Positions 1 to 64,000 of a stretch of 64,000 nucleotides of DNA are shown piece by piece; the first letter of the stretch is position 1; each line of letters opens with the position of its first letter. The stretch comes from Microbacterium sp. zg-Y818 (GTDB taxonomy: Bacteria > Actinomycetota > Actinomycetes > Actinomycetales > Microbacteriaceae): NCBI RefSeq assembly GCF_030246905.1, contig NZ_CP126741.1, positions 2,418,001-2,482,000 on the forward strand. Reading direction: 5' to 3'. The position numbers and the translations under genes are program-made. The notes under the pieces were generated by a model that had not been told where the DNA came from, searched no databases, and saw nothing but the letters and a program-made list of their open reading frames with translations.

Positions 1-508
1 ACTGCTCAGCGTCATCGCGGCGTCGATCTGGAGCACCGCGACCGACGCAGGCATCCTGGCGCTCGCCCTGCCGGCGCTGCTGGTCCCCCGCTTCGTCGGC
101 GTCCGCTCGTCGTTCGACATCGTCTACCAGGTGATCGTGCTGGCCGCGGCGTGGAGCAACGTGCTGGACTTCTACCGCACCGTCGACAACTGGGACCTCA
201 TCCTGCACTTCTCGTGCACGGCGGTGCTCGCGGCGATGGCGTACCTGGTGCTCGTCCGGTTCTCGATCACCCCCGACCCCCGCACCGAGGGGTTTGCGCG
301 ACGCACGGCGATCGTGCTGGTCACCGTGCTGGGACTGGCGGCGAGCGCCGTCTGGGAGATGATCGAGTGGGTCGGCTACGCGTTCATCACCGACGAGATC
401 TTCGTGACCTATCCCGACACCATCGGCGACATGGCCGTCGGCGGGCTCGGCTCCCTCGTCGCCGGCATCGTGCTGGCCTTCGTGCGTCTCGACCGCTCCG
501 ACGCCTGA
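1..508 (+). CDS. Partial integral membrane protein, YjdF/DUF2238-like
   Basis: The reading frame is already open at base 2, so the true start lies upstream of the window and the visible part is the C-terminal about 168 residues. Three or four hydrophobic segments can be seen. Between them are an HFSC motif and a polar patch, WEMIEWVGYAF, followed by TIGDMAVGGLGS. This pattern of a buried His, Trp-Glu and Asp resembles the DUF2238/YjdF inner-membrane family, whose function is not known. The family call is by recognition of these motifs only. The gene ends 112 bases before the next coding region, so it need not share its operon. Confidence 0.6.
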   Translation, partial: LLSVIAASIWSTATDAGILALALPALLVPRFVGVRSSFDIVYQVIVLAAAWSNVLDFYRTVDNWDLILHFSCTAVLAAMAYLVLVRFSITPDPRTEGFARRTAIVLVTVLGLAASAVWEMIEWVGYAFITDEIFVTYPDTIGDMAVGGLGSLVAGIVLAFVRLDRSDA

Positions 509-550
509 CCAGGTGGGGCCACCGCCGCCCTGACACATCCCCCCGCGGCG

Positions 551-570
551 CGCAAGGCCCGGGCCTTGCG
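551..570. repeat. Perfect 20-bp GC-rich palindrome
   Basis: Positions 551-570 read CGCAAGGCCC followed directly by its exact reverse complement. It lies 43 bases after the stop of the first gene and 51 before the next start. A hairpin here would need a small unpaired loop and has no T-tract, so it may be a weak terminator of the upstream gene or a protein-binding site. Confidence 0.5.
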
Positions 571-620
571 GTGATCGGCGGTGGTCTACTGGCAGGACGC
601 ATCTCGCAGACGGAGGCATC

Positions 621-758
621 ATGACCGACGACAAGCAGAACACGCAGGGAACGCCCGACGGCGACCTCGAGGCCGACACCGCCTCGGGCGGCGCGCCCGA
701 GCAGCCCGACACCACCGACGACGACGATCGTCCGGTCGACAACCCGTCGGGAGGATGA
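621..758 (+). CDS. Small acidic hypothetical protein (45 aa)
   Basis: ATG at 621 is preceded by a strong GGAGG seven bases upstream, and the stop TGA overlaps the start of the next gene (ATGA, 755-758), which supports real translation. The product is 45 residues, very rich in Asp, Gly, Pro and Thr, with a DDDD run near the C-terminus and no hydrophobic segment, so it is probably disordered and cytoplasmic. I do not recognise a family. Its tight coupling to the DUF2243 gene suggests the two are made together. Confidence 0.6.
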   Translation: MTDDKQNTQGTPDGDLEADTASGGAPEQPDTTDDDDRPVDNPSGG

Positions 759-1237
759 GCGCCGCACCGCTGCGGGGCACGCGCCCCGCGCAGAACCTCT
801 GGTCCGGCGTGCTGTTCGGGGTCGGCCTCATCGCGTTCATCGATGAGGCCGTCTTCCACCAGCTGCTGCACTGGCACCACTTCTACGACCTGTCCACGCC
901 GGCGATCGGCCTGGTGTCGGACGGTGTCTTCCATGCCGTCAGCTGGTTCGCCACCATCGCGGGCCTGTTCCTGCTGGCAGACCTCCGTCGGCACGAGGCC
1001 CTGAACTGGCAGCGATGGAGCGGCGGGGTTCTGCTCGGCGCGGGAGTGTTCCAGCTGTACGACGGCACGGTGCACCACAAGGTGTTCGGCATCCACCAGA
1101 TCCGCTACGTCGAAGACGTCTTCGTCTACGACCTGGTCTGGAACCTCACGGCCGCAGCGATGATCGTCGCCGGAGCCGTGCTGGTCTACCTCACCCGCAG
1201 CGCGGCCCCCGTGCGGGCCGAGTCCCCCGCGCGATAG
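755..1237 (+). CDS. DUF2243 family membrane protein
   Basis: This 160-residue protein has four predicted membrane helices and His-rich stretches near their ends, including FHQLLHWHHFY around residues 35-45 and HHKVFGIHQIRY around 107-118. These are the hallmarks of DUF2243. The start ATG overlaps the stop of the small upstream ORF. DUF2243 genes are commonly followed by a CtaG-type cytochrome oxidase assembly gene, exactly as here (12 bases downstream). The conserved histidines suggest metal binding, perhaps a copper role in oxidase maturation, but no biochemical function is established. Confidence 0.85.
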   Translation: MSAAPLRGTRPAQNLWSGVLFGVGLIAFIDEAVFHQLLHWHHFYDLSTPAIGLVSDGVFHAVSWFATIAGLFLLADLRRHEALNWQRWSGGVLLGAGVFQLYDGTVHHKVFGIHQIRYVEDVFVYDLVWNLTAAAMIVAGAVLVYLTRSAAPVRAESPAR

Positions 1238-1249
1238 CGGGCCCTGCAG

Positions 1250-2056
1250 ATGGATGCCACTCACGCCCACAGCGGCGGCGCGTCGCTGGATGCGCTCGTG
1301 CTGTTCGTCGCCGTCGTGGCGGTGGCCTGCTACCTCGGCGGCGTCGCCGGCTCGCGTCGGCGCGGCCGGGAATGGCCGCTGTCGCGCACGGTGCTGTGGT
1401 GCGCGGGTATCGCGGCCGGTGCCGTCGCTGCGGCGGGTCCGCTGGCCGCGGCCGCCCACGAGAGCTTCACCGGCCACATGTGGGCGCACCTGCTCGGGGG
1501 CATGGTCGCCCCGCTCCTCATGGTGCTGGGCGCCCCCGTCACCCTCGCGCTGCGGACCCTCGACGTCACCCCCGCCCGACGGCTCAGCCGGCTGCTGCGC
1601 AGCGCCCCGGCACGGTTCGTGGCCCATCCGATCACCGCCGCCGTGCTCAGCGCCGGCGGCCTCTGGCTCATCTACCTGACGCCCGTCTTCGAGGCGATGC
1701 GCACGCAGCCGCTCGTGCACGTGCTGGTGCATGCGCATCTCGTCGCGGCCGGGTACCTCTTCCTCGCCGCCGTGATCGGGCTCGACCCCCGCCCACACCC
1801 GCCGGGGCGCGTGCTGACGGCGATCGTGCTCGTGGCGACGATGGCCTCGCACGGCATCCTCGCGAAGTTCCTCTACGCCAACCCGCCCGCAGGTCTTGAC
1901 GTGCTCGACGTGCGGGCGGGGGCGCAGCTGATGTATTACACCGGCGCGTGGGTCGAAGCGATCACCATCGTGATCTTCTGCGCGCAGTGGTACCGGGCGG
2001 CCGGTGTCACTTCCCGCGCTTCGAGGCCGGCAGGAACACGGCTCGAACGAGCTTGA
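1250..2056 (+). CDS. CtaG-family cytochrome c oxidase assembly protein
   Basis: The 268-residue product is strongly hydrophobic with about seven membrane helices and carries the caa3_CtaG pattern: HESFTGHMWAHLLGGMVAPL near residues 70-90, a His-rich segment HVLVHAHLV near 157, and ASHGILAKFLY in the C-terminal third. Members of this family help insert copper into aa3/caa3-type terminal oxidases at the cytoplasmic membrane. It follows the DUF2243 gene by 12 bases and is probably co-transcribed with it. Its last 50 bases overlap, tail to tail, the gene on the opposite strand. Confidence 0.85.
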   Translation: MDATHAHSGGASLDALVLFVAVVAVACYLGGVAGSRRRGREWPLSRTVLWCAGIAAGAVAAAGPLAAAAHESFTGHMWAHLLGGMVAPLLMVLGAPVTLALRTLDVTPARRLSRLLRSAPARFVAHPITAAVLSAGGLWLIYLTPVFEAMRTQPLVHVLVHAHLVAAGYLFLAAVIGLDPRPHPPGRVLTAIVLVATMASHGILAKFLYANPPAGLDVLDVRAGAQLMYYTGAWVEAITIVIFCAQWYRAAGVTSRASRPAGTRLERA

Positions 2057-2588
2057 TCGCGAGGACGGATGCCACCACCCACGGTCCGATCACGAGGATC
2101 GGGTCCATCCAGGCGTGCTTGAGGTCGATGCGTCCTCGTCCGACGCGCGACGCGATCGGGCGGTGGGCGATCTCGCCGGCCACGCCGGATTCGGTGATCG
2201 GGTCATCGGGACGCTTGCTGAAGAGCGAGGTGACGTGGGCCGTGACGGCGTCCACCCTGTCGCCCGCCACGAGCAGCAGCCAGTGCGCGGTCTGACCCTC
2301 GCTGAAGCGCTCGTACGCGAAGCGGCGGATGCGTCCGGAGATCCCGTGCAGCGGCTGCGCGGTGCCGAAGACGGGCGTGATGCGCTCGTGCTCGATCGAC
2401 CGTTCGCGGCCGGACGCGCCGGACTGCTGCGCGGGCAGCTCCCAATGCGCGCCGGTCTCGATGCCGGGCTGCTCCCGGGGGAACGCGGGGCGGTCTGACG
2501 GGTCGAGGTCGGCGCCCCAGCCGGGGATGCGGGCGCGCAGCGCCTCGGGATCGGGGGTGGAACCGGGCTTGTCTGCGGTGTAAGGCAT
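2007..2588 (-). CDS. Hypothetical C-terminally anchored protein (193 aa)
   Basis: The start ATG at 2588 follows AAGGAG with six bases of spacing. The N-terminal 80 residues are Pro-rich and probably disordered. A middle segment contains RRFAYERFSEGQTAHWLLL and a stretch predicted to be mixed alpha/beta. Near the end, DPILVIGPWVVASVLAIKLV is a single membrane helix followed by a basic tail. I do not recognise the family. It lies 23 bases downstream of the zinc alcohol dehydrogenase gene on the same strand and is probably a membrane-bound partner of that enzyme. The 3' end overlaps the convergent CtaG gene by 50 bases. Confidence 0.7.
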   Translation of the reverse strand: MPYTADKPGSTPDPEALRARIPGWGADLDPSDRPAFPREQPGIETGAHWELPAQQSGASGRERSIEHERITPVFGTAQPLHGISGRIRRFAYERFSEGQTAHWLLLVAGDRVDAVTAHVTSLFSKRPDDPITESGVAGEIAHRPIASRVGRGRIDLKHAWMDPILVIGPWVVASVLAIKLVRAVFLPASKRGK

Positions 2589-2611
2589 GTCGGTCTCCTT
2601 CGAAACGGCGC

Positions 2612-3754
2612 TCAGGCCACCGTGATGACGGGCTTGATGATGTCGTCGAGCTTCGACGAGAAGATGTGGTACCCCTCGGCGATGTGCTCGAGCGGGATGC
2701 GGTGGGTGATCATCTCGCTGGGCTTGATGTGCCCGGCGGCGATGTGCTCGAGCAGCCGCGGCCACTGCCGCTTGACCGGGGCCTGGTTCATGCGCATCGT
2801 GACGCCCTTGTTCATGGCGTCGCCGAACTTGACGGCACTGAACAGCGGCCCGTAGGCGCCCATCACCGAGATCGTGCCGCCCTTGCGCACCGAGTCGATC
2901 GCCCAGTTCAGCGCCACCGGGGAGCCGCCCTGCAGCTTGAGCTTGGCGGAGGTGACGTGCTGCATGATGTGCCCGTCGGCTTCTGCACCCACCGCCTCGA
3001 CCACGACGTCGGCGCCGAGTCCGCCGGTCTGCTTCTTCAGCTCCAGCACGATGTCGTTCACCTGGCCGAAGTTGATCGTCTCGGCGTAGGCGAATTCCTC
3101 GGCCTTGCGCAGGCGATAGTCCAGGTAGTCCACGACGATGACGCGGCCGGCGCCCATCAGCCAGCACGAGCGGGCGGCGGCCAGCCCGATGGGACCGGCG
3201 CCGAACACCACCGCGGTGTCGCCCTCGACGATGTCGGCCAGCTGCGCGCCGAAGTAGCCCGTCGAGAACGCATCGGTCAGCAGCAGGGCGTCTTCGGGGT
3301 CGACGCCGTCGGGGATCACGGCCGGCCCGACGTCGGCGAAGGGCACGCGCACGAGCTCGGCCTGACCGCCGTCGTATCCGCCGGCCGTGTGCGAGTAGCC
3401 GTAGATGCCGCCCACGGCGGTGGCGTTGGCGTTGACGTTGTGGCAGTTGGAGAAGAGGCCGCGTGCGCAGAAGAAGCAGCTGCCGCAGTAGATGTTGAAG
3501 GGCACCATGACGCGGTCGCCGACCTTCAGGTGCTGCACCGAGGAGCCCACCTGCTCCACCCGGCCGATGAACTCGTGTCCGAACGTGTGGCCCACCCGGG
3601 TGTCCGGGAGCATGCCGTGGTACAGGTGAAGGTCCGATCCGCAGATGGCGGCCAGCTCCACCCGCACGATCGCGTCGTTGGGGTGCTGGATCTTCGGGTC
3701 GGGCTTCTCTTCCACGCGGAGCTTGTAAGGCCCGCGGTAGGTCATCGCTTTCAT
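2612..3754 (-). CDS. Zinc-dependent alcohol dehydrogenase (formaldehyde dehydrogenase-like)
   Basis: The 380-residue protein is a medium-chain dehydrogenase/reductase. Catalytic zinc ligands are visible as C38 in CGSD and H60-E61 in FGHEF. Structural-zinc cysteines are C90, C93, C96 and C104. The Rossmann motif GAGPIG is at 185-190. Length and the long insert after the nucleotide domain match the glutathione-independent formaldehyde dehydrogenase/threonine-dehydrogenase-like branch. It should oxidise an alcohol or aldehyde with NAD(P)+ in the cytoplasm; the substrate cannot be told. AAGGAGG lies five bases before the ATG. The anchored 193-residue protein follows in the same operon. Confidence 0.88.
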   Translation of the reverse strand: MKAMTYRGPYKLRVEEKPDPKIQHPNDAIVRVELAAICGSDLHLYHGMLPDTRVGHTFGHEFIGRVEQVGSSVQHLKVGDRVMVPFNIYCGSCFFCARGLFSNCHNVNANATAVGGIYGYSHTAGGYDGGQAELVRVPFADVGPAVIPDGVDPEDALLLTDAFSTGYFGAQLADIVEGDTAVVFGAGPIGLAAARSCWLMGAGRVIVVDYLDYRLRKAEEFAYAETINFGQVNDIVLELKKQTGGLGADVVVEAVGAEADGHIMQHVTSAKLKLQGGSPVALNWAIDSVRKGGTISVMGAYGPLFSAVKFGDAMNKGVTMRMNQAPVKRQWPRLLEHIAAGHIKPSEMITHRIPLEHIAEGYHIFSSKLDDIIKPVITVA

Positions 3755-3849
3755 TCACGCCTCCTTGTCGGTGGTTCAGTGTTGCGCGGCCACCGGCCCC
3801 GACACGTGGGGGTTGCCAAGCCCGCGCGGGCATGGCACAGGGGCGACCG

Positions 3850-4344
3850 TCAGAGCGTGATCAACCGCACCTCGTGCAGCCGTCCTGCGTCGATCTCGGC
3901 GGTCATCATCGTGTGATGCGGCTGTCGCCTGCGGTCCGTCGGCGATCCGGGGTTCAGCAGCCGCAGCCCGCCGGGGGTCGTCGTGTCCCACGGAATGTGG
4001 CTGTGACCGAACACCAGCAGGTCGGTGTCGGCGAAGGCGGCATCCATTCGCGCCTCGCGGCGGCGGGCGTCACCGGTCTCGTGGATCACTGCCACCCGCA
4101 CGCCCTCGATGTCGCGGCGCGCGATCTCGGGCAGCCGCTCACGCAGGTCGGCGCCGTCGTTGTTGCCCCACACACCGAGCACGGGAGCGTGCCGCTCGAG
4201 CTCGTCGACGACGGATGCCGCGACCCAGTCACCCGCATGGATCACGAGGTCCGCGGCATCCGCAGCACGCAGCACCGCGTCGGGGAGTCGTCGCGCCCTC
4301 CCGGGGATGTGGGTGTCGGACACGAGCAGCAGCCGGGTGCTCAC
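3850..4344 (-). CDS. YfcE/MJ0936-type metallophosphoesterase
   Basis: A compact 164-residue calcineurin-like phosphoesterase with the expected metal-binding blocks in order: SDTH (9-12), GDW (38-40), GNND (60-63), a His in VIHETG, and FGHSHIP near 112. Small enzymes of this family are manganese-dependent phosphodiesterases with varied substrates. Translation starts at GTG 4344, with no Shine-Dalgarno of its own. Instead this GTG overlaps the stop of an eight-codon leader ORF that does have a strong ribosome site, which suggests translational coupling. Confidence 0.85.
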   Translation of the reverse strand: MSTRLLLVSDTHIPGRARRLPDAVLRAADAADLVIHAGDWVAASVVDELERHAPVLGVWGNNDGADLRERLPEIARRDIEGVRVAVIHETGDARRREARMDAAFADTDLLVFGHSHIPWDTTTPGGLRLLNPGSPTDRRRQPHHTMMTAEIDAGRLHEVRLITL

Positions 4345-4367
4345 GGGCGGGGACGTTCGTCGGTCAT
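4341..4367 (-). CDS. Eight-residue leader ORF coupled to the phosphoesterase
   Basis: ATG at 4367 is preceded by GAAGGAGGG four bases upstream. The ORF reads MTDERPRP and stops at 4341-4343, where TGA overlaps the GTG start of the phosphoesterase (GTGA). The strong ribosome site serves this ORF rather than the gene itself, so ribosomes would finish here and restart. The coding role of the peptide is doubtful; coupling is inference. Confidence 0.4.
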   Translation of the reverse strand: MTDERPRP

Positions 4368-4549
4368 CTCACCCTCCTTCGTCGCACTCCACCCTCGCCG
4401 ACGTCGCGGACCGCGATCGCGGGCTTGACAGCGGCGCAAAGCCGCGCGATCGCGCACAGGTGTTCACCGCGTGCTGGCGCGCCGTTCACCAGGTAGGCGT
4501 AGGGTGAGTGCGAACGCGCGACCGCAACCACGGAAACGGCGCATGGTTG

Positions 4550-4579
4550 TTGGATCGGAACAAACGGTTGGGGTAGTCT
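4550..4579 (+). promoter_or_regulatory. Likely promoter of the organophosphate ABC operon
   Basis: TTGGAT at 4550-4555 and TAGTCT at 4574-4579 are separated by 18 bases, fitting an actinobacterial housekeeping promoter. Transcription would start near 4586, about 37 bases before the lipoprotein start. The rest of 4368-4549 shows no gene. Confidence 0.45.
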
Positions 4580-4622
4580 CCCCTTGGTGGGACCCACCTC
4601 AATGAAGAGCGAGAGGCACAGC

Positions 4623-5702
4623 ATGTTTGGATCAGGCAAGAGGCACCTGGCGGTCATCGGGGCGGCGGCTGTCGCCGTGCTCGCTCTCAGCGGGTGCGCC
4701 GGCGGGGACGCCGACACCGAGACCGACGCCGGCGACACCGGCTCGTCGGACGGGACGCTCATCGTCTACACCAACTCCAACTCCGATGGCCGCGGCGAGT
4801 GGATCCAGGCGCAGGCCGAAGAGGCCGGCTTCGACATCGAGATCGTGGGCCTCGGCGGCGCCGATCTCACCAACCGCATCATCGCCGAGAAGAACAACCC
4901 CGTCGGCGACGTGGTGTTCGGTCTCAACAACATGTTCTTCGAGCAGCTGAAGGCCGAAGACGCCATCGTCGCCTACGAGCCGAGCTGGAGCGGTGAGGTG
5001 CCCGCCGACGCCGGCGATCCCGCCGACGGCGCATACTGGCCGCTCGTGCAGCAGGCCATCGTCACCGTCTACGACGAGAACGCCGTCTCGGACGCTCCCG
5101 AGGACATCGAAGAGCTCGCAACCGACGAGGCCTACCAGGGCCGGTACGAGGTCAACCCCGCGCTGGGGCAGGCGACGCCGCAGCTCGTGCTCGCCGGCAT
5201 CCTCACCCGCCACCTCGACGAGGACGGCGACCTGGGCGTCAGCGACGAAGGCTGGGAGATCGTCGAGTCGTACTACGCCAACGGCTCCCCCGTCGTCGAG
5301 GGCACGGACCTCTATGCCCGCATCACCCGCGACGAGGTCGACTTCGGCGTGCTGCCCTCCAGTGGCATCGCCGCCCGTGACGCGGAGTACGGCACGGCCA
5401 CGGGCCTCGTCGTGCCCGAGTACGGCGTGCCCTACGTGACCGAGCAGATCGCCGTCATCAACGGCGCCGCCAACGAGACGCGCGCCCAGGAGTTCATCGA
5501 CTGGTTCGGCAGCGCCGAGGTGCAGGGCGCCTTCGCCGCCGAGTTCAACGCGATGCCGGTCAACGAGGGCGCGGTCGAGCAGGCCAACCCCGACGTGGTG
5601 GCCCAGCTGGCTGAAATCCCCCGCCAGGAGATCGACTTCGGCCTCGTCAGCGAGCACCTCGGCGACTGGGTCGAGAAGGTCACCCTCGAGTACATCGGCT
5701 GA
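4623..5702 (+). CDS. ABC transporter substrate-binding lipoprotein (Fe/2-aminoethylphosphonate type)
   Basis: ATG 4623 has GAGAGG six bases upstream; an in-frame ATG at 4602 lacks this. The 359-residue protein begins with a basic n-region, a hydrophobic core and the lipobox LSGC, so it is a secreted lipoprotein. The mature part opens GTLIVYTNSNSDGRG and is typical of the family that binds Fe(III), thiamine or 2-aminoethylphosphonate. It is followed by an ATPase, a two-domain permease, a LacI regulator and a phosphoesterase. The phosphoesterase makes a phosphorus-containing ligand more likely than iron, but this is inference. Confidence 0.8.
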   Translation: MFGSGKRHLAVIGAAAVAVLALSGCAGGDADTETDAGDTGSSDGTLIVYTNSNSDGRGEWIQAQAEEAGFDIEIVGLGGADLTNRIIAEKNNPVGDVVFGLNNMFFEQLKAEDAIVAYEPSWSGEVPADAGDPADGAYWPLVQQAIVTVYDENAVSDAPEDIEELATDEAYQGRYEVNPALGQATPQLVLAGILTRHLDEDGDLGVSDEGWEIVESYYANGSPVVEGTDLYARITRDEVDFGVLPSSGIAARDAEYGTATGLVVPEYGVPYVTEQIAVINGAANETRAQEFIDWFGSAEVQGAFAAEFNAMPVNEGAVEQANPDVVAQLAEIPRQEIDFGLVSEHLGDWVEKVTLEYIG

Positions 5703-5722
5703 GAAGGCGACAGGCACAGGCA

Positions 5723-6784
5723 GTGATCCGCTTCGACGACGTCGACGTCTCCTTCGGCGACCACCGCGCCGTGCGAGGGCTCAACCTCGAAATCCGCGAG
5801 GGCGAGTTCTTCACCCTGCTGGGGCCCTCGGGCTGCGGCAAGACCACCGCGCTGCGCTCGCTCGCCGGCTTCATCCAGCCGACGGCGGGACGCATCGTCA
5901 TCGGCGATCGCGACGTCACGAACGTGCCCAGCGAGAAGCGCGGCGTGGGGATGGTGTTCCAGAACTACGCCCTGTTCCCGAGCATGAACGTGCGCGACAA
6001 CATCGCGTTCGGGCTGGCGGTGCGAAAGGCCCCCAAGGCTGAGCAGCGCCGACTCGTCGACGAGATCGCCGACCGCACAGGTCTGGCGTCGGCGCAGCTG
6101 GACAAGAACGTCTCGGAGCTGTCGGGGGGTCAGCAGCAGCGAGTGGCCATCGCCCGCGCGCTGGTGCTGACCCCCAAGATCCTTCTGCTCGACGAGCCGC
6201 TGTCGAACCTCGACGCCAAGCTGCGGGTGCAGCTGCGCGAGCAGCTGAAGCAGCTGCAGAGCGAGGTCGGCGTCACGACGGTCTACGTCACGCACGACCA
6301 GGAGGAGGCGCTGACCCTCAGCGACCGCATCGCGGTGCTGGATGCCGGTGAGCTGCAGCAGGTCGGCACCCCCGAGGAGATCTACGACCGCAGCGCCACC
6401 TCGTTCGTCTGCCGGTTCATCGGGGAGAGCAATCGCCTCACCCCCGCCGTGCTGCGGCGACTGCGCGAAAGCGCTGCCGCGAGCGACGCGGCATCCGATC
6501 TGCCCGTTCTCGACGAGAACGCCGAGAGCTACGTGCGCCCCGAGAAGGTCGCCGTCGCGGTGGGGGCTCCGGCGTGGGGGGCCACCGATGGCGTCCTGCC
6601 CGTGGACGGCACCGTCGAAGGGCGCACGTACCACGGCAGCCACAGCGTCTACACCGTCGCGGTCGACGACGCGAAGCTGCGCGTGAGTGTGCCCGGCTCC
6701 GCCGCTGCGAAGCGGTGGGAGCCGGGGACGCAGGTCACCCTCGGCATCGATCCGCGCTGGGTCCTGCAGTACCCGGGAGCCTGA
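5723..6784 (+). CDS. ABC transporter ATP-binding protein
   Basis: The 353-residue ATPase has Walker A GPSGCGKT (34-41), Q-loop Q80, signature LSGGQQQR (133-140), Walker B LLLDEP (154-159) and the switch histidine H191. The C-terminal 120 residues form a TOBE-like regulatory domain, as in spermidine, iron and 2-aminoethylphosphonate importers. Translation starts at GTG, 20 bases after the binding-protein stop. It powers the double-length permease encoded next. Confidence 0.9.
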   Translation: MIRFDDVDVSFGDHRAVRGLNLEIREGEFFTLLGPSGCGKTTALRSLAGFIQPTAGRIVIGDRDVTNVPSEKRGVGMVFQNYALFPSMNVRDNIAFGLAVRKAPKAEQRRLVDEIADRTGLASAQLDKNVSELSGGQQQRVAIARALVLTPKILLLDEPLSNLDAKLRVQLREQLKQLQSEVGVTTVYVTHDQEEALTLSDRIAVLDAGELQQVGTPEEIYDRSATSFVCRFIGESNRLTPAVLRRLRESAAASDAASDLPVLDENAESYVRPEKVAVAVGAPAWGATDGVLPVDGTVEGRTYHGSHSVYTVAVDDAKLRVSVPGSAAAKRWEPGTQVTLGIDPRWVLQYPGA

Positions 6785-6785
6785 C

Positions 6786-8717
6786 ATGGCCTTCACCGCT
6801 CCCCCGCCGCCGGAGGCGGACGAGCTTCCGGCCGCGGCTGCCCCGGTGCCGCCGGTTCGCGCCGGCCGGCGAGGCCGGCGCGGCTCCGGCCAGGCGCGCG
6901 CCATGGTGCGCTCGCCCCTCGTGTGGGTCACCGGCGTGGCCGTGCTGTGGTTCGCCGCGGCGTTCCTGGTGCTTCCCAACCTGTCGCTGCTGGGGACGAC
7001 CTTCTTCCCCGAGGGGCAGTTCAGTGTGCGCGCGGTGGAGAAGCTGCTCGGCAGCGAGCGGGCGATGCGCACGCTCGGCAACAGCTTTCTGCTGGCGGTG
7101 ACGCTGTCGATCACGGTCAACATCGTGGGCGTGTTCATCGTGCTGGTCACACAGTACTTCCGCGTCCGCGGATCGCGGCTGCTGTGGCTCGGGTACGCCA
7201 CGACCCTCATCTACGGCGGCATCGTGCTGGCCGCCGGCTACAACTTCATCTACGGCCGATTCGGGTTCGTCACCAACCTGGCGCTGAACATCTGGCCGGA
7301 CCTGGACCGTGACTGGTTCTCGGGCTACTTCGCCGTCGTGTTCGTGATGACCTTCGCGACGACGACGAACCACATGCTGTTCTTGTCTTCGTCGCTGGCG
7401 AAGATCGACTTCGCCTCGATCGAGGCCGCCAAGCTCATGGGCGCGTCGACGTGGAGCATCCTTCGGCGCATCGTGCTGCCGGTCATGCGGCCGATGCTCT
7501 TCGCAGTGACCGTGCTGACCTTCCTCATCGGACTGGGTGCGCTGACGGCGCCGCTCGTGCTCGGCGGACCGGACTTCCAAACCGTCGCGCCCCTCATCGT
7601 CGATCTCTCCCGCAGCCCGGTGACACGCGACATCGCGGCGCTCCTGGCGATCGTGCTGGGTCTCGCGACGATCGTGCTGCTGGCGATCATGAACCGCGCC
7701 GAGAAGTCGGGCGTCTACTTCTCTGTGGCCAAGGTCGCCACACCCATCCAGAAGCAGCCGATCCCCAACCCGGTCGCCAACGCCGTCGTGCATGTGCTGG
7801 CGTACCTCGTGTGGCTGATCTACCTGATCCCGGTCGTGCTGATCGTGCTGTTCTCCTTCGTCGATGCCAGAAGCATCCTCGCCGGCAGCATCACCCTCGA
7901 CAGCTTCACGCTGCAGAACTACATCACGGTGTTCACCACGCCGGGAGCGATCCGGCCGTTCATCGTCAGCGTCGTCTACAGCGCGGTGGCCTCGGTGATC
8001 GTCGTGGTCGGGCTGCTGTTCGTCGCCCGTGTGCTGCAGCGCTACCGCAACCCGGTCACGTCGCTCATCGAGTACGTGCTGCACATCCCGTGGATCCTGC
8101 CGACGGTGCTCATCGCCCTCGGGCTCGTCATGACCTTCGACCGCCCCAACGGCTGGGTCGCAGGCGCCGTGCTCACCGGCACCCCGGTGCTGCTGCTGGT
8201 GGCCTACATCGTCATCAAGATCCCGTTCACGCTGCGCCTGCTGAAGGCCGCGTTCGCGTCGGTGCCGGATTCGCTGGAGGATGCCTCCCGCATCCTCGGC
8301 GCGAAGTCGCTGACGGCGTTCCGCCGCGTGATCATCCCGCTGGTGCTCCCCACCGCGGCGGCGATCACCGCGCTGAACTTCAACAGCCTGCTCGACGACT
8401 ACGACGCGGCCATCTTCCTCTACCACCCGCTGTACAAGCCACTCGGCGTCGCGATCCAGGAGAGCACGCGTGGCGAGAACAACCTCGACGCGATGCCGAT
8501 CACGTTCGTCTACACCGTGCTGCTCATGATCATCATGGGTCTCGTCATGTACTTCGTGTACGGCCGCGGGGCGAGCGCCGGATCGCCGCGCCGCCCCGGG
8601 CGGGCCGCGCGACGCCGGGCGGCGCAGTCGGCCGCAGCGGCTCCGACTGCCCGCGCGGCCGCCGCCGGTGCGGTGGACGGCGACGGCGACCCCGGAGGCC
8701 GGGGAGCGCGCGCGTGA
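6786..8717 (+). CDS. Double-length ABC permease (two fused MetI domains)
   Basis: At 643 residues this is two permeases in one chain. After a Pro/Ala/Arg-rich cytoplasmic N-terminus come about six helices ending in the first EAA-type loop (EAAKLMGASTWSILRRI near residue 217), then a linker and a second set with another coupling loop (EDASRILGAKSLTAFRRV near 498). Such fused permeases are typical of the Fe(III) and 2-aminoethylphosphonate transporter group. The start is one base after the ATPase stop. The C-terminal tail is Ala/Arg-rich and probably disordered. The stop overlaps the regulator start (GTGA). Confidence 0.88.
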   Translation: MAFTAPPPPEADELPAAAAPVPPVRAGRRGRRGSGQARAMVRSPLVWVTGVAVLWFAAAFLVLPNLSLLGTTFFPEGQFSVRAVEKLLGSERAMRTLGNSFLLAVTLSITVNIVGVFIVLVTQYFRVRGSRLLWLGYATTLIYGGIVLAAGYNFIYGRFGFVTNLALNIWPDLDRDWFSGYFAVVFVMTFATTTNHMLFLSSSLAKIDFASIEAAKLMGASTWSILRRIVLPVMRPMLFAVTVLTFLIGLGALTAPLVLGGPDFQTVAPLIVDLSRSPVTRDIAALLAIVLGLATIVLLAIMNRAEKSGVYFSVAKVATPIQKQPIPNPVANAVVHVLAYLVWLIYLIPVVLIVLFSFVDARSILAGSITLDSFTLQNYITVFTTPGAIRPFIVSVVYSAVASVIVVVGLLFVARVLQRYRNPVTSLIEYVLHIPWILPTVLIALGLVMTFDRPNGWVAGAVLTGTPVLLLVAYIVIKIPFTLRLLKAAFASVPDSLEDASRILGAKSLTAFRRVIIPLVLPTAAAITALNFNSLLDDYDAAIFLYHPLYKPLGVAIQESTRGENNLDAMPITFVYTVLLMIIMGLVMYFVYGRGASAGSPRRPGRAARRRAAQSAAAAPTARAAAAGAVDGDGDPGGRGARA

Positions 8718-9736
8718 GTGACGTGCCCGACCGCCCGCCTCTGCGGGTGACGATCAGCGACGTCGCCGCGGCGGCGGGGGTCTCGCGGGCCACCGCGACC
8801 CGTGCGCTCAAGGGCGAGGGACGCTTCGCCGAGGAGACCCGTGCGCGCATTCTCGAGATCTGCGAGCGCCTGGGCTACGTGCCGAACACCATGGCGGCAG
8901 AACTCGCCGCCGGACGCACCGGCACCGTCGGGCTGCTGCTGCGCGACGCCAGCAACCCTGCCTACGGCCTGCTGTTCTCGTGCCTGCAGGACGAAGCGAA
9001 TCGGTGCGGGCTGGACCTTGTGACCGTGACGATCGGCGCCGATACCGGCGGCACGAAGCAGGTCACCGCCCTGCAGCGGCTGCTGGGTATGCGGGTCGCC
9101 GGCCTCATCGTCGCCACCGGCGGCGTGACCAGCAGCCAGCTGGACCCCTTCGCCGACCAGGTGCCGATCATCCGCGCAGGCCGCGACGCCGTCGGCGACC
9201 GCGTGCATTCGGTCGCCTACGACGAGCACGCCCACGGCACTCTGCTCGCCGACCACGTCCACTCCCTCGGGCACCGCCGGGTCGCGGTGCTGGCGACCGA
9301 CCCCGCGGCATCCTTCCCCGAGCATGTGCGAGCCAGCGCCATGCGTGAGCGGCTGGAGGCCATCGGCGTCGAGGTCGAGACGGTGCACGTGACGGCCGCG
9401 CCGGACGACGGCGTGGACGCGGTTGTCGCGCTGGCCTCTTCCCGACGGATCACCGCCGTGCTGTGCCCCTCGGACTACCGTCAGCTGGCGGTGCTGCGCG
9501 CCGCGCGGGCGGCAGACCTCGACGTTCCCCGCGACCTCAGCGTCACCGGGTGCGACGGCATCCTTCCCGGCGCGGATCTGCTGGGCCTCACCACTGTGCG
9601 CATACCCGTCGAGCAGGTGGCGCGGGAGACCGTCGAGGCGATGCAGCACCTTCTCGCCTCCGGTGACGACGGCGTGGTCCGTCGCTCCCACGCCGGTCCC
9701 CTCGTCCCCGGGTCGACGGCGGCCGCGCCGTCTTGA
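8714..9736 (+). CDS. LacI family transcriptional regulator
   Basis: A 340-residue repressor with an N-terminal helix-turn-helix, ISDVAAAAGVSRATATRAL near residues 13-31, then a periplasmic-binding-protein-like sensor domain. GTG 8714 overlaps the permease stop. Being encoded inside the operon it probably senses the imported ligand or a product and controls this cluster. I could not see a convincing palindromic operator near the operon promoter, so the target is inferred from position only. Confidence 0.88.
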   Translation: MSDVPDRPPLRVTISDVAAAAGVSRATATRALKGEGRFAEETRARILEICERLGYVPNTMAAELAAGRTGTVGLLLRDASNPAYGLLFSCLQDEANRCGLDLVTVTIGADTGGTKQVTALQRLLGMRVAGLIVATGGVTSSQLDPFADQVPIIRAGRDAVGDRVHSVAYDEHAHGTLLADHVHSLGHRRVAVLATDPAASFPEHVRASAMRERLEAIGVEVETVHVTAAPDDGVDAVVALASSRRITAVLCPSDYRQLAVLRAARAADLDVPRDLSVTGCDGILPGADLLGLTTVRIPVEQVARETVEAMQHLLASGDDGVVRRSHAGPLVPGSTAAAPS

Positions 9737-9818
9737 CCCCGCAGCCGCCGGGTCGCGCCCTGCCCCGCACCCGGCGCCGCATCCGAGCTCTTCCCGAGAC
9801 CCCCGAAGGAACGACCCG

Positions 9819-10700
9819 ATGATCGTCAGTGAACACCCCCGGCCCGCGAAGACCTTCGTGCACCTGGCCGACACCCATCTGCCCGGCGAGCACACGCTCC
9901 TGTACGGCGCCGCCGACGCCGACGGGCACCTGGCCGCCTTGCTCGAGCGGATCGAGACCAGCGGCCTGCGCCCCGACGCGCTGCTGTTGGCGGGGGACCT
10001 CGTCGACCGGGGCGACCGGTCGGCGTACCGTCGGCTGCTCGCCCTCGTCGAGCCCGTCGCCGAGCGGATCGGCGCCGAGGTGGTGTGGGCCGCGGGCAAC
10101 CACGACGACCGCGCCGCGATGCGCGCGGAGCTGCCGCTGCCGGACGCGGCCGACCCGGCATCGCCCGTCTGCTTCACCCGCTGGTTCGGAGGGCTCCGCG
10201 TGCTGGTGCTGGATTCGACCGTGCCTGGCGAGCACTGGGGAGAGATCGGTCCCGAGCAGCAGTCCTGGCTGCGCGACGAGCTCTCGACGTCTGCACCCGA
10301 GGGCAGCCTGCTGGTGGTGCACCACCCGCCGCTTCCGACCGTGCTCGATCTTGCGGTGACGGTGGAGCTGCGCGGGCAGGAGGCGCTCGCGAACGTGCTG
10401 CGCGGATCGGATGTGCGGGCGATCCTGTCGGGGCACGTGCACCACCCGTCGTTCGGCGCGTTCGCCGGCATTCCCGTCGCCGTCGCGTCGTCGAGCGCGT
10501 ACGGACAGGATCTCGCGACCGCCGTGGGTTCGACGCGGGGGCAGGATGCCGCGCAGGGCTACAACCTGGTGCACGTCTATGCCGACACGATCGTGCACTC
10601 CCCCGTCGCGCTGGGGCGCGGTTCGACCGTCGGCGAGCACGTGCCCGCCGACGAGGCCGCCCGCCGCATCGCCGCCGCCGGCATCGCCTGGCGCGAGTGA
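9819..10700 (+). CDS. Calcineurin-like phosphodiesterase, end of ABC operon
   Basis: ATG 9819 follows GAAGGA with eight bases of spacing. The 293-residue enzyme has the class III cyclic nucleotide phosphodiesterase/GpdQ-like set of metal motifs: DTH (near 18), GDLVDRGD (near 67), GNHDD (near 95), HHPP (near 168) and GHVHH (near 207). It should hydrolyse a phosphodiester in the cytoplasm. Lying 82 bases after the regulator, it probably processes what the upstream importer brings in, for example a glycerophosphodiester-like compound. The gene ends in GAG-TGA, and the stop lies within a GTGAGTATTC repeat. Confidence 0.82.
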   Translation: MIVSEHPRPAKTFVHLADTHLPGEHTLLYGAADADGHLAALLERIETSGLRPDALLLAGDLVDRGDRSAYRRLLALVEPVAERIGAEVVWAAGNHDDRAAMRAELPLPDAADPASPVCFTRWFGGLRVLVLDSTVPGEHWGEIGPEQQSWLRDELSTSAPEGSLLVVHHPPLPTVLDLAVTVELRGQEALANVLRGSDVRAILSGHVHHPSFGAFAGIPVAVASSSAYGQDLATAVGSTRGQDAAQGYNLVHVYADTIVHSPVALGRGSTVGEHVPADEAARRIAAAGIAWRE

Positions 10701-10706
10701 GTATTC
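10697..10706 (+). repeat. GTGAGTAYTC element overlapping a stop codon
   Basis: GTGAGTATTC begins at 10697, and its second to fourth bases are the TGA stop of the phosphodiesterase. This is one member of a family seen also at 20469, 20489, 49648 and 63241-63310. Confidence 0.7.
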
Positions 10707-10784
10707 GGCGGTGGAAGGAGCTGTCAACCACTGGGACGGGCTCGCGACGATTCGTAGCCTGAGGAGAAACCGAAAGGACTCTCC

Positions 10785-11393
10785 ATGCTCCGTGCCCTCG
10801 TCCTCAACTGCACTCTGAAGCCCTCGCCCGCCGAGTCCAGCACCGACCTGCTCGCCCAGCAGGTGCTCGACGCCCTCGCCGCCCACGACGTCACGGGCGA
10901 GACCGTGCGCGTGGTCGACCACGACGTCAAGCCCGGAGTCGAAGCCGACATGGGCGACGGCGACGAATGGCCGCTGATCCGCGGGCGCGTGCTGGCATCC
11001 GACATCCTCGTCTTCGCCACCCCCACCTGGGTCGGCCACATGTCGAGCGTCGCCCAGCGCGTGATCGAGCGACTGGATGCCGAGATCTCCGAGACCGACG
11101 ACGAGGGCCGCCCGCTGCTCGCCGGAAAGGTCGCCGTCGTCGCCGTCGTGGGCAACGAGGATGGCGCGCACGCCGTCATCGCGGATGCCTTCCAGGGCCT
11201 CAACGACGTCGGATTCACGATCCCGTCGCAGGGCGGCGTCTACTGGAACGGCGAGGCCATGCAGACCACCGACTACAAGGACCTCGACGAAATGCCGGAA
11301 GCCGTCGCGACCACCACCGAGACAGTGGCCCGCCACGCCGCGCACCTTGCGGCGCTCCTCAAGGAGCGCCCTTTCCCGGCTCCGGCCTCCTGA
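10785..11393 (+). CDS. Flavodoxin-like NAD(P)H-dependent oxidoreductase
   Basis: The 202-residue protein has the flavodoxin fold signature: an N-terminal strand LRALVLNCTLKPSPAESST that wraps the FMN phosphate, then DILVFATPTWVGHMSS near residues 66-80, typical of NADPH-dependent FMN reductases and the WrbA/azoreductase group. It is cytoplasmic and probably reduces quinones or other small molecules with FMN. AAAGGA lies seven bases upstream of the ATG, and TAGCCT at 10754-10759 could be its -10 box. It stands alone. Confidence 0.82.
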   Translation: MLRALVLNCTLKPSPAESSTDLLAQQVLDALAAHDVTGETVRVVDHDVKPGVEADMGDGDEWPLIRGRVLASDILVFATPTWVGHMSSVAQRVIERLDAEISETDDEGRPLLAGKVAVVAVVGNEDGAHAVIADAFQGLNDVGFTIPSQGGVYWNGEAMQTTDYKDLDEMPEAVATTTETVARHAAHLAALLKERPFPAPAS

Positions 11394-11411
11394 ACGGCGG
11401 GCGGGGCCGGT

Positions 11412-12749
11412 TCAGTCGTCGCGAACGGCCCCGGCGCCCGCCTCGACAGGGCCATCTGCGTCCACCGAAGCCACGGAAGCAACGGACGCAACCGGCGCGA
11501 CGGGCACGCCCGAACCCACCGCAACCCGCCGCCCGCGCCGCTCCACCGCGAGGTTGATCACCGCGAGCAGCAGGACGACCCCCGCCGCGACAAGCGGGAA
11601 CGCCATCGCCGTCTCGACGCCGAAGTCCTCCGCGACCGCTCCGGTCACGGCCGAAGCCAGCGACTGTGCGAGGGCGACCGACGACCCGAGCACCGTCATC
11701 ACGGTCGCCGTGCGCCCGATGGGGCTGCGGTTGCCGGCGAGGCTGAAGAGGGTCACGAGCGTCGGACCGACGCCCAGCCCCATGATCGCCAGCGCCACGG
11801 TGACGGCGGTGACCGTGCCGCTCAGCGTGAAGGCGGCCGTCGCCCCCACCAGCACGGCGGCGAACAGCATCCAGCGCCACCGCAGCGCGAACCGGGTCGG
11901 CAGCAGCGCGACCGCAAGGGCCAGCACCGCCGACCCGATCCCCATCACGCCGTACAGCAGCGCCGCCGAGTCCACGTCGCCCTGTGCCTTCATGAAGGCG
12001 GTGAGCGACGTCAGCGTCGTGCCGAAGAACGCGCCGACGGCGAACGTCGCCGCGACGATGACCAGCACCGGCATGCGCAGCAGCTCGCGCGCGGGCGCGA
12101 TCACGGCCGGCTCGTCCCCCGCGACGGGCGAGGCCGCGCGTGCGGTCGGATGCAGCGCGAACGCGGTGACGAAGACGAAGCTCAGCACAGCGGCGCCGGC
12201 CACAGGCGCCCACGGCGCGATGAACGAGGCGAGCACGCCGACGACGACGGGCCCGATGACGAACGCCGTCTCGTCGGCGGCCGACTCGTACGCCATGGTG
12301 CGCGAGAACGTTCGCTCGCGGCGCGACACCGTGAGGCGCTCGCGGATGATCGCCATCAGCCGGCTGCGCGACATCGCCGCCGCCTGCGGGGCGGTCAGGC
12401 CGATCAGCAGGGCTGCGAGAAGCAGCATCCAATCCGCCGTCGCCGCTGCCACGACGAATGGGAACGCCGCCAGCAGGGCGCTGTTGACCAGCCCCAGTGG
12501 CACGAGCACCCGGCGCTGGCCGTGGCGGTCCACCGCGTCGCCGACGATCGGACCGGCGATGACCGTGCCGATGCCGACTGCGGCCGAGGTGAGGCCGCCG
12601 AGCGCCACCGAGCCGGTGGAGGAGACGACGAGCGTCAGCACGCCGACGACCATCATGGCGAACGGCAGACGCGCGAGGAACGCGATCGGGAAGTACCAGG
12701 GACCGGTGTGGACGATCAGCGGGCGATCATCAACGGCGGGAGCAGACAT
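11412..12749 (-). CDS. MFS transporter
   Basis: The 445-residue protein has about 12 membrane helices and the loop 2-3 motif GDAVDRHGQRR (near residue 58) of the major facilitator superfamily. A second copy of the pattern around GNRSPIGRTATVM marks the second half. It is most like actinobacterial drug or metabolite exporters, but the substrate is unknown. The C-terminal tail repeats VASVASV and is low complexity. ATG 12749 has GAGG nine bases upstream. It converges on the flavodoxin gene and is divergent from the ROK regulator. Confidence 0.82.
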   Translation of the reverse strand: MSAPAVDDRPLIVHTGPWYFPIAFLARLPFAMMVVGVLTLVVSSTGSVALGGLTSAAVGIGTVIAGPIVGDAVDRHGQRRVLVPLGLVNSALLAAFPFVVAAATADWMLLLAALLIGLTAPQAAAMSRSRLMAIIRERLTVSRRERTFSRTMAYESAADETAFVIGPVVVGVLASFIAPWAPVAGAAVLSFVFVTAFALHPTARAASPVAGDEPAVIAPARELLRMPVLVIVAATFAVGAFFGTTLTSLTAFMKAQGDVDSAALLYGVMGIGSAVLALAVALLPTRFALRWRWMLFAAVLVGATAAFTLSGTVTAVTVALAIMGLGVGPTLVTLFSLAGNRSPIGRTATVMTVLGSSVALAQSLASAVTGAVAEDFGVETAMAFPLVAAGVVLLLAVINLAVERRGRRVAVGSGVPVAPVASVASVASVDADGPVEAGAGAVRDD

Positions 12750-12918
12750 GGCGAAGACCTCGGTTCGGCGGGCAGGTTCAGACGTGCCGCCTTGCCTTTC
12801 CAGCAGGTAGATGCACCGTGTCGTGCGCCGGAGAACCCAGACGCACCGCATCAAGGATACCGGCCCTTACCTGAGCGGGCGCTACGCTCGTCGGAAGATC
12901 CGACAGAGCAGGTGCGCA

Positions 12919-14148
12919 ATGGCCCGTCGCGGCGCCAACCAACCGAGCGTCGGCGGCTTCAACCAGGCGGTGATCCTCGACCAGATCCGCCGATCCGGCG
13001 GCCTCAGCCGGGTGGAGCTCGCCGCGCTCACCGGCCTGTCCGCCCAGACCGTGTCGAACATCACGCAACGACTGATGGATGCCGGCATCGTCGCAGAAGC
13101 CGGCCGCACCTCGGTGACCCCGGGACCGGGCAAGCCCCGCACCACGCTGCGCCTCGCACCGGGCAGCCGGTTCGCACTGGGGGTTCACGTGGATCCCAGC
13201 GTGCTGAGCTTCGTGATGCTGGGGATCGACGGCGAAGTCGTCGCCCGTCACCATCACCCCACCCCCGACGCCAACGACCCCGAGCACACCGTGCGGCTGA
13301 TCACCAGGGAGCTCGAGCGACTGGTGGATGCCACCGGCGTGGACCGCACCCGCATCGTGGGGGTCGGGATCGCCGCCCCCGGACCCATCGACGCCGGGCG
13401 GGGAGTCGTGGTCGACCCGCCGAACCTCGGCGGCTGGCACCGGGTGACGCTGCGTGACGCGATCGCGCGGGCGACCGGCTTTGCGGTCGTGCTCGACAAG
13501 GACGTCACCGCCGCGGCCGTCGCCGAGCGCTGGGTCTCGACCGACACCACCGGCAGCTTCGCGTTCCTCTACCTCGGCACTGGTCTCGGCGTGGGGTTGA
13601 TGCTCCCCGATGACGTGGTGCGCGGCGGCTCGGGCAACGCCGGCGAGATCGGCCACATCGTCACCGACCCGACCGGTGCACCCTGCGCGTGCGGCCTGCG
13701 CGGCTGCGTGGCCGTGAGCTGCACGCCGGCGGCCCTCGTGGCCGAGGCCGAGGAGCTCGGCATCCTCCCCGCCGGCCGCACGTCTGATGACCCGGTCACC
13801 ATCGACCACGCCTTCTCGGCGCTCGTCGGCCGCGCAGGCGCCGGCGATCCCCTCGCCGGTCTGCTGCTCGACCGCGCCGCGCACCGGGTCGCCCGCGCAC
13901 TGTCGGTGGTCTGCAACCTGCTGGATGTCGACCGCGTCGTGCTCGGGGGTCCACTGTGGTCGCGGCTGGCCCCCTGGTTCGATCCCCAGGTGGCGGAGGC
14001 GCTGGAAGGCCTGCGGGTCGCCCGGGGCCTTCACGACGTCACGGTGGTCGGGACGGCGCTGGGCGACGACGTGGGCGCGATCGGAGCGGCATGCCTCATC
14101 CTCGATGAGGTGCTGACGCCGCGGCCGACCTCACTGTTGCGCAATTGA
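12919..14148 (+). CDS. ROK family transcriptional regulator of the mannoside operon
   Basis: The 409-residue protein begins with a winged helix (GGLSRVELAALTGLSAQTVS near residues 27-46) and continues with a ROK sugar-kinase-like domain. The zinc site is complete: H246 in GEIGHIV, and C256, C258 and C263 in CACGLRGC, as in NagC and Mlc. It lies just upstream of, and on the same strand as, a sugar ABC transporter and an alpha-mannosidase. It probably represses them until the sugar binds. A 23-bp palindrome 22 bases past its stop is the likely binding site. Confidence 0.9.
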   Translation: MARRGANQPSVGGFNQAVILDQIRRSGGLSRVELAALTGLSAQTVSNITQRLMDAGIVAEAGRTSVTPGPGKPRTTLRLAPGSRFALGVHVDPSVLSFVMLGIDGEVVARHHHPTPDANDPEHTVRLITRELERLVDATGVDRTRIVGVGIAAPGPIDAGRGVVVDPPNLGGWHRVTLRDAIARATGFAVVLDKDVTAAAVAERWVSTDTTGSFAFLYLGTGLGVGLMLPDDVVRGGSGNAGEIGHIVTDPTGAPCACGLRGCVAVSCTPAALVAEAEELGILPAGRTSDDPVTIDHAFSALVGRAGAGDPLAGLLLDRAAHRVARALSVVCNLLDVDRVVLGGPLWSRLAPWFDPQVAEALEGLRVARGLHDVTVVGTALGDDVGAIGAACLILDEVLTPRPTSLLRN

Positions 14149-14170
14149 CACCTTCCCCGCTTGACATCCT

Positions 14171-14193
14171 TTAAGTCCATTCGATTGACTTAA
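14171..14193. promoter_or_regulatory. Palindromic operator, probable ROK-binding site
   Basis: TTAAGTC at 14171-14177 and its exact reverse complement GACTTAA at 14187-14193 are separated by nine bases. The site is 23 bp overall, the size and AT-ended form of known NagC/Mlc operators. Two TTGACA hexamers (14145-14150 and 14161-14166) lie just upstream, so a bound protein would block the promoter of the sugar operon. I could not fix the -10 box. Confidence 0.7.
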
Positions 14194-14250
14194 TGCCGCG
14201 AGGCGCCAGCCGCCTCTGCCTACCCCGGGGCCCAGCAAAGGAGCAGCACC

Positions 14251-15615
14251 ATGAGGGCATTGCCGACCGTCACCGCCGCCACCGCCTGCGTCGCACTCGC
14301 CCTCGTGCTCGGCGGGTGCTCCGCCGACGGCGGGGATTCCACCGACGGCGACACCGTCACCGTCGTCTACTCGAAGACCGATTCGTTCACGGCGCTGGAC
14401 ACCCTCCTCACCCAGGCGAAGGAGCAGTTCGAAGCCGAGAACGAAGGGGTCACCGTCGAGCTGCAGCCCATCACCGCGACCGACGACGAGTACAAGACCC
14501 GCCTGCAGCTGTCGCTCGGCTCCCCCGACACCGCCCCCGACGTGTTCTACGAGGACACCTTCAACGTGCGCAGCGACGTCGAAGCGGGCTATCTGCTCAA
14601 CCTCGACGAGTACCTCGCGGGCTGGGACGAGTGGGAGATGTTCGACGAGGCGGCCAAGACGGCCGGTCAAGGCGAGGACGGCAGCGTCTACGCCCTGCCG
14701 CTCGGCACCGACACTCGGGTGATCTGGTACAACAAGAACGTTCTGGATGCCGCCGGCGTCGAGGTGCCCTGGCAGCCCGAAAGCTGGGACGACATCCTCG
14801 ACGCAGCCGCGAAGATCAAGGCAAGCCAGCCCGACGTGGTGCCCTTCAACATGTACGCGGGCACCGGCACGGGCGAGGGCACCGTGATGCAGAGCTTCTA
14901 CCAGCTGCTCTACGGCACCGGCGACGGCACCGGCCTCTACGACGACGAAGAGGGCAAGTGGGTCGTGGAGTCGCAGGGGTTCGTCGACGCGCTGACGTTC
15001 CTCGAGACGCTGTACTCCGAGGGCTACGCCGTTTCCCCCGACCGCGCGCTCGACCCCAACGTCTGGCAGGCGGTGTTCGGTGAGATGTTCCCGCAGGACG
15101 GACTCGGCGGCACCGTCGAGGGCTCCTACACCCCGTCGTTCTGGGAAGAGGGCGGCGCTTACCCGTGGCCGGAGTACGGCGACGTCATGGGCGTGGCGCT
15201 GTTTCCCACTCAGGACGGACAAGGCCCCGCCGGCGTCAGCATGTCGGGCGGCTGGACCCTCGCGGCATCCGCCCAGACCGACGTACCCGACCTCGCCTTC
15301 GAGTTCATGACCACCGTGCTCAACGAGGAGAACTCGCTCTGGTACGCCATCAACAACGCCCAGATCGCGGTGCGCACCGATGTCGCGGCCGACCCGACGT
15401 ACCTCGAGGCGAACCCGTTCGTGGGTCCGGTCTCCGAGGCGGTGGCGGTGACCAACTTCCGCCCCGCCAACAGCGACTACCCGCAGATCTCCGTCGCCGT
15501 GCAGCAGGCGACCGAGGCCGTGATCACGGGCCAGCAGACCGCCGCAGAAGCTGCGGCCGCCTACGACGACGCCGTGCGGCAGATCGTGGGCGATGAGAAG
15601 GTCATCGCACAGTAG
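14251..15615 (+). CDS. Sugar ABC transporter substrate-binding lipoprotein
   Basis: A 454-residue family 1 extracellular solute-binding protein. It has a lipoprotein signal ending LGGC (residue 24) and a mature protein beginning DTVTVVYSKTD. AAAGGAG precedes the ATG. The context of two MalFG-type permeases and a GH38 mannosidase suggests it binds alpha-mannosides or mannooligosaccharides at the cell surface. No ATPase is encoded here, so the transporter must use a shared ATPase (MsiK-like) from elsewhere, as is usual in actinobacteria. Confidence 0.88.
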   Translation: MRALPTVTAATACVALALVLGGCSADGGDSTDGDTVTVVYSKTDSFTALDTLLTQAKEQFEAENEGVTVELQPITATDDEYKTRLQLSLGSPDTAPDVFYEDTFNVRSDVEAGYLLNLDEYLAGWDEWEMFDEAAKTAGQGEDGSVYALPLGTDTRVIWYNKNVLDAAGVEVPWQPESWDDILDAAAKIKASQPDVVPFNMYAGTGTGEGTVMQSFYQLLYGTGDGTGLYDDEEGKWVVESQGFVDALTFLETLYSEGYAVSPDRALDPNVWQAVFGEMFPQDGLGGTVEGSYTPSFWEEGGAYPWPEYGDVMGVALFPTQDGQGPAGVSMSGGWTLAASAQTDVPDLAFEFMTTVLNEENSLWYAINNAQIAVRTDVAADPTYLEANPFVGPVSEAVAVTNFRPANSDYPQISVAVQQATEAVITGQQTAAEAAAAYDDAVRQIVGDEKVIAQ

Positions 15616-15617
15616 CG

Positions 15618-16553
15618 ATGACGATGACCACGATCGGACCGGCGCAGGACACGCGCGTCACGCGCAGGAGCGGCATCAGCAGGGGGACGACACCCGCCAG
15701 GGCGTTGCCGCTGGTGCCAGCCGGGGGGCTGCTCCTGGTGTTCCTCGCCGGTCCGATCGTGTGGGCCCTCTACGGCTCACTCACCGACCGCGCCCTCAGC
15801 GGAGCGCGGGCCGCCGACCCGCAGTTCATCGGGCTCGACAACTTCGCGCGCCTCTTCGCCGACCCCGTGCTGCCGCTGTCGATCGGCATCACGGTGGCCT
15901 TCGTCGTGGGGTCGGCGATCATCGGGCAGAACGTGCTGGGGCTGGTCCTCGCCGTGCTCTTCCGCGTGGGAAGCCGCGCCGTCACCGGCATCGTCGGCGT
16001 GCTCGTGGTGACGGCCTGGGTGCTGCCCGAGATCGTCGCCGCCTTCATCGGGTACGCCTTCCTCTCGGCCGACGGCACCCTCAACGCGATGCTGGCGGGC
16101 GTCGGCATCGCCGGGCCCAACTGGCTCTACGCCTTTCCCCTCGTGGCGATCATCATCGCCAACACGTGGCGGGGCACCGCGTTCTCGATGATGATCTACC
16201 GCGCCGCGCTCGACGACGTGCCGCTGGAAGTGATCGAGTCGTCGATGATCGACGGCGCAGGCGCGTGGCAGCGGCTGAGGCTGATCACTCTGCCGATGAT
16301 CCGCCCGACGATCTTCACGAACCTCATGCTGACGACCCTGCAGACCCTGTCGGTGTTCACCCTGATCTGGGTGATGACCAAGGGCGGGCCGGGGAACCTC
16401 TCGAGTACCCTGCCGGTGCTGGCGTACACCGAGGCCTTCCAGTTCGGCGACATCGGCTACGGCAACGCCATCGCCGTGGTCATGCTGGTGCTCGGCGCCG
16501 TCTTCTCGATCGGGTACGTGCTGTCGCTGCGCGCCGGCGGGAGCCGCACGTGA
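15618..16553 (+). CDS. Sugar ABC transporter permease, MalF/UgpA type
   Basis: The 311-residue protein has six membrane helices and the coupling loop EVIESSMIDGAGAWQRLRLI near residues 204-223. It starts two bases after the binding-protein stop and ends with a GTGA overlap with the second permease, so the two halves of the channel are translated together. Confidence 0.9.
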   Translation: MTMTTIGPAQDTRVTRRSGISRGTTPARALPLVPAGGLLLVFLAGPIVWALYGSLTDRALSGARAADPQFIGLDNFARLFADPVLPLSIGITVAFVVGSAIIGQNVLGLVLAVLFRVGSRAVTGIVGVLVVTAWVLPEIVAAFIGYAFLSADGTLNAMLAGVGIAGPNWLYAFPLVAIIIANTWRGTAFSMMIYRAALDDVPLEVIESSMIDGAGAWQRLRLITLPMIRPTIFTNLMLTTLQTLSVFTLIWVMTKGGPGNLSSTLPVLAYTEAFQFGDIGYGNAIAVVMLVLGAVFSIGYVLSLRAGGSRT

Positions 16554-17401
16554 GCGTCCGCGCTCCCAGCGTCGCCGCCCCCACGCGTGCCGCGACGCGG
16601 CTGTGGGCGAACCTGGTGCTGCTCGTCATCGGCCTCGTCTTCGCGCTTCCGCTGGCGTGGGTGGTGCTCGCCGCCTTCGACTCGGCGGCGAGCTACCAGG
16701 TGAAGATCCCCACGGCGCCGACCCTGCAGAACTTCGCCGACGTGCTCACCCCGCAGCTGACGCTCAGGCCACTGCTGAGCAGCCTGCTGCTGTCGACGGG
16801 CGCGGCCGTGGTGACCGTGGTCGTGGCGGTCCTCGCGGCGTATCCGCTGTCGCGGTACCGCTCGCGCTTCAACGGACCCTTCCTCTACGGCGTGCTCTTC
16901 GCCAGCTGCCTGCCGATCACGGCGATCATGGTGCCCGTCTACAGCCTCTTCGTGCAGCTGCGCCTCATCAACCAGCCGTGGGCGGTCGTGCTCTTCCTGG
17001 CCGCCAGCTCGCTGCCGATGGCCCTGTGGATGACGAAGAACTTCATGGATTCGGTGCCGGTGAGCCTCGAAGAGGCGGCGTGGGTCGACGGCGCGAGCGC
17101 CATGACGGCGCTGCGGCGCATCGTCGTGCCGCTCATGCGGCCGGCGATCAGCGTCGTCTTCGTCTTCGTCTTCCTGCAGGCGTGGGGAAACTTCTTCGTG
17201 CCGTTCGTACTGCTCTACTCCCCCGACTGGCAACCCGCAGCCGTGTCGATCTACGCGTTCTTCGGCCAATACGGCACCGTCGCCTACGGGCGCCTGGCTG
17301 CCTATTCGCTCGTGTACTCCCTGCCCGTACTCGGGCTGTACCTGCTCGTCACCCGCGGGCTGGGCGGCTCGTTCGCCCTCGCCGGCGCCGTCAAGGGCTG
17401 A
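16550..17401 (+). CDS. Sugar ABC transporter permease, MalG type
   Basis: Start GTG 16550 overlaps the previous stop. The 283-residue protein has six helices and the loop EEAAWVDGASAMTALRRI near residues 176-193 that contacts the ATPase. It pairs with the MalF-type permease. The mannosidase gene begins 38 bases downstream. Confidence 0.9.
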   Translation: MSVRAPSVAAPTRAATRLWANLVLLVIGLVFALPLAWVVLAAFDSAASYQVKIPTAPTLQNFADVLTPQLTLRPLLSSLLLSTGAAVVTVVVAVLAAYPLSRYRSRFNGPFLYGVLFASCLPITAIMVPVYSLFVQLRLINQPWAVVLFLAASSLPMALWMTKNFMDSVPVSLEEAAWVDGASAMTALRRIVVPLMRPAISVVFVFVFLQAWGNFFVPFVLLYSPDWQPAAVSIYAFFGQYGTVAYGRLAAYSLVYSLPVLGLYLLVTRGLGGSFALAGAVKG

Positions 17402-17439
17402 CCGCCCCCTGCCCTGCACTCCCGATCGGAGTTTCCGCC

Positions 17440-20400
17440 ATGCACCGCAACGACCGTCTCGCCCTCCAGCGCATCGACCGGCTCAGCCGCGACCGGCTCG
17501 CCGGTGCGCTGTACCGGGAGACCACGCCGCTGACGATCACCGCGTGGGAGGTGCCCGGTGAGCCGGTGCCCTTCGCCGAGGCCGTGCGCGCCGAGTACAG
17601 GCCGTTCGAGGTCGGCGGCCGCTGGGGAAAGCCGTGGGGCACGGTGTGGTTCCACGTCACCGGCACCGTTCCGGCGGGCTGGTCGGACGCCCCCGGCACC
17701 AGCGTGGAGCTGGTGGTCGATCTCGGGTTCGACGTCTCGGCGCCCGGTTTCCAAGCCGAGGCACTGGTCTTCCGCCCCGACGGCACGATCGTCAAGGCGA
17801 TCGAGCCGCTGAACGCCACGGTGCCGATCGAAGGTGACGAGGTGGACCTCTACATCGAGGCGGCCGGCAACCCCAGCGTCGCGGGCACCTTCACCTTCGC
17901 ACCCACGCCGCTCGGCGACCCCGCCACCGCGGGCGACGAGCCGATCTACCGCCTCGCAGGTCTCGAGCTGGCACTGCGGGACCGCGAGGTGTGGGAGCTC
18001 GCGCAGGACATCACGGCGCTGCGGGGTCTCGTCGACCAGCTCGATCCCGATCGCACCCGGCACGCCCGCGTGCTCGCCGCGCTCGGCCGCGCCGTCGACG
18101 CCCTGGACCCGGACGACGTGGCCGGCACGGCCACCGCCTCGCGCACGCAGCTGGCCGACGTGCTGGCGTCGCCGGCTGCGGCATCCTCCCACCACATCAC
18201 CGCGGTGGGGCACGCCCACATCGACTCGGCGTGGCTGTGGCCCACCCGCGAGACGGTGCGCAAAGTCGCCCGCACCTTCTCGAACGTGCTGGATCTCATC
18301 GACCGCGACGAGGACTTCGTCTTCGCGGCGTCGTCTGCGCAGCAGTACGCCTGGCTCGAGGAGCACTACCCCGACCTGTTCGCCCGGGTCGCCGAGGCTG
18401 TCAAGGCCGGCCGCTTCGTTCCCGTGGGCGGCATGTGGGTGGAATCCGACACGAACATGCCGGGGTCCGAGGCGCTCGCGCGTCAGTTCGTCGAGGGCAA
18501 GCGGTTCTTCCTGGAGAAGTTCGCGGTGGAGCCCTTGGAGGTGTGGCTGCCGGACTCGTTCGGCTACTCCGCCGCCCTGCCGCAGATCATCGCGCAGGCG
18601 GGGTCGCGGTGGTTCCTCACCCAGAAGATCTCGTGGAACGAGACCAACCGGATGCCGCATCACACGTTCCTGTGGGAGGGCATCGACGGCACCCGGGTGT
18701 TCACGCACTTCCCGCCGGTCGACACGTACAACTCCGACCTCTCCGCCGCCGACCTCGCGCGCGCCGAGCGGCAGTTCGCCGAGAAGGGCGGGGCGCGCTC
18801 CTCGCTGGTGCCGTTCGGCTGGGGCGATGGCGGCGGCGGACCGACGCGCGAGATGGTCGCCGCGGCCAGGCGCACGGCCGACCTGGAGGGGTCGCCGAAG
18901 GTGCGCATGGCTACCCCGTCGCAGTTCTTCGCCGACGCCGAGGCCGAGTACGCCGACCCTCCGGTGTGGTCGGGCGAGCTGTACCTGGAGTACCACCGCG
19001 GCAGCTACAGTGCCCAGGCCCGCACCAAGCGCGGCAACCGCCGCAGTGAGCACCTGCTGCGCGCCGCGGAGCTGTGGGCGACGCTCGCGACCGTGCGCAC
19101 CGGTGCCGCCTACCCCGCCGACCGGTTGCGGCGCCTGTGGCGGCTCGTGCTGCTGCAGCAGTTCCACGACATCCTCCCCGGCACGTCGATCGCCTGGGTG
19201 CACCAGGAAGCTGAGCGCAACTACGCCGCCGTCGCGGTGGAGCTGGCGGAGATCATCGACGCCGCGCTGCGCGCCCTCGCCGGAGACGGGGACCTGCGCC
19301 TTCGCGCGAACGCGGCGCCGGTCGCCGTCGGCGGCGTGCCGGCGCTCGGCGCCGCCGTCGAGGCGGAGGTGCCGGCGGCGGCGGTGGACGCGGCGGTGGT
19401 GCGCGTGCGCGCCGCGGGCGACGGGTGGGTGTTCGCGCACGACCGGATGCGGTGGGCGATCGACGCGCGCGGCGTGGTCGTGGGGGCCCGCGACCTCGTC
19501 GCCGACCGGGAGCTGATCGATCCGCAGCGGCCCGCCGGTGTGCTGCAGCTCTTCCGTGACACGCCCCGGGACTGGGATGCCTGGAACATCGACGTCGAGG
19601 ATGCGGCGCTGTACCGCGACCTGCTCGAGGTCGAGTCGATCGAGCCGACCGCCGACGGCGGCGGTCTCGTCGTCACGCGGTCGTTCGGAGGCTCACGGGT
19701 GGAGCAGGAGTATCGCGTCGATCCGGGCAGCGGGGCGCTGGACATCACGGTGCGACTGGACTGGCGGGAGCGGCAGAAGATGCTCAAGCTGGCCTTCCCG
19801 CTGCAGCTGCGCGCCGAGCGCACGCAGTCCGAGATCCAGTTCGGGCACGTGTCACGCTCGGTGCACAGCAACACGACCTGGGATGCCGCGAAGTTCGAGA
19901 CCGTGGCGCACCGCTGGATCCGTGTGGTGGAGGGCGGCTACGGCGTCAGCGTCGCGAACAACGCGAGCTACGGTCACGACGTCCGCCGCGGCGACGGTGC
20001 GAGCGGGGGCGCGCACACCGTGGCGCGCGTGACGCTGGTGCGCGCACCGCTCTTCCCCGACCCCGAGGCCGACCAGGGATCGCACGAGTTCACGGTGTCG
20101 CTGCTCCCGGGCGCCGACGTCGCCGATGCCGTCGCGGAGGGGTTCCGGCTGAACCTGCCGACGGTCGCCCTGACCGGCGCGCGCCCGATCGAGCCCGCCC
20201 TGACGCTGGACGACGCCGGTGTCGTGATCGAGGCGGTGAAGCTCGCCGACGACGGCTCGGGGGACGTCATCGTGCGCCTGTACGAGGCCCTCGGCAGCCA
20301 GCGCAGCGCGACACTGCGCCCCGGCTTCGCCTGGACGGCCGTCGAGCAGACGGACTTGCTCGAGCGCCCGGTCGCCGCAACCGCCCTCGCCGCGGCGTCC

Positions 20401-20472
20401 GATGACGCGATCGACCTGTGCCTGCAGCCCTTCCAGCTCGCGACCCTGCGCCTGAGCCGCCCCGCCGAGTGA
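17440..20472 (+). CDS. Glycoside hydrolase family 38 alpha-mannosidase
   Basis: The 1010-residue protein has the full GH38 layout. An N-terminal beta domain is followed by the catalytic barrel, with zinc ligands H260 and D262 in HAHIDSAWLW and the nucleophile D372 in WLPDSFGYS, then a GWGDGGGGPTREM motif near residue 464 and a large C-terminal beta-sandwich region. There is no signal peptide, so it acts in the cytoplasm on imported mannosides, releasing mannose from alpha-linked oligosaccharides. It is the last gene of the ROK-controlled operon. The gene ends in GAG-TGA within a GTGAGTATTC repeat. Confidence 0.92.
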   Translation: MHRNDRLALQRIDRLSRDRLAGALYRETTPLTITAWEVPGEPVPFAEAVRAEYRPFEVGGRWGKPWGTVWFHVTGTVPAGWSDAPGTSVELVVDLGFDVSAPGFQAEALVFRPDGTIVKAIEPLNATVPIEGDEVDLYIEAAGNPSVAGTFTFAPTPLGDPATAGDEPIYRLAGLELALRDREVWELAQDITALRGLVDQLDPDRTRHARVLAALGRAVDALDPDDVAGTATASRTQLADVLASPAAASSHHITAVGHAHIDSAWLWPTRETVRKVARTFSNVLDLIDRDEDFVFAASSAQQYAWLEEHYPDLFARVAEAVKAGRFVPVGGMWVESDTNMPGSEALARQFVEGKRFFLEKFAVEPLEVWLPDSFGYSAALPQIIAQAGSRWFLTQKISWNETNRMPHHTFLWEGIDGTRVFTHFPPVDTYNSDLSAADLARAERQFAEKGGARSSLVPFGWGDGGGGPTREMVAAARRTADLEGSPKVRMATPSQFFADAEAEYADPPVWSGELYLEYHRGSYSAQARTKRGNRRSEHLLRAAELWATLATVRTGAAYPADRLRRLWRLVLLQQFHDILPGTSIAWVHQEAERNYAAVAVELAEIIDAALRALAGDGDLRLRANAAPVAVGGVPALGAAVEAEVPAAAVDAAVVRVRAAGDGWVFAHDRMRWAIDARGVVVGARDLVADRELIDPQRPAGVLQLFRDTPRDWDAWNIDVEDAALYRDLLEVESIEPTADGGGLVVTRSFGGSRVEQEYRVDPGSGALDITVRLDWRERQKMLKLAFPLQLRAERTQSEIQFGHVSRSVHSNTTWDAAKFETVAHRWIRVVEGGYGVSVANNASYGHDVRRGDGASGGAHTVARVTLVRAPLFPDPEADQGSHEFTVSLLPGADVADAVAEGFRLNLPTVALTGARPIEPALTLDDAGVVIEAVKLADDGSGDVIVRLYEALGSQRSATLRPGFAWTAVEQTDLLERPVAATALAAASDDAIDLCLQPFQLATLRLSRPAE

Positions 20473-20498
20473 GTATTCGTGTCGCCGAGTGAGTATTC
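20469..20498 (+). repeat. Two GTGAGTAYTC units, 20-bp period, on a stop codon
   Basis: GTGAGTATTC occurs at 20469-20478 and again at 20489-20498, exactly 20 bases apart, each preceded by GCCGA. The first overlaps the TGA of the mannosidase. The 20-bp period equals that of the array at 63241. Confidence 0.75.
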
Positions 20499-20508
20499 GC
20501 CCCGCCGC

Positions 20509-21213
20509 TCAGCCGGAGGCGCGCTCCAGCTCACGGCGCACGTACGCGGGCACGACGACGGATGCAGGACCCAGCACCACCTCGTCGAACAGCGACGTGT
20601 CTTCGTGGGTCTCGAGATTCAGCAGCGCGGTCTTTGCACCGACCGCGCGGGCGAGCGCGTGCAGAGTTGATGCCGGCGACACGTTGCCGGACGTGCCGAT
20701 GACCCACAGCTGTTCGCAGGTCTCCACCGCTTCGTAGATCTCATCGAGCCCGTAGACCATCTCACCGAACCAGACGATGTCAGGTCGCAGCGCGCTGGCC
20801 CCGCAGCGCGGACACGGCGGCCCGTCGGCCAGATCTTCGGCCCACGGCACGTGCGCCCCGCACCGGGTGCAGAGCGCACTCGCCAGCTCGCCGTGCATGT
20901 GGATCACCCGCCGGGAGCCCGCCCGCTCGTGCAGGTCGTCGACGTTCTGCGTGACGATGAGCACGTCGCCGCCCGTGGCCTCCTCGAGTTCGGCCAGGGC
21001 GCGGTGCGCGGGGTTGGGCTCAGCCGCCCGCGCGGCGCGGCGCCGCTGGTCGTAGAACTCCTGCACGAGGGCGGGGTTGCGCGCGAAACCCTCCGGAGTC
21101 GCGACGTCCTCGATGCGGTGCTCCTCCCACAGCCCGTCGACGGCGCGGAAGGTCGGGATGCCGGATTCCGCCGAGACTCCGGCACCGGTGAGGACCACGA
21201 TGCGCGCGCTCAT
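20509..21213 (-). CDS. Sir2-family NAD-dependent protein deacylase
   Basis: The 234-residue sirtuin has GAGVSAESGIPTFR (10-23), TQNVDDLHERAG (89-100), catalytic H108 and a zinc ribbon of C116, C119, C135 and C138. Y54 and R57 form the Tyr-x-x-Arg pair that marks class III enzymes able to remove succinyl and malonyl groups, as in CobB and SIRT5. It should deacylate lysines on cytoplasmic proteins using NAD+. TAGCGT lies seven bases before the ATG, so the transcript is probably leaderless. Confidence 0.9.
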   Translation of the reverse strand: MSARIVVLTGAGVSAESGIPTFRAVDGLWEEHRIEDVATPEGFARNPALVQEFYDQRRRAARAAEPNPAHRALAELEEATGGDVLIVTQNVDDLHERAGSRRVIHMHGELASALCTRCGAHVPWAEDLADGPPCPRCGASALRPDIVWFGEMVYGLDEIYEAVETCEQLWVIGTSGNVSPASTLHALARAVGAKTALLNLETHEDTSLFDEVVLGPASVVVPAYVRRELERASG

Positions 21214-21258
21214 GGTTCCGACGCTACCCGCGCGGGGTGGGCCCCGACAGCGCCGGTA

Positions 21259-21987
21259 TCAGCGCGGCGCGAGGTCCGGCGAGAGGGCCTCCCGCTCGTC
21301 GAAGACGAAGCACTCCCCCGCCCAGTGATCACCGCCGACCTGTTCGAAGTAGCCGAGGATGCCGCCGTCCAGTTGGAGCGCGTGAACGCCCACCTCGCGC
21401 AGGTGGATCGCGGCTTTCTCACAGCGGATGCCACCGGTGCAGAAACTGACGACCGTCTTGCCGGCCAGGTCGTCGCGGTGGGAGGCCGCGGCATCCGGAA
21501 ACTGCGTGAACCGTTCGATGCGCCAGTCCACGGCACCGCGGAAGGTGCCGTAGTCGACCTCGAAGGCGTTACGGGTGTCCAGCATCACGACCTCGCGGCC
21601 GTCGTCGTCGTGGCCTTGGTCCAGCCAGCGGCGCAGCGTCGCCGGCGCGACGGCGGGCGCGCGTCCGGACTCGGGGCGAATCGTCGGACGGTCCATGCGG
21701 ATGATCTCCCGCTTGACCTTGACGAGCATCTTGCCGAAGGGCTGATCGTCGGACCAGCTCTCCTTGGTGATGAGCGCCGCGAAGCGCGGGTCGACGCGCA
21801 GGTCGTCGATGAAGCCTCGCACCGCGTCGGGATCGCCGGCGAGGAAGAGGTTGATCCCCTCTTCGGCGAGCAGAATCGTGCCCTTCAGCCCCGCGGCGAG
21901 CGCACGCGCGCGCAGGAGCGGACCGAGCTCGGGCGCATCGTCGAGCCGCGTGAAGAGGTAGGCGGAGACGTTGAGCACGGCGGGCAC
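21259..21987 (-). CDS. trhO: Rhodanese-like tRNA uridine-34 hydroxylase TrhO
   Basis: The product has the N-terminal UPF0176 domain ([14 protein letters not shown]) and a C-terminal rhodanese domain with the active cysteine in [11 protein letters not shown]. TrhO hydroxylates uridine 34 of certain tRNAs in an oxygen-dependent step. I chose GTG 21987 (242 residues), which fits the usual N-terminus ([12 protein letters not shown]). The frame stays open to 22065, but that extension runs into a TGTGAGTTCC palindrome and is unlikely to be coding. Confidence 0.85.
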
Positions 21988-22357
21988 GGTCTCCAGCTTA
22001 CGGAGCGCGGCCGAACGCGGACTTCCGATACATCCGTTTCGCCATGTGAGTTCCCGCTCACACATGTCGCCGACGGCCCTTCGGTCTCAACGGATGGCAT
22101 GGCGCCCCCGCGTCGGAGTTGCGATCGCGAGACCCACCGCCTCGCGCATGTGAGTTCCCACTCACACGCGCGCGTGCGGGGTGGCACTGCCAGCCGCCGC
22201 CGCAGGCCCGGGCATCTGGCCATACCACCCGCCGCGCCGCCGGCCCTGTGTGAACCGGAACTCACATGCGAAAACGAGGGACTGTCGGCAGAAAGCGCAG
22301 ACAAGAACCCCGCCGCCCCGAAGGAAACGGGACGACGGGGTACCGAAAAGCCAGGGC
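21988..22357. other. Gene-free interval with palindromic repeats
   Basis: About 370 bases without a convincing gene. It holds the three TGTGA-N8-TCACA palindromes. The remainder, 22270-22357, is GC-rich with a short A-rich patch, and no terminator with a T-tract is visible. Confidence 0.6.
22045..22266. repeat. Three 18-bp TGTGAGTTCC palindromes
   Basis: Imperfect palindromes lie at 22045-22062, 22149-22166 and, inverted, 22249-22266. Each has TGTGA and TCACA ends eight bases apart, and the inner sequence is also conserved (GTTCCC or GTTCCGG). They fall in the gene-free stretch between trhO and the SRPBCC gene. Confidence 0.7.
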
Positions 22358-22810
22358 TCAGCTGATGTCGCCGCGCCACGCGCCGGTCTCGGTGCCGCGC
22401 GACTCGATGAACTCCTTGAACTTCTTCAGGTCCTTCTTGACCATGTGGTCGTCCCAGCCGACGGCCGCGCCGATCTTCTCGCGGAAGCCCTCGGGCTCCC
22501 AATCCAGCTGCACCGTCACCCGGGTGGTGTTGTCGTCCAGACGGTGGAAGGTCACGACTCCAGCGTGGTTCACATCGCCCGTGATGCTGTTCCACGCGAC
22601 GCGCTCGTCGGGGTGCTGTTCGGTGATCTTGGCGGAGAACTCGTGCTCGACCCCGGCCACGCTCACCTTCCAGAGGGTCGTCTCGTCATCGCCCTGGGTG
22701 ACCGACTCCACGAAACTCAGGAACTGCGGGAACGATTCGAACTGCGTCCACTGGTTGTAGGCGGTCGACACGGGGACATTGACGTCGACGCTCTCGGTGA
22801 TGCGAGCCAT
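22358..22810 (-). CDS. SRPBCC/polyketide cyclase-like protein
   Basis: The 150-residue protein has the START-like pattern of the coenzyme Q-binding/cyclase group: ITESVDVNVPVSTAYNQWTQ at the N-terminus (about residues 3-22) and a C-terminal amphipathic helix MVKKDLKKFKEFIE. These proteins form a hydrophobic pocket, but the ligand is unknown. The second of two close ATGs was chosen (22810) because AAAGGA then lies seven bases upstream. It stands alone. Confidence 0.8.
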   Translation of the reverse strand: MARITESVDVNVPVSTAYNQWTQFESFPQFLSFVESVTQGDDETTLWKVSVAGVEHEFSAKITEQHPDERVAWNSITGDVNHAGVVTFHRLDDNTTRVTVQLDWEPEGFREKIGAAVGWDDHMVKKDLKKFKEFIESRGTETGAWRGDIS

Positions 22811-22900
22811 GGGCATTCCTTTCCTGAAACGGACAATGCGCTGCCATCGTCCCCCGCGCCAGCCCGGCGCTGAAGGGCTTGCCCCGTGCCGGATCGTCTG

Positions 22901-23509
22901 TTATCCCCGCGCGGACCGGCCGGGCGCGCCAGACCGGCCGGGCGCGCCAGACCGGCCGGGCGCGCCAGACCGGCCGGGCGCGCCAGACCGGCCGGACCCG
23001 CCAGACGGGCCGGACCCGCCGAGCGCGCGCAGCGCCTCACCGGTCATCCGCTGCGTCGTCCACTCATCCTGCGGCTGCGCGCCCAGCGCGCGATAGAACG
23101 CGATCGACGGCTCGTTCCAGTCGAGCACCGTCCACTCCAACCGCGAATACCCGCGCTCCACGCACAGGACGGCGAGCGACGCGATGAGCGCCTTGCCGTA
23201 GCCGCGACCGCGGTGCTCGTCGGACACGTAGAGGTCCTCGAGCCAGATGCCGGGCCGGCCCGTCCACGTCGAGTAGGTCAGGAACCAGATCGCGATGCCG
23301 GCGATCGCGCCGTCGCGCTCGACCACGTGGGCGAACACCCGCGGCTGGGCGCCGAAGAGGGACTCCTGCAGTGCGGACTCGGTGTTCTCGACGGCATCCG
23401 GCTCGCGTTCGTAGACGGCGAGATCGCGGATGCGGGCGAGGATGCCGGGCTCGTCGCCCGGCCGGGCGGCGCGCAGCACCGCGCCGTCGTCGAAGGTGCG
23501 GAAGATCAC
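22901..23509 (-). CDS. GNAT acetyltransferase with Gly-Arg-Ser-Gly-Ala-Pro tail
   Basis: Residues 1-160 form a GNAT domain of the spermidine/diamine acetyltransferase-like type. It has EDLYVSDEHRGRGYGKALI (acetyl-CoA loop) near residues 91-109 and the late motif DWNEPSIAFYRALGA. The last about 40 residues are low complexity, built from GRSGAP hexapeptides encoded by six 18-bp tandem repeats. The start is GTG. The tail is not part of the fold and its length may vary between strains. Confidence 0.8.
   Translation of the reverse strand: MIFRTFDDGAVLRAARPGDEPGILARIRDLAVYEREPDAVENTESALQESLFGAQPRVFAHVVERDGAIAGIAIWFLTYSTWTGRPGIWLEDLYVSDEHRGRGYGKALIASLAVLCVERGYSRLEWTVLDWNEPSIAFYRALGAQPQDEWTTQRMTGEALRALGGSGPSGGSGRSGAPGRSGAPGRSGAPGRSGAPGRSARG
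22914..23021. repeat. Six tandem 18-bp repeats inside the GNAT gene
   Basis: The unit GACCGGCCGGGCGCGCCA occurs perfectly four times from 22914 to 22985, then twice with changes up to 23021. It is in frame and encodes the repeated GRSGAP tail. A run of this kind can expand or contract by slippage. Confidence 0.9.
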
Positions 23510-23620
23510 GCCCCGAGCCTAGAGGGAGAGTCGTCCCCCGCCCTCCCGACCTGCGCCGCCGTCGCTGGCGGCGCCCGCAGGCCATCCCGTAGCGTGGAAG
23601 GACCCGGAAGGAGCACCACC

Positions 23621-24640
23621 ATGTCACTCGCCATCGACCCCGACGCCCTCGACGCCGCAGCCGACGCCGAGTCGTTCTCCGGCATCGTCACCGTCGACGT
23701 CGGCGACACCCGCACGTTCGAGCGCGCCTACGGCCTCGCCCACCGGGCATTCGCCGTGCCGACCACGCCCGACACCCGGTTCGCCATCGCCAGCGGCAGC
23801 AAGATCTTCACCGCGCTCGCGATCTGGCGTCTCATCGAATCGGGCGAGCTCGCGCTGGACCAGCCGGTGCGCAGCATCCTGGGCGACGACCTCCCGCTCA
23901 TCGACGACGCCGTCACCATCGAGCACCTTCTCGGTCACACCTCCGGAATCGGCGACTACCTCGACGAGGATGCCGAGGGCGAGGTGGACGACTACGTCCT
24001 CAGCATCCCGGTGCACACGCTGACCACCGCCGAGGCGTTCCTCCCGCTCCTCGCCGACCTCCCTCAGACGTTCACCCCCGGCGAGCGCTTCGCGTACAGC
24101 AACGGCGGGTATGTCGTGCTCGCGATCGTCATCGAGCGCGTCACCGGTGAGAGCTACCACGACGCTGTTCGCCGCCTCGTGTTCGAGCCGGCCGGCCTCG
24201 CCCGCACCGACTTCCTGCGCCTGGACGAATTGCCCGCCGACACCGCGGTCGGCTACGTCTACGACGAGGACGACCGGGCGAACACCCTGCACCTGCCGGT
24301 GCTCGGCAACGGCGACGGCGGGGCGTTCACGACCGCGGCAGACGTGCACACCTTCTGGCGCGCCCTGCGCGAGGGGCGCATCGTCTCGCGCGAGACCTAC
24401 GCCGAGATGACCCGACCGCGCCATCACGTCGAAGACGAGGACAAGCGCGCGGGCCTCGGCACCTGGCTGCACGCCACCGGCGACGCCCTCATCGCCGAGG
24501 GGTACGACACCGGCGCGGCCTTCTGGTCGGCGCACCTGCCGGCCACGGACACCACGGTCACCGTCATCGGCAACACCGCCGACGGCGCATGGCCGGTCGC
24601 CTCGGTGCTGGCGCAGGCGGTGGATGCCGCCCTGCAGTGA
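23621..24640 (+). CDS. Serine hydrolase, class C beta-lactamase family
   Basis: The 339-residue protein has the beta-lactamase/D-peptidase fold with S58-x-x-K61 (SGSK) and a Tyr-Ser-Asn motif (FAYSNGGY near residue 152). HTSG near 106 and a Gly-rich GNGDGGAFTT segment also fit. There is no signal peptide, so it is probably a cytoplasmic esterase or peptidase of the EstB/LACTB type rather than an antibiotic-resistance enzyme. GGAAGGAG precedes the ATG. Confidence 0.85.
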   Translation: MSLAIDPDALDAAADAESFSGIVTVDVGDTRTFERAYGLAHRAFAVPTTPDTRFAIASGSKIFTALAIWRLIESGELALDQPVRSILGDDLPLIDDAVTIEHLLGHTSGIGDYLDEDAEGEVDDYVLSIPVHTLTTAEAFLPLLADLPQTFTPGERFAYSNGGYVVLAIVIERVTGESYHDAVRRLVFEPAGLARTDFLRLDELPADTAVGYVYDEDDRANTLHLPVLGNGDGGAFTTAADVHTFWRALREGRIVSRETYAEMTRPRHHVEDEDKRAGLGTWLHATGDALIAEGYDTGAAFWSAHLPATDTTVTVIGNTADGAWPVASVLAQAVDAALQ

Positions 24641-24681
24641 CCCTCGGCGGGCGTGCGGCGGCGCGGTCGTAAAATCATTAC

Positions 24682-26169
24682 GTGGCCCGCCCCCGCATAG
24701 AACCGACCGTGCTGCAGGCGCTGCGCAGTCCCCGGCTGCTGACGCGCGAGGCGCTGGCGGGCATGGTCGTCGCCATCGCGCTGATCCCCGAGGCCATCGC
24801 CTTCTCCCTCATCGCGGGGGTGGATCCCCGCGTCGGGCTCTTCTCCTCCTTCGTGATGGCCGTGGTCATCGCCTTCACCGGCGGCCGCCCGGCGATGATC
24901 ACCGCGGCCACGGGAGCCGTCGCGCTCGTGGTCGCGCCGGTCGCCCGCGAGTACGGCCTCGACTACCTCGTCGCCACCGTGCTCCTGGCCGGCGTCCTGC
25001 AGATTCTGCTGGCGGTGCTCGGTGTGGCCAAACTCATGCGGTTCATCCCCCGCAGCGTCATGGTCGGCTTCGTCAACGCGCTCGCGATCCTGGTGTTCCT
25101 GGCGCAGATGCCGCAGCTGATCGACGTTCCCTGGGCGGTGTACCCGCTCGTCGCGGCGGGCCTGGCCATCCTGTACATCTGGCCCCGCGTGACCAAGGCC
25201 GTGCCCGCGCCCCTCATCGCGATCGTCGTGCTCACCGGCGTGGTCGTGGTGTTCGGCATCGCCGTGCCCACGGTGGGCGACCAGGGCGAGCTGCCCCATA
25301 GTCTGCCGTCGCTGTTCCTCCCCGACGTGCCGCTGCAATGGGAGACGCTGCAGATCATCGCGCCCTACGCCCTCGCCATGGCGATGGTGGGGCTCTTGGA
25401 GTCGCTGATGACCGCGAAGCTCGTGGACGACATCACCGACACCCGCTCCAGCAAGACCCGCGAGGCCTGGGGCCTGGGCGCGGCCAACCTCGCATCGGGA
25501 CTGTTCGGTGGGATGGGCGGCTGCGCCATGATCGGCCAGACGATGATCAACGTGAAGGCCTCCGGCGCCCGCACCCGCCTCTCGACGTTCCTGGCCGGTG
25601 TCTTCCTGCTGATCCTCGTCGTGGCGCTGGGCGATGTCGTGGCGATCATCCCGATGGCCGCGCTCGTCGCCGTGATGATCCTGGTGTCGGTGTCGACGTT
25701 CGACTGGCACAGCATCCGCCCGGCGACCCTGAAGCGGATGCCGCTGGGCGAGACGATCGTCATGCTCGTCACCGTGGTCGTCACCGTGTGGACGCAGAAC
25801 CTCGCCCTCGGCGTCGTGGCCGGGGTGCTGGCCGCGATGATCACGTTCGCCCGCCGCGTCGCGCACTTCACCACCGTCACGCGCACCGTGAGCTCCGACG
25901 GCGACGTGGCCCGCTACACCGTCGACGGCGAGCTCTTCTTCGCCTCCAGCAACGACCTGACCACGCAGTTCGAGTACGCCCACGACCCCCAGCGCGTCGT
26001 CATCGACATGACGCGCTCGCACGTGTGGGACGCCTCCACGGTCGCCGCCATCGACGCCATCGTCACCAAGTACGCCCAGCGCGGCACGGCAGTGGAGCTG
26101 GTCGGCATGAACGCGGCCACCACCGCCCTGCACGGCCGGCTCAGCGGCGGGGTCGACGCGGGGAGCTGA
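24682..26169 (+). CDS. SulP-family anion transporter with STAS domain
   Basis: The 495-residue protein has about 11 membrane helices in the SulP arrangement, opening with EALAGMVVAIALIPEAIAFS near residues 23-42, and a cytoplasmic STAS domain from about 395 to the end (VIDMTRSHVWDASTVAAID). It probably carries sulfate, bicarbonate or a similar anion. The GTG start lies seven bases after TAAAAT (24670-24675) with no Shine-Dalgarno, so the mRNA is likely leaderless. Its 3' end overlaps the convergent gene by 29 bases. Confidence 0.88.
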   Translation: MARPRIEPTVLQALRSPRLLTREALAGMVVAIALIPEAIAFSLIAGVDPRVGLFSSFVMAVVIAFTGGRPAMITAATGAVALVVAPVAREYGLDYLVATVLLAGVLQILLAVLGVAKLMRFIPRSVMVGFVNALAILVFLAQMPQLIDVPWAVYPLVAAGLAILYIWPRVTKAVPAPLIAIVVLTGVVVVFGIAVPTVGDQGELPHSLPSLFLPDVPLQWETLQIIAPYALAMAMVGLLESLMTAKLVDDITDTRSSKTREAWGLGAANLASGLFGGMGGCAMIGQTMINVKASGARTRLSTFLAGVFLLILVVALGDVVAIIPMAALVAVMILVSVSTFDWHSIRPATLKRMPLGETIVMLVTVVVTVWTQNLALGVVAGVLAAMITFARRVAHFTTVTRTVSSDGDVARYTVDGELFFASSNDLTTQFEYAHDPQRVVIDMTRSHVWDASTVAAIDAIVTKYAQRGTAVELVGMNAATTALHGRLSGGVDAGS

Positions 26170-27034
26170 GCGCCAGCCGCGGGTCGGCGCTGTTCCAGGT
26201 GCGCGCGCTCTGCAGCGCCCAGTACAGGCCGAACAGGCCCAGCGCGATGACCTCGCCGACGAAGACGATCGGTGTGCGCATGGCGTCGTCGCCCATGATC
26301 GCCACGACCGCGATCACCACGGTGAGGTCGACCGCCAGCAGCACCCCGACGACCGCGTAGGCCATGCGCACGCCGCGCGGCGGCGGCTGCTCCGGCGACC
26401 AGTCGCTGCGCCCTGCGTCGATGAGTGCGACGACTGCGAGCAGCGCGAAGAACCCCGTCGCGGCGACGACGTGGCCGAAGCCGAGGAACGACGCGCGCGC
26501 GAGCCCCCACCAGGCCCAGGTCGCGGTGAGCACGGCGACCGCGAGGACGATCGAGGGCCATGTCAGCGCCAGCGCCGCCCGGCCGGCGTCGGCGCGCGTG
26601 CCGATGACGACCGCGACGACCACCGCGAGCGCCCCCACCACCAGGTAGGTGGCCACCCCGGTTTCGACTGACGGGTGCGCGGATGCCGGAACGCACGGCG
26701 CCGCGCCGCATCCCGCGGCCAGCGTGGGCGTGGGCACGAACGCGACGAGCGGAGCCAGCAGCGCCGCGGCATCCAGCAGCGCCCGCTGCACGCCGCGCCC
26801 CGACAGGGCGAGGAGGCCCAGGGATGCCGCGATGAGCGCCCCCACGAGCACGTCGCGAGCCGGCGTGTAGTAGTACGCGCTGATCGATTCGAGCAGCCCG
26901 CCGCGGAAGCTCTCGAGGGTCACCGCCACGGCGATGGCGACCACCGTGCCCGCGACGCCCAGTCGCAGGTAGCGGTACGTGCGGCGGAGCGCCGTGTCGG
27001 CCGTGCCTCCGCCACCCGCGCCGTCGTCGACCAT
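26141..27034 (-). CDS. Hypothetical eight-helix membrane protein
   Basis: The 297-residue product has about eight hydrophobic segments and short loops. One extracellular loop carries two cysteines (CGAAPCVP). LESISAYYYTPARDVLVGAL is reminiscent of actinobacterial DUF998-like membrane proteins, but I cannot assign a function. ATG 27034 follows TACGCT by six bases, which implies a leaderless transcript. It shares 29 bases with the end of the SulP gene. Confidence 0.7.
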   Translation of the reverse strand: MVDDGAGGGGTADTALRRTYRYLRLGVAGTVVAIAVAVTLESFRGGLLESISAYYYTPARDVLVGALIAASLGLLALSGRGVQRALLDAAALLAPLVAFVPTPTLAAGCGAAPCVPASAHPSVETGVATYLVVGALAVVVAVVIGTRADAGRAALALTWPSIVLAVAVLTATWAWWGLARASFLGFGHVVAATGFFALLAVVALIDAGRSDWSPEQPPPRGVRMAYAVVGVLLAVDLTVVIAVVAIMGDDAMRTPIVFVGEVIALGLFGLYWALQSARTWNSADPRLALSSPRRPRR

Positions 27035-27154
27035 GTCGCGAGCGTAGCGCCTGCCCCGGCGTAGCACTCCGGCGGCGCCAGGGCAAGGGGAAGGTCGCCC
27101 GCTCCAGCCCCGGCCTACGGTCGAAGACACCCCGATCGAACAGGAGCGCTACAC

Positions 27155-27736
27155 ATGGCGACGACCAAGACGAGCAAGACGAGCAAGAGCGCCGAGACCG
27201 TTCAGAAAGCCAACCGGCGCAAGAGCGCCTCGGGCGGCAAGGGCGCGAAGCTCACCACCGAGGAGAACGCCGAGAAGGGCTTCACCGCCTCGCAGGACCT
27301 CAGCGACAACCTGCAGAAGGTTCTCGTCGACCTCATCGAGCTGTCGCTGCAGGGCAAGCAGGCCCACTGGAACGTGGTGGGCACGAACTTCCGCGACACC
27401 CACCTGCAGCTGGACGAGATCATCGAGGCTGCCCGCACGTTCGCCGACACCATCGCCGAGCGCATGCGCGCGCTGCACGCCCTGCCCGACGGGCGCAGCG
27501 ACGTGGTGGCCGAGACCACGACCCTCGCGGAATTCCCGCAGGGCGAGATCGCCACCACCGAGGTGATCGACCTGATGACCGAACGTCTCGACGACGTCTG
27601 CGGCACGTGCCGCGAGGTGCACGACGACGTCGACGACGAGGACCCCACGAGCGCCGACCTGCTGCACGCGATCCTGGAGCGGCTCGAGCAGCTCTCGTGG
27701 ATGGTGAGCGCGGAGAATCGCACACCGAAGCGCTGA
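27155..27736 (+). CDS. dps: Dps family DNA-binding ferritin-like protein
   Basis: The 193-residue protein has a Lys-rich N-terminal tail of about 35 residues, then the ferritin-like four-helix core with QAHWNVVG near residues 69-76 and LQLDEIIE near 85, the His and Asp/Glu ligands of the intersubunit ferroxidase site. Dps dodecamers store iron, consume peroxide and coat DNA; the basic tail would bind DNA. AGGAG lies nine bases before the ATG, and TACGGT at 27116-27121 is a plausible -10 box. A strong terminator follows. Confidence 0.92.
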   Translation: MATTKTSKTSKSAETVQKANRRKSASGGKGAKLTTEENAEKGFTASQDLSDNLQKVLVDLIELSLQGKQAHWNVVGTNFRDTHLQLDEIIEAARTFADTIAERMRALHALPDGRSDVVAETTTLAEFPQGEIATTEVIDLMTERLDDVCGTCREVHDDVDDEDPTSADLLHAILERLEQLSWMVSAENRTPKR

Positions 27737-27756
27737 TCCTCTCGCGCAGGAGAGAA

Positions 27757-27790
27757 CGAAAGCCCGCCCGGGTGACCGGACGGGCTTTCG
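27757..27790. terminator. Bidirectional terminator between dps and the SDR gene
   Basis: CGAAAGCCCG at 27757-27766 pairs perfectly with CGGGCTTTCG at 27781-27790 across a 14-base loop. It sits between the converging stops at 27736 and 27806. The A-rich and T-rich stem ends serve both directions. Confidence 0.85.
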
Positions 27791-27805
27791 CCGTTGCGGG
27801 CGGAC

Positions 27806-28702
27806 TCAGGGAGTCGGCATGCCGCCGTTGACGTTCAGCGTCTCGCCGATGACGTAGCTGGACTCCGCCGAAGCGAGGAAGACGTACGCAGGCGCGAGCT
27901 CGGCGGGCTGTCCCATACGCCCGAGGGGCGTCTGCTCACCGAACTCCTCGAGCTTCTCCGGCGGCTGGCCGTCGGTGGGCTGGAGCGGCGTCCAGATCGG
28001 TCCCGGGGCCACGGCGTTCACCCGGATGCCCTTGGGCGCGAGCTGCTCGGCCAGGCCCTTCGTGAAAGCGTTGATGGTGGCCTTCGTCGAGGCGTAGTCC
28101 ACCAGGATGCCGGACGGCGAGTACGCCTGGATCGACGTGGTGTTGATGATCGTCGATCCCGGGGTCAGGTGCGGCAGCGCCGCCTTGGTGATCCAGAACA
28201 TCGCGTACACGTTCGTCTTGAACGTGTGATCGAACTGCTCATCGGTCAGCGTCGTCAGGTCCTCGTTGTAGACCTGCTTGCCGGCGTTGTTGACGAGGAT
28301 GTCCAGGCCCCCGAGCCCTTCGACCGTCTGGGCGACGAGGTCGCGGCAGTATGCCGGGTCCTTGAGGTCGCCCGGCAGCGTCAGCACGGTCGCGCCCGCG
28401 TCGCGCAGGATGCCGGCGATGCGCTCGGCGTCCTTCTCCTCCTCCGGCAGGTACGACAGGGCGACGTCGGCGCCCTCGCGCGCGAACGCGATCGCGGTGG
28501 CGGCGCCGATGCCGGAGTCGCCGCCGGTGATGAGCGCCTTGCGGCCGGTCAGGCGGCCGGAGCCGCGGTAGCTGTCCTCGCCGAGGTCGGCCTTGTCTGT
28601 GAGCTCGGCATCCAGGCCGGGCTCCGACATCTCCTGGTCCCCGGGCTCGATGTCGGCGTAGAGCTTTGCCGGGTCGGTGAACGTGTACTGGTCCCGTGAC
28701 AT
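27806..28702 (-). CDS. Short-chain dehydrogenase/reductase, YghA/YhdG type
   Basis: The 298-residue enzyme has an N-terminal extension of about 50 residues and then the SDR core: TGGDSGIG (NAD(P) binding, near 59-66), NNAG near 138, and the catalytic YxxxK in YASTK near 203. The extension and the GGDSG variant match a group of general-stress and aldehyde/ketone reductases. It is 206 bases downstream of the GH15 gene on the same strand. Confidence 0.88.
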   Translation of the reverse strand: MSRDQYTFTDPAKLYADIEPGDQEMSEPGLDAELTDKADLGEDSYRGSGRLTGRKALITGGDSGIGAATAIAFAREGADVALSYLPEEEKDAERIAGILRDAGATVLTLPGDLKDPAYCRDLVAQTVEGLGGLDILVNNAGKQVYNEDLTTLTDEQFDHTFKTNVYAMFWITKAALPHLTPGSTIINTTSIQAYSPSGILVDYASTKATINAFTKGLAEQLAPKGIRVNAVAPGPIWTPLQPTDGQPPEKLEEFGEQTPLGRMGQPAELAPAYVFLASAESSYVIGETLNVNGGMPTP

Positions 28703-28724
28703 GGTGTTCTCTCTCTCGTGATGG

Positions 28725-30518
28725 TCAACGGCCGCGGAGCTTGTGCTCCGGGACGATTTCTCGGATCGTGAGGGCCGCGCTGATGAACGCCAGGTGGCTG
28801 AGGGCCTGCGGGGTGTTGCCCCACGCCGACCCGTCGTCCTCGTCGATCATCTCGGCGTAGATGCCGACGTCGTTCGCGGCGGCGACGAGGGCGTCCATCG
28901 CCTCCAGCGCCTCGTCGTGCCGGCCCACGCACGCCAGGGCGTGGGCTCGCCAGAACCCGCAGGCGACGAAGGTCTTCTCCTCCTGGTCCACTCCGCTGTA
29001 GCGGTACAGCAGGGCGCCGGCGCCCAGCTGCGCGGTGAGGGCGTCGATCGTGCGCGACATGCGCTCCCCGCGGTCGAACCCGCTCGGCGCGTGCAGCAGC
29101 ACCGACGCGTCGAGGTCGTCCGACCCGGCGTACCAGACGTAGGCGCCGCGCTCCTCGGACCAGCCGTGGGTGTCGATCCATTCGCGGATGCGGCGGCGCT
29201 CGGCGCGCCAGCGCTCGGCGCCTCCCGGGATGATGCCGGCGTCCGCCAGCCAGACGGCGTCCTCCAGCGCCTTCCAGCACCCCATCTTCGACGACGTGTA
29301 GTGCCGCAGCTCGGGAAGCTCCCACATGCCCGAGTCGGGGTTGCGCCACAGATCGCAGGTGCGGTCGGCCACGGCGGCCAGCAGCCGCGCCGTGTCGATG
29401 TCGAGGATGTTGCCCGCTTCGACGTAGGTGCGGCAGATCGCGATCAGGTCGCCGTAGACCCCCAGCTGCAGCTGATCGTGGGCGGGGTTGCCGGTGACGA
29501 CGGGGCCGATGCCGCGCCAACCGGGAACGTCTGCGACGACGGGTGCAGGCACGAGCTCCCCGTCGAGCGTGTACATCACGTGCACGTCGGGGCCGTGGGC
29601 GCGGATCGTCCGCAGCATCCATGACAGGGCGGCATGGGTCTCTTCACGCAGGCCGAAGCGCACCAGGGCGTTGGCGGTGTAGGCGAGGTCGCGCACCCAG
29701 GCGAACCGGTAATCCCAGTTCTTGCCGCCGCGGGGGCTCTCGGGCAGCGACGTGGTCGCGGCTGCGGCGATCGCGCCGGTGGGGCTGTAGATGAGCAGCT
29801 TCAGCGCGAGGGCGCTGCGCTGCACGTGCGCGGCCCACGGGCCTTCGTAGGAGAACGCCTTCGACCAGTTGCGCCAGTTGCCGATCGTGCGGTCGATGCC
29901 GGCGTCGACGTTGCGCGGGTCGGGGAAGTGCAGTGGCTCGTCGTGGGTCGCCGCCAGGACGACGAGGTGGCGGGAGTCGGGCGACGTGGTGAAGGCGCCC
30001 GCCAGCACGGGGCCGTCCGGTCCGTCGGGGTCGGGCTCGGCGGGACCGTGCTCGAAGCCGACGATCGCGATCGCGGTCGTGCCGCAGCGGAGGGTGGCAC
30101 CGTGAGCCGTTGACTCGATCCACGGCGAGGCGGTCTGCAGCGACGTGCCGGGGCGCACCGCCCACGCCATCTCCACCCGCCCGGACACCCCGTCGACGCG
30201 GCGCGCGAGCTCGGCCCACGGCAGCCGCCCGGCGATGCCCGACACCAGCGCGTCGGTCACCTTCACCACGCCGTCGGCGGTGGTGAATGTCGTCTCCAGC
30301 ACGTTCGTGCGGGGAACGTACCGGCGGCGCATCGTGAAGTCCGCGACCGGGGCGAGGGCGAAGAACCCACCGGTGTCGTCGTCGAGGATGCGGGCGAACA
30401 CGGCATCCGAAGTGAGCTCGGGCAGCGGCATCCAGTCGATGCTGCCGTCCGCTCCGACGAGCGCCACGGTGCGGCCATCGCCGATCGGTGCGTACGACTC
30501 GATCGGCTGACACGTCAC
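28725..30518 (-). CDS. Glycoside hydrolase family 15 protein (glucoamylase/trehalase-like)
   Basis: GTG 30518 has GGAGGA six bases upstream; the longer open frame to 30596 lacks such a site. The 597-residue cytoplasmic protein has the N-terminal beta domain of bacterial GH15 enzymes (PIGDGRTVALVGADGSIDW near residues 6-24) and the alpha/alpha barrel with NWDYRFAWVRD, WELPELRHYTSSKMGCWKAL and CGFWRAHALACVG. In actinobacteria this type is often a trehalase or acts on alpha-glucans. No sugar transporter is beside it. Confidence 0.87.
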   Translation of the reverse strand: MTCQPIESYAPIGDGRTVALVGADGSIDWMPLPELTSDAVFARILDDDTGGFFALAPVADFTMRRRYVPRTNVLETTFTTADGVVKVTDALVSGIAGRLPWAELARRVDGVSGRVEMAWAVRPGTSLQTASPWIESTAHGATLRCGTTAIAIVGFEHGPAEPDPDGPDGPVLAGAFTTSPDSRHLVVLAATHDEPLHFPDPRNVDAGIDRTIGNWRNWSKAFSYEGPWAAHVQRSALALKLLIYSPTGAIAAAATTSLPESPRGGKNWDYRFAWVRDLAYTANALVRFGLREETHAALSWMLRTIRAHGPDVHVMYTLDGELVPAPVVADVPGWRGIGPVVTGNPAHDQLQLGVYGDLIAICRTYVEAGNILDIDTARLLAAVADRTCDLWRNPDSGMWELPELRHYTSSKMGCWKALEDAVWLADAGIIPGGAERWRAERRRIREWIDTHGWSEERGAYVWYAGSDDLDASVLLHAPSGFDRGERMSRTIDALTAQLGAGALLYRYSGVDQEEKTFVACGFWRAHALACVGRHDEALEAMDALVAAANDVGIYAEMIDEDDGSAWGNTPQALSHLAFISAALTIREIVPEHKLRGR

Positions 30519-30636
30519 GCTGGCTCCTCCCGGTGGGTGGGTCCAGTCTTCGTGAGGTCGCGCGGAGGTGCGGAAGGGTTGACAACACCGCCCCACCGTG
30601 AAATCGCGGGCGCGCGGGGCGCCGGCGATACCGAGG

Positions 30637-31191
30637 TCAGCGCAGGAACTGCGCGGGGTCGAACTCCTCGATCGGGATCACGCGGATGCGCGGCAGCGGG
30701 GCGTCGAACGCCTGCGCGTCGTACTCGAGGTCGAAGAACTCCAGGCCAGGGATCGCCGCGAATCCGTTGTTGCGGAACTCGGTGAAGCCCAGCACACCGA
30801 GCCGCCGGCCGTCGGCGAGCGCGGCGAGGTCGTCGACGAAGTCGCCGTCGTGGCTGACGAGCATGACGTCGTCATTGCGGTCCCGCAGCGCCTGGAGCGT
30901 GCGCTGGATGGCGATGTCGACGATCTTCGCGTCGGAGGGACCCGACAGCGGCACCGGCTCGTAGCCCAGCGCCTTGAGCGCCTGCACGAACGTCATCGGC
31001 AGGTTGGTCGTGGCGTTGAGGAAGAACAGGCCCCGCGTGGGCCGGCGCCAGGTGTGCTCCACGAACGAGAGGATGCGGTCCCAGCGCGGCCGCTCATCGG
31101 GCTGCGGCCGACGCCCCAGAATCGATCCACCGAGGGTCGCGTCGATGTTCTCGCCGTCGACCAGCACCCATGCGCCCTGCGCGTCGCCCAC
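30637..31191 (-). CDS. NYN-domain (PIN-like) ribonuclease
   Basis: GTG 31191 has GGGAGG six bases before it; an upstream GTG in frame at 31215 does not. The 184-residue protein shows the acidic motifs of the NYN fold: VDGENID (11-17), SDAKIVDIAIQR near 85, and SHDGDF near 112. Such proteins are metal-dependent RNases acting on structured or small RNAs. The target is unknown and the gene is solitary. Confidence 0.82.
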   Translation of the reverse strand: MGDAQGAWVLVDGENIDATLGGSILGRRPQPDERPRWDRILSFVEHTWRRPTRGLFFLNATTNLPMTFVQALKALGYEPVPLSGPSDAKIVDIAIQRTLQALRDRNDDVMLVSHDGDFVDDLAALADGRRLGVLGFTEFRNNGFAAIPGLEFFDLEYDAQAFDAPLPRIRVIPIEEFDPAQFLR

Positions 31192-31268
31192 TGCGACCTC
31201 CCTGCGACGCCGCACAGGGCGTCGCCTTCGATCCTATGCGCGCGCCGGCGCAGCCCTCGTTCGGGGCG

Positions 31269-32048
31269 TCAGTTCAGGGCGCGGGTGGATGCCGGGATGA
31301 CTCCGTCGCCGTACAGGCTCTTCGCCACATCCTGCAGCGCCGTCAGCGCCACCCGCTGGGTCATCGGCCCGTACGAAATGCGGGCGACGCCGAGCGCCTC
31401 GTACTCGGCGGCCGACAGCGCGCCGGGAAGCCCGATCACGCTCACCTTGCGCTCACCGATCCCGTCGACGAGCTGCCGCGTGATGTCGGCGTCGAGGGGA
31501 CCCGGGACGAAGACGACGTCGGCACCGGCGTCGAGGTAGGCCCGGCCGCGCTCGATCGCGTCGGCGATGGAATCCTGCACGGGCCGGTCGCCGGCTCGCA
31601 CGAACGCGTCGGTGCGGGCGTTGAGGGAGAAGGGCACGCCTTCGGCCTGGCCGGCGGCGACGATCGCCTCGACGGCGGCGACGGAGTCTGCCAGCGGCTT
31701 CAGCCGGTCCTCGACGTTCGCGCCGACCACGCCCACGCCGATCGCGCGGCGGGTGGTCTCGCCCGGGTCGCCGAACCCGGCATCCAGGTCTGCCGAGACC
31801 GGCAGGTCCCCGGCGACCGCGACGATGCGGCCCACCATGTCGAGCATGAGGTCCAGCGGGATGTTCTCCCCGTCGGCGTACCCGAAGGTCGCGGCGATGG
31901 AGTGCCCGGCGGTCGCGAGGGCGCGGGTCTCGGGCAGGTCGATGATCGCCTTCGCCGAGACGACATCCCACACGTTCACCACGCGGAGGATCTCCGGTGC
32001 GGCGTGCAGGTCGGACAGGGTCTGCGCGCGCTGCGCCTGGGTCGTCAT
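31269..32048 (-). CDS. Isocitrate lyase/PEP mutase superfamily enzyme
   Basis: The 259-residue protein has the PEPM/ICL barrel: NVWDVVSAKAI near residues 24-34, the metal-binding SADLDAGFGD near 85-94, and GANVEDRLKPL. The KKCGH loop of true isocitrate lyases is absent, so it is more like the phosphonomutase or oxaloacetate/2,3-dimethylmalate lyase-like group. It probably makes or breaks a C-C or C-P bond in a small alpha-keto acid. TACCGT six bases before the ATG suggests a leaderless transcript. Confidence 0.82.
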   Translation of the reverse strand: MTTQAQRAQTLSDLHAAPEILRVVNVWDVVSAKAIIDLPETRALATAGHSIAATFGYADGENIPLDLMLDMVGRIVAVAGDLPVSADLDAGFGDPGETTRRAIGVGVVGANVEDRLKPLADSVAAVEAIVAAGQAEGVPFSLNARTDAFVRAGDRPVQDSIADAIERGRAYLDAGADVVFVPGPLDADITRQLVDGIGERKVSVIGLPGALSAAEYEALGVARISYGPMTQRVALTALQDVAKSLYGDGVIPASTRALN

Positions 32049-32185
32049 CGCCCCACGGTAGCGGGCTCGGGCGTGCCCGGGCCAGGGTCGCGCGCCGCAG
32101 GCAGGGGCCGAGGCGTGCGCCCGGGCCGGCGCCGGCGCCGCGCGCCGCCGGCATCCCTCATCGCCGCGCCGATACCCTGGTCGCC

Positions 32186-32611
32186 ATGCCCGCACCGCAG
32201 ACCCGCCGCGCGCGGGCGCAGCGCCGCCGCGTGAAGCGCGTCGCGGCGTCGGGCAGTGACCTGACCGAACTCGAGTGGTTCGCCATCCTCGACGCGTGGG
32301 CGGCGTGCGCGTACTGCGGGGCCGATGGGGCGGCGCTGCAGCGGGACTGCGTGCTGCCGATCTCCCGGGGCGGCCGCTACACCCTGGACAACGTCGTGCC
32401 CGCGTGCCGGTCGTGCAACGCCAGCAAGTGCAACGAGGAGGTCACCACCTGGATGCGGCGCCGGCGCCTGGACGAGCCGGCTTTCCTGCTGCGGTGGCGC
32501 CAGATCGTGCTGGCCCTCGCCGCCGAGACCGCGTCCGCTCCCCCGCCCACCGCCTCACCCGTCGCGGATGACGATTTCCCGCCTGTGGAAGGCGCTATCC
32601 GCGACAGGTGA
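32186..32611 (+). CDS. HNH endonuclease-like protein with Cys in place of the catalytic His
   Basis: The 141-residue protein has a basic N-terminus and a zinc-type HNH module: CAYCG (near 42-46), CVLPISRGG, NVVPACRSCNASK. In ordinary HNH nucleases the second block begins with Asp-His, where His is the general base; here it reads RDCVLPIS, so that His is replaced by Cys. The zinc cysteines are kept. It may bind DNA without cutting, or use a different base. TACCCT eight bases before the ATG suggests leaderless expression. Confidence 0.78.
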   Translation: MPAPQTRRARAQRRRVKRVAASGSDLTELEWFAILDAWAACAYCGADGAALQRDCVLPISRGGRYTLDNVVPACRSCNASKCNEEVTTWMRRRRLDEPAFLLRWRQIVLALAAETASAPPPTASPVADDDFPPVEGAIRDR

Positions 32612-32638
32612 GCAACCCCGGGCAGGGACAATGGAGGC

Positions 32639-33058
32639 ATGACCCGCTCCGCCGTCACCGCCTTCGCCCTCGACATCGTGCTCGTCGCGCTCTTCGCCGC
32701 CATAGGCCGGGCGAGCCACGACTCCGCGCCCTTCGGACTCGGGCTGGTGACCACCGCGTGGCCGTTCCTGGCCGCGCTCGTGGTCGGCTGGGTGGTGACG
32801 CTCGCCTGGCGCCGACCGGCCGCGCCGGTGCGCACCGGCCTCGGCGTCTGGGCGGTCACGGTCGCCGGTGGCATGGTGCTGCGCGCCGTGACCGGCCAGG
32901 GCACGGCGCTCCCCTTCATCATCGTGGCGACGCTCACGCTGCTGCTGCTCCTCGTGGGCTGGCGCGTGGTCGCGACCCTCATGCAGGCGCGGCGGCGCGC
33001 CCAGGACGGTCGGTCGTCCCACCGGGCCCCTTCCGCGCCCCACGCGGGACGTTCCTGA
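32639..33058 (+). CDS. DUF3054 family membrane protein
   Basis: The 139-residue protein has four membrane helices with the pattern ALDIVLVALFAAIGRASHD at the start and WRRPAAPVRTGLGVWAVTVAGG in the middle, as in actinobacterial DUF3054. Its function is unknown. The C-terminal 25 residues are basic and probably cytoplasmic. GGAGG lies very close to the ATG and GACAAT overlaps it, so the true 5' end is uncertain. It follows the HNH gene by 27 bases. Confidence 0.82.
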   Translation: MTRSAVTAFALDIVLVALFAAIGRASHDSAPFGLGLVTTAWPFLAALVVGWVVTLAWRRPAAPVRTGLGVWAVTVAGGMVLRAVTGQGTALPFIIVATLTLLLLLVGWRVVATLMQARRRAQDGRSSHRAPSAPHAGRS

Positions 33059-33194
33059 CGACCCAACCGGTACGCCCGCCGCCGCCGCGCCCCCACGCTC
33101 CCCGGCCCCCACGCTTCGGTGGACGCGAGGGGCCCGTTCCCAGGCGCTTGAACGACCGTTCGCGACGACCGGGCGGGACCGGAATGGATGCCGC

Positions 33195-34268
33195 GTGGCA
33201 TCGGTTGCACTCGATATGCAACGCTTCGGAACGCTCTCGTTCGGCCACTATGGACCCCTCGGCGGAGGGCGGGAGCTGACCGCCGGCGACTCGATGCGCC
33301 AGGCCATCGACCTCGCGCAGGGCATGGACGACCTCGGGGTAAATGGCACGTACTTCCGCGTCCACCACTTCGCGCGCCAGCAGGCCTCGCCCATGCCACT
33401 GCTCTCGGCGATCGCCGCGACGACCAAGAACATCGAGGTCGGCACCGGCGTCATCGACATGCGGTACGAGAACCCGCTGCACCTCGCCGAAGAGGCCGCC
33501 GCGGTCGACCTGATCAGCGACGGCCGGCTCGCCCTCGGCGTCAGCCGCGGCTCACCCGAGACCGTCGTGCGCGGCTACGAGGCATTCGGCTACACCGGTT
33601 CCACAGACCCGCGCGGTGCCGACATCGCCCGCAGCCACTTCGACCTGTTCCTGCGGGCCATCGACGGCGAGGGACTGGCCGAGCGCGACCCGCAGAGCCC
33701 GTTCGGCGGGGACACCGGCATGCAGAGGGTGGAGCCGTACTCCCCCGGCCTGCGCTCCCGCGTCTGGTGGGGCGCCGGAAACCGCGACAGCGCCGCCTGG
33801 GCGGGAACGATGGGGGTGAACCTCATGTCCTCGACCCTCCTCACCGAGGACCGGGGCGTGCCCTTCGACGTGCTGCAGGCGCAGCAGATCGACGCCTTCC
33901 GCGCCGCGTGGCGCGAGGCCGGTCACCCCCGCGAGCCGCGGGTGTCGGTGAGCCGGTCGATCTTCCCGATCACCACGGCCGAGGACGAGCTGTACTTCGG
34001 CCATGCGTCCGAGGGCGAGGGCGTCGGGTACATCGACGGCATCCGCTCGACGTTCGGCAAGACCTACGCGGCATCCCCCGATGCGCTCGTCGAGCAGCTG
34101 AAGCAGGATGCCGCGATCGCCAGTGCCGACACCCTCATGCTCACGATTCCGAGCCAGCTGGGTGTTGCGTTCAACCTGCGCATCATCGAGTCGTTCGCGA
34201 AGCATGTCGCACCGGCGCTGGGATGGAAGCCGAGCACGGAAGATCGAGTCGACGCGCACGCGCTCTGA
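33195..34268 (+). CDS. LLM-class flavin-dependent monooxygenase
   Basis: The 357-residue protein is a luciferase-like F420/FMN-dependent oxidoreductase: RFGTLSFGHYG at the N-terminus, YFRVHHFARQQASPMPLLSA near residues 53-72, and LISDGRLALGVSRGSP near 106. Bacterial enzymes of this type oxidise aldehydes, alkanes or sulfur compounds. Translation begins at GTG 33195 or ATG 33216; neither has a good ribosome site. Confidence 0.85.
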   Translation: MASVALDMQRFGTLSFGHYGPLGGGRELTAGDSMRQAIDLAQGMDDLGVNGTYFRVHHFARQQASPMPLLSAIAATTKNIEVGTGVIDMRYENPLHLAEEAAAVDLISDGRLALGVSRGSPETVVRGYEAFGYTGSTDPRGADIARSHFDLFLRAIDGEGLAERDPQSPFGGDTGMQRVEPYSPGLRSRVWWGAGNRDSAAWAGTMGVNLMSSTLLTEDRGVPFDVLQAQQIDAFRAAWREAGHPREPRVSVSRSIFPITTAEDELYFGHASEGEGVGYIDGIRSTFGKTYAASPDALVEQLKQDAAIASADTLMLTIPSQLGVAFNLRIIESFAKHVAPALGWKPSTEDRVDAHAL

Positions 34269-34291
34269 CGCCCCTCGATAGGGTCGAACGC

Positions 34292-34603
34292 ATGCCGAGC
34301 GACCCCGAGCCCACCGACGAGAGCTGGGTGTACGTCCCGACGTCCGCTCTCCCGGACACGCACAGCTATACCGACCTCGGGAACGTCACCGTCGACGGTG
34401 AGACGTTCGCCGCGCGCAGGCGCGATGGCGGTTCGACTCACTTGGATTCGATTCACTACGACTGGATCTCTGGCCCCAACGATGGCTACGGGTTCAGCAC
34501 GGTCGGCATCTCCGGACAGATCAGTCGGGAACAGCAGGTTGCGGACATTCGCGACTTCCTCGCGGGAATCGACCCTGCAACCGGATACCTCTCGTACCCC
34601 TAG
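34292..34603 (+). CDS. Hypothetical small protein (103 aa)
   Basis: The product is acidic and soluble, with no signal or membrane helix and no family I recognise. TAGGGT at 34278-34283 lies eight bases before the ATG, so the mRNA is probably leaderless. Base composition and codon choice are noticeably less GC-biased than in neighbouring genes (for example TTG, GAT and ATT codons). With the hydrolase gene next to it this looks like a recently acquired pair. Confidence 0.65.
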   Translation: MPSDPEPTDESWVYVPTSALPDTHSYTDLGNVTVDGETFAARRRDGGSTHLDSIHYDWISGPNDGYGFSTVGISGQISREQQVADIRDFLAGIDPATGYLSYP

Positions 34604-34609
34604 GACGGC

Positions 34610-35437
34610 ATGAGCGAGAACCGAGTGCTGATCGACCGCGGCAGTGTGCAGATATCCGTCGTGGATCGTGGTGGAGACGGCGCGCTGCTCGTGCTTCTCC
34701 ATGGATTGGCGGGAAGCGCGCGCGAACTGCTGGCTACGGCCGACGCATTGACCGATGCATTCCGCGTCGTCCTCGTCGATCAGCGAGGGCACGGACAGAG
34801 CTCCAGAAGACCGGAGGACCTCTCTCGCCAGGCCTTCGTCGACGACATCGTGGAAGTCATCACGCAGTTGTCTCCCGGTCGACCCGCGACGCTGGTTGGT
34901 CAGTCGATGGGCGCGCACACCGCCTTCCTCACGGCCGCGGCCAGGCCGGATCTCGTAGAGCGGCTCGTCATGCTGGAGGGGCATGCCTTCGGCACGGACG
35001 AGCCTGATGAGGCGGCGCACCTCCGCGCGTTCTTCGGATCGTGGCCCGCAGTCTTCGCCAGCGCCGACGACGCTCGTGCGTTCCTCGGCGAATCCGCCTT
35101 GGCCCAAGCGTGGATCGCCGATCTTGAGCCGACACCGGATGGCTTGCGACGGCGCTTCGATGCGGACGTGATGGAGCGCACCATAGCGGCGGTCCACAAG
35201 CCGCGCTGGACGGAGTGGCAAGAGCTGACCGTTCCGACGCTCGCGGTCTTCGCGGAGAACGGCCTGTTCAGCGCGGAACAGAAGGCGGAATTGATCGCGC
35301 GTCGCCCTCACACGATGCGCGCCGACATCCCGGGCGCGACCCATGACGCACACCTGGATGCATTCGACAGCTGGATCGAGGTCCTGCGGGCCTTCCTCCT
35401 CGAGCACGGATCGGGAGAAACTACGCTGGCTCGGTGA
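34610..35437 (+). CDS. Alpha/beta hydrolase
   Basis: The 275-residue enzyme has the oxyanion segment LLHGLAG near residue 30, DQRGHGQS near 57, the nucleophile S99 in VGQSMGAH and a late His in GATHDAHLD. It is a soluble esterase or related hydrolase of unknown substrate. It begins seven bases after the small ORF and its stop overlaps the next gene (GTGA). GC content is lower than in flanking genes, consistent with transfer. Confidence 0.85.
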   Translation: MSENRVLIDRGSVQISVVDRGGDGALLVLLHGLAGSARELLATADALTDAFRVVLVDQRGHGQSSRRPEDLSRQAFVDDIVEVITQLSPGRPATLVGQSMGAHTAFLTAAARPDLVERLVMLEGHAFGTDEPDEAAHLRAFFGSWPAVFASADDARAFLGESALAQAWIADLEPTPDGLRRRFDADVMERTIAAVHKPRWTEWQELTVPTLAVFAENGLFSAEQKAELIARRPHTMRADIPGATHDAHLDAFDSWIEVLRAFLLEHGSGETTLAR

Positions 35438-35976
35438 GCATCACCTTCACCCGCATCGACCCCGCAGCCGAGCGGGAGGCGCTCGTCGCCTTCCTCACGG
35501 GCAACCGCTTCCCGCACCACGTGGCGGCGCAGCCCACCCGCGCAGACGTCGAGTCGTGGGTCGACGACGGCCGGTTCCGCGACGAGGACAACGACTCCTT
35601 CTGGATCGATCATGCCGAACACGACCGCGTCGGATTCTTCCGCTTCGAGGACCTCAGCGAGGACGCCCCGCTGTTCGACCTGCGCCTCGACGCCGCGTGG
35701 CGGGGGCGGGGACTGGCCGCGCCGATCCTGCAGGCGGCGACCGAGCGCGTCTTCACCACCATGCCGGAGGTGACCCGCTTCGAGGGACAGACCCGCGAGG
35801 ACAACGCAGCGATGCGCCGCACGTTCCGCCGCTGCGGCTGGGTGCAGGAGGCCTACTACCGCGAGGCCTGGCCGGTTCGCGATGGCTCCCCCCTGGCCTC
35901 GGTGGCCTACAGCGTGCTGCGCCGCGACTGGGAGACCGGCACCACCACGCCGGTGGTCTGGGACGCGCAGGGCTAG
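35434..35976 (+). CDS. GNAT family N-acetyltransferase (RimJ/RimL-like)
   Basis: GTG 35434 overlaps the hydrolase stop. The 180-residue protein has FDLRLDAAWRGRGLAAPIL near residues 76-94, which contains the acetyl-CoA binding loop, and NAAMRRTFRRCGWVQEAYYR near 127, the pattern of RimJ/RimL-type enzymes. Base composition returns to the normal high GC here. Substrate unknown. Confidence 0.82.
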   Translation: MSITFTRIDPAAEREALVAFLTGNRFPHHVAAQPTRADVESWVDDGRFRDEDNDSFWIDHAEHDRVGFFRFEDLSEDAPLFDLRLDAAWRGRGLAAPILQAATERVFTTMPEVTRFEGQTREDNAAMRRTFRRCGWVQEAYYREAWPVRDGSPLASVAYSVLRRDWETGTTTPVVWDAQG

Positions 35977-35996
35977 CCCGCGGGAAAACGACGCGA

Positions 35997-36075
35997 GCCG
36001 TCGGAATTCCTGCTGAGCGTCGACGACCGCGTCTCAGCGGGCCGGATTCGCGCCGAGAGCGGGAATTCCGACGGC
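35997..36075. repeat. 79-bp nested inverted repeat, MITE-like or terminator
   Basis: GCCGTCGGAATTCC at 35997-36010 is repeated perfectly inverted at 36062-36075. Inside is a second inverted repeat, GCTGAG (36012-36017) with CTCAGC (36033-36038). The element fills most of the gap between two converging genes. It has no T-tract. Confidence 0.65.
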
Positions 36076-36086
36076 GCGGCCGCGGA

Positions 36087-36548
36087 TCACCGCGGATACA
36101 CGAGCCGGAACCGCTCGCACAACACCGGCATGTCCGGCTCGTACCCGCGTGGGTTCTCGGAGTGCTCGCGCCAGAACCGCTCGTGCACCGCGCGCCAGTC
36201 GGCCAGCGTGCGGTCGCCCTCGCCCTCGGCGTGCGCGTGCTCGGCATCCACCTCGTCGAAGGGGACGACCCGCAGGTCGGTGGTCTCGATGACTGCGCGC
36301 GGCGCTCCGGCACCGTCGAGGATGACGCTGAGGTCTCCGACCTGCGGCATCCGGTCGCCCGTCGCCTCGTAATCCCAGAGCGACGATGCAGTACCCGTCT
36401 TCACCCCGGCGAGCACGAGGGCCAGCAGCCCGTCGGCGTGCTCCGGGGTCGCCCCGAATGCCCACGCCTCGGCGGGTTCATCGGGAAGATGCGGCATCTC
36501 GGCGCGGCGGAGGCTCCAGAAGTCGGCGACGGAAAGAGGTTCGGTCAT
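36087..36548 (-). CDS. ASCH domain protein
   Basis: The 153-residue protein has an ASCH fold: LVLAGVKTGTASSLWDYE near residues 44-61 contains the G-x-K-T-x-T/S signature, followed by GDLSVILD and IETTDLRVVPFDEVD. ASCH proteins bind RNA or, in some, hydrolyse modified nucleosides such as N4-acetylcytidine. The specific role is unknown. It precedes the lipid kinase gene's end by 15 bases on the same strand. Confidence 0.85.
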   Translation of the reverse strand: MTEPLSVADFWSLRRAEMPHLPDEPAEAWAFGATPEHADGLLALVLAGVKTGTASSLWDYEATGDRMPQVGDLSVILDGAGAPRAVIETTDLRVVPFDEVDAEHAHAEGEGDRTLADWRAVHERFWREHSENPRGYEPDMPVLCERFRLVYPR

Positions 36549-36563
36549 GCCCTCAATTCTGGA

Positions 36564-37484
36564 TCAGCGGCGCACGATCAGCGCGCCGGGCTGGATGGTG
36601 GCGAGGATGTCCGTGGTCTCGCCGACCTCTTCACCATCGATCTCGAACGGCAGCGGGCGTGGCAGCGTGACCCGCACCGAGACGGCCTGACGGTGACGCG
36701 TGGTGGCGGTGTCGACCGCGCTGTCGTCGCGGGTGACGGCGCGACGGATGCCGTTGTCCCAGACCACGGATTTCAGCGCGTCCAGCCACTGCAGGCCCTC
36801 GGGGCCTTCGCCACCGACGAGCACCACGTCGAGCAGCCCGTCATCGGGCTCGGCATCGGGCAGGATGCGCAGACCGCCCTGCACGGTGCCGCAGTTGCCG
36901 ATGAGGATGGTGTGCGCCGGCTCGGTCGCCGGCGGGTCGGCGTCGAACACCACGGTCGTCTCGACGACGTCGGTGGCCGCCATCGCCCGACCCAGCGCTC
37001 CGACGTAGGCCAGCCAGCCGGCCTTCTCCTTCGCCTCTTCATCGGTCTCGGCGAGCATCTGCGCATCGATGCCGAAGCCGGCCATCACGAGGAAGATGAA
37101 CTCCTCGCCCCGGTCGTGCAGGTTGATCCGACCGATGTCCAGCGGCGAGTCGTCGCCGTCGATCGCGCGAGCGAGCGCGCGGCGAATGTCGCCGAGCGTG
37201 ATGCCGAGATTGCGCGCGAGCAGGTTGCCGGTGCCCTGCGGCACGATGCCCAGCGGCACGTCGGTCCCCGCCAGCGCCGCAGCCACATCGCGCAGCGTGC
37301 CGTCGCCGCCGACGGCGACGACCGACTCGCAGCCGTCGGACAGCGCCTGCCGTGTCACGCCCTCACCGGCATCCTCGACCGTCGTCTCGTACCACTGCAC
37401 CTCGACGGGCTGCTCACGTGTGGCGAGTGCACGCTCGAGAGCGGAACGCTCCACACGGGTGGGATTGAAGACGATGCCGATCAT
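36564..37484 (-). CDS. Diacylglycerol kinase-family lipid kinase
   Basis: Started at ATG 37484 the protein has 306 residues and the DAGK catalytic pattern: FNPTR near 6-10, GGDGT (59-63), PQGTGNLLA (82-90), then the beta-rich C-terminal domain. Such enzymes phosphorylate diacylglycerol or related lipids at the membrane face. The frame is open to 37625 but the extension has an atypical sequence and no family similarity that I can see. Confidence 0.85.
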   Translation of the reverse strand: MIGIVFNPTRVERSALERALATREQPVEVQWYETTVEDAGEGVTRQALSDGCESVVAVGGDGTLRDVAAALAGTDVPLGIVPQGTGNLLARNLGITLGDIRRALARAIDGDDSPLDIGRINLHDRGEEFIFLVMAGFGIDAQMLAETDEEAKEKAGWLAYVGALGRAMAATDVVETTVVFDADPPATEPAHTILIGNCGTVQGGLRILPDAEPDDGLLDVVLVGGEGPEGLQWLDALKSVVWDNGIRRAVTRDDSAVDTATTRHRQAVSVRVTLPRPLPFEIDGEEVGETTDILATIQPGALIVRR

Positions 37485-37588
37485 CCCCCCACTCTGGCTG
37501 ACAGCGGGTGCAGCCGCCAGCACGGCGCGGGGGGCTTGACACACGGCGACGGGCCTGCCGCACCCCCGGCAAAAGGTCGGGTGGCGCT

Positions 37589-37625
37589 GTGGTCTGGCCA
37601 CCGTGAATAATGGTGGTGTGACCAC
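37589..37625. promoter_or_regulatory. Two operators flanking the -10 box of the HTH regulator
   Basis: GTGGTCTGGCCAC (37589-37601) and GTGGTGTGACCAC (37613-37625) are near-perfect copies of GTGGTC-T-GACCAC. Between them lies AATAAT (37606-37611), a good -10 box seven bases before GTG 37618. Binding here would shut off the regulator's own leaderless transcript. Confidence 0.65.
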
Positions 37626-38232
37626 ACGCCCCGCCGGCTACAGCGCCATCTCCAGCTACTCCCGCGTGGAGATCCTCCACCTCATCCAGGAGCGGCCCCA
37701 GCGCACCGTCGCGGAGCTGGTGGAGGCGACCAAACTGCACGCCAACACGGTGCGCGAGCACCTACAGCGACTCATCGACGACGGGTACATCGTTTCCGAG
37801 ATCGAGCACCGCACCACCCGTGGGCGGCCACGGGTGCTCTACAGCGCGGCAGACGGCGGCCAGTCCTTCAGCCCGGTGCAGCAGCGCAAGGTGCGCGAAG
37901 CCGCACAGCGCGGCGACCTCATGCGCCGGGTGCTCCCCAGCGAACTGCCGCCGGAGCTGACCACGGAGGCGCTGCACCAGGTCGACGCCCTGGTGGAGAA
38001 CCTCGTCGACGCCGGCTTCGACCCCATCGTCGACGAGTCTGAGCTGACCATCGACCTCAGCCCGTGCGCACACGCGGAGGTTCAGGCCGGACACCGTCAG
38101 GTGCTGTGCTCCGTGCACCTGGGGCTCATGCAGGGCGTGATCGCCCAGGCCGGCGGCCCGCTCACGGTCGACGGCATGCGCTCGTCGTGCGATCCGCGCG
38201 AGTGCATCGTGCAGCTTTCCGCCCGGGGCTGA
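37618..38232 (+). CDS. Cys-rich winged-helix regulator upstream of cydAB
   Basis: The 204-residue protein has an N-terminal winged helix of the ArsR/DeoR type (YSRVEILHLIQERPQRTVAE, then NTVREHLQRL). Its C-terminal domain has cysteines in the order SPCAH, VLCSVHLG, SSCDPRECIV. This spacing recalls the SufR-like group whose C-terminal cysteines hold an iron-sulfur cluster, so it may sense oxygen, redox state or NO. GTG 37618 is preferred because the -10 box places transcription start there. An identical operator lies before cydA, so cydAB is the likely target. Confidence 0.8.
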   Translation: MTTRPAGYSAISSYSRVEILHLIQERPQRTVAELVEATKLHANTVREHLQRLIDDGYIVSEIEHRTTRGRPRVLYSAADGGQSFSPVQQRKVREAAQRGDLMRRVLPSELPPELTTEALHQVDALVENLVDAGFDPIVDESELTIDLSPCAHAEVQAGHRQVLCSVHLGLMQGVIAQAGGPLTVDGMRSSCDPRECIVQLSARG

Positions 38233-38359
38233 GCCCCGACCCACGCCACCCTCATCTCGCGCCCAGGCGAGGCGGTTTCGCGCGCCCAGATTCCGACTGA
38301 GAACCTGCCGAGGCGCCGGTTTTTTTGCCGAACCTGAGGTATTCTCATACCAGGCCTGC

Positions 38360-38372
38360 GTGGTCTGACCAC
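38360..38372. promoter_or_regulatory. Operator before cydA
   Basis: GTGGTCTGACCAC is a perfect six-base inverted repeat about one central base. It lies 15 bases downstream of TATTCT (38340-38345), a likely -10 box, and 94 bases before cydA. The same palindrome occurs twice at the regulator's own promoter. The rest of 38233-38466 shows no gene. Confidence 0.65.
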
Positions 38373-38466
38373 AGCAGGGGCTTATTCACGGCTCCATGCC
38401 GGGAAAGGTGAGCATCGGCTCACTACCTTCAGCGATAAGAAAACCCCCTTCTGAGGAAGGATCCCG

Positions 38467-39894
38467 ATGGATCTGCTCGACCCGCTGCTGCTTGCCCGCT
38501 GGCAGTTCGGACTCACGACGCTCTACCACTACCTCTTCGTCCCACTCACCCTGGGCCTGGTTCTGGTCGTGGCGATCTTCCAGACCGTCTGGCACCGCAC
38601 CGCGAACGTGGCGTGGCTGCACCTGACGCGACTGTTCGGCAAGATCTTCCTGATCAACTTCGCCATGGGCGTCGTCACCGGCATCGTGCAGGAGTTCCAG
38701 TTCGGCATGAACTGGTCGGCCTACTCGCGTTTCGTCGGCGACGTCTTCGGCGCCCCGCTCGCCTTCGAGGGCCTCATGGCCTTCTTCTTCGAGGCAACCT
38801 TCATCGGCGTGTGGATCTTCGGGTGGAACAAGCTGCCCAAGGGGCTGCACTTGGCATCGATCTGGGCGGTCGTCTTCGGCTCCACCCTGTCGGGGTACTT
38901 CATCCTGGCCGCCAACGCGTTCATGCAGAACCCGGTCGGCTACGAGATGGCCGCCGACGGCGGCCGGGCCGAGCTGGTCGACATCGGCGCGGTGCTGACC
39001 AACCCCGTCGTGCTCGCCGCCTTCCCGCACACCATCTTCTCGGCGTGGATGTTCGCCGCCGCGGTCGTCATCGCCGTAAGCGCCTGGCACCTGTCCCGCG
39101 CGCAGCACATCGAGACGATGCGCCGCTCGCTGCGGTTCGGCATGTGGTTCATGATCGTCTCGTTCGCCGGTGTCGCCATCTCGGGCGACCAGCTGAGCCT
39201 GGTGATGGTGGCAACGCAGCCGATGAAGATGGCCGCCGCCGAAGCCATCTGGAATACGGCATGCGGGGCGGACGCCTCGTTCTCGCTGTTCTCCATCGGC
39301 ACACCGGACGGCTCGGAGGAGATCTGGTCGCTGCGCATCCCGTACTTGCTGTCCCTGCTGTCCACGCACTCGTTCGACGGCTGCGTCGAGGGCCTCAACG
39401 ACCTGCAGGCGCTGTACACCGAGCAGTTCGGCGCCGGCATCGACTACATGCCCATCGTCTGGGTCACCTACTGGTCCTTCCGCTGGATGATCGCCCTGGG
39501 CGGCGTCGCCACTCTGATCTCGGTCGCGGGTCTCTGGGTCACCCGCAAGAAGGCCACGCGCCCCGTCAAGAGCTGGATGTGGAAGGTCGCGATCTGGTCG
39601 GCCCCGCTGCCGCTGCTGGGCAGCCTCGTCGGCTGGGTGTTCACCGAGATGGGGCGCCAGCCCTGGATCGTCTTCAGTCTCATGCTCACCGAGGACGGCG
39701 TATCGCCGAACGTCCCCGGCTGGACGGTGCTGATCTCGCTCGTCGCGTTCACCCTGATCTACGCCGCGCTGGCGGTGGTGGAGTTCGGGCTGATCCTCAA
39801 GGCAGCACAGAAGGGCCCGGATCCGCTTCCGGACCCCGATGCCGAGGACGCCGGGCCCACCTCCCTCGAAGACACCCCGACGACGGTCTACTAG
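38467..39894 (+). CDS. cydA: Cytochrome bd ubiquinol oxidase subunit I
   Basis: The 475-residue membrane protein has about nine helices. H21 in LTTLYHYLFVP is the haem ligand at the N-terminus. TEMGRQPW near residues 393-400 is the conserved motif with the axial Met. The quinol loop is short, as in Gram-positive bd oxidases. With CydB it oxidises (mena)quinol and reduces oxygen at low tension. AGGAAGGA lies before the ATG. It heads the cydAB unit, probably under the Cys-rich regulator. Confidence 0.96.
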   Translation: MDLLDPLLLARWQFGLTTLYHYLFVPLTLGLVLVVAIFQTVWHRTANVAWLHLTRLFGKIFLINFAMGVVTGIVQEFQFGMNWSAYSRFVGDVFGAPLAFEGLMAFFFEATFIGVWIFGWNKLPKGLHLASIWAVVFGSTLSGYFILAANAFMQNPVGYEMAADGGRAELVDIGAVLTNPVVLAAFPHTIFSAWMFAAAVVIAVSAWHLSRAQHIETMRRSLRFGMWFMIVSFAGVAISGDQLSLVMVATQPMKMAAAEAIWNTACGADASFSLFSIGTPDGSEEIWSLRIPYLLSLLSTHSFDGCVEGLNDLQALYTEQFGAGIDYMPIVWVTYWSFRWMIALGGVATLISVAGLWVTRKKATRPVKSWMWKVAIWSAPLPLLGSLVGWVFTEMGRQPWIVFSLMLTEDGVSPNVPGWTVLISLVAFTLIYAALAVVEFGLILKAAQKGPDPLPDPDAEDAGPTSLEDTPTTVY

Positions 39895-39903
39895 GAGCAC
39901 GTC

Positions 39904-40935
39904 ATGGATCTCGCGTACATCTGGTTCTTCATCGTCGGAGTGCTGTTCGTCGGCTACTTCGTGCTCGACGGCTTCGACTTCGGCGTGGGCATGTCCCTCC
40001 CCTTCCTCGGAAAGGACGACGTCTCGCGCCGCCAGGTCATCAACACCATCGGGCCGGTCTGGGACCTCAACGAGACCTGGGTCATCGTGGCCGGCGCCTG
40101 CCTGTTCGCCGCTTTCCCGGAGTGGTACGCCACTCTGTTCAGCGGCTTCTATCTGGCGCTGCTGCTGATCCTGCTCGCCCTCATCGCCCGTGGCGTGTCG
40201 TTCGAGTACCGTCACCAGCGCGACAGCGTGCGCTGGCGCCGCAACTTCGACCGCATGATCGTCATCGGCTCGGCCGTGCCGGCGTTCCTCTGGGGTGTCG
40301 CGGTGGCCAACATCGTGCAGGGCGTGCCGCTGGACGCAGACCACGAGTTCGTCGGCTCGCTCCTGACGCTTCTGAACCCGTACGGCCTGCTCGGCGGACT
40401 CACCACGCTGCTGCTGTTCTTCACCCACGGCCTGTACTTCGTCGCACTGAAGACCGACGGCAAGGTGCGCAGCGACGCCCGCGCCCTCGCGGCCAAGTCC
40501 GGCATCGTCACGGTCGTCGTTGCCGCGGTGTTCCTGGTGTGGACCATCATGCAGGCCGTGGCGAACGACGCTCCGCTGCTGATGCTCTCGCTCGCCTGTG
40601 CCGTCATCGCGGCGCTGCTGCTGATCGGCTCGATCGCCGCGAACCGACGCAACAGCGAGGGCTGGGCATTCGGCTTCGGCGCCGGCACCGTGATGTTCGC
40701 CGTGCTGACGCTGTGGCTCGCGCTCTTCCCCAACGTCATGCCGTCGACGATCGACCCGGCGTTCAACCTGACGATCGAGAACGCTTCGAGCACGGACTAC
40801 ACGCTCACGATCATGACGTGGGCCGCGGTCATCTTCCTGCCGCTGGTGCTGCTGTACCAGGGGTGGACCTACTGGGTGTTCCGCAAGCGGATCACCCGCT
40901 CCGAGATCGAGAAGGCTGCCACAGCAGTCCACTGA
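39904..40935 (+). CDS. cydB: Cytochrome bd ubiquinol oxidase subunit II
   Basis: The 343-residue subunit has eight or nine helices and the signature LDGFDFGVGMSLPFL near residues 21-35 and WDLNETWVI near 56-64. It packs against CydA and completes the oxidase. Its ribosome site overlaps the cydA stop (TAGGAG), and it starts nine bases after it. A large hairpin follows. Confidence 0.95.
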   Translation: MDLAYIWFFIVGVLFVGYFVLDGFDFGVGMSLPFLGKDDVSRRQVINTIGPVWDLNETWVIVAGACLFAAFPEWYATLFSGFYLALLLILLALIARGVSFEYRHQRDSVRWRRNFDRMIVIGSAVPAFLWGVAVANIVQGVPLDADHEFVGSLLTLLNPYGLLGGLTTLLLFFTHGLYFVALKTDGKVRSDARALAAKSGIVTVVVAAVFLVWTIMQAVANDAPLLMLSLACAVIAALLLIGSIAANRRNSEGWAFGFGAGTVMFAVLTLWLALFPNVMPSTIDPAFNLTIENASSTDYTLTIMTWAAVIFLPLVLLYQGWTYWVFRKRITRSEIEKAATAVH

Positions 40936-40941
40936 ACCCGG

Positions 40942-40987
40942 CCGCCCCGGTCCCACGCCGCGCGATTCGCGCGCCGGACCGGGGCGG
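40942..40987. terminator. Hairpin between cydB and cydD
   Basis: CCGCCCCGGTCC (40942-40953) pairs perfectly with GGACCGGGGCGG (40976-40987), and the interior forms a further CGCGCGA/TTCGCGCG stem. There is no T-tract. It probably reduces read-through from cydAB into cydDC. Confidence 0.6.
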
Positions 40988-41040
40988 ACCGTTGTCATCG
41001 GCACGCCGCCCGAGCGCGGCATGCGTGGGAGGATCGATAC

Positions 41041-42744
41041 ATGGCTTCGCAGGACGCGGACGCACCACCGCGCGTCGGCGGCCGCCCCCTCGACCCCCGG
41101 CTGCTGAAGTACACGCGCGCGTCGCGATCGTTCTTCGCGGCGATCGCGGCGATCGGACTCGCGCAGACCCTCGTCATCGTCGCCTTCGCGTGGCTGCTCA
41201 CCTGCGCGATCGTCGGGGCGATCGAGGGGATGCCATGGGGCGAGCTCTCCGGCATCCTCACCTCGCTCGCGGGGGTCATCGTCCTGCGCGCCGCGCTGCT
41301 GTGGGTGCGTGAGACGGTCGCCGCCCGCGCCTCGGCGCGCGTGCAGGCGCAGCTGCGCGCGAACCTCGTCGAGGCGGTCGGCGAACTCGGCCCCGGCTGG
41401 CTCGCCCGCCACAACTCGGCGCACCTCGCCCTGACCGCCGGGCGCGGCCTCGACGCCCTCGACGCCTACTTCGCCCGCTACCTTCCGCAGCTGGCGCAGA
41501 CGGCCATCGCGACGCCGCTCATCATCGCCGTGATGTGGTGGATGGACTGGATCTCCGGCCTCACGGTGGTGCTGACCATTCCGCTCATCCCCTTCTTCAT
41601 GATCCTCATCGGCCTGGCCACCCGCGCGGTGCAGGACAAGCAGTGGCAGACCCTGCGGCAGCTGGCCGCCCGCTTCGCCGACACAGTGCGGGGACTGTCG
41701 ACGCTCACCGTGTTCGGCCGGCAGCACCGCGCCGTGGCGTCGATCCAGCGCATCACCGAGCGCTACCGCGACCAGACCATGCGGGTGCTTCGCGTGTCGT
41801 TCCTCTCCGGGTTCGCCCTGGAGCTGCTGGCCAGCCTGTCGGTGGCGATCATCGCGGTGTCGATCGGGTTCCGCCTGCTCGAGGGCGAACTGGCGCTGCT
41901 CGTGGGCCTCTTCGTGCTGCTGCTCGCGCCGGAGGCATACCTGCCGCTGCGCCAGGTGGGCGTGCAGTTCCACGCCGCCGCCGAGGGTGTTTCCGCCACC
42001 GACGACGTCTTCGCGGTGCTCGATGAGGCTGCCGCCCGCCGCGCTGACCGGCCGGGCGCAGCGGGCCCGACGGGAGCCGAACCCGCTGCAGAGGCCGGCG
42101 GTGCGGCATCCGGTCCACTCGTGCTGCGCGACCTGCGCGTGCGGTACGGCGACCGCTCGCTTGCACCCGTGGATCTGCGGGCGGATGCCGGCGAGCTCGT
42201 GCTGCTGGAAGGACCGAGCGGCGCCGGAAAATCCAGCGTCTTCGCGGCGCTCCGCGGCGCGGCCGAATTCGACGGCGAGGCGACGCTCGGCGGTGTCGCC
42301 CTCACCCGCCTGCGCCCTGACCGCTGGATGGCGTGGGCTGGCCAGCACCCCGGCCTCATCTCGGGGACGGTCGCCGACAACGTCGCACTGGGCGCCCCCT
42401 CCCCCGACCCCGCGACGGTGGCGCGGGCACTCACGCTGGCCGGCGCCGTCGACATCGATCCGGCGCGGGAGCTCGGCGTGCAGGGAGCGGGACTGTCGGG
42501 TGGGCAGGCGCAGCGGGTCGCCGTGGCGCGCGCGATTCACCGGTACCTCGCCGGCGCGGCATCCGTGCTCGCCCTCGACGAGCCGAGCGCGGCCCTCGAC
42601 GCGCAGACCGAGGATGTGCTGTGGCAGAACCTGCGGGGGCTCGCCGATGCCGGGGCCACCGTGCTGCTCATCTCGCACCGCACCACCGCCCGGGCCTACG
42701 CCGACCGCGTCGTGCGCCTGCAGACGGCGGAGGTGCCGGCATGA
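41041..42744 (+). CDS. cydD: Thiol reductant ABC exporter subunit CydD
   Basis: The 567-residue half-transporter has six membrane helices then an ATPase domain with Walker A GPSGAGKS near residues 391-398, signature LSGGQAQR and Walker B LALDEPSA. CydDC exports glutathione or cysteine (in actinobacteria probably another thiol) and is needed to assemble cytochrome bd. GGGAGGATC lies upstream of the ATG. It overlaps cydC by ATGA. Confidence 0.93.
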   Translation: MASQDADAPPRVGGRPLDPRLLKYTRASRSFFAAIAAIGLAQTLVIVAFAWLLTCAIVGAIEGMPWGELSGILTSLAGVIVLRAALLWVRETVAARASARVQAQLRANLVEAVGELGPGWLARHNSAHLALTAGRGLDALDAYFARYLPQLAQTAIATPLIIAVMWWMDWISGLTVVLTIPLIPFFMILIGLATRAVQDKQWQTLRQLAARFADTVRGLSTLTVFGRQHRAVASIQRITERYRDQTMRVLRVSFLSGFALELLASLSVAIIAVSIGFRLLEGELALLVGLFVLLLAPEAYLPLRQVGVQFHAAAEGVSATDDVFAVLDEAAARRADRPGAAGPTGAEPAAEAGGAASGPLVLRDLRVRYGDRSLAPVDLRADAGELVLLEGPSGAGKSSVFAALRGAAEFDGEATLGGVALTRLRPDRWMAWAGQHPGLISGTVADNVALGAPSPDPATVARALTLAGAVDIDPARELGVQGAGLSGGQAQRVAVARAIHRYLAGAASVLALDEPSAALDAQTEDVLWQNLRGLADAGATVLLISHRTTARAYADRVVRLQTAEVPA

Positions 42745-44429
42745 CCACGACGACGAACACGACCGCCGCCCCTCGGGCGACCGCCGCAGACGTGCTGCGT
42801 GGCGCGATGCCGCCCGCCCGCCGCTTCTGGCGCGCGGCCGCATCGGGATTCGCCACCGAGGCGTCGGCGGTGGCCCTCCTCGCCGTCAGCGCCTGGCTCA
42901 TCGTCCGCGCCAGCGAGCAGCCCGCAGTGATGTACCTCACCGCCGCTGTCGTGGGGGTGCGCGCCTTCGCGCTCTCGCGCGCGGCCTTCCGCTATCTGGA
43001 ACGGCTCACTTCGCACGACGCGGCGCTGCGCCAGCTCGCCACCACCCGCACCGCGCTGGTGCGTCGCCTCATCCCCCTCGCCCCCGATGGGCTCACCCGC
43101 ACGCGGCGCGGCTCGGTGCTGGGAGCGCTCGTCGACGACGTCGACGAGTTGCAGAACCTGCCGCTGCGCGTGGTGGAGCCACTCGTCGCCTCGGCTGTCG
43201 TGGCCCTCTCGGCCGTCGTCTTCGTGGCATTCGTGTCCTGGCCCGCCGCCCTCACCCTGCTGGCCTGCCTCATCGTGGCCGCACTGGTCGCGACGCTCTG
43301 GGGATGGGCCGCGGGCGGGCGCGCCGAACGCGCCATCGCCCCGCTGCGCGCCCGGCTGGCCGACGCCGTGACCGACCACCTGGGAAGCCTCGACGTGCTG
43401 CTGGCCTACGGCGCCGAGGCCGAGAGCCGCGCCCGCATCGCCGAGGCCGACGCGGCCGTCCGCCGCGCGGTGGTCCGCCGCGCCGGCGCCCAGGCGGCGA
43501 CGACCGCCATCGTCTCGCTGCTCGCGGGGGCGGCGTCGCTCCTGGCGGTCGCCGTGACGGCTCCGGATGCCGCCACCCTCGGCGGCCCCGCGCTGGCGGT
43601 GGCAGTGCTCGTGCCGATGGCCGTGTTCGAGGTGTTCGGCGCCGTGCCGCTGGCCGCGGCTGCCTGGCGGCAGGTACACGCCTCGGCGGAGCGCATCGCC
43701 GAATCCGTGCCCGCCGACATTCCCGCCGGACTCGTCCGCGATGCGCCGCCCGCGACCGGCGAGGCGCCCGCCCTCGGCGAGGGGCTGCGGCTGCGCGACG
43801 TCTCGGCCACGTGGCCGGACGCGGCGACGCCGTCCCTCAGCGGCGTCGACCTCGACGTGCGCCCCGGCGAGCGCGTCCTGGTCGTCGGATCCAGCGGCGC
43901 CGGCAAGACGACCCTTGCCCACGTGCTCGTGCGCTTCCTCGATTGCACCGGCACCTACGACATCGGGGGCCGCTCGGTGCGCGATCTGTCGCCGGACGAC
44001 GTGCGCCTGACCGTTGGCCTGTGCGAGCAGCAGCCGATGCTCTTCGACGAGGACATCCGGCAGAACCTGCTCTTCGCCCGCGACACCGCGACCGACGATG
44101 AGCTGACCGCGGTGCTCTCCCGCGTGGGCCTCGGCCCGTGGTTGGCAGAGCGCGGCGGCCTCGACGCCCGCGTCGGCGAGCGCGGCGCGCTCGTCTCCGG
44201 GGGCCAGGCACAGCGCATCGCACTGGCGCGCGCCCTGCTTCACGGCTTCCCGGTGCTCGTGCTCGACGAACCCACCGCGGGCGTGGACCCCGCGGCATCC
44301 GACGCGCTTCTCACCGACCTGCTGCAGGCGGTTTCTCCCGACCAGGCCGTGGTGCTGATCTCGCACGTGGAGGTGCCCGAAGGGCTCGTCGACCGCACGG
44401 TGCGGCTCGACGCGGGCCGGGCGTGGTGA
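42741..44429 (+). CDS. cydC: Thiol reductant ABC exporter subunit CydC
   Basis: The 562-residue partner of CydD has an N-terminal Thr-rich tail, six helices, and an ATPase domain with Walker A GSSGAGKT near residues 383-390, signature VSGGQAQR and Walker B LVLDEPTAGVD. It forms a heterodimer with CydD in the membrane. The start ATG overlaps the cydD stop. The gene converges on the DUF4190 gene with only six bases between the stops. Confidence 0.93.
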   Translation: MTTTTNTTAAPRATAADVLRGAMPPARRFWRAAASGFATEASAVALLAVSAWLIVRASEQPAVMYLTAAVVGVRAFALSRAAFRYLERLTSHDAALRQLATTRTALVRRLIPLAPDGLTRTRRGSVLGALVDDVDELQNLPLRVVEPLVASAVVALSAVVFVAFVSWPAALTLLACLIVAALVATLWGWAAGGRAERAIAPLRARLADAVTDHLGSLDVLLAYGAEAESRARIAEADAAVRRAVVRRAGAQAATTAIVSLLAGAASLLAVAVTAPDAATLGGPALAVAVLVPMAVFEVFGAVPLAAAAWRQVHASAERIAESVPADIPAGLVRDAPPATGEAPALGEGLRLRDVSATWPDAATPSLSGVDLDVRPGERVLVVGSSGAGKTTLAHVLVRFLDCTGTYDIGGRSVRDLSPDDVRLTVGLCEQQPMLFDEDIRQNLLFARDTATDDELTAVLSRVGLGPWLAERGGLDARVGERGALVSGGQAQRIALARALLHGFPVLVLDEPTAGVDPAASDALLTDLLQAVSPDQAVVLISHVEVPEGLVDRTVRLDAGRAW

Positions 44430-44435
44430 CGGGCC

Positions 44436-45290
44436 TCAGCCGGACAGCACGACCGACAGCGCGATGCCGGCGGCGACCGCGATCAGCGTGACGACCGTGT
44501 ACCCGATTGCGAGGCCCGCGCGCGCGTAGCCACGCCCGGCCTCGCCGGTGCGGCCTATCTCTCGCAGCGCCAGGTGGGCGAACACAATGCCCAGCGGCGC
44601 CAGCACGAAGGCGAACACGAACCCGAGCAGCGCCTTGCCGTTGACCGCGCCCGTTGGCTGATCGCCGCCCACGGCCGGGGATGCCGTGGCGGGCCCCACC
44701 GCGGCGTCCGCCGCCGATGCGGGCTCATCGTGCGATGAGGACATCGCAGATGGGGAAACAAGGGCGATGGAGGCGGGGAGCGCGGGCGCCGCCCGCGGTG
44801 TGACGTCGGCCCACCAGGGCGACGCGGCCGGGTCGGCGACGGCCGCGACGGGCGCGAAGGACTCGGCCGGGGCGCCGGGCGTCCACCGGACGCGTTCGGA
44901 GGCGCGATCGGCCCGCACCCCCACCGGCCGCTCTGCGCCCTGCGTGAGTGCGGCACCCGCGGCCACCGCCGCGCGCCACGCGTCGGCGTCGCCCGAGAAG
45001 GCCAGCGGATGCGCGCCGGACTCGCGGCGTCCCGCCGCCAGAACGTCGGTGGTCGCGGCACTGGTCGAATCGCGTCCGCCCGGCGTCGTGCGCCGCCCCA
45101 CGGCGACGACCCCGGCCCATTCGATGAGGGCCGGATAGGCCCGGGGATGTCGGGCTATCTGCTCGGCATAGTGCGGAAAGGCACCCGCGATCGACGCGAG
45201 GTCGTGAGGCGAGGTCTCGGCGTGGTGCAGTGCCGCCCAGGCATCCGCGGAGTTCCACTCTTCAGTGGGGCGCACAGTGGCGGCGGTCAT
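44436..45290 (-). CDS. LRV-type N-terminal domain plus DUF4190 membrane protein
   Basis: ATG 45290 has AGGAGG six bases upstream. The 284-residue protein begins with a variant leucine-rich-repeat-like helical domain (TSPHDLASIAGAFPHYAEQI near residues 27-46, then HPRAYPALIEW). A long Ala/Pro-rich linker leads to a C-terminal pair of membrane helices of the DUF4190 type (KALLGFVFAFVLAPLGIVFA, HLALREIGRTGE). Such proteins occur in Microbacteriaceae near secretion and regulatory genes, but the role is unknown. An 18-bp palindromic motif 50 bases upstream is shared with the WXG cassette at 59.6 kb. Confidence 0.75.
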   Translation of the reverse strand: MTAATVRPTEEWNSADAWAALHHAETSPHDLASIAGAFPHYAEQIARHPRAYPALIEWAGVVAVGRRTTPGGRDSTSAATTDVLAAGRRESGAHPLAFSGDADAWRAAVAAGAALTQGAERPVGVRADRASERVRWTPGAPAESFAPVAAVADPAASPWWADVTPRAAPALPASIALVSPSAMSSSHDEPASAADAAVGPATASPAVGGDQPTGAVNGKALLGFVFAFVLAPLGIVFAHLALREIGRTGEAGRGYARAGLAIGYTVVTLIAVAAGIALSVVLSG

Positions 45291-45339
45291 CGCATTCCTC
45301 CTGGCATCCAGTGCATCATCGTCTAGCCGGGGGGCGCGA

Positions 45340-45357
45340 TGGGGACTTCTCCCCATC
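45340..45357. promoter_or_regulatory. Palindromic motif shared with the WXG cassette
   Basis: TGGGGACTTCTCCCCATC at 45340-45357 is identical over 18 bases to 59572-59589. GGGGA and TCCCC flank a four-base centre. It ends 50 bases before the DUF4190 start on the minus strand. Confidence 0.55.
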
Positions 45358-45385
45358 GCCGGCATCGCCGGCATCGCCTCGATCG

Positions 45386-45982
45386 TCAGAGGTCGCGGCT
45401 GAACGCCTGCACTCCCTCGTGCGACGGCATGCGGGTGAACCCGAGGCGGTCGTAGAACGCCAGCGCCCCGGCGTTGTCGGCAGAGGCGACCAGATGCAGC
45501 CCGCGTACTCCCTCGGCCTGCAGCGCCGCGACGACCGTGTCGATCAATCGGCGCCCCCACCCCTGCCCCTGCACCTCGGGGTGCAGATCGATGTGCAGGT
45601 GGGCGGGGTGGGTGTCGCCATACGGCTCCGCCCCCGCCCGACGGCCATAGGCGTAGAGGAGCGTGCCATCCTGCCGGGTCAGCTCGGCCTGGGGTCGCGG
45701 CCACCGCTCGGCGAACTGCGGCCACCACTCGGTGGCGAACCAGTCCTCGAACCGGCGCGTGTCAGGGGTCGCGACGGCGTATCCGGCGACGCGTCCGTCG
45801 TCGGTCTCGACGACGAAGGCGAACTCCGGATGCCGCGCGACGTACGGCAGCACGAACACCTCGGCCCAGAGGTCGTCGTCGGCGAAGACGCCGGTGGCAT
45901 CCGCGCCGGCATCCGCCGTGCGCAGGCAGATCTCGGCGAGCGCAGCCTCGTCGCCGCGGCGGTAGGGGCGGATCGTGGTCAC
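45386..45982 (-). CDS. GNAT family N-acetyltransferase
   Basis: GTG 45982 has AGGAT eight bases upstream. The 198-residue protein has a GNAT core: TIRPYRRGDEAALAEICLRT near residues 3-22, HLHIDLHPEVQGQGWGRRLI near 127-146 (acetyl-CoA loop), and NAGALAFYDRLGFTRM near 173. It resembles the bacterial O-GlcNAcase-linked acetyltransferase-like group, but the substrate is not known. Confidence 0.83.
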   Translation of the reverse strand: MTTIRPYRRGDEAALAEICLRTADAGADATGVFADDDLWAEVFVLPYVARHPEFAFVVETDDGRVAGYAVATPDTRRFEDWFATEWWPQFAERWPRPQAELTRQDGTLLYAYGRRAGAEPYGDTHPAHLHIDLHPEVQGQGWGRRLIDTVVAALQAEGVRGLHLVASADNAGALAFYDRLGFTRMPSHEGVQAFSRDL

Positions 45983-46090
45983 GGGATCATCCTGGCACGG
46001 CATGGATTCGACGATGGGCGCCACACGCGCGCCGACGCGTGCGAGGATCACACCCATGGCTCGCCGCCGAGCCGCCGAGGAGGTCACGTC

Positions 46091-46366
46091 GTGAGCGATC
46101 GCATCCTTCCGACCGACGCTGCGAACGAGTGGGCGAAAGCTCTCTGCGAGCGCTTCGACCTCGTCGCGGACGACATACCCGTCGCGCTGCTGCTCGACCT
46201 CGCCGACGACACGACCGCCGCGGCCTCGGCTCAGGCCGCGCCGCTCAGCGCCTTCGTGGCGGGCTTGGTGGCCGGACGGGCGGGCGGCACACCCGCGGAC
46301 ACGCGGGGGGCGGTCGAGGCGATCACGGCGTTCGCCGAGGCGTGCGCCCATCGCACGGCGTCCTGA
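46091..46366 (+). CDS. DUF6457-like small acidic protein
   Basis: GTG 46091 has GAGGAGG seven bases upstream. The 91-residue helical protein reads ANEWAKALCERFDLVADDIP near residues 11-30, then LLLDLADDTTAAAS and a GG-rich turn, a pattern I associate with DUF6457 of actinobacteria, which is often found near molybdenum cofactor genes. No such genes are beside it here. It is encoded divergently from the GNAT gene. Confidence 0.7.
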   Translation: MSDRILPTDAANEWAKALCERFDLVADDIPVALLLDLADDTTAAASAQAAPLSAFVAGLVAGRAGGTPADTRGAVEAITAFAEACAHRTAS

Positions 46367-46420
46367 CCGGGCGGGTCCGCCGGCCCCGGCGCCAGGCGAT
46401 CGCCCGGGGCGCCAAGGCCG

Positions 46421-47971
46421 TCAGAGGGCGCCCGCAACCTGTCCCCGCCCCGCCGACTCGGCCTCGGCAGTGGCCGTGATGCGGTTGGCCATGCCCCGGA
46501 AGACGAAGCCGTGGAAGGGCAGCACCGCGAGCCAGTACAGCCGTCCCGCCAGCCCCCGCGGAAAGAACACTGCGCGCTGGTCGTAGCGCGAACCGCCATC
46601 GGCCTCGGTCGCCCGCAGCTCGAGCCACGCCCTTCCCGGCACCTTCATCTCGGCGCGAAGGCGCAGCATGCTGCCCTCCTCGACCGTCTCCACCCGCCAG
46701 AAGTCGATGACGTCGCCCGGCGCGACCCGCGAACGACTGCGCCGCCCCCTGGCCAGGCCCACACCGCCGGCGAGCTTGTCCATCCACCCGCGCACCGCCC
46801 ACAGCAGCGGCGTCGAGTACCAGCCGTTGTCGCCGCCGATCCCGGTGATCACGCCCCACAGCCGCTGCGGGTCGGCCGAGGTGAGGGTGGAACGCTCGTC
46901 GGTGTACGCGGTGCGCCCGGCCCAGTCGGGATCCGACGGCAGCGGGTCCGAGGGAGCGCCGAGCACCTCGGAATCCTGCCAGCTGGTCTCGACCTCGTCG
47001 GCCGCGACCCGCCCGAGTGCGAGGCGCACGGCACGACGGTAGGGGGTGAGGCCTCCCTCGGGCGGCGGGATGAGGTCGTCGACCGCGTGGTCGTCCATGA
47101 CGCACTCGTTCTGCAGCGACGCGACCAGCGGCCGGGCGATGGCCCGCGGGATGGGCGTGACGAGGTTGACCCAGTGCGAGGCGAGCCCCGGCGTGAACAC
47201 CGGCAGTGACGCGATCGCCCGCTGCGGCAGACCCGCCTCGGCGGCGTACCCGTTCATCATCTGTCCGTACCGCAGCACGTCGGGACCGCCGATGTCGACG
47301 GCCCTGTTGACGTCGGCATCCACCCGCGCCGCCCCGAGCAGGTAGTGCAGCACGTCGCGCACGGCGATCGGCTGGATGCGGTTGCGCACCCAGCGCGGCG
47401 CCGGCATGTACGGCAGCACCTCGGTGAGGTGGCGCACCATCTCGAACGAGGCCGAGCCCGAGCCGATGACCACGCCCGCCTGCAGCACCAGGGTGGGGAC
47501 GCCGGAGGAGAGGAAGACATCACCCACCGCGACGCGGGAGCGCAGGTGGGGTGACAGCTCGCCGCCCGAGGGGTGCAGGCCACCCAGGTAAACGATGCGC
47601 CCCACCGATGCCGCGGCGGCGGCCGCCGCGACCGTCTCGGCCGCGCGCAGGTCCGTGCGGTCGAAGCCGGGACCGGCGGCCATGGAATGGACGAGGTAGT
47701 ACAGCACGTCGACGTCGCGTACGGCTTCGCGCACCGCGTCGGGGTCCTCGGCGGAGCCGGTGACCACCTCGACGGAGTCACCCCAGGGGAAGGCCGCCAC
47801 CCGGCCGGCGTCGCGGGCGAGCACGCGCACGCGGTATCCGGCCTGGCGCAGGCGCGGCACCAGGCGCCCGCCGATGTAGCCGGTGGCCCCGAGCACCAGC
47901 GCCAGGGGAGCCGAGCCGTCGGGGCGCGGCACCGCGCGCAGGGCCGCGTCGGCCGCAGTGAGTTCGCTCAT
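46421..47971 (-). CDS. NAD(P)-binding SDR with C-terminal DUF2867 domain
   Basis: The 516-residue protein has an extended-SDR Rossmann domain with LGATGYIGGRLVPRL near residues 27-41, YYLVHSM near 91, and GGLHPSG near 129. From about residue 320 it has a START-like DUF2867 domain (GVITGIGGDNGWYSTPLLW; FFPRGLAGRLYWLAVLPFHG). This two-domain type is widespread in actinobacteria, and its substrate, perhaps a lipid or quinone, is unknown. TAACGT six bases before the ATG suggests a leaderless transcript. Confidence 0.85.
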   Translation of the reverse strand: MSELTAADAALRAVPRPDGSAPLALVLGATGYIGGRLVPRLRQAGYRVRVLARDAGRVAAFPWGDSVEVVTGSAEDPDAVREAVRDVDVLYYLVHSMAAGPGFDRTDLRAAETVAAAAAAASVGRIVYLGGLHPSGGELSPHLRSRVAVGDVFLSSGVPTLVLQAGVVIGSGSASFEMVRHLTEVLPYMPAPRWVRNRIQPIAVRDVLHYLLGAARVDADVNRAVDIGGPDVLRYGQMMNGYAAEAGLPQRAIASLPVFTPGLASHWVNLVTPIPRAIARPLVASLQNECVMDDHAVDDLIPPPEGGLTPYRRAVRLALGRVAADEVETSWQDSEVLGAPSDPLPSDPDWAGRTAYTDERSTLTSADPQRLWGVITGIGGDNGWYSTPLLWAVRGWMDKLAGGVGLARGRRSRSRVAPGDVIDFWRVETVEEGSMLRLRAEMKVPGRAWLELRATEADGGSRYDQRAVFFPRGLAGRLYWLAVLPFHGFVFRGMANRITATAEAESAGRGQVAGAL

Positions 47972-48166
47972 GCCGCGACGTTACGTCGCGGCATCCCCGC
48001 GCGCCACACGCCCCCTGTGGGCTGCCGTTGCCCGCGCGCGATAGCGCACCGCTGCGCCCGGTGCCAACTGCCTGCAGGTCGTCCGCCCAGCCTCGTAAGG
48101 TACCCGGGACGGACCGAACGGACACGTCCGTCGCGCCCGCGCGGCGCGAGAGAACGCGGAGGACCC

Positions 48167-49651
48167 ATGACCCGACAGGCAGAGACGACCGAGGCCGAGA
48201 CCCCCAGGCTGGAAGTGGACGACGTGATCGTCGTCGACAAGAAGCGGGTACGCACCGCGATCGGCGGGACCGCCGTGGGCAACTTCATGGAGTGGTTCGA
48301 CTTCGGCATCTACGGCTACCTCGCCGTCACCCTCGCCATGGTGTTCACCGCAGACCTGCCGGAGCCCTGGGGGCTGCTGGTGACCCTCTTCGGGTTCGCG
48401 GTGTCGTTCCTGGTGCGCCCGATCGGCGGTCTCGTCCTGGGTCCGCTGGGTGACCGAATCGGCCGCCAGCGGGTGCTGTTCTTCACCATGGCGCTCATGG
48501 CGGTCGCCACCGCCCTCATCGGGGTGCTGCCGACTTCCGATCAGATCGGACTGTGGGCCATCGTGCCGCTGTACCTGCTGAAGATGGCGCAGGGCTTCTC
48601 CACCGGCGGCGAGTATGCCGGTGCGACGACGTACGTCGCCGAGTTCTCCCCCGACCGCCGTCGCGGGTTCTGGTCGTCGTGGCTCGACGTCGCGTCGTAC
48701 GTCGGGTTCGCTGCGGGAGCCTCGGTGGTGGCACTCACGACCCTCATCACCGAGAGCGTCTGGGGACCCACGGCGATGGTCGACTTCGGCTGGCGCATCC
48801 CCTTCCTGCTGGCGATCCCGCTCGGCGTGGTGGCGATCTGGTTCCGCCTGCGCATCCCCGAGACCCCGGCCTACGAGACGACGGTTGAGCATGAGTCGAC
48901 CGTCGCCGCCGATGACCCGCTGGCGCGTCACGGCGTGGTCGGCATCCTGCGCCACCACTGGCGCCCCGTCCTCATCTGCGTGGCCATCGCCGCCGCCACC
49001 AACACGGCCGGCTACGCGCTCACCAGTTACATGCCCACCTACCTCGAGAACGAGGTCGGCGTCTCCAACCTCACCGCCGCCGTGGCGACGGTGCCGGTGC
49101 TGCTCGTCATGTCGGCGTGCCTGCCGCTCATCGGCCTGCTGAGCGACCGCATCGGGCGGCGCCCGGTGTACCTCATCGCGGCGGGCTCGACCCTCGTGCT
49201 CATGGTTCCCGCCTTCGCCGTCATGCAGATCGGCGAACTGTGGGCCGTCTTCGTGGCGCTGACGATGGTCGCGGTGCCGGTGGCCTTCTACGTCGCCGTG
49301 GCGGCATCGACGCTGCCGGCGCTCTTCCCCACGGCATCGCGCTTCGGCGCCATGGCGATCGCGTACAACGTGGCATCGTCGCTCTTCGGCGGCACGACCC
49401 CGCTGTTCAGCCAGGGCCTCATCGAACTCACCGGCAACACGTACATGCCGGCGTTCTACATCATGTTCTTCGCGCTGCTGGGCAGCGTCGCCATGCTGGC
49501 GATGAAGGAGACCGCGCAGCGGCCGCTGCTCGGCTCGGTGCCCACGGTGGAGACGCCCGCCGAAGCCGAGGCCGTGGTGGAGCGCCAGGACGAGGACCCG
49601 CTGATCGACACCTCGACCATGCCGCTCCCCATCCACCGCCCCGCCGAGTGA
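48167..49651 (+). CDS. MHS-family MFS transporter (ProP-like)
   Basis: The 494-residue protein has 12 helices and the metabolite:H+ symporter signatures: GNFMEWFDFGIYGYLA near residues 38-53, PIGGLVLGPLGDRIGRQRV near 86, and GFSTGGEYAGATTYVAEFSP near 143. This matches proline/betaine and organic acid symporters such as ProP. GGAGGA precedes the ATG. The C-terminal tail is acidic and Pro-rich. The last codons GCC-GAG-TGA lie in a perfect palindrome shared with the converging gene. Confidence 0.9.
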   Translation: MTRQAETTEAETPRLEVDDVIVVDKKRVRTAIGGTAVGNFMEWFDFGIYGYLAVTLAMVFTADLPEPWGLLVTLFGFAVSFLVRPIGGLVLGPLGDRIGRQRVLFFTMALMAVATALIGVLPTSDQIGLWAIVPLYLLKMAQGFSTGGEYAGATTYVAEFSPDRRRGFWSSWLDVASYVGFAAGASVVALTTLITESVWGPTAMVDFGWRIPFLLAIPLGVVAIWFRLRIPETPAYETTVEHESTVAADDPLARHGVVGILRHHWRPVLICVAIAAATNTAGYALTSYMPTYLENEVGVSNLTAAVATVPVLLVMSACLPLIGLLSDRIGRRPVYLIAAGSTLVLMVPAFAVMQIGELWAVFVALTMVAVPVAFYVAVAASTLPALFPTASRFGAMAIAYNVASSLFGGTTPLFSQGLIELTGNTYMPAFYIMFFALLGSVAMLAMKETAQRPLLGSVPTVETPAEAEAVVERQDEDPLIDTSTMPLPIHRPAE

Positions 49652-49664
49652 GTACTCACTCGGC
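49643..49664. repeat. Perfect 22-bp palindrome holding two convergent stop codons
   Basis: GCCGAGTGAGT at 49643-49653 is followed directly by its exact reverse complement. Read on either strand it encodes Ala-Glu-stop: TGA 49649-49651 ends the MHS gene and TGA 49658-49656 ends the PAP2 gene. It consists of two inverted, overlapping GTGAGTACTC elements. Confidence 0.9.
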
Positions 49665-50324
49665 AGCAACGGGTGCGACGCGGAGCGGAATTCGGGATCG
49701 GCGGGTCGCTTCGGCCCGCAGCGGCACGGCGAAGGCGGATGCCATCAGCAGCGCCATCCCGGCGCCGATCATCGCCCCACCCACGGTGTCGCTCAGCCAG
49801 TGCGCGTGCAGGTACGTGCGACTGAAGGCCATCAGCATCACCCACACCGCCCCTGCGATCACGACCGACAACCGCGGGAAGAGCACGGCGGCCACCACCG
49901 CGAGGGTCGCGGCGTTGGCGGCGTGCCCAGAAGGGAACGAGCCGTAGTCGCTGATCACCAGGATCTCCTCGGGGCGCGCCCGGCCGAAGAGGTGCTTGAG
50001 CACCTGCACCGCCGCGGCGCTGAAGATCGACGCCGCCACGAAGTACAGAGCACCCATGTACCGCCGCATGATCAGCAGCGCCAGCGCTCCCCCGATCGGC
50101 ACAACGAAGACGCCGAACACTCCCCCGCCGAGCCAGTTCATGGCCAGTGAGAACACCGCCACCGCCTCGACCTGCCACCCCACGAGGGCCTGGTTCCACC
50201 AGTGGTCGAGCACGAAGGGCTCGGGCCCGCGCTGCAGGATCCACGCGCCCAGCGCGCAGGCGAGGGCGACGAGCACGATCCCGGGCACGAGCAGGCGCGC
50301 AATCGGACGGTTGAGGGCTTCCAT
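49656..50324 (-). CDS. PAP2-family phosphatase
   Basis: The 222-residue protein has about six helices and all three phosphatidate phosphatase motifs: KHLFGRARP near residue 110, PSGHAAN near 131, and SRTYLHAHWLSD near 169. It should dephosphorylate a lipid phosphate such as phosphatidate, undecaprenyl pyrophosphate or PGP at the outer membrane face. The stop codon lies in the palindrome shared with the convergent MHS gene. Confidence 0.9.
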   Translation of the reverse strand: MEALNRPIARLLVPGIVLVALACALGAWILQRGPEPFVLDHWWNQALVGWQVEAVAVFSLAMNWLGGGVFGVFVVPIGGALALLIMRRYMGALYFVAASIFSAAAVQVLKHLFGRARPEEILVISDYGSFPSGHAANAATLAVVAAVLFPRLSVVIAGAVWVMLMAFSRTYLHAHWLSDTVGGAMIGAGMALLMASAFAVPLRAEATRRSRIPLRVAPVAAE

Positions 50325-50439
50325 CACCTCATTGTGCGACGTCAGGCAGCCCGGCGGAGGGGGCTTGCGGACGACTTGCCGCAAAGGCTATCGCGCCGCC
50401 GCCAGCCGCCCGCGCAAACGGGCACTACGGCGCGAGGCG

Positions 50440-51819
50440 CTACGGCGCGAGGCGCTCGACCGTCTGCGGACGCACGACCAGCCACAGCGCCAGCACCCCG
50501 ATCACGCCACAACCGACCATGACCGAGGCCATCGTCGTCGGGGTGATGCCGCCATCGCCCGCGATCAACCCCACGAGCGGCGAGACGAGGCCCGCCACAC
50601 CGAAGTTGACGGCGCCGACGAGCGACTGCGCAGTGCCGGCGGCCTTACCGTGGCGGTCCAGCGCCAGCACCTGCACGCACGGGAACGTGAACCCGCATCC
50701 GGTCATGAAGATGAACAGCGGCACCATCACACCCCAGATGCCCACGTCGAGGGCGTCGCAGACCAGGATGGCCGATCCGGCGACCACGAGCACCGCGGTC
50801 GAGAAGGCCATCACCCACTGCGGGCCGAAGCGGGCGGCCAGCCGCGATGCGGTCTGCACGCCGATGACGACGCCGACGGAGTTGATGGCGAACAGCAGTC
50901 CGTACTGCTGGGGGTCGAAGCCGTAGGTCTGCTGGAAGAGGAACGAGGATGCCGAGAGGTACGAGAACAGCCCACTGAAGGTCATGCCGCCGATGATGAG
51001 CACGCCGATGAAGACGCGGTCGCTGAGCACGGAGCGATACCGCTGCAGCACGGTCGTCGATCCCCGCTCAGCGCGGCGGGCCGCGGGCAGGGTCTCGGGG
51101 AGGAACGCCACCGCGCAGGTGAGCATGACGACGCCGTAGATCGCCAGGGCCACGAAGATGCCGCGCCAAGGCACGACGGTCAGCAGCGCCGAGCCGATGA
51201 GCGGTGCGACGACCGGGGCGACACCGGACACCAGCGCCAACCGGCTCAGCATGACCACGAGCCGGCGACCGCCGAACAGGTCGCGCACGATGGCGGCCGC
51301 GACGACACCGCCGGCGGCGGCGCCCGCGCCCATGAGCACCCGCGCGAGCATGAGGAGCTCGAGGTTCGGCGCGATCGCGGCCGCCGCGCTGGCGACCACG
51401 TGCAGCGCGGTCACGACGATGAGCGGCACGCGGCGGCCCACCTTGTCGCTGAGCGGACCGACGACGAGCTGACCCAGGGCGAAGCCGATCATCGTGCCCG
51501 TGAGGGTCAGCTGGATCGACGCTGCTGAGGTGCGGAAGTCCTCTTCGAGCGCCGGGAAGGCCGGCAGATAGAGGTCCACCGTGAAGGGCCCGAGCGCGGT
51601 GAGCGCACCGAGCAGGATGACGTAGAGCACGCGGCGGCGGGTCGACAGCGCGTCACCGGGGTGCAGCACGATCGGAGCGGTCGTGGGGTTGGCGCCCATG
51701 GTGCGGATGGCACCGGTCGCCGTGCGGCCTGCGGTGCGGATGGCACCGGTCGTAGCGGGGCGGTCGGTGCCTGAGGAGTCGGCGGCGGAGACGGTGGGGA
51801 CGGGCGAAGTATCGAGCAC
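50440..51819 (-). CDS. Bcr/CflA-type MFS drug exporter
   Basis: The 12-helix transporter begins its first helix with RRRVLYVILLGALTALGPFT and has GPLSDKVGRRVPL (loop 2-3) and LMLARVLMGAGAAAGGVVAA (motif C region), typical of Bcr/CflA exporters. I set the start at GTG 51819 (459 residues). ATG 51699 (419 residues) is an alternative with no ribosome site. The extra N-terminus contains the peptide GAIRT twice, encoded by a 19-base direct repeat at 51701 and 51734. Confidence 0.8.
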   Translation of the reverse strand: MLDTSPVPTVSAADSSGTDRPATTGAIRTAGRTATGAIRTMGANPTTAPIVLHPGDALSTRRRVLYVILLGALTALGPFTVDLYLPAFPALEEDFRTSAASIQLTLTGTMIGFALGQLVVGPLSDKVGRRVPLIVVTALHVVASAAAAIAPNLELLMLARVLMGAGAAAGGVVAAAIVRDLFGGRRLVVMLSRLALVSGVAPVVAPLIGSALLTVVPWRGIFVALAIYGVVMLTCAVAFLPETLPAARRAERGSTTVLQRYRSVLSDRVFIGVLIIGGMTFSGLFSYLSASSFLFQQTYGFDPQQYGLLFAINSVGVVIGVQTASRLAARFGPQWVMAFSTAVLVVAGSAILVCDALDVGIWGVMVPLFIFMTGCGFTFPCVQVLALDRHGKAAGTAQSLVGAVNFGVAGLVSPLVGLIAGDGGITPTTMASVMVGCGVIGVLALWLVVRPQTVERLAP

Positions 51820-51842
51820 GGTATCCAGGGAGTCGCAGGGCG

Positions 51843-51878
51843 GAATCGTCGAAACGATTCGAGAACCGGACGAGTCTA
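51843..51878 (-). promoter_or_regulatory. Promoter and operator of the Bcr-type exporter
   Basis: On the minus strand TAGACT (51878-51873) is a good -10 box. Just past the expected start site lies GAATCGT-CGAA-ACGATTC (51843-51860 on the plus strand), a perfect seven-base inverted repeat. A repressor bound here would block the exporter. Confidence 0.5.
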
Positions 51879-51973
51879 GCTCCTTCCCAGCCGTTGACCT
51901 ATGCGTGCGAATAGGCTGAGGCGACCGTCGCGCCCCCGCGCGCCCCGTGCGCCCCTCCGAACCGAGATCACAC

Positions 51974-52694
51974 ATGACCCCGACACCCTCCGACCGCCCC
52001 ACCAAGCGTGTGAGCGGCAACCCCGCCACCCAGGCCGACATCGCCCTCACCGTCAAGCAGCAGCGTGAGCGGCAGAAGCAGGAGAAGCTCGCGCAGTACC
52101 AGCGGGGAGCTCGCCAAGCGTCGCCGCAGCAAGCTCGTGTGGTGGGCCGTGGGCGTCGCTGCGGCCATCGCGGTCATCGCGCTCGTCGTGGCATCCATCG
52201 TCTTCACGCCCAAGCCCGTCGCATACGACCGCGGTGACGGCGACGGGACGGCGATCCCGGGCGTCGAGACGTTCGAGAACACCGCCACCCACGTCGAAGG
52301 CACCGTCGCCTACCCGCAGACCCCGCCGGCCGGCGGCGACCACAACGCCGCCTGGCTGAACTGCGGCATCTACTCCGAGCCGGTCCCGAACGAGAACGCG
52401 GTGCACTCGCTCGAGCACGGCGCCGTGTGGATCACCTACGACGCGGATGCCGTCGACGAGGCGGGCCTGGATGCCATCAAGGCCAAGCTGCCGTCGAGCT
52501 ACGTGCTCCTCTCCCCCCACGAGGGCCTCGACGCGCCCGTGGTGATGAGCGCATGGAACGCCCAGCTGAAGCTCGACGGACCCGACGACGAGCGCATCGA
52601 GGACTTCCTGGACGCCTACTGGCGCAGCCAGAGCGTCCCCGAGCCCAACGCCGCCTGCACCGGCGCCATCGACGGTCCGGGCAAGCAGTCATGA
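51974..52694 (+). CDS. DUF3105 membrane protein with an apparent frameshift
   Basis: From ATG 51974 the frame reads a charged helix, ALTVKQQRERQKQEKLAQYQR, then loses sense at the run GGGG (52104-52107). The frame shifted by one base continues ELAKRRRSKLVWWAVGV, a membrane helix, and the DUF3105 domain with NENAVHSLEHGAVWITYD and a Cys in WLNCGIYSE. Removing one G joins them into a normal 239-residue anchored protein. So either the base run is a sequencing error or the gene is frameshifted; GTG 52065 could start a shortened form. DUF3105 function is unknown. It is coupled to DUF305. Confidence 0.75.
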
Positions 52695-53350
52695 CCGAGG
52701 CCCCGCGGCGTCGGTGGATCGCGGTCGTGCTGATTGCGGTCGCGGTCGCCGCGGTGGCCTTCGCCGCCGGCCGGTTCTCTACCTTCACGGCATCCGGTCC
52801 GGCCCTTCCCGCGAACGACTCCGCCGAAGCGGGGTTCGCCCGCGACATGCAGGCGCACCACGCGCAGGCGATCGAGATGGCGATGACGGCCTATCGCAAG
52901 ACCGACGACGAACAGCTGCGCGTGCTTTCTTACGACATCGCCACGGGGCAGGCCGGCCAGCGGGGCGAGATGTTCGACTGGCTGGTCAAGTGGGGGCTCC
53001 CGCAGGCCGGCGGCGCACCCATGGCGTGGATGGCGGCGTCGGATGCCGGTCACGATCACGGCGTCACGGGCACGGCGACCCTCTCCCCCGAGCAGGAGCG
53101 CGAGGCCATGGGCATGGCATCCCCCGCTGAGCTCACCGCTCTCGCCGAGGCGCAGGGCACCGCCGGCGACTGCCTGTTCCTGTCGCTGATGATCCGCCAC
53201 CATCAGGGCGCGATCCCGATGGCCGAAGCCGTGCTGGAGCTCGGCTCGGAACCGCGCACCCTCGCCGTGGCCGCGAGCATGAGGGACTCCCAGCGGTTCG
53301 AGATCGACGCGATGACCGCCGCCCAGCAGCGCCTGGCCTGCTCCCCCTGA
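52691..53350 (+). CDS. DUF305 family exported protein
   Basis: ATG 52691 overlaps the previous stop. The 219-residue protein has an N-terminal membrane anchor or uncleaved signal (residues 8-28) and two copies of the DUF305 helical motif: FARDMQAHHAQAIEMAM near 50-66 and LMIRHHQGAIPMAEAVL near 165-181. DUF305 is a ferritin-like helical fold rich in His and Met that may bind copper. DUF3105-DUF305 pairs are common in actinobacteria and are thought to act together at the cell surface. Confidence 0.88.
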   Translation: MTEAPRRRWIAVVLIAVAVAAVAFAAGRFSTFTASGPALPANDSAEAGFARDMQAHHAQAIEMAMTAYRKTDDEQLRVLSYDIATGQAGQRGEMFDWLVKWGLPQAGGAPMAWMAASDAGHDHGVTGTATLSPEQEREAMGMASPAELTALAEAQGTAGDCLFLSLMIRHHQGAIPMAEAVLELGSEPRTLAVAASMRDSQRFEIDAMTAAQQRLACSP

Positions 53351-53403
53351 CCCCCACCCCCACCGCCCGCCGGTCGCGGCCCCACCGCCCACCGAGCGGT
53401 GAA

Positions 53404-53462
53404 ACGAACACTGACGGCCGAGACCGTGGGAATCACCCACCGTCTCGGCCGTCAGTGTTCGT
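53404..53462. terminator. Long hairpin between convergent operons
   Basis: The 27-base arms 53404-53430 and 53436-53462 are complementary except for one pair and enclose a five-base loop. The element sits between the DUF305 stop (53350) and the permease stop (53484). It lacks a T-tract, so it is probably a strong two-way terminator of the actinobacterial kind. Confidence 0.85.
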
Positions 53463-53483
53463 CTCAGGGGCCGTTGCGGCCGG

Positions 53484-54455
53484 TCACCCCTTCGTCGAGC
53501 CGGCCAGCAGGCCGCGCACGAAGTACCGCTGCAGCGCGAGGAACACGATCAACGGGACGATGATCGCGATGAACGCTCCCGCCGTCAGCAGGTGCCAGTC
53601 CTGGCCACGGCTTCCGGTCATCTCCGCCAGCAGCTTCGTGATCGGCCCGACGTTGCCGTCCGCGAAGATCAGCGCCACGAGCAGGTCGTTCCACACCCAG
53701 AGGAATTGGAAGATCGCCACCGACGCGATGGCGGGCATCGTCAGCGGCAGGATGATGCGGAAGAAGATCTGCCCGTGCCCGGCACCGTCCACACGCGCCG
53801 CTTCGATGACCTCGCCCGGGATCTCCGAGACGAAGTTGTGCAGCAGGAATATCGTCAGCGGCATCGCGAAGATCGTGTGCGCGATCCACACCTGCGCGTA
53901 GCCGGCCTGGCCGATCCCCTCGATCACCGGGAACCCGAACAGGGTGCCGTTGGAGAACAGCTGCAGCAGCGGAATGAGCGCCATCTGGATCGGCACGATC
54001 TGGAGGGCGAACACCATGATGAACAGCATGTTCTTGCCGCGGAAGTCCATCCACGCGAAGGCGTAGGCCGCGAGCAGGGCGATGGAGATCGGGATGATCG
54101 TCGCCGGAAGGGTGATGGCGATGGAGTTGACGAACGCGCCCGCCATATTCAGCTGGCTGTTGCCGGCCTGCAGAGCCTCGGTGTAGTTCTCGAACGTCCA
54201 TCCCCAGTTGGAGAACGCGGTCCACCATCCGGTGGTCTGGATGAGCTCCCGCGGTCGGAACGACGAGATGAACAGGCCGAAGGTGGGCAGCGTCCACAGC
54301 ACGGCGATGACCAGCGCGGCCAGGGTTGCCCCGCGCGAGGTGAGGCGGTTCTTCGTGCGTCCGGCGACCGAGCGCTCGATCTTGCGCTCACCGCGTCGGA
54401 GGTCCTGCCGGGTCTCTTCGTCGACCGGGAGGTCGATCGGCGCCACGTTGCTCAT
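53484..54455 (-). CDS. Carbohydrate ABC permease, MalG/AglG type
   Basis: The 323-residue protein has an N-terminal cytoplasmic stretch of about 40 residues, six helices and the coupling loop EVIEAARVDGAGHGQIFFRI near residues 216-235. It is most like alpha-glucoside permease AglG. GGGAGA lies six bases before the ATG, which overlaps the stop of the MalF-type gene (ATGA). It is the last gene of the operon, followed by a long hairpin. Confidence 0.9.
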   Translation of the reverse strand: MSNVAPIDLPVDEETRQDLRRGERKIERSVAGRTKNRLTSRGATLAALVIAVLWTLPTFGLFISSFRPRELIQTTGWWTAFSNWGWTFENYTEALQAGNSQLNMAGAFVNSIAITLPATIIPISIALLAAYAFAWMDFRGKNMLFIMVFALQIVPIQMALIPLLQLFSNGTLFGFPVIEGIGQAGYAQVWIAHTIFAMPLTIFLLHNFVSEIPGEVIEAARVDGAGHGQIFFRIILPLTMPAIASVAIFQFLWVWNDLLVALIFADGNVGPITKLLAEMTGSRGQDWHLLTAGAFIAIIVPLIVFLALQRYFVRGLLAGSTKG

Positions 54456-55585
54456 CGGATCTCCCTCTGCTTCTTCAGCTGCCTGGCGTTGTAGATCACG
54501 AGCGGCAGCACGAGCACGAACAGCACGACGGCGAACGCAGCCGAGCGTCCGCCTTCGAAGCTGCGCAACTGCGTGTACATCTCGTTGGCGATGACGGAGG
54601 TGTTGTTCGCGCCGGCCGTCATCGTGCGGACGATGTCGAAGACCTTCAGCGAGGCGATCGAGATGGTCGTCAGCACCACGATGAGAGATCCGCGGATGCC
54701 GGGGACGATCACGTTGATGAACCGCTGCCACCCGTTCGTGCCGTCGAGCTGGGCCGCCTCGATCTGCTCGGTGGGCACACCCTTGATGGCGGCGGAGAGG
54801 ATGACCATCGCGAAACCGGTCTGCACCCAGATGAGCACGACGATGAGGAACAGCGTGTTCCACGGCTGCACCGCGAGGAAGTTCAGCGGCTCGCCGCCGA
54901 GCCACACGATGACCTGGTTGGCCAAGCCGATCTGCTCCTGGCCGGCCGGGCGGGCGGTGTAGACGAAGCGCCAGATGATCGAGGCGCCCACGAACGAGAT
55001 CGCCATCGGCAGGAAGACGAGGATCTTGTAGTACTTCTCGCCGCGCGTCTTGTCGATGAAGTATGCGTACGCCAGGCCGGCGATGGTCGAGACGACCGGC
55101 GCGATGACGACCCACACGATCGTGTTCGCCACGACGCGGATGCCCTGCGGCTGGGTGAAGATCCAGGCGAAGTTCTCGAGCCCGACGAACTCGGTGGTGT
55201 TGCGGTTCATGAACGCCTGGCCGGTGGTCTGGATGGCCGGAATGATCAGGCCGACGACGACGAGCAGCAGCGCCGGCGCCAGGAACGCCACGAGCACGAA
55301 CAGCGACCCGGCGCCCTCCTTCGAGCGCATGTCGAGGAAGAAGAACAGCAGGCCCAGCACCGCCGCGGCGATGACCGCTTCGGTCCACGATTCCAGGACG
55401 AGCAGCACCAGCGCAGGTGCGGCGACGCACACCGCCAGGCGGATGACCGTGTAGATGCGCCCGCGACGGGGCGCGATCTCCACGAGGAACAGGATGAGCC
55501 CGACCACGACGACGAACACGCCGATGATGATCGGGATCTGCAGCAGCGGCGTGAGGTTGCTCAGCCACTGGAAGAAGGCGGACAT
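54452..55585 (-). CDS. Carbohydrate ABC permease, MalF/AglF type
   Basis: The 377-residue permease has two extra N-terminal helices before the six-helix core and the coupling loop EQIEAAQLDGTNGWQRFINV near residues 271-290. The longer N-terminus is typical of AglF-type alpha-glucoside transporters. An intrinsic terminator lies between it and the binding-protein gene upstream, so it should be made in smaller amounts. Confidence 0.9.
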   Translation of the reverse strand: MSAFFQWLSNLTPLLQIPIIIGVFVVVVGLILFLVEIAPRRGRIYTVIRLAVCVAAPALVLLVLESWTEAVIAAAVLGLLFFFLDMRSKEGAGSLFVLVAFLAPALLLVVVGLIIPAIQTTGQAFMNRNTTEFVGLENFAWIFTQPQGIRVVANTIVWVVIAPVVSTIAGLAYAYFIDKTRGEKYYKILVFLPMAISFVGASIIWRFVYTARPAGQEQIGLANQVIVWLGGEPLNFLAVQPWNTLFLIVVLIWVQTGFAMVILSAAIKGVPTEQIEAAQLDGTNGWQRFINVIVPGIRGSLIVVLTTISIASLKVFDIVRTMTAGANNTSVIANEMYTQLRSFEGGRSAAFAVVLFVLVLPLVIYNARQLKKQREIR

Positions 55586-55618
55586 GGGTTCCTTTCGAGT
55601 TCGTCAGCGCACTCTGGG

Positions 55619-55657
55619 AAAAAAGCGGGGCCGGCCGCTTGTCGCGGTCGGCCCCGC
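55619..55657 (-). terminator. Intrinsic terminator between binding protein and permease genes
   Basis: On the minus strand GCGGGGCCG (55657-55649) pairs with CGGCCCCGC (55633-55625) and is followed by six T residues (55624-55619). It lies inside the operon, 15 bases after the binding-protein stop. It would make binding protein in excess over the permeases. Confidence 0.85.
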
Positions 55658-55671
55658 CATGCGTGGAACCG

Positions 55672-57003
55672 TCAGCTGGACGGCCACCCCGACTCGATCT
55701 GCTCGAGCACCGTGGCGGTGTCCGAACCGTTGACCCAGTCGTTCATGCCCTTGAAGAACGTGTTGGTGCCGACTCCCGAAGGCATCAGATCCGACGCGTC
55801 GAACCGGAACGTGGTGGTCGGGTCCTGGAGGATAGAGATGGCCTCCTTCAGGATCTCGCTCGAGGCGTTCTCGGGGTCGAGGCCGGTGTTGGCGCTGATG
55901 ACGCCGCCCAGCGAGACACGCGAGTTCGCCCACTCAGGGCTGGAGAGGTAGGTCTGCACCTTCTGGGTGGCCTCGTCGTCGCTGAACGCGCCGACGATCT
56001 CGCCACCGCCGGTGACGACCGCGCCCTCAGCGGCCGCGCCGCCGAAGCTCGGGGTCTGGAAGGCCCACAGGTCGCCGTCCTCGGCCACCGTGCCGCCCGC
56101 GTCGACGATGAAGCCGTCGAAGAAGGATGCCTGGTGGTGAAGGGCGCACTCACCCGAGACGAGTGCGGATGCCGTGTCGCCGAACGGGGTCGTCACGATC
56201 GTGTCCGTGCCACCGAAGCCGGCGTTGACGTAATCCGGGTTCTTGAGGATCTTGCCGACCTCTTCGAACGCCGAAGCGATCTGCGGGTCGGTGAAGGGCA
56301 CCTCGTTGGCGACCCACTGGTCGTAGACCTCGGGGCCGGCTTGACGCAGCACGATGTCCTCGACCCAGTCCGTTCCCGGCCAGCCGGTTGCGGCATCCGA
56401 GCCGAAGCCCGCACACCAGGGGGCGCCGCCGGTGTCGGCCTGGATCTGAGCGGTCAGGTCCAGCAGACCCTGCCAGTCGGTGGGCACTTCGTACCCGTTC
56501 TCCTCGAAGAACGTCGGCGAGTACCAGACCCAGCCCTTGACGCTCGCCATGAGCGGTGCGCCGTAGAGGGTGCCGTCATACGTGGCGTACTCGGCCCAGT
56601 CCTCGGACCAGTACTCCTCGACGTTCTCGACCACCGATTCCGGAGCGGGCTTGAGGAACCCGAGCTCCGCCATGTCCTTCATCAGACCGGGCTGCGGGAA
56701 GATCGCGAGGTCGGGGGCGTTGCCGCCCTGCGCACGCACCGCGATCTGCGCTTCGAACTCCTTCGACGCCTCGTACTCGATGTCGATGTCGTTCTCTTCT
56801 TCCCACTCTGCCCACGACTCCTCGAGCAGGTCGGCCTCGGTGTCCGAGATCGTTCCGTAGATGGTGACGACGTTGCCGTCGTCGGCGCCGCTCTCGCCGC
56901 CCCCACCGCCTGATCCCGGGCCGCCGCTGCAGCCGGCGAGCGCGAGCGCTCCGACCGTCAGGAGCGATCCGGTTGCAAGCATTCTGCGCGGGATGGTCTT
57001 CAT
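55672..57003 (-). CDS. Carbohydrate ABC substrate-binding lipoprotein, AglE type
   Basis: ATG 57003 has GAGGAGG six bases upstream; an earlier in-frame ATG at 57018 would lie on top of that site. The 443-residue protein has a lipobox LAGC after about 24 residues, then a Gly/Ser linker and a family 1 binding domain (VVTIYGTISDTEADLLEESW). It resembles alpha-glucoside binding proteins (AglE). It heads the operon and is divergent from a LacI regulator. No ATPase is encoded, so a shared one is needed. Confidence 0.88.
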   Translation of the reverse strand: MKTIPRRMLATGSLLTVGALALAGCSGGPGSGGGGGESGADDGNVVTIYGTISDTEADLLEESWAEWEEENDIDIEYEASKEFEAQIAVRAQGGNAPDLAIFPQPGLMKDMAELGFLKPAPESVVENVEEYWSEDWAEYATYDGTLYGAPLMASVKGWVWYSPTFFEENGYEVPTDWQGLLDLTAQIQADTGGAPWCAGFGSDAATGWPGTDWVEDIVLRQAGPEVYDQWVANEVPFTDPQIASAFEEVGKILKNPDYVNAGFGGTDTIVTTPFGDTASALVSGECALHHQASFFDGFIVDAGGTVAEDGDLWAFQTPSFGGAAAEGAVVTGGGEIVGAFSDDEATQKVQTYLSSPEWANSRVSLGGVISANTGLDPENASSEILKEAISILQDPTTTFRFDASDLMPSGVGTNTFFKGMNDWVNGSDTATVLEQIESGWPSS

Positions 57004-57079
57004 GCGTGTCCTCCTCATCGAGCCGACGCGCGCGGCGCGTCGTCGCTACACAAATCGTGCGGGAAGCGGTGCGGGTTCT

Positions 57080-57091
57080 GGAACCGCTTCC
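57080..57091. promoter_or_regulatory. LacI-type operator at the sugar operon promoter
   Basis: GGAACCGCTTCC at 57080-57091 lies right at the expected transcription start of the minus-strand operon. It differs by one base from the perfect palindrome at 57238. Confidence 0.7.
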
Positions 57092-57098
57092 GGCTCCC

Positions 57099-57127
57099 AC
57101 GCTAGGGGACGCTGACACAGGACTCAA
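57099..57127 (-). promoter_or_regulatory. Promoter of the AglEFG-like operon
   Basis: On the minus strand TTGAGT (57127-57122) and TAGCGT (57104-57099) are 17 bases apart. Transcription should start near 57092, just at the LacI-type operator, giving an 89-base leader before the lipoprotein. Confidence 0.7.
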
Positions 57128-57237
57128 CCACGGTTGATAACAAGTCGGTAAAGGCAACCATGGGTGCGCTCCCACCCTGGCCCCGCTCGGCGACGGCGCA
57201 GTGGCGGGGTTCTCGGTGTTCGTGGCAGGATGCCGCT

Positions 57238-57249
57238 GGAACCGGTTCC
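57238..57249. promoter_or_regulatory. LacI-type operator before the regulator gene
   Basis: GGAACCGGTTCC is a perfect 12-bp palindrome, 51 bases before the regulator start. The same core occurs at the divergent operon. It suggests that the regulator controls both itself and the transporter. The remainder of 57004-57299 holds the promoter described and no gene. Confidence 0.7.
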
Positions 57250-57299
57250 GAGTTTCGCGCCACAATGATGCGGCGACGGTGAATCGAAGGAGATCTCTC

Positions 57300-58340
57300 A
57301 TGAGCGGAATTGCCGACGTCGCGCGGCGCGCCGGCGTCTCGAAGGCGACGGCCAGTCGCGCCCTCACGGGCAGCAGCCAGGTCTCGGATCAGACGCGCCG
57401 ACGCGTGCAAGAGGCGGCGGAGGCGCTGGGCTACGTCCCGTCGACGAGCGCGGTCAGCCTCGCGACCGGACGCACCCGCAACATCGGGGTGATCATGCCC
57501 CGGCTGAACCGCTGGTTCTTCGCCGAGGTGCTCGAGGGCATCCAATCCGAGCTTCTCTCCCACGGCTTGGACCTGACCCTCTACGACGCCCGGCCCGGAA
57601 CGGCGGGGCGCCGCCGCATCTTCGACGACTTCCTGGCCCGCAAGCGGTTCGACGGGCTCATCGCCGTCGCCCTCGACCCGGACGATCACGAGCTGGACCG
57701 CCTGCTGCGGTTGGGCAGACCGGTGGTCAGCGTCGTCGGCGACGCCGGCACCGGCGTGGTGACGCTGGACGACGCGCACGCTGCGGAGCGGGCCACCGAG
57801 CACCTGCTCGCCCTGCAGCACACCGACATCGCCTTCCTCGGCGGCGGCGACGCGCAGCCGTGGGCGTGCGTGGACCGGCGGCGCTACGAGGGGTACGAGC
57901 GGGCGATGGCTGCGGCGGGTCTTCCGCCTCGTCACATCGCCGCGCCGGCCTCGCTGCCCGGAGGGTATGCCGCGGCCGTCGACGCGCTGAGCGACGCCCG
58001 CGCTCGTCCTACGGCTCTGGTCGCCGTCTGCGACGAGGCGGCGGTGGGAGCCATCATCGCGGCTCGGCGGCTGGCCATCCCCGTTCCCGGCGGCCTCAGC
58101 GTCGTCGGCATCGACGACCACGAATACGCCGAGATGTTCTCACTGACGACCCTCGCGCAGAACCCACGCCAGCAGGGCGTGGCAGCGGCCCGCATGCTCG
58201 TGGGCGAACTGCAGTCGCCGACGGCGACGCCGGCCGCCCACCTGCTTCAGGCGCGGCTCATCGTGCGCAATTCCACCGCCGCACCCAGCGGCACGCCGGG
58301 GGTCGTCGTGACCGACACCGGATTGCTGGACCACGCATGA
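57300..58340 (+). CDS. LacI family transcriptional regulator of the sugar operon
   Basis: The 346-residue repressor starts directly with its helix-turn-helix (IADVARRAGVSKATASRAL, residues 4-22), followed by the hinge helix and a ligand-binding domain. AAGGAG lies eight bases before the ATG. It is divergent from the AglEFG-like operon and two GGAACCGSTTCC palindromes lie between them, so it very probably represses that operon until the sugar is present. Its stop overlaps a strong hairpin. Confidence 0.92.
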   Translation: MSGIADVARRAGVSKATASRALTGSSQVSDQTRRRVQEAAEALGYVPSTSAVSLATGRTRNIGVIMPRLNRWFFAEVLEGIQSELLSHGLDLTLYDARPGTAGRRRIFDDFLARKRFDGLIAVALDPDDHELDRLLRLGRPVVSVVGDAGTGVVTLDDAHAAERATEHLLALQHTDIAFLGGGDAQPWACVDRRRYEGYERAMAAAGLPPRHIAAPASLPGGYAAAVDALSDARARPTALVAVCDEAAVGAIIAARRLAIPVPGGLSVVGIDDHEYAEMFSLTTLAQNPRQQGVAAARMLVGELQSPTATPAAHLLQARLIVRNSTAAPSGTPGVVVTDTGLLDHA

Positions 58341-58378
58341 TGAAGGCCCCGGATGCCGTGGCATCCGGGGCCTTCATC
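58339..58378. terminator. Hairpin terminator between lacI-type gene and rplL
   Basis: GATGAAGGCCCCGGATGC (58339-58356) pairs perfectly with 58361-58378 across a four-base loop. It begins in the stop codon of the regulator and ends 12 bases before the rplL stop, so it can serve both genes. Confidence 0.9.
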
Positions 58379-58390
58379 GCAGAAGCGTGA

Positions 58391-58771
58391 TTACTTGAGG
58401 GTAACCGTCGCGCCGGCCTCTTCGAGAGCGGCCTTGGCCTTCTCGGCGGCCTCCTTGTTGGCGCCCTCCAGGACGGCCTTGGGGGCACCGTCGACGACGG
58501 CCTTGGCCTCGCCGAGGCCCAGCGAGGTGAGCTCGCGGACCGTCTTGATGACCTGGATCTTCTTGTCGCCAGCAGCCTCGAGGATGACGTCGAAGGAGTC
58601 CTTCTCCTCAACCTCTTCAGCAGCAGCGCCGCCACCGGCGCCGGCAACGGCGACGGGAGCAGCAGCGGTGACGTCGAACTTCTCCTCGAACGCCTTCACG
58701 AACTCGCTGAGCTCGACGAGGGTCAGGCCGGCAAACTGCTCGAGCAGCTCCTCAGTGGTGAGCTTCGCCAT
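58391..58771 (-). CDS. rplL: 50S ribosomal protein L7/L12
   Basis: The 126-residue protein has the N-terminal dimerisation helix ([20 protein letters not shown] near residues 8-27), an Ala/Gly-rich hinge and the C-terminal factor-binding domain with [16 protein letters not shown]. It forms the ribosome stalk and recruits translation factors. It follows rplJ in the usual order, with 50 bases between them. Confidence 0.98.
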
Positions 58772-58821
58772 GATGTATCTCCTAGATAGATGGGGTTTGT
58801 GGGAAAAATGCCGCGGGTCGC

Positions 58822-59310
58822 TTACGCGGCCTCAGCGGTCTCCAGCTTTTCGCGAAGCGCGTCGATGGTGGCCGCAGCCTTGCCCATCGTCGCCTTCATC
58901 ATGCCCGCCGCCTTCGCCAGCAGAACCTCACGGCTCTCGAGCGAGGCGTACTTGTTGACCTCGTCGGCAGTGAGGGTGTTGCCCTCGAAGATGCCGCCCT
59001 TGATCACGAGAAGCGGGTTGGCCTTGGCGAAGTCACGCAGAGCCTTCGCGGTGGCGACGAAGTCGCCGTGCACGAACGCGACGGCCGACGGACCCTTGAG
59101 GTCCTCGTCCAGCGCGGTGATCCCCGCGTTGTTCGCGGCGATCTTGGTCAGCGTGTTCTTCACCACGGCGTACTGCGCGTCCTGACGGATGTCGTTGCGC
59201 AGCTGCTTGAGCTGGGCAACCGTCAGACCGCGGTACTCGGTCAGCAGGACGGCGTTCGAGTTCTCGAAGTTCTTCGTGAGCTCGGCGACCGATGCATCCT
59301 TCTGCGCCAT
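58822..59310 (-). CDS. rplJ: 50S ribosomal protein L10
   Basis: The 162-residue protein has the L10 start [20 protein letters not shown] (residues 4-23) and [17 protein letters not shown]. Its C-terminal helix carries L7/L12 dimers. L10 binds its own mRNA leader in bacteria. Here a 200-base leader with a terminator hairpin lies upstream, which fits such control. GGAGT precedes the ATG. Confidence 0.97.
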
Positions 59311-59516
59311 GGTCACTCCTTGATGTGTACGAGACGCTCCGCGGTGGCGGGCGTCGACCTCAGCCCGTCGCTCCCTCACAACAAAAAAGCTCCGGCGCAA
59401 GCGCACGGAGCTGAATTCCTGAGAATCGTTCTGTACACCTGCGTGGGCCCCTGCTGTGCAGAGCTTCGATCGTGATGCGCTTGCGCGCACACCGATGACC
59501 GACGGTCTTTGGCTTG
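59311..59516 (-). promoter_or_regulatory. L10 leader RNA with attenuator
   Basis: The minus-strand leader opens with CCAAAGACCGTCGGTCATCG, the sequence typical of the L10-binding kink-turn region. About 100 bases later it has the hairpin AGCTCCG/CGGAGCT (59412-59388) ending in six T residues (59388-59383). Excess L10 could promote termination here. The consensus is from memory of the L10 leader family. Confidence 0.7.
59383..59412 (-). terminator. Intrinsic terminator inside the rplJL leader
   Basis: The stem AGCTCCG with an inner GCGC pair closes on an AA/TT turn and is followed by T6 on the minus strand. It lies 73 bases before rplJ, so it must be conditional or partial. Confidence 0.75.
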
Positions 59517-59522
59517 TGTCCC

Positions 59523-59550
59523 AGCATACGTCGTACGCTCCATGCGGCAA
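59523..59550 (-). promoter_or_regulatory. Promoter of rplJL
   Basis: On the minus strand TTGCCG (59550-59545) and TATGCT (59528-59523) are 16 bases apart, with transcription starting near 59516. Confidence 0.65.
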
Positions 59551-59571
59551 AATCCGCCCTGGCCCCAGAAT

Positions 59572-59589
59572 TGGGGACTTCTCCCCATC
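59572..59589. promoter_or_regulatory. Palindromic motif upstream of the WXG cassette
   Basis: TGGGGACTTCTCCCCATC is identical to the motif before the LRV/DUF4190 gene (45340-45357). It lies 52 bases before the first gene of the cassette and 22 before a TACGCT -10 box (59612-59617). Confidence 0.55.
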
Positions 59590-59641
59590 CCCCTCTCCCC
59601 CGCACCGTTCCTACGCTGAGTGCGAGCAGGGAGGAGAGCTG

Positions 59642-59968
59642 ATGCCGGATCTCAGAGTGGACACCGAGGCGCTGCGGCGGACGCAGGCGACGCTTTCGGA
59701 CATCGGTCAACGCCTGGAGGCTGCGACAAGCGGATTCGCGTCGATTTCGGGGGCGAGCGTGGCCCACGCAGACCTTCGCAGCCGATTGGACGAGCTCGGG
59801 AGCTCGTGGGGTATCGGGCTGAAGAAGCTCGGCGAATACGCCGGCGGTGCGGCGACCGCGCTCAACGGCGTCGCCGACGCGTTCGAGGGCACCGACGACG
59901 CGCTCGCCGACGCGCTCAGCACGCCGCCGTCGCAGGCCGCGTCGCACCGACCCGGTGGTGCGCGGTGA
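59642..59968 (+). CDS. Small ESX/WXG100-like protein
   Basis: ATG 59642 has AGGGAGGAG upstream. The 108-residue protein is two long helices joined near ELGSSWGIGL (W56-G57), with no cysteine or signal peptide: the size and shape of WXG100 proteins, although the strict W-x-G is degenerate here. Such proteins are exported by type VII secretion, often as dimers with a larger partner. The next gene overlaps by four bases (GTGA) and encodes a clear WXG protein, so the two probably pair. Confidence 0.72.
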   Translation: MPDLRVDTEALRRTQATLSDIGQRLEAATSGFASISGASVAHADLRSRLDELGSSWGIGLKKLGEYAGGAATALNGVADAFEGTDDALADALSTPPSQAASHRPGGAR

Positions 59969-61161
59969 GCGCATTCGCCGCGCTCGGGTTCGACCCGGCG
60001 CCGGGCGATGTCGCGGCGGTGCGTTCCTTCGCCGAGCAGTTGGAGACGGGCCGTCGGAGCGCCGACGATGCACTGGACCTCATGAGAGGCGGGGATTCCG
60101 CGGAGTGGCAGGGCATGACCGCCGACGCCTTCCGCTCGTCGTTGGATTCGGAGTTCCGCCCCCACCTGCGCGACATCCGCACCGCCTTCGAGGATTCCCG
60201 GGGGGCGCTGACGGAGTGGGCCGACCGGCTCGCCGACTTCCAGGCGCGCGCAGCCCGCCTGGAAGAACAGGCCCGCGTGGCGCAGGCCACGCTCGCCAGC
60301 CGCCAGAGCTCGCTGGCGACCACGACCTCGCAGTACCGCGCCGACCCGCTGGCGGAAGGCGCCGGCGACGACCTGGCCCTCGCCCTGCGGCTCGCCGAGA
60401 GCGCGCAAGGCGATCTCGACGGCATCCGCCGTCGCGCGCGGACGCTGCAGTCCGAGGTCGAGGGGTGCGCCACGGTCTGCGCCCAGGCGCTTCAGGGCAG
60501 CTCGGAGATCATCTCCAAGTACTCGGGCAGCAACTGGGACAAGTTCAAGGACTTCGTCAGCGGCGTGGGCGACTCGATCGCCGATGCCGCGGACTGGTTC
60601 ATGGACAACGTGATGCCCATCCTCGAGGACATCATCGACACCATCGGTCCGATCATGGCGGTCGTCGCCCTGTTCGCCGCGTTCATCCCGGGGGTGGGCC
60701 AGGCCATCGGCGCCATCGCACTGGGGCTCGCGATCGCCTCGGTCGCGATCGACGGCCTGCAGGCGCTGCGCGGGGAGGAGGGCGCGGCCGGCGACTTCGT
60801 CATGGGGCTCGCCGGGCTCGCACTCGGCGGTGCGCTGGGTAAACTCGGCACCGCGCTGGGCAACGGCACCCGCCAGGTGCTGATCCCGGTGATCCAGGGC
60901 GGCGGAGGCCTGGCTCTCGCGGGCGGCGGTTCGGCCGCCGCAGCCGGCAGCCTCACGCTCGCCTTGCGTTTCAACCCGATCGCCCTGCAGGCCAACACCC
61001 TGTGGATGTCGACCAAGCTCACGGAGGCGCATATGTCCGGCACCGACATGGTCGGCGCGATGACCCAGCCCGCGGTCAACCTCGGCGAGCGCGTGCGCAA
61101 CCTCGCCTCCGGCGACGGCCCGCGCACCGATGCGGAACTGGCCGAGCGTGGCCGCGACTGA
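59965..61161 (+). CDS. WXG-motif protein with central hydrophobic domain
   Basis: The 398-residue product starts with an ESX-like helical module with W48-Q49-G50 in AEWQGMTADAFRSSL, then a coiled-coil region rich in Ala/Arg/Gln (residues about 75-165). From about 215 to 300 come hydrophobic helices (IIDTIGPIMAVVALFAAFIP, AIGAIALGLAIASVAIDGLQ). The last 100 residues are Gly/Ala-rich. This is the layout of LXG/WXG type VII substrates whose C-terminus can act on membranes. Toxic activity is not shown. The next gene overlaps its end. Confidence 0.65.
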   Translation: MSAFAALGFDPAPGDVAAVRSFAEQLETGRRSADDALDLMRGGDSAEWQGMTADAFRSSLDSEFRPHLRDIRTAFEDSRGALTEWADRLADFQARAARLEEQARVAQATLASRQSSLATTTSQYRADPLAEGAGDDLALALRLAESAQGDLDGIRRRARTLQSEVEGCATVCAQALQGSSEIISKYSGSNWDKFKDFVSGVGDSIADAADWFMDNVMPILEDIIDTIGPIMAVVALFAAFIPGVGQAIGAIALGLAIASVAIDGLQALRGEEGAAGDFVMGLAGLALGGALGKLGTALGNGTRQVLIPVIQGGGGLALAGGGSAAAAGSLTLALRFNPIALQANTLWMSTKLTEAHMSGTDMVGAMTQPAVNLGERVRNLASGDGPRTDAELAERGRD

Positions 61162-61792
61162 GCCGCGGATACCGTGGCAGCGGGTGCCGCAGGGCTGGAT
61201 CGAGCTGGCGGCTTTCCGTGACGACACCGTCGCCGAGGGCTGGTGGCAGCAGTATCTGGCCGCCGCGGGCGACGCGGTGGACGACGAGACGCGTGCCGGA
61301 CTGACGCAAGGCTTCCGCGCGGGCCGCGATGTGCTGCGCGCAGCGCCTTTCGCGTTCACCTTCGCCGGAATCTTCCCCTGGATCTCGGAGACGCCCACGG
61401 TGTTCTTCATCGGCACGACGATCCTCCCCTCCCCCGAAGACGCACGGGCGGCGCGAATGGCGGGGAGCCTGTCGGGCCTCGTCCGCATCGGCGACGACGT
61501 GCAGACGGAATCGTTCGTCGCCCTCGACGGCCGTAACGGGTGGTCGACCACCAGCCGTTACCTTCTGCCGAACGGGGACGAGGTCGGGGTCATCCTCGCC
61601 GATGTGCCGCTCCCCGACGCGAGCGGCCATGTGTTCGTGGTGGCGCTGACCCCTGACCCCGAGCACCTCGACGCCCTTGCGCCCTACGCTGCGCTCGCAC
61701 TGGATTCCACGACCTTGCTCGATCCCGACCAGGAGGCGCCGGCCTACCCCGGGCCCGATATTCTGGCCGCTTCCGTCCCCCCAGGAGACTGA
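61148..61792 (+). CDS. Hypothetical protein of the WXG cassette
   Basis: The 214-residue protein (220 if ATG 61130 is used) is soluble, with many aromatic residues (GWIELAAFRDD, GFRAGRDVLRAAPFAFTFAG) and a compact beta-rich region around FFIGTTILPSPEDARAARM. I do not recognise the family. It overlaps the end of the WXG gene and so is made with it. By position it could be a chaperone, immunity protein or secretion adaptor, but nothing in the sequence decides this. Confidence 0.6.
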   Translation: MAATEPRIPWQRVPQGWIELAAFRDDTVAEGWWQQYLAAAGDAVDDETRAGLTQGFRAGRDVLRAAPFAFTFAGIFPWISETPTVFFIGTTILPSPEDARAARMAGSLSGLVRIGDDVQTESFVALDGRNGWSTTSRYLLPNGDEVGVILADVPLPDASGHVFVVALTPDPEHLDALAPYAALALDSTTLLDPDQEAPAYPGPDILAASVPPGD

Positions 61793-61793
61793 C

Positions 61794-62501
61794 GTGTTCG
61801 CAATGATCCAGCCGGCGACGCTCGCCCTTGTGGAAACGGCGGAGCGCGCGCGGGCCGCGGGCGAGGTCGCCACCGTGCCGCAGGGCATGAACATCGCCGG
61901 CGTGGACGCGGCCACCGAGGCCGTGCGGGCGGATTACGGCCGAACGTCACGGTGGCTGCTCGGGCTGCTGGGCACGACGGGGGATGCCGCCGCCGGGCTG
62001 GCCGCGATCTTCGCCGGCTTCGGGTTGTCGGTGGCGGGCACAGATCCAGCGACGGCTGCACTCTCCGGCGCCGTCGGCGTCGTGATCGCCCTTGCGCTCG
62101 CACTGCCCTCGACTCTGCTGCTGTGGCGACTGCATCTGTCAGGACGACGCCTTGCCCGGGCCACGGCCTTCTGGGCAGCGCTGCCGTACCTGTCGGGCGC
62201 GCGCCGTCCCGTCCCGGGTGATTATTTCGCGGTGCGCTTCCTTGCCTACTCCCCCGACCTGCTCATCCGGGTGATCTCATCGGTGGGCGCATTTCTGGCG
62301 GCGGTGTTCTCGCTGTCGATGATCTTCTACGCCACCGCCGTCGACCCCGACCCGACTCTCGCGGTCATCGCGGTGCTGTGGTCGGTGCTGTTCGTTGCGG
62401 TGACGATCGGGCAGTTCGGTGGCATCCAGCGCATTCAGGTGGGCTACAGCCATCGCGATCCACTGGGCTACGAACGGCGGATGCGCCGCGCCCGCACCTG
62501 A
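61794..62501 (+). CDS. Hypothetical membrane protein of the WXG cassette
   Basis: GTG 61794 has AGGAG seven bases upstream and lies one base after the previous stop. The 235-residue protein has a soluble N-terminal region of about 45 residues and four membrane helices, two on each side of a cytoplasmic segment, with a basic C-terminus. No family recognised. Being last in a coupled four-gene set it may anchor or protect against the WXG protein. Confidence 0.6.
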   Translation: MFAMIQPATLALVETAERARAAGEVATVPQGMNIAGVDAATEAVRADYGRTSRWLLGLLGTTGDAAAGLAAIFAGFGLSVAGTDPATAALSGAVGVVIALALALPSTLLLWRLHLSGRRLARATAFWAALPYLSGARRPVPGDYFAVRFLAYSPDLLIRVISSVGAFLAAVFSLSMIFYATAVDPDPTLAVIAVLWSVLFVAVTIGQFGGIQRIQVGYSHRDPLGYERRMRRART

Positions 62502-62593
62502 CCGGCTGCGGCGCGCCCGGCCGACGAGATCCGACCCGCCGCCGAGCGGCGTGGAGGGCGGATGCCGTCGGCGGCCGGGTTTAGGGTCGATGT

Positions 62594-63244
62594 GTGACCC
62601 CCGAACTCTCCGCTCGCATCGTCGCGGATTCCCGCGACCGCGTGGCGTGGGTGCGGGCGCGCTCGCGCGGCATCACGGCAACGGATGTCGCGGCGCTGAC
62701 ATCCGAGAAGGCGATCGCCCGCGCCGCCGACGCCAAGCTGCTCGGATCAGGATTCTCGGGCAACGCCTACACCGATCACGGACGCCGCCGCGAACCGGAG
62801 ATCGCCCGCTGGGTCGCCGCGACCCACGGCATCCAGCCGTCGTCGGCACTGTTCCACGCCGTGGTCGAGAAACGGCACCTGGCCACGCCCGACGGCGTCG
62901 GACTCGATAAGAACGGCCGGGTGATCCTGGCCGAGATCAAGACGACCAACAAGCACTGGCGGTCGATTCCGCGCTCCTACCTGCGTCAGGTGTGGTGGCA
63001 GCAGCACGTGCTCGGCGCCGAGCGCACCCTCGTGACCTGGGAGCAGCACGTGGACTTCGTGCCCGTCGGCGACGAACCGCGGTGCGCATGGGTGGACCGC
63101 GACGAGTACGAGATCGGCAAGCTGGTGAAGCTCGCCACCGCCCTCATCGACGAGCTGTACCACCGCACGATGCAGCGCCGCACCCTCGTCGCCCCGCCGA
63201 CCGCCCCGCGCGAGCCCTTCCGCGCCCTCGCCCTCGCCGAGTGA
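62594..63244 (+). CDS. YqaJ-type phage recombinase-like exonuclease
   Basis: The 216-residue protein carries the lambda-exonuclease/YqaJ nuclease core: ITATDVAAL near residues 27-35, GRRREPEIA (E67/E69), D100, and E114-I-K116 in ILAEIKTTNK, the PD-(D/E)xK active site. It should degrade one strand from double-stranded ends. No phage genes or partner annealing protein are nearby. TAGGGT (62582-62587) seven bases before GTG suggests a leaderless mRNA. The gene ends in GAG-TGA at a tandem GTGAGTAYTC array. Confidence 0.83.
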   Translation: MTPELSARIVADSRDRVAWVRARSRGITATDVAALTSEKAIARAADAKLLGSGFSGNAYTDHGRRREPEIARWVAATHGIQPSSALFHAVVEKRHLATPDGVGLDKNGRVILAEIKTTNKHWRSIPRSYLRQVWWQQHVLGAERTLVTWEQHVDFVPVGDEPRCAWVDRDEYEIGKLVKLATALIDELYHRTMQRRTLVAPPTAPREPFRALALAE

Positions 63245-63310
63245 GTACTCGCGTTCCCCAGTGAGTACTCGCCTTCCCCAGTGAGTACTCGCGTTCCCGA
63301 GTGAGTATTC
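63241..63310 (+). repeat. Tandem array of 20-bp GTGAGTAYTC units
   Basis: Units start at 63241, 63261, 63281 and 63301, each exactly 20 bases after the last. The consensus is GTGAGTACTCGCGTTCCCCA; the last is only the first half, with ATTC. The first unit overlaps the TGA of the exonuclease gene. Confidence 0.9.
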
Positions 63311-63344
63311 ACCTACGGCGGTGGCGACCCTCTCCGCCGAAATG

Positions 63345-63405
63345 GTTGACTCACGTCAACCCCGGAGATACAGTTGACCTATCTCAACCGTTGATGTCCA
63401 TCAAC
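63345..63405. promoter_or_regulatory. Three GTTGA-N6-TCAAC operators
   Basis: Three perfect palindromic sites lie at 63345-63360, 63373-63388 and 63390-63405. Each is 16 bp with ends GTTGA and TCAAC. They cover the -35 region, the start site and early leader of the exporter gene. Confidence 0.85.
63346..63374 (+). promoter_or_regulatory. Promoter of the DHA2 exporter
   Basis: TTGACT (63346-63351) and TACAGT (63369-63374) are exactly 17 bases apart. The -35 box is inside the first operator and the start site (near 63381) inside the second. Confidence 0.8.
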
Positions 63406-63456
63406 TTCCGGTCGCCAGCGTGGTCGCACCGTCTCGCATCCATCCCAAGGAGACCC

Positions 63457-64000
63457 GTGCCGAAGTCCCCCCGCCCGAACGATCCCGCCACCACTGCGGA
63501 GAAGCTCGCCCACCGCCGCGTGCTCGAAGCCCTCTCCGGCCTGATCCTCGGCATGTTCGTGTCGATGCTCGCCTCGACGGTGGTCTCGACGTCACTGCCG
63601 GTCATCCTGCACGACCTCGGCGGCGGCCAGTCCGCATTCACGTGGGTCGTCACCGCGACGCTGCTGACGACCGCGATCTCCACGCCTATCTGGGGAAAGC
63701 TCGCCGACCTCACCAACCGCAAGGTGCTGTACCAGCTTGCGATCGTGATCTTCGTGCTCGCCACGGCGGCTGCCGGGTTCTCGCAGAACCCCGAGACCCT
63801 CATCGCCTTCCGGGCGCTTCAGGGCATCGGCGCCGGCGGCCTCGCCGCCCTCAGCCAGGTGCTCATGGCCGACATCATCAGCCCACGCGAACGCGGCCGC
63901 TACATGGGCCTGTTCGGCGCCGTCATGGCCGTCGCAACCGTAGGCGGTCCGCTCCTGGGCGGCCTCATCACGGATGCCTGGGGCTGGCGCTGGAACTTCT
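63457..64000 (+). CDS. DHA2-family MFS multidrug exporter, 3' truncated by window
   Basis: GTG 63457 has AAGGAG five bases upstream. The visible 181 residues give four or five helices of the 14-helix EmrB/QacA drug:H+ antiporter family: FVSMLASTVVSTSLPVILHD near residues 34-53, GKLADLTNRKVLY near 81, RALQGIGAGGLAALSQVLMA near 116, and motif C GGPLLGGLITDAWGWRWNF at the end. It pumps drugs out of the cell. Three operators on its promoter show it is tightly repressed, probably by a TetR or MarR protein encoded nearby. Confidence 0.9.
   Translation, partial: MPKSPRPNDPATTAEKLAHRRVLEALSGLILGMFVSMLASTVVSTSLPVILHDLGGGQSAFTWVVTATLLTTAISTPIWGKLADLTNRKVLYQLAIVIFVLATAAAGFSQNPETLIAFRALQGIGAGGLAALSQVLMADIISPRERGRYMGLFGAVMAVATVGGPLLGGLITDAWGWRWNF

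Follow-up and report, generated by a model that had tools for sequence, protein, structure and literature searches.

The window analysed here, a 64,000-nucleotide stretch of the chromosome of Microbacterium sp. zg-Y818 (NZ_CP126741.1), bears a short repeat within which five called genes, unrelated by Pfam, have their stop codons. The gene ends derive from a home-made codon-usage caller rather than a standard one. The features, with gene families assigned by Pfam, are as follows.

9819..10700, + strand: calcineurin-like phosphoesterase gene, ending ...RE (stop) within a unit
10694..10707, + strand: single unit core CGAGTGAGTATTCG; TGA at 10698-10700 is the phosphoesterase gene stop
17440..20472, + strand: GH38 alpha-mannosidase gene, ending ...AE (stop) within a unit
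20466..20499, + strand: two-unit array, cores 20466-20479 and 20486-20499; TGA at 20470-20472 is the GH38 gene stop
48167..49651, + strand: sugar/MFS transporter gene, ending ...HRPAE (stop) within a unit
49645..49662, no single strand: overlapping facing pair, forward core 49645-49658 and reverse core 49649-49662
49656..50324, - strand: PAP2 family gene, stop inside the reverse (inverted) unit
62594..63244, + strand: YqaJ-like gene, ending ...LAE (stop) within the first unit of an array
63238..63311, + strand: four-unit array, cores 63238-63251, 63258-63271, 63278-63291 and 63298-63311; TGA at 63242-63244 is the YqaJ-like gene stop

The first-pass annotation had listed eight + strand copies and one inverted copy of the decamer GTGAGTAYTC, with a near-zero expectation, an exact 20-base spacing of repeated copies, and five unrelated genes ending at the GAG-TGA of a unit. 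Each copy lies where it had been placed, the nine matches compare with a mean of 0.05 and a maximum of 2 in 100 dinucleotide-preserving shuffles, and both the spacing and the five gene ends hold in the window. The decamer forms the core of a 20-bp unit in which the core, CGAGTGAGTAYTCG, is constant and the 6-bp spacer, CGNNSS, varies, and units are arranged head-to-tail in arrays that sit in gaps between genes. The facing pair provides the stops of both convergent genes, the MFS transporter (+) and PAP2 (-); orthologues of the former in array-free relatives end ...HRS (stop) or otherwise. Rfam models gave no match at gathering threshold across the window.

Genome-wide occurrence and species range

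Across the 3.23-Mb chromosome of the window genome (G000), 123 decamers (65 on the + and 58 on the - strand) were counted against 5 for a reversed control pattern. The annotation's statement that every first copy lies on a stop codon is true of the window and gives way genome-wide to 23 of 69 arrays in which the TGA of the first unit is a gene stop, compared with 0.6 (maximum 5) when arrays slide at random within their gaps. A genome-wide excess and a link to stops, whose absence the annotation had taken as the mark of local coincidence, are thus both present. Rare-word coincidence is ruled out by the window shuffles and the reversed control, and a chromosome-polarity signal by the near-equal strand counts.

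The 12-mer GAGTGAGTAYTC is abundant (37-316 copies) in 4 of 366 Microbacterium genomes; a fifth has one array and the others 0-2 copies, and the array-bearing set comprises five species (G000, G133, G296, G025 and G387). Protein identity is about 88-95% among the four species with an intact core, the kinship of the five being read from sequence identities. Beyond the genus, 23 genomes from other genera of the order hold 0-1 copies each, and when GTDB r220 contigs were scanned for the tandem pattern, 9 stretches came up, of which 7 belong to Microbacterium pullorum, one to a Deltaproteobacteria MAG and one to Psychrobacter aquimaris. A phage, plasmid or viral origin was rejected, the repeat being absent from the viral contigs and plasmids searched and phages yielding one 20-base match at chance level (E 0.9). 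The literature searched, in the form of abstracts and passages, contained no description of the 20-bp repeat.

Placement and conservation of the arrays

The unit's TGA coincides with the stop in 14 of 69 arrays in G133, 4 of 17 in G296 and 5 of 16 in G025 (nulls of 0.5, 0.1 and 0.1), and stop-to-unit distances of 1-8 bp were never seen in these species or in G000; arrays common to several species are non-independent in such counts. Forty-seven of the 69 G000 arrays begin 0 to 60 bp 3' of a stop on their own strand, compared with 26.8 (maximum 37) under the slide-within-gap null. Within contiguous, unselected stretches, to which the gap-type and orientation counts were confined as other fetched stretches had been chosen around arrays, convergent, divergent and co-directional gaps bear arrays in 8/39, 4/38 and 7/168 cases in G000, 8/32, 6/32 and 8/147 in G133, and 5/20, 3/20 and 5/83 in G296. 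Co-directional gaps with a native length below 30 bp, which are likely operon-internal, hold arrays in 1/83, 1/78 and 1/42 cases (G000, G133 and G296), and the 20 array-bearing co-directional gaps divide into 11 with sense units only, 5 with sense then antisense and 4 with antisense only. The first-pass view of a distinct repeat family tied to gene ends and stops, in 20-bp tandem arrays, is borne out. Divergent (promoter) gaps bear arrays too, in about a tenth to a fifth of cases, and the repeat is therefore not purely a gene-end element. The one array common to all five species is flanked by acyl-CoA dehydrogenase and AMP-ligase genes that resemble a single operon.

Uptake sequences, such as the DUS and USS of Neisseria and the Pasteurellaceae, are over-represented short words that form facing pairs at gene ends. 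An uptake-signal-like word, often paired as terminators, would fit the genome-wide over-representation of the present repeat and its frequent facing pairs at convergent ends, but is a highly improbable explanation of a sequence with merely 37-316 12-mer copies per genome, far fewer than uptake sequences have, with head-to-tail 20-bp arrays, with a range of five species only, and with near absence from coding sequence, only 4 cores falling inside called genes.

The comparison of orthologous gaps reveals loci that are mostly common to the species and differ in copy number. Of the 35 orthologous gaps that bear an array in G000 or in G133, its closest relative rich in arrays, 30 have one in both genomes, 5 in G133 alone and none in G000 alone. 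In each of the 30 the G133 unit total is at least that of G000; at some loci, whole arrays are cleanly present or absent between species. In the gap orthologous to 10694..10707, G133 has three forward units and one reverse unit, and G387 a relic of two units; the gap orthologous to 49645..49662 contains four forward and four reverse units in G133 and none in G387, G025, G149 or G295. G387 carries one array (four intact cores at one locus) plus relics. Single-unit arrays account for 2 of 72 in G133, 0 of 17 in G296, 2 of 17 in G025 and 24 of 70 in G000. Spacer comparisons within versus between arrays (of 6) gave 1.71 versus 3.16 in G133 and 2.18 versus 3.34 in G000, where spacers are more alike within arrays, and equal values of 3.43 and 3.24 in G296.

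The rapid change in copy number, the clean presence or absence of entire arrays, the patchy range across species and the likeness of spacers within arrays, as local duplication predicts, would suit a repeat that is selfish or neutral, whether of MITE or MIRU type or a micro-satellite driven by slippage, and that spreads to the gaps between genes, surviving where it is least harmful. This is considered unlikely, as is its corollary that the unit TGA came to serve as a stop incidentally, through insertions at or close to native TGA stops. The loci are mostly old and shared, and operon-internal gaps are avoided. Spacers vary from one locus to the next and the core stays the same, which is unexpected from whole-unit copying, but in G296 the spacer values within and between arrays are equal. 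No copy occurs in the viral contigs or plasmids searched, and the REP-type Y1 (RAYT) transposase PF01797 was found in none of the five array-bearing genomes, compared with 5 of 14 control genomes. The miniature mobile repeat proposed in the first-pass annotation is weakened by the shared gaps and the missing transposase.

The MIRU of mycobacteria are likewise repeated in tandem where genes meet, and overlap stop codons; their units are longer than 20 bp and occupy mainly translationally coupled operon junctions, whereas the present repeat lies at convergent and other unit borders. Passages of a REP/BIME study describe those elements as short, extragenic, concentrated in convergent and co-directional gaps and able to form RNA hairpins, with proposed roles in termination and mRNA protection, and state that a Y1 transposase is not required for CGTC REPs (PMC3733652). 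As far as those passages extend, the 20-bp repeat is alike in being short and extragenic, in its predicted capacity for RNA hairpins and in residing mainly in convergent and co-directional gaps. It differs in lacking a conserved GTAG or CGTC tag at a palindrome end (CGTC is present only in some unit spacers), in the lack of a Y1/RAYT transposase in its five genomes, in its tandem 20-bp period and provision of a stop codon, and in a predicted hairpin that joins two direct copies via G.U pairs, where that of a REP forms inside a single palindromic element.

RNA folding and core variation

In RNA of the gene's sense, GUGAGUAYUCGC is self-complementary via G.U pairs, a property that had been overlooked in the first-pass annotation and appears to be new here. 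Pairing between copies proceeds as G-C, U.G, G-C, A-U, G-C or G.U, and U-A, and two direct copies 20 nt apart are predicted to pair over 12 bp and leave a loop of 8 nt; as each copy would pair with another in sense RNA, direct repeats would behave like inverted repeats. In antisense RNA, the wobble sites become A.C mismatches and the predicted fold is weaker, the mean z of arrays with at least two units, against mononucleotide shuffles, being -2.3 in sense and +0.6 in antisense (36 arrays), -2.9 and +1.2 (68 arrays), and -2.4 and +1.5 (16 arrays). Against dinucleotide shuffles, the four-unit array of the window folds on the + strand with unit 1 paired to 4 and 2 to 3 (-41.2 kcal/mol, z -7.3), compared with -30.4 kcal/mol (z -1.5) on the - strand; the facing pair reaches -17.9 kcal/mol (z -4.2), and the two-unit array, as a + strand hairpin at 20457-20509, -14.9 kcal/mol (z -1.9), with 12 of 200 shuffles equally good. 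All units descend from one core, and self-complementarity therefore constitutes one observation, not 158.

Two simpler structures were rejected. A five-base hairpin inside one unit (CGAGU-GAGU-AYUCG) attains only -1.5 kcal/mol in the T form, inferior to the 12-bp stem between copies, and would be broken by a frequent change, G>A in the final position of the core; a perfect DNA palindrome as the constraint would require C at position 7 plus A at 10, which is a minority form.

Copy-rule and variation counts were taken from neighbouring units because the seed decamer fixes core positions 0-6 and 8-9. Over positions 0-10 at 153 array loci, the two most variable sites are position 7, with T>C in 52 loci, and position 10, with G>A in 32; these are the two that toggle wobble and Watson-Crick pairing. 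Locus-level variants number 115 pairing-preserving versus 96 pairing-breaking, the latter including T>C at position 5 (15 loci) and at 8 (14 loci) and C>G at 9 (17 loci). Unlike the spacers, which change between species and loci, the core keeps its letters, those of the loop among them.

A T-run of at least 4 within 25 nt after the last unit was found in 0 of 158 arrays, and the arrays are therefore not classical intrinsic terminators. Strong ordinary stems occupy 2 of 26 convergent gaps with arrays versus 10 of 30 without in G000, and 3 of 21 versus 10 of 24 in G133, whereas G025 runs in the opposite direction (1 of 7 versus 0 of 5). The stem excess over shuffles, compared between array and array-free gaps, gave p values of 0.20 (G000), 0.020 (G133), 0.85 (G296) and 0.94 (G025). 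On these small numbers, arrays and strong ordinary hairpins tend, weakly, to exclude each other at convergent ends.

Candidate roles at transcription-unit borders

The favoured reading, tentatively held at somewhat short of an even chance, is that the repeat is a lineage-specific RNA hairpin array at 3' ends (transcription-unit borders), serving as a terminator or 3' boundary; the transcript-end role suggested in the first-pass annotation is thus the one that the data appear to favour. Arrays lie mostly just 3' of a gene and in its sense, often with the unit TGA as stop codon; on this reading, neighbouring sense copies would pair into hairpins that end or shield the transcript, through termination without a U-tract or through 3'-end protection, while facing arrays at convergent genes would serve each gene from its own side. 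The family probably arose in an ancestor of the five Microbacterium species, its arrays presumably being kept by selection in G133 and G296, shrinking in G000 and nearly gone in G387. Placement, stop position, orientation, the sense fold and the rarity of single units favour this reading, as do the wobble-toggling variable positions, the replacement of ordinary stems, and the constancy of the core despite spacer change. Against it stand the arrays of divergent gaps, which a 3'-end role leaves unexplained, the apparently operon-internal array of all five species, the missing T-run, the weak exclusion of ordinary hairpins, the frequent pair-breaking changes, and, within the window, the modest predicted fold of the two-unit array and the single unit that makes up another array.

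Like intrinsic terminators, the predicted stem-loops lie directly 3' of the stop, but the same sequence recurs at scores of unrelated genes, as direct repeats and in divergent gaps too, and the hairpin, itself predicted, lacks the U-tract that follows the GC-rich stem of the classical form. Clustered hairpins and a missing U trail are reported, in PMC8355165, to be effective in intrinsic termination.

The constancy of the core letters through the loop beside variable spacers, the strict 20-bp period and the occupation of divergent gaps are also expected of a DNA site for a sequence-specific protein, with tandem and facing arrays that insulate neighbouring transcription units or form a polar block between them. 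The layout would be analogous to the terminator boxes of eukaryotic rRNA genes. This alternative, a form of which the first-pass annotation had raised as a protein-binding array, is judged unlikely, though worth weighing, and the same holds for its details, in which sites lie about two helical turns apart and G387 lost the protein, its sites then decaying; the intact core in four species beside relics in G387 would agree. It does not predict the sense bias or the wobble-preserving pattern, however, and four intact cores persist at one G387 locus. No candidate protein emerged from a comparison of the fetched G000 and G387 segments, which cover part of the genomes: the genes that the fetched G387 segment lacks have housekeeping roles (dnaK, grpE, dnaJ and others) or lie at a synteny break, and the remaining differences reflect segments not fetched in every species.

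Within the hairpin reading, a distinctly less likely elaboration is that the array is gated by the ribosome, so that the 3'-end structure, and hence termination or decay, reports full translation of the gene. Because the stop codon lies inside the stem of the first unit in a third of the arrays, a terminating ribosome would keep unit 1 open, and the other units would pair together, unit 2 taking unit 3 in place of unit 1. With self-complementarity coded through G.U pairs, tandem duplication could build and tune such a switch per 20-bp unit, on one strand only and with no need of a perfect DNA palindrome.

Should the hairpin reading hold, scores of gene ends in one lineage would have been re-equipped with a single modular sequence. 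That sequence would evolve by simple duplication in tandem and double as a stop codon, and its G.U pairs would let direct repeats fold as inverted repeats do, on just one of the strands. The five species provide a natural series for the gain and loss of a 3'-end system, healthy in G133 and G296, shrinking in G000 and G025 and nearly lost in G387; were the unit a protein site instead, the same series would indicate a lost binding factor.

The 20-bp unit and its species range

The decamer GTGAGTAYTC, nine copies of which lie in the window against 0.05 expected, occurs 123 times in the window's genome (G000, a single contig of 3,234,984 bp), compared to only five occurrences of the reversed pattern. 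When all 123 were retrieved and inspected, the decamer proved to be the core of a 20-bp unit that consists of CGAGTGAGTAYTCG and then a 6-bp CGNNSS spacer. Units run head to tail at a period of 20 bp, in a few cases 19, and grouping of copies by strand gives 69 arrays, which by eye seem denser near the contig ends (0-0.17 and 3.05-3.18 Mb) than mid-contig. Those of the window, labelled by the coordinate of the gene end, are:

10700, a single unit at a stop codon
20472, two units
49651, a facing pair (one forward and one reverse unit)
63244, four units

Among 366 Microbacterium genomes, 49 have any match to GAGTGAGTAYTC, with 115 copies in G000, 316, 235 and 37 in the related species G133, G296 and G025, and four, forming one array, in a fifth species, G387; the remainder carry 0-2 copies, and 23 genomes from other genera of the order carry 0-1. 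Median protein identity in the fetched parts is 95.2% between G000 and G133 and 86-90% for the other pairs. Near-matches (≤2 mismatches) in 100 kb from each of three outgroups showed no excess over a reversed control (1 vs 1, 2 vs 2 and 3 vs 0). The commonest gene-end 10-mers of three array-free relatives (G149, G015 and G295; stretches L209-L223) are versions of GCGGCATCCG or CGGATGCCGC. Within the window, GGATGCC occurs 95 times, where its sub-words predict about 75, and GGATGCCG 71 times, where 72.5 are predicted.

Placement at stop codons and between genes

The first-pass annotation had tied the repeat to stop codons, a link borne out genome-wide when arrays were slid within their own gaps at random orientation (500 simulations). 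The TGA of the first unit is the gene's stop in 23 of 69 G000 arrays, where the null gives 0.6 and a maximum of 5, and offsets of 1-8 bp from the stop never occur, the unit either carrying the stop or sitting wholly after it. Gap-type counts (table) derive from contiguous stretches not picked for arrays.

Array placement and ordinary stems in four array-bearing genomes. Strong stems score ≥28 with arrays masked; p compares stem excess over shuffles between array and array-free convergent gaps.
Measure	G000	G133	G296	G025
First unit's TGA is the gene stop	23/69	14/69	4/17	5/16
Arrays ≤60 bp downstream of a same-strand stop	47/69	39/69	8/17	11/16
Null for the preceding row (maximum)	26.8 (37)	19.3 (29)	5.4 (10), count inside simulated range	6.2 (12), count inside simulated range
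Convergent gaps with arrays	8/39	8/32	5/20	–
Divergent gaps with arrays	4/38	6/32	3/20	–
Co-directional gaps with arrays	7/168	8/147	5/83	–
Co-directional gaps <30 bp native length with arrays	1/83	1/78	1/42	–
Strong stem, convergent gaps with arrays	2/26	3/21	1/5	1/7
Strong stem, convergent gaps without arrays	10/30	10/24	3/10	0/5
Stem excess, p	0.20	0.020	0.85	0.94

Relative to G387, the stop codon is in the same place at 10700 (GAG-TGA in both) and at 63244 (GAG-TGA vs GAC-TGA in G387), while the C-terminus differs at 20472 and 49651 and is one codon longer at G000 164074. Because the stop is the same at some loci and the C-terminus different at others, the unit both arises around native TGA stops and takes the place of gene ends.

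Only four cores lie wholly inside called coding sequence in the 434 kb of all fetched G000 stretches. In the contiguous stretches, all 11 gaps with mixed arrays have the forward units first and the reverse units after them; exceptions occur elsewhere, at G133 1676538 and G025 C19 307198-307218. A protein with a weak T7SS-signal or WXG100-like N-terminal part is encoded at window 59965-61161, upstream of a YqaJ-like gene.

Predicted hairpins and possible function

As sense RNA, the four-unit array of the window is predicted to pair units 1 and 4 and units 2 and 3, both stems comprising 12 bp of GUGAGUAYUCGC paired with itself. This fold reaches -41.2 kcal/mol (z -7.3) compared to -30.4 (z -1.5) for the antisense strand; the facing pair gives -17.9 kcal/mol (z -4.2) and the two-unit array -14.9 (z -1.9), with 12 of 200 shuffles as good. 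For arrays of at least two units, mean z against mononucleotide shuffles, sense and antisense, is -2.3 and +0.6 in G000 (n=36), -2.9 and +1.2 in G133 (n=68), and -2.4 and +1.5 in G296 (n=16), an asymmetry arising because G.U pairs turn into A.C on the other strand. In genomes with a healthy family, few arrays consist of a single unit (2/72 in G133, 0/17 in G296), but such arrays are common in G000 (24/70). Across 153 array loci, the two commonest changes at core positions 0-10 preserve pairing: T>C at 7, in 52 loci, and G>A at 10, in 32. Overall, 115 changes preserve pairs and 96 break them, so that breaking changes are not rare. These results support pairing, short of proof.

Ordinary terminators may be scarcer beside the arrays (table). 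Within an ortholog set, the median stem at seven array loci vs eight others is 12.0 vs 35.5 in G000 and 21.5 vs 45.0 in G387, and at locus 81715 a long ordinary hairpin stands in G387 at the position of the G000 and G133 arrays. The best-supported reading, a tentative one, is a 3'-end hairpin array that would end or shield transcripts at unit borders. It leaves unexplained both the divergent-gap arrays and the one array, in an operon-like setting, that all five species share; a protein-binding array and a selfish or neutral repeat are its main rivals, each rather unlikely. The family can be grouped with extragenic hairpin repeats. Its habit resembles REP and its predicted fold resembles terminators, but the unit lacks a conserved GTAG or CGTC tag, no Y1 (RAYT) transposase was found in the five genomes, and no array examined is followed by a four-T run that would supply a U-tract. 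A literature search, its coverage excluding most subscription journals, found no earlier description.

History of the arrays

Orthologous gaps were compared in fetched parts, from stretches biased to arrays. Between G000 and G133, both genomes have arrays in 30 gaps and neither has one in 175; five gaps have them in G133 alone and no gap in G000 alone. In all 30 shared gaps the G133 unit total is at least that of G000. The corresponding counts are eight shared, six G000 only, one G025 only and 55 neither against G025; seven shared, four G000 only and 69 neither against G296; and one shared, 14 G000 only and 96 neither against G387. The best core matches in 16 array-orthologous G387 gaps have 1, 2, 2, 3, 3, 3, 4, 4, 4, 4, 5, 5, 5, 5, 6 and 6 mismatches, where the means of length-matched controls are 4.9-6.2, and G387 near-matches with ≤2 mismatches number 13 vs 1 in the control, four of the 13 being the intact array. 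The simplest account of these sequence comparisons would be that the family arose in the common ancestor and was lost from G387, a path that G000 would also be on.

One array is common to all five species, at an acyl-CoA dehydrogenase/AMP-ligase junction. This dehydrogenase (G387 L140:7560-10507 and orthologs) is 91-96% identical among the five, its best matches in 11 other Microbacterium genomes reaching at most 35%, and the group's ancestor may have acquired its gene cluster. The divergent gap before the MFS gene at window 47972-48166 (G000 2465972) has no unit, but its G133 ortholog contains a clean four-unit array, a candidate for recent gain or loss.
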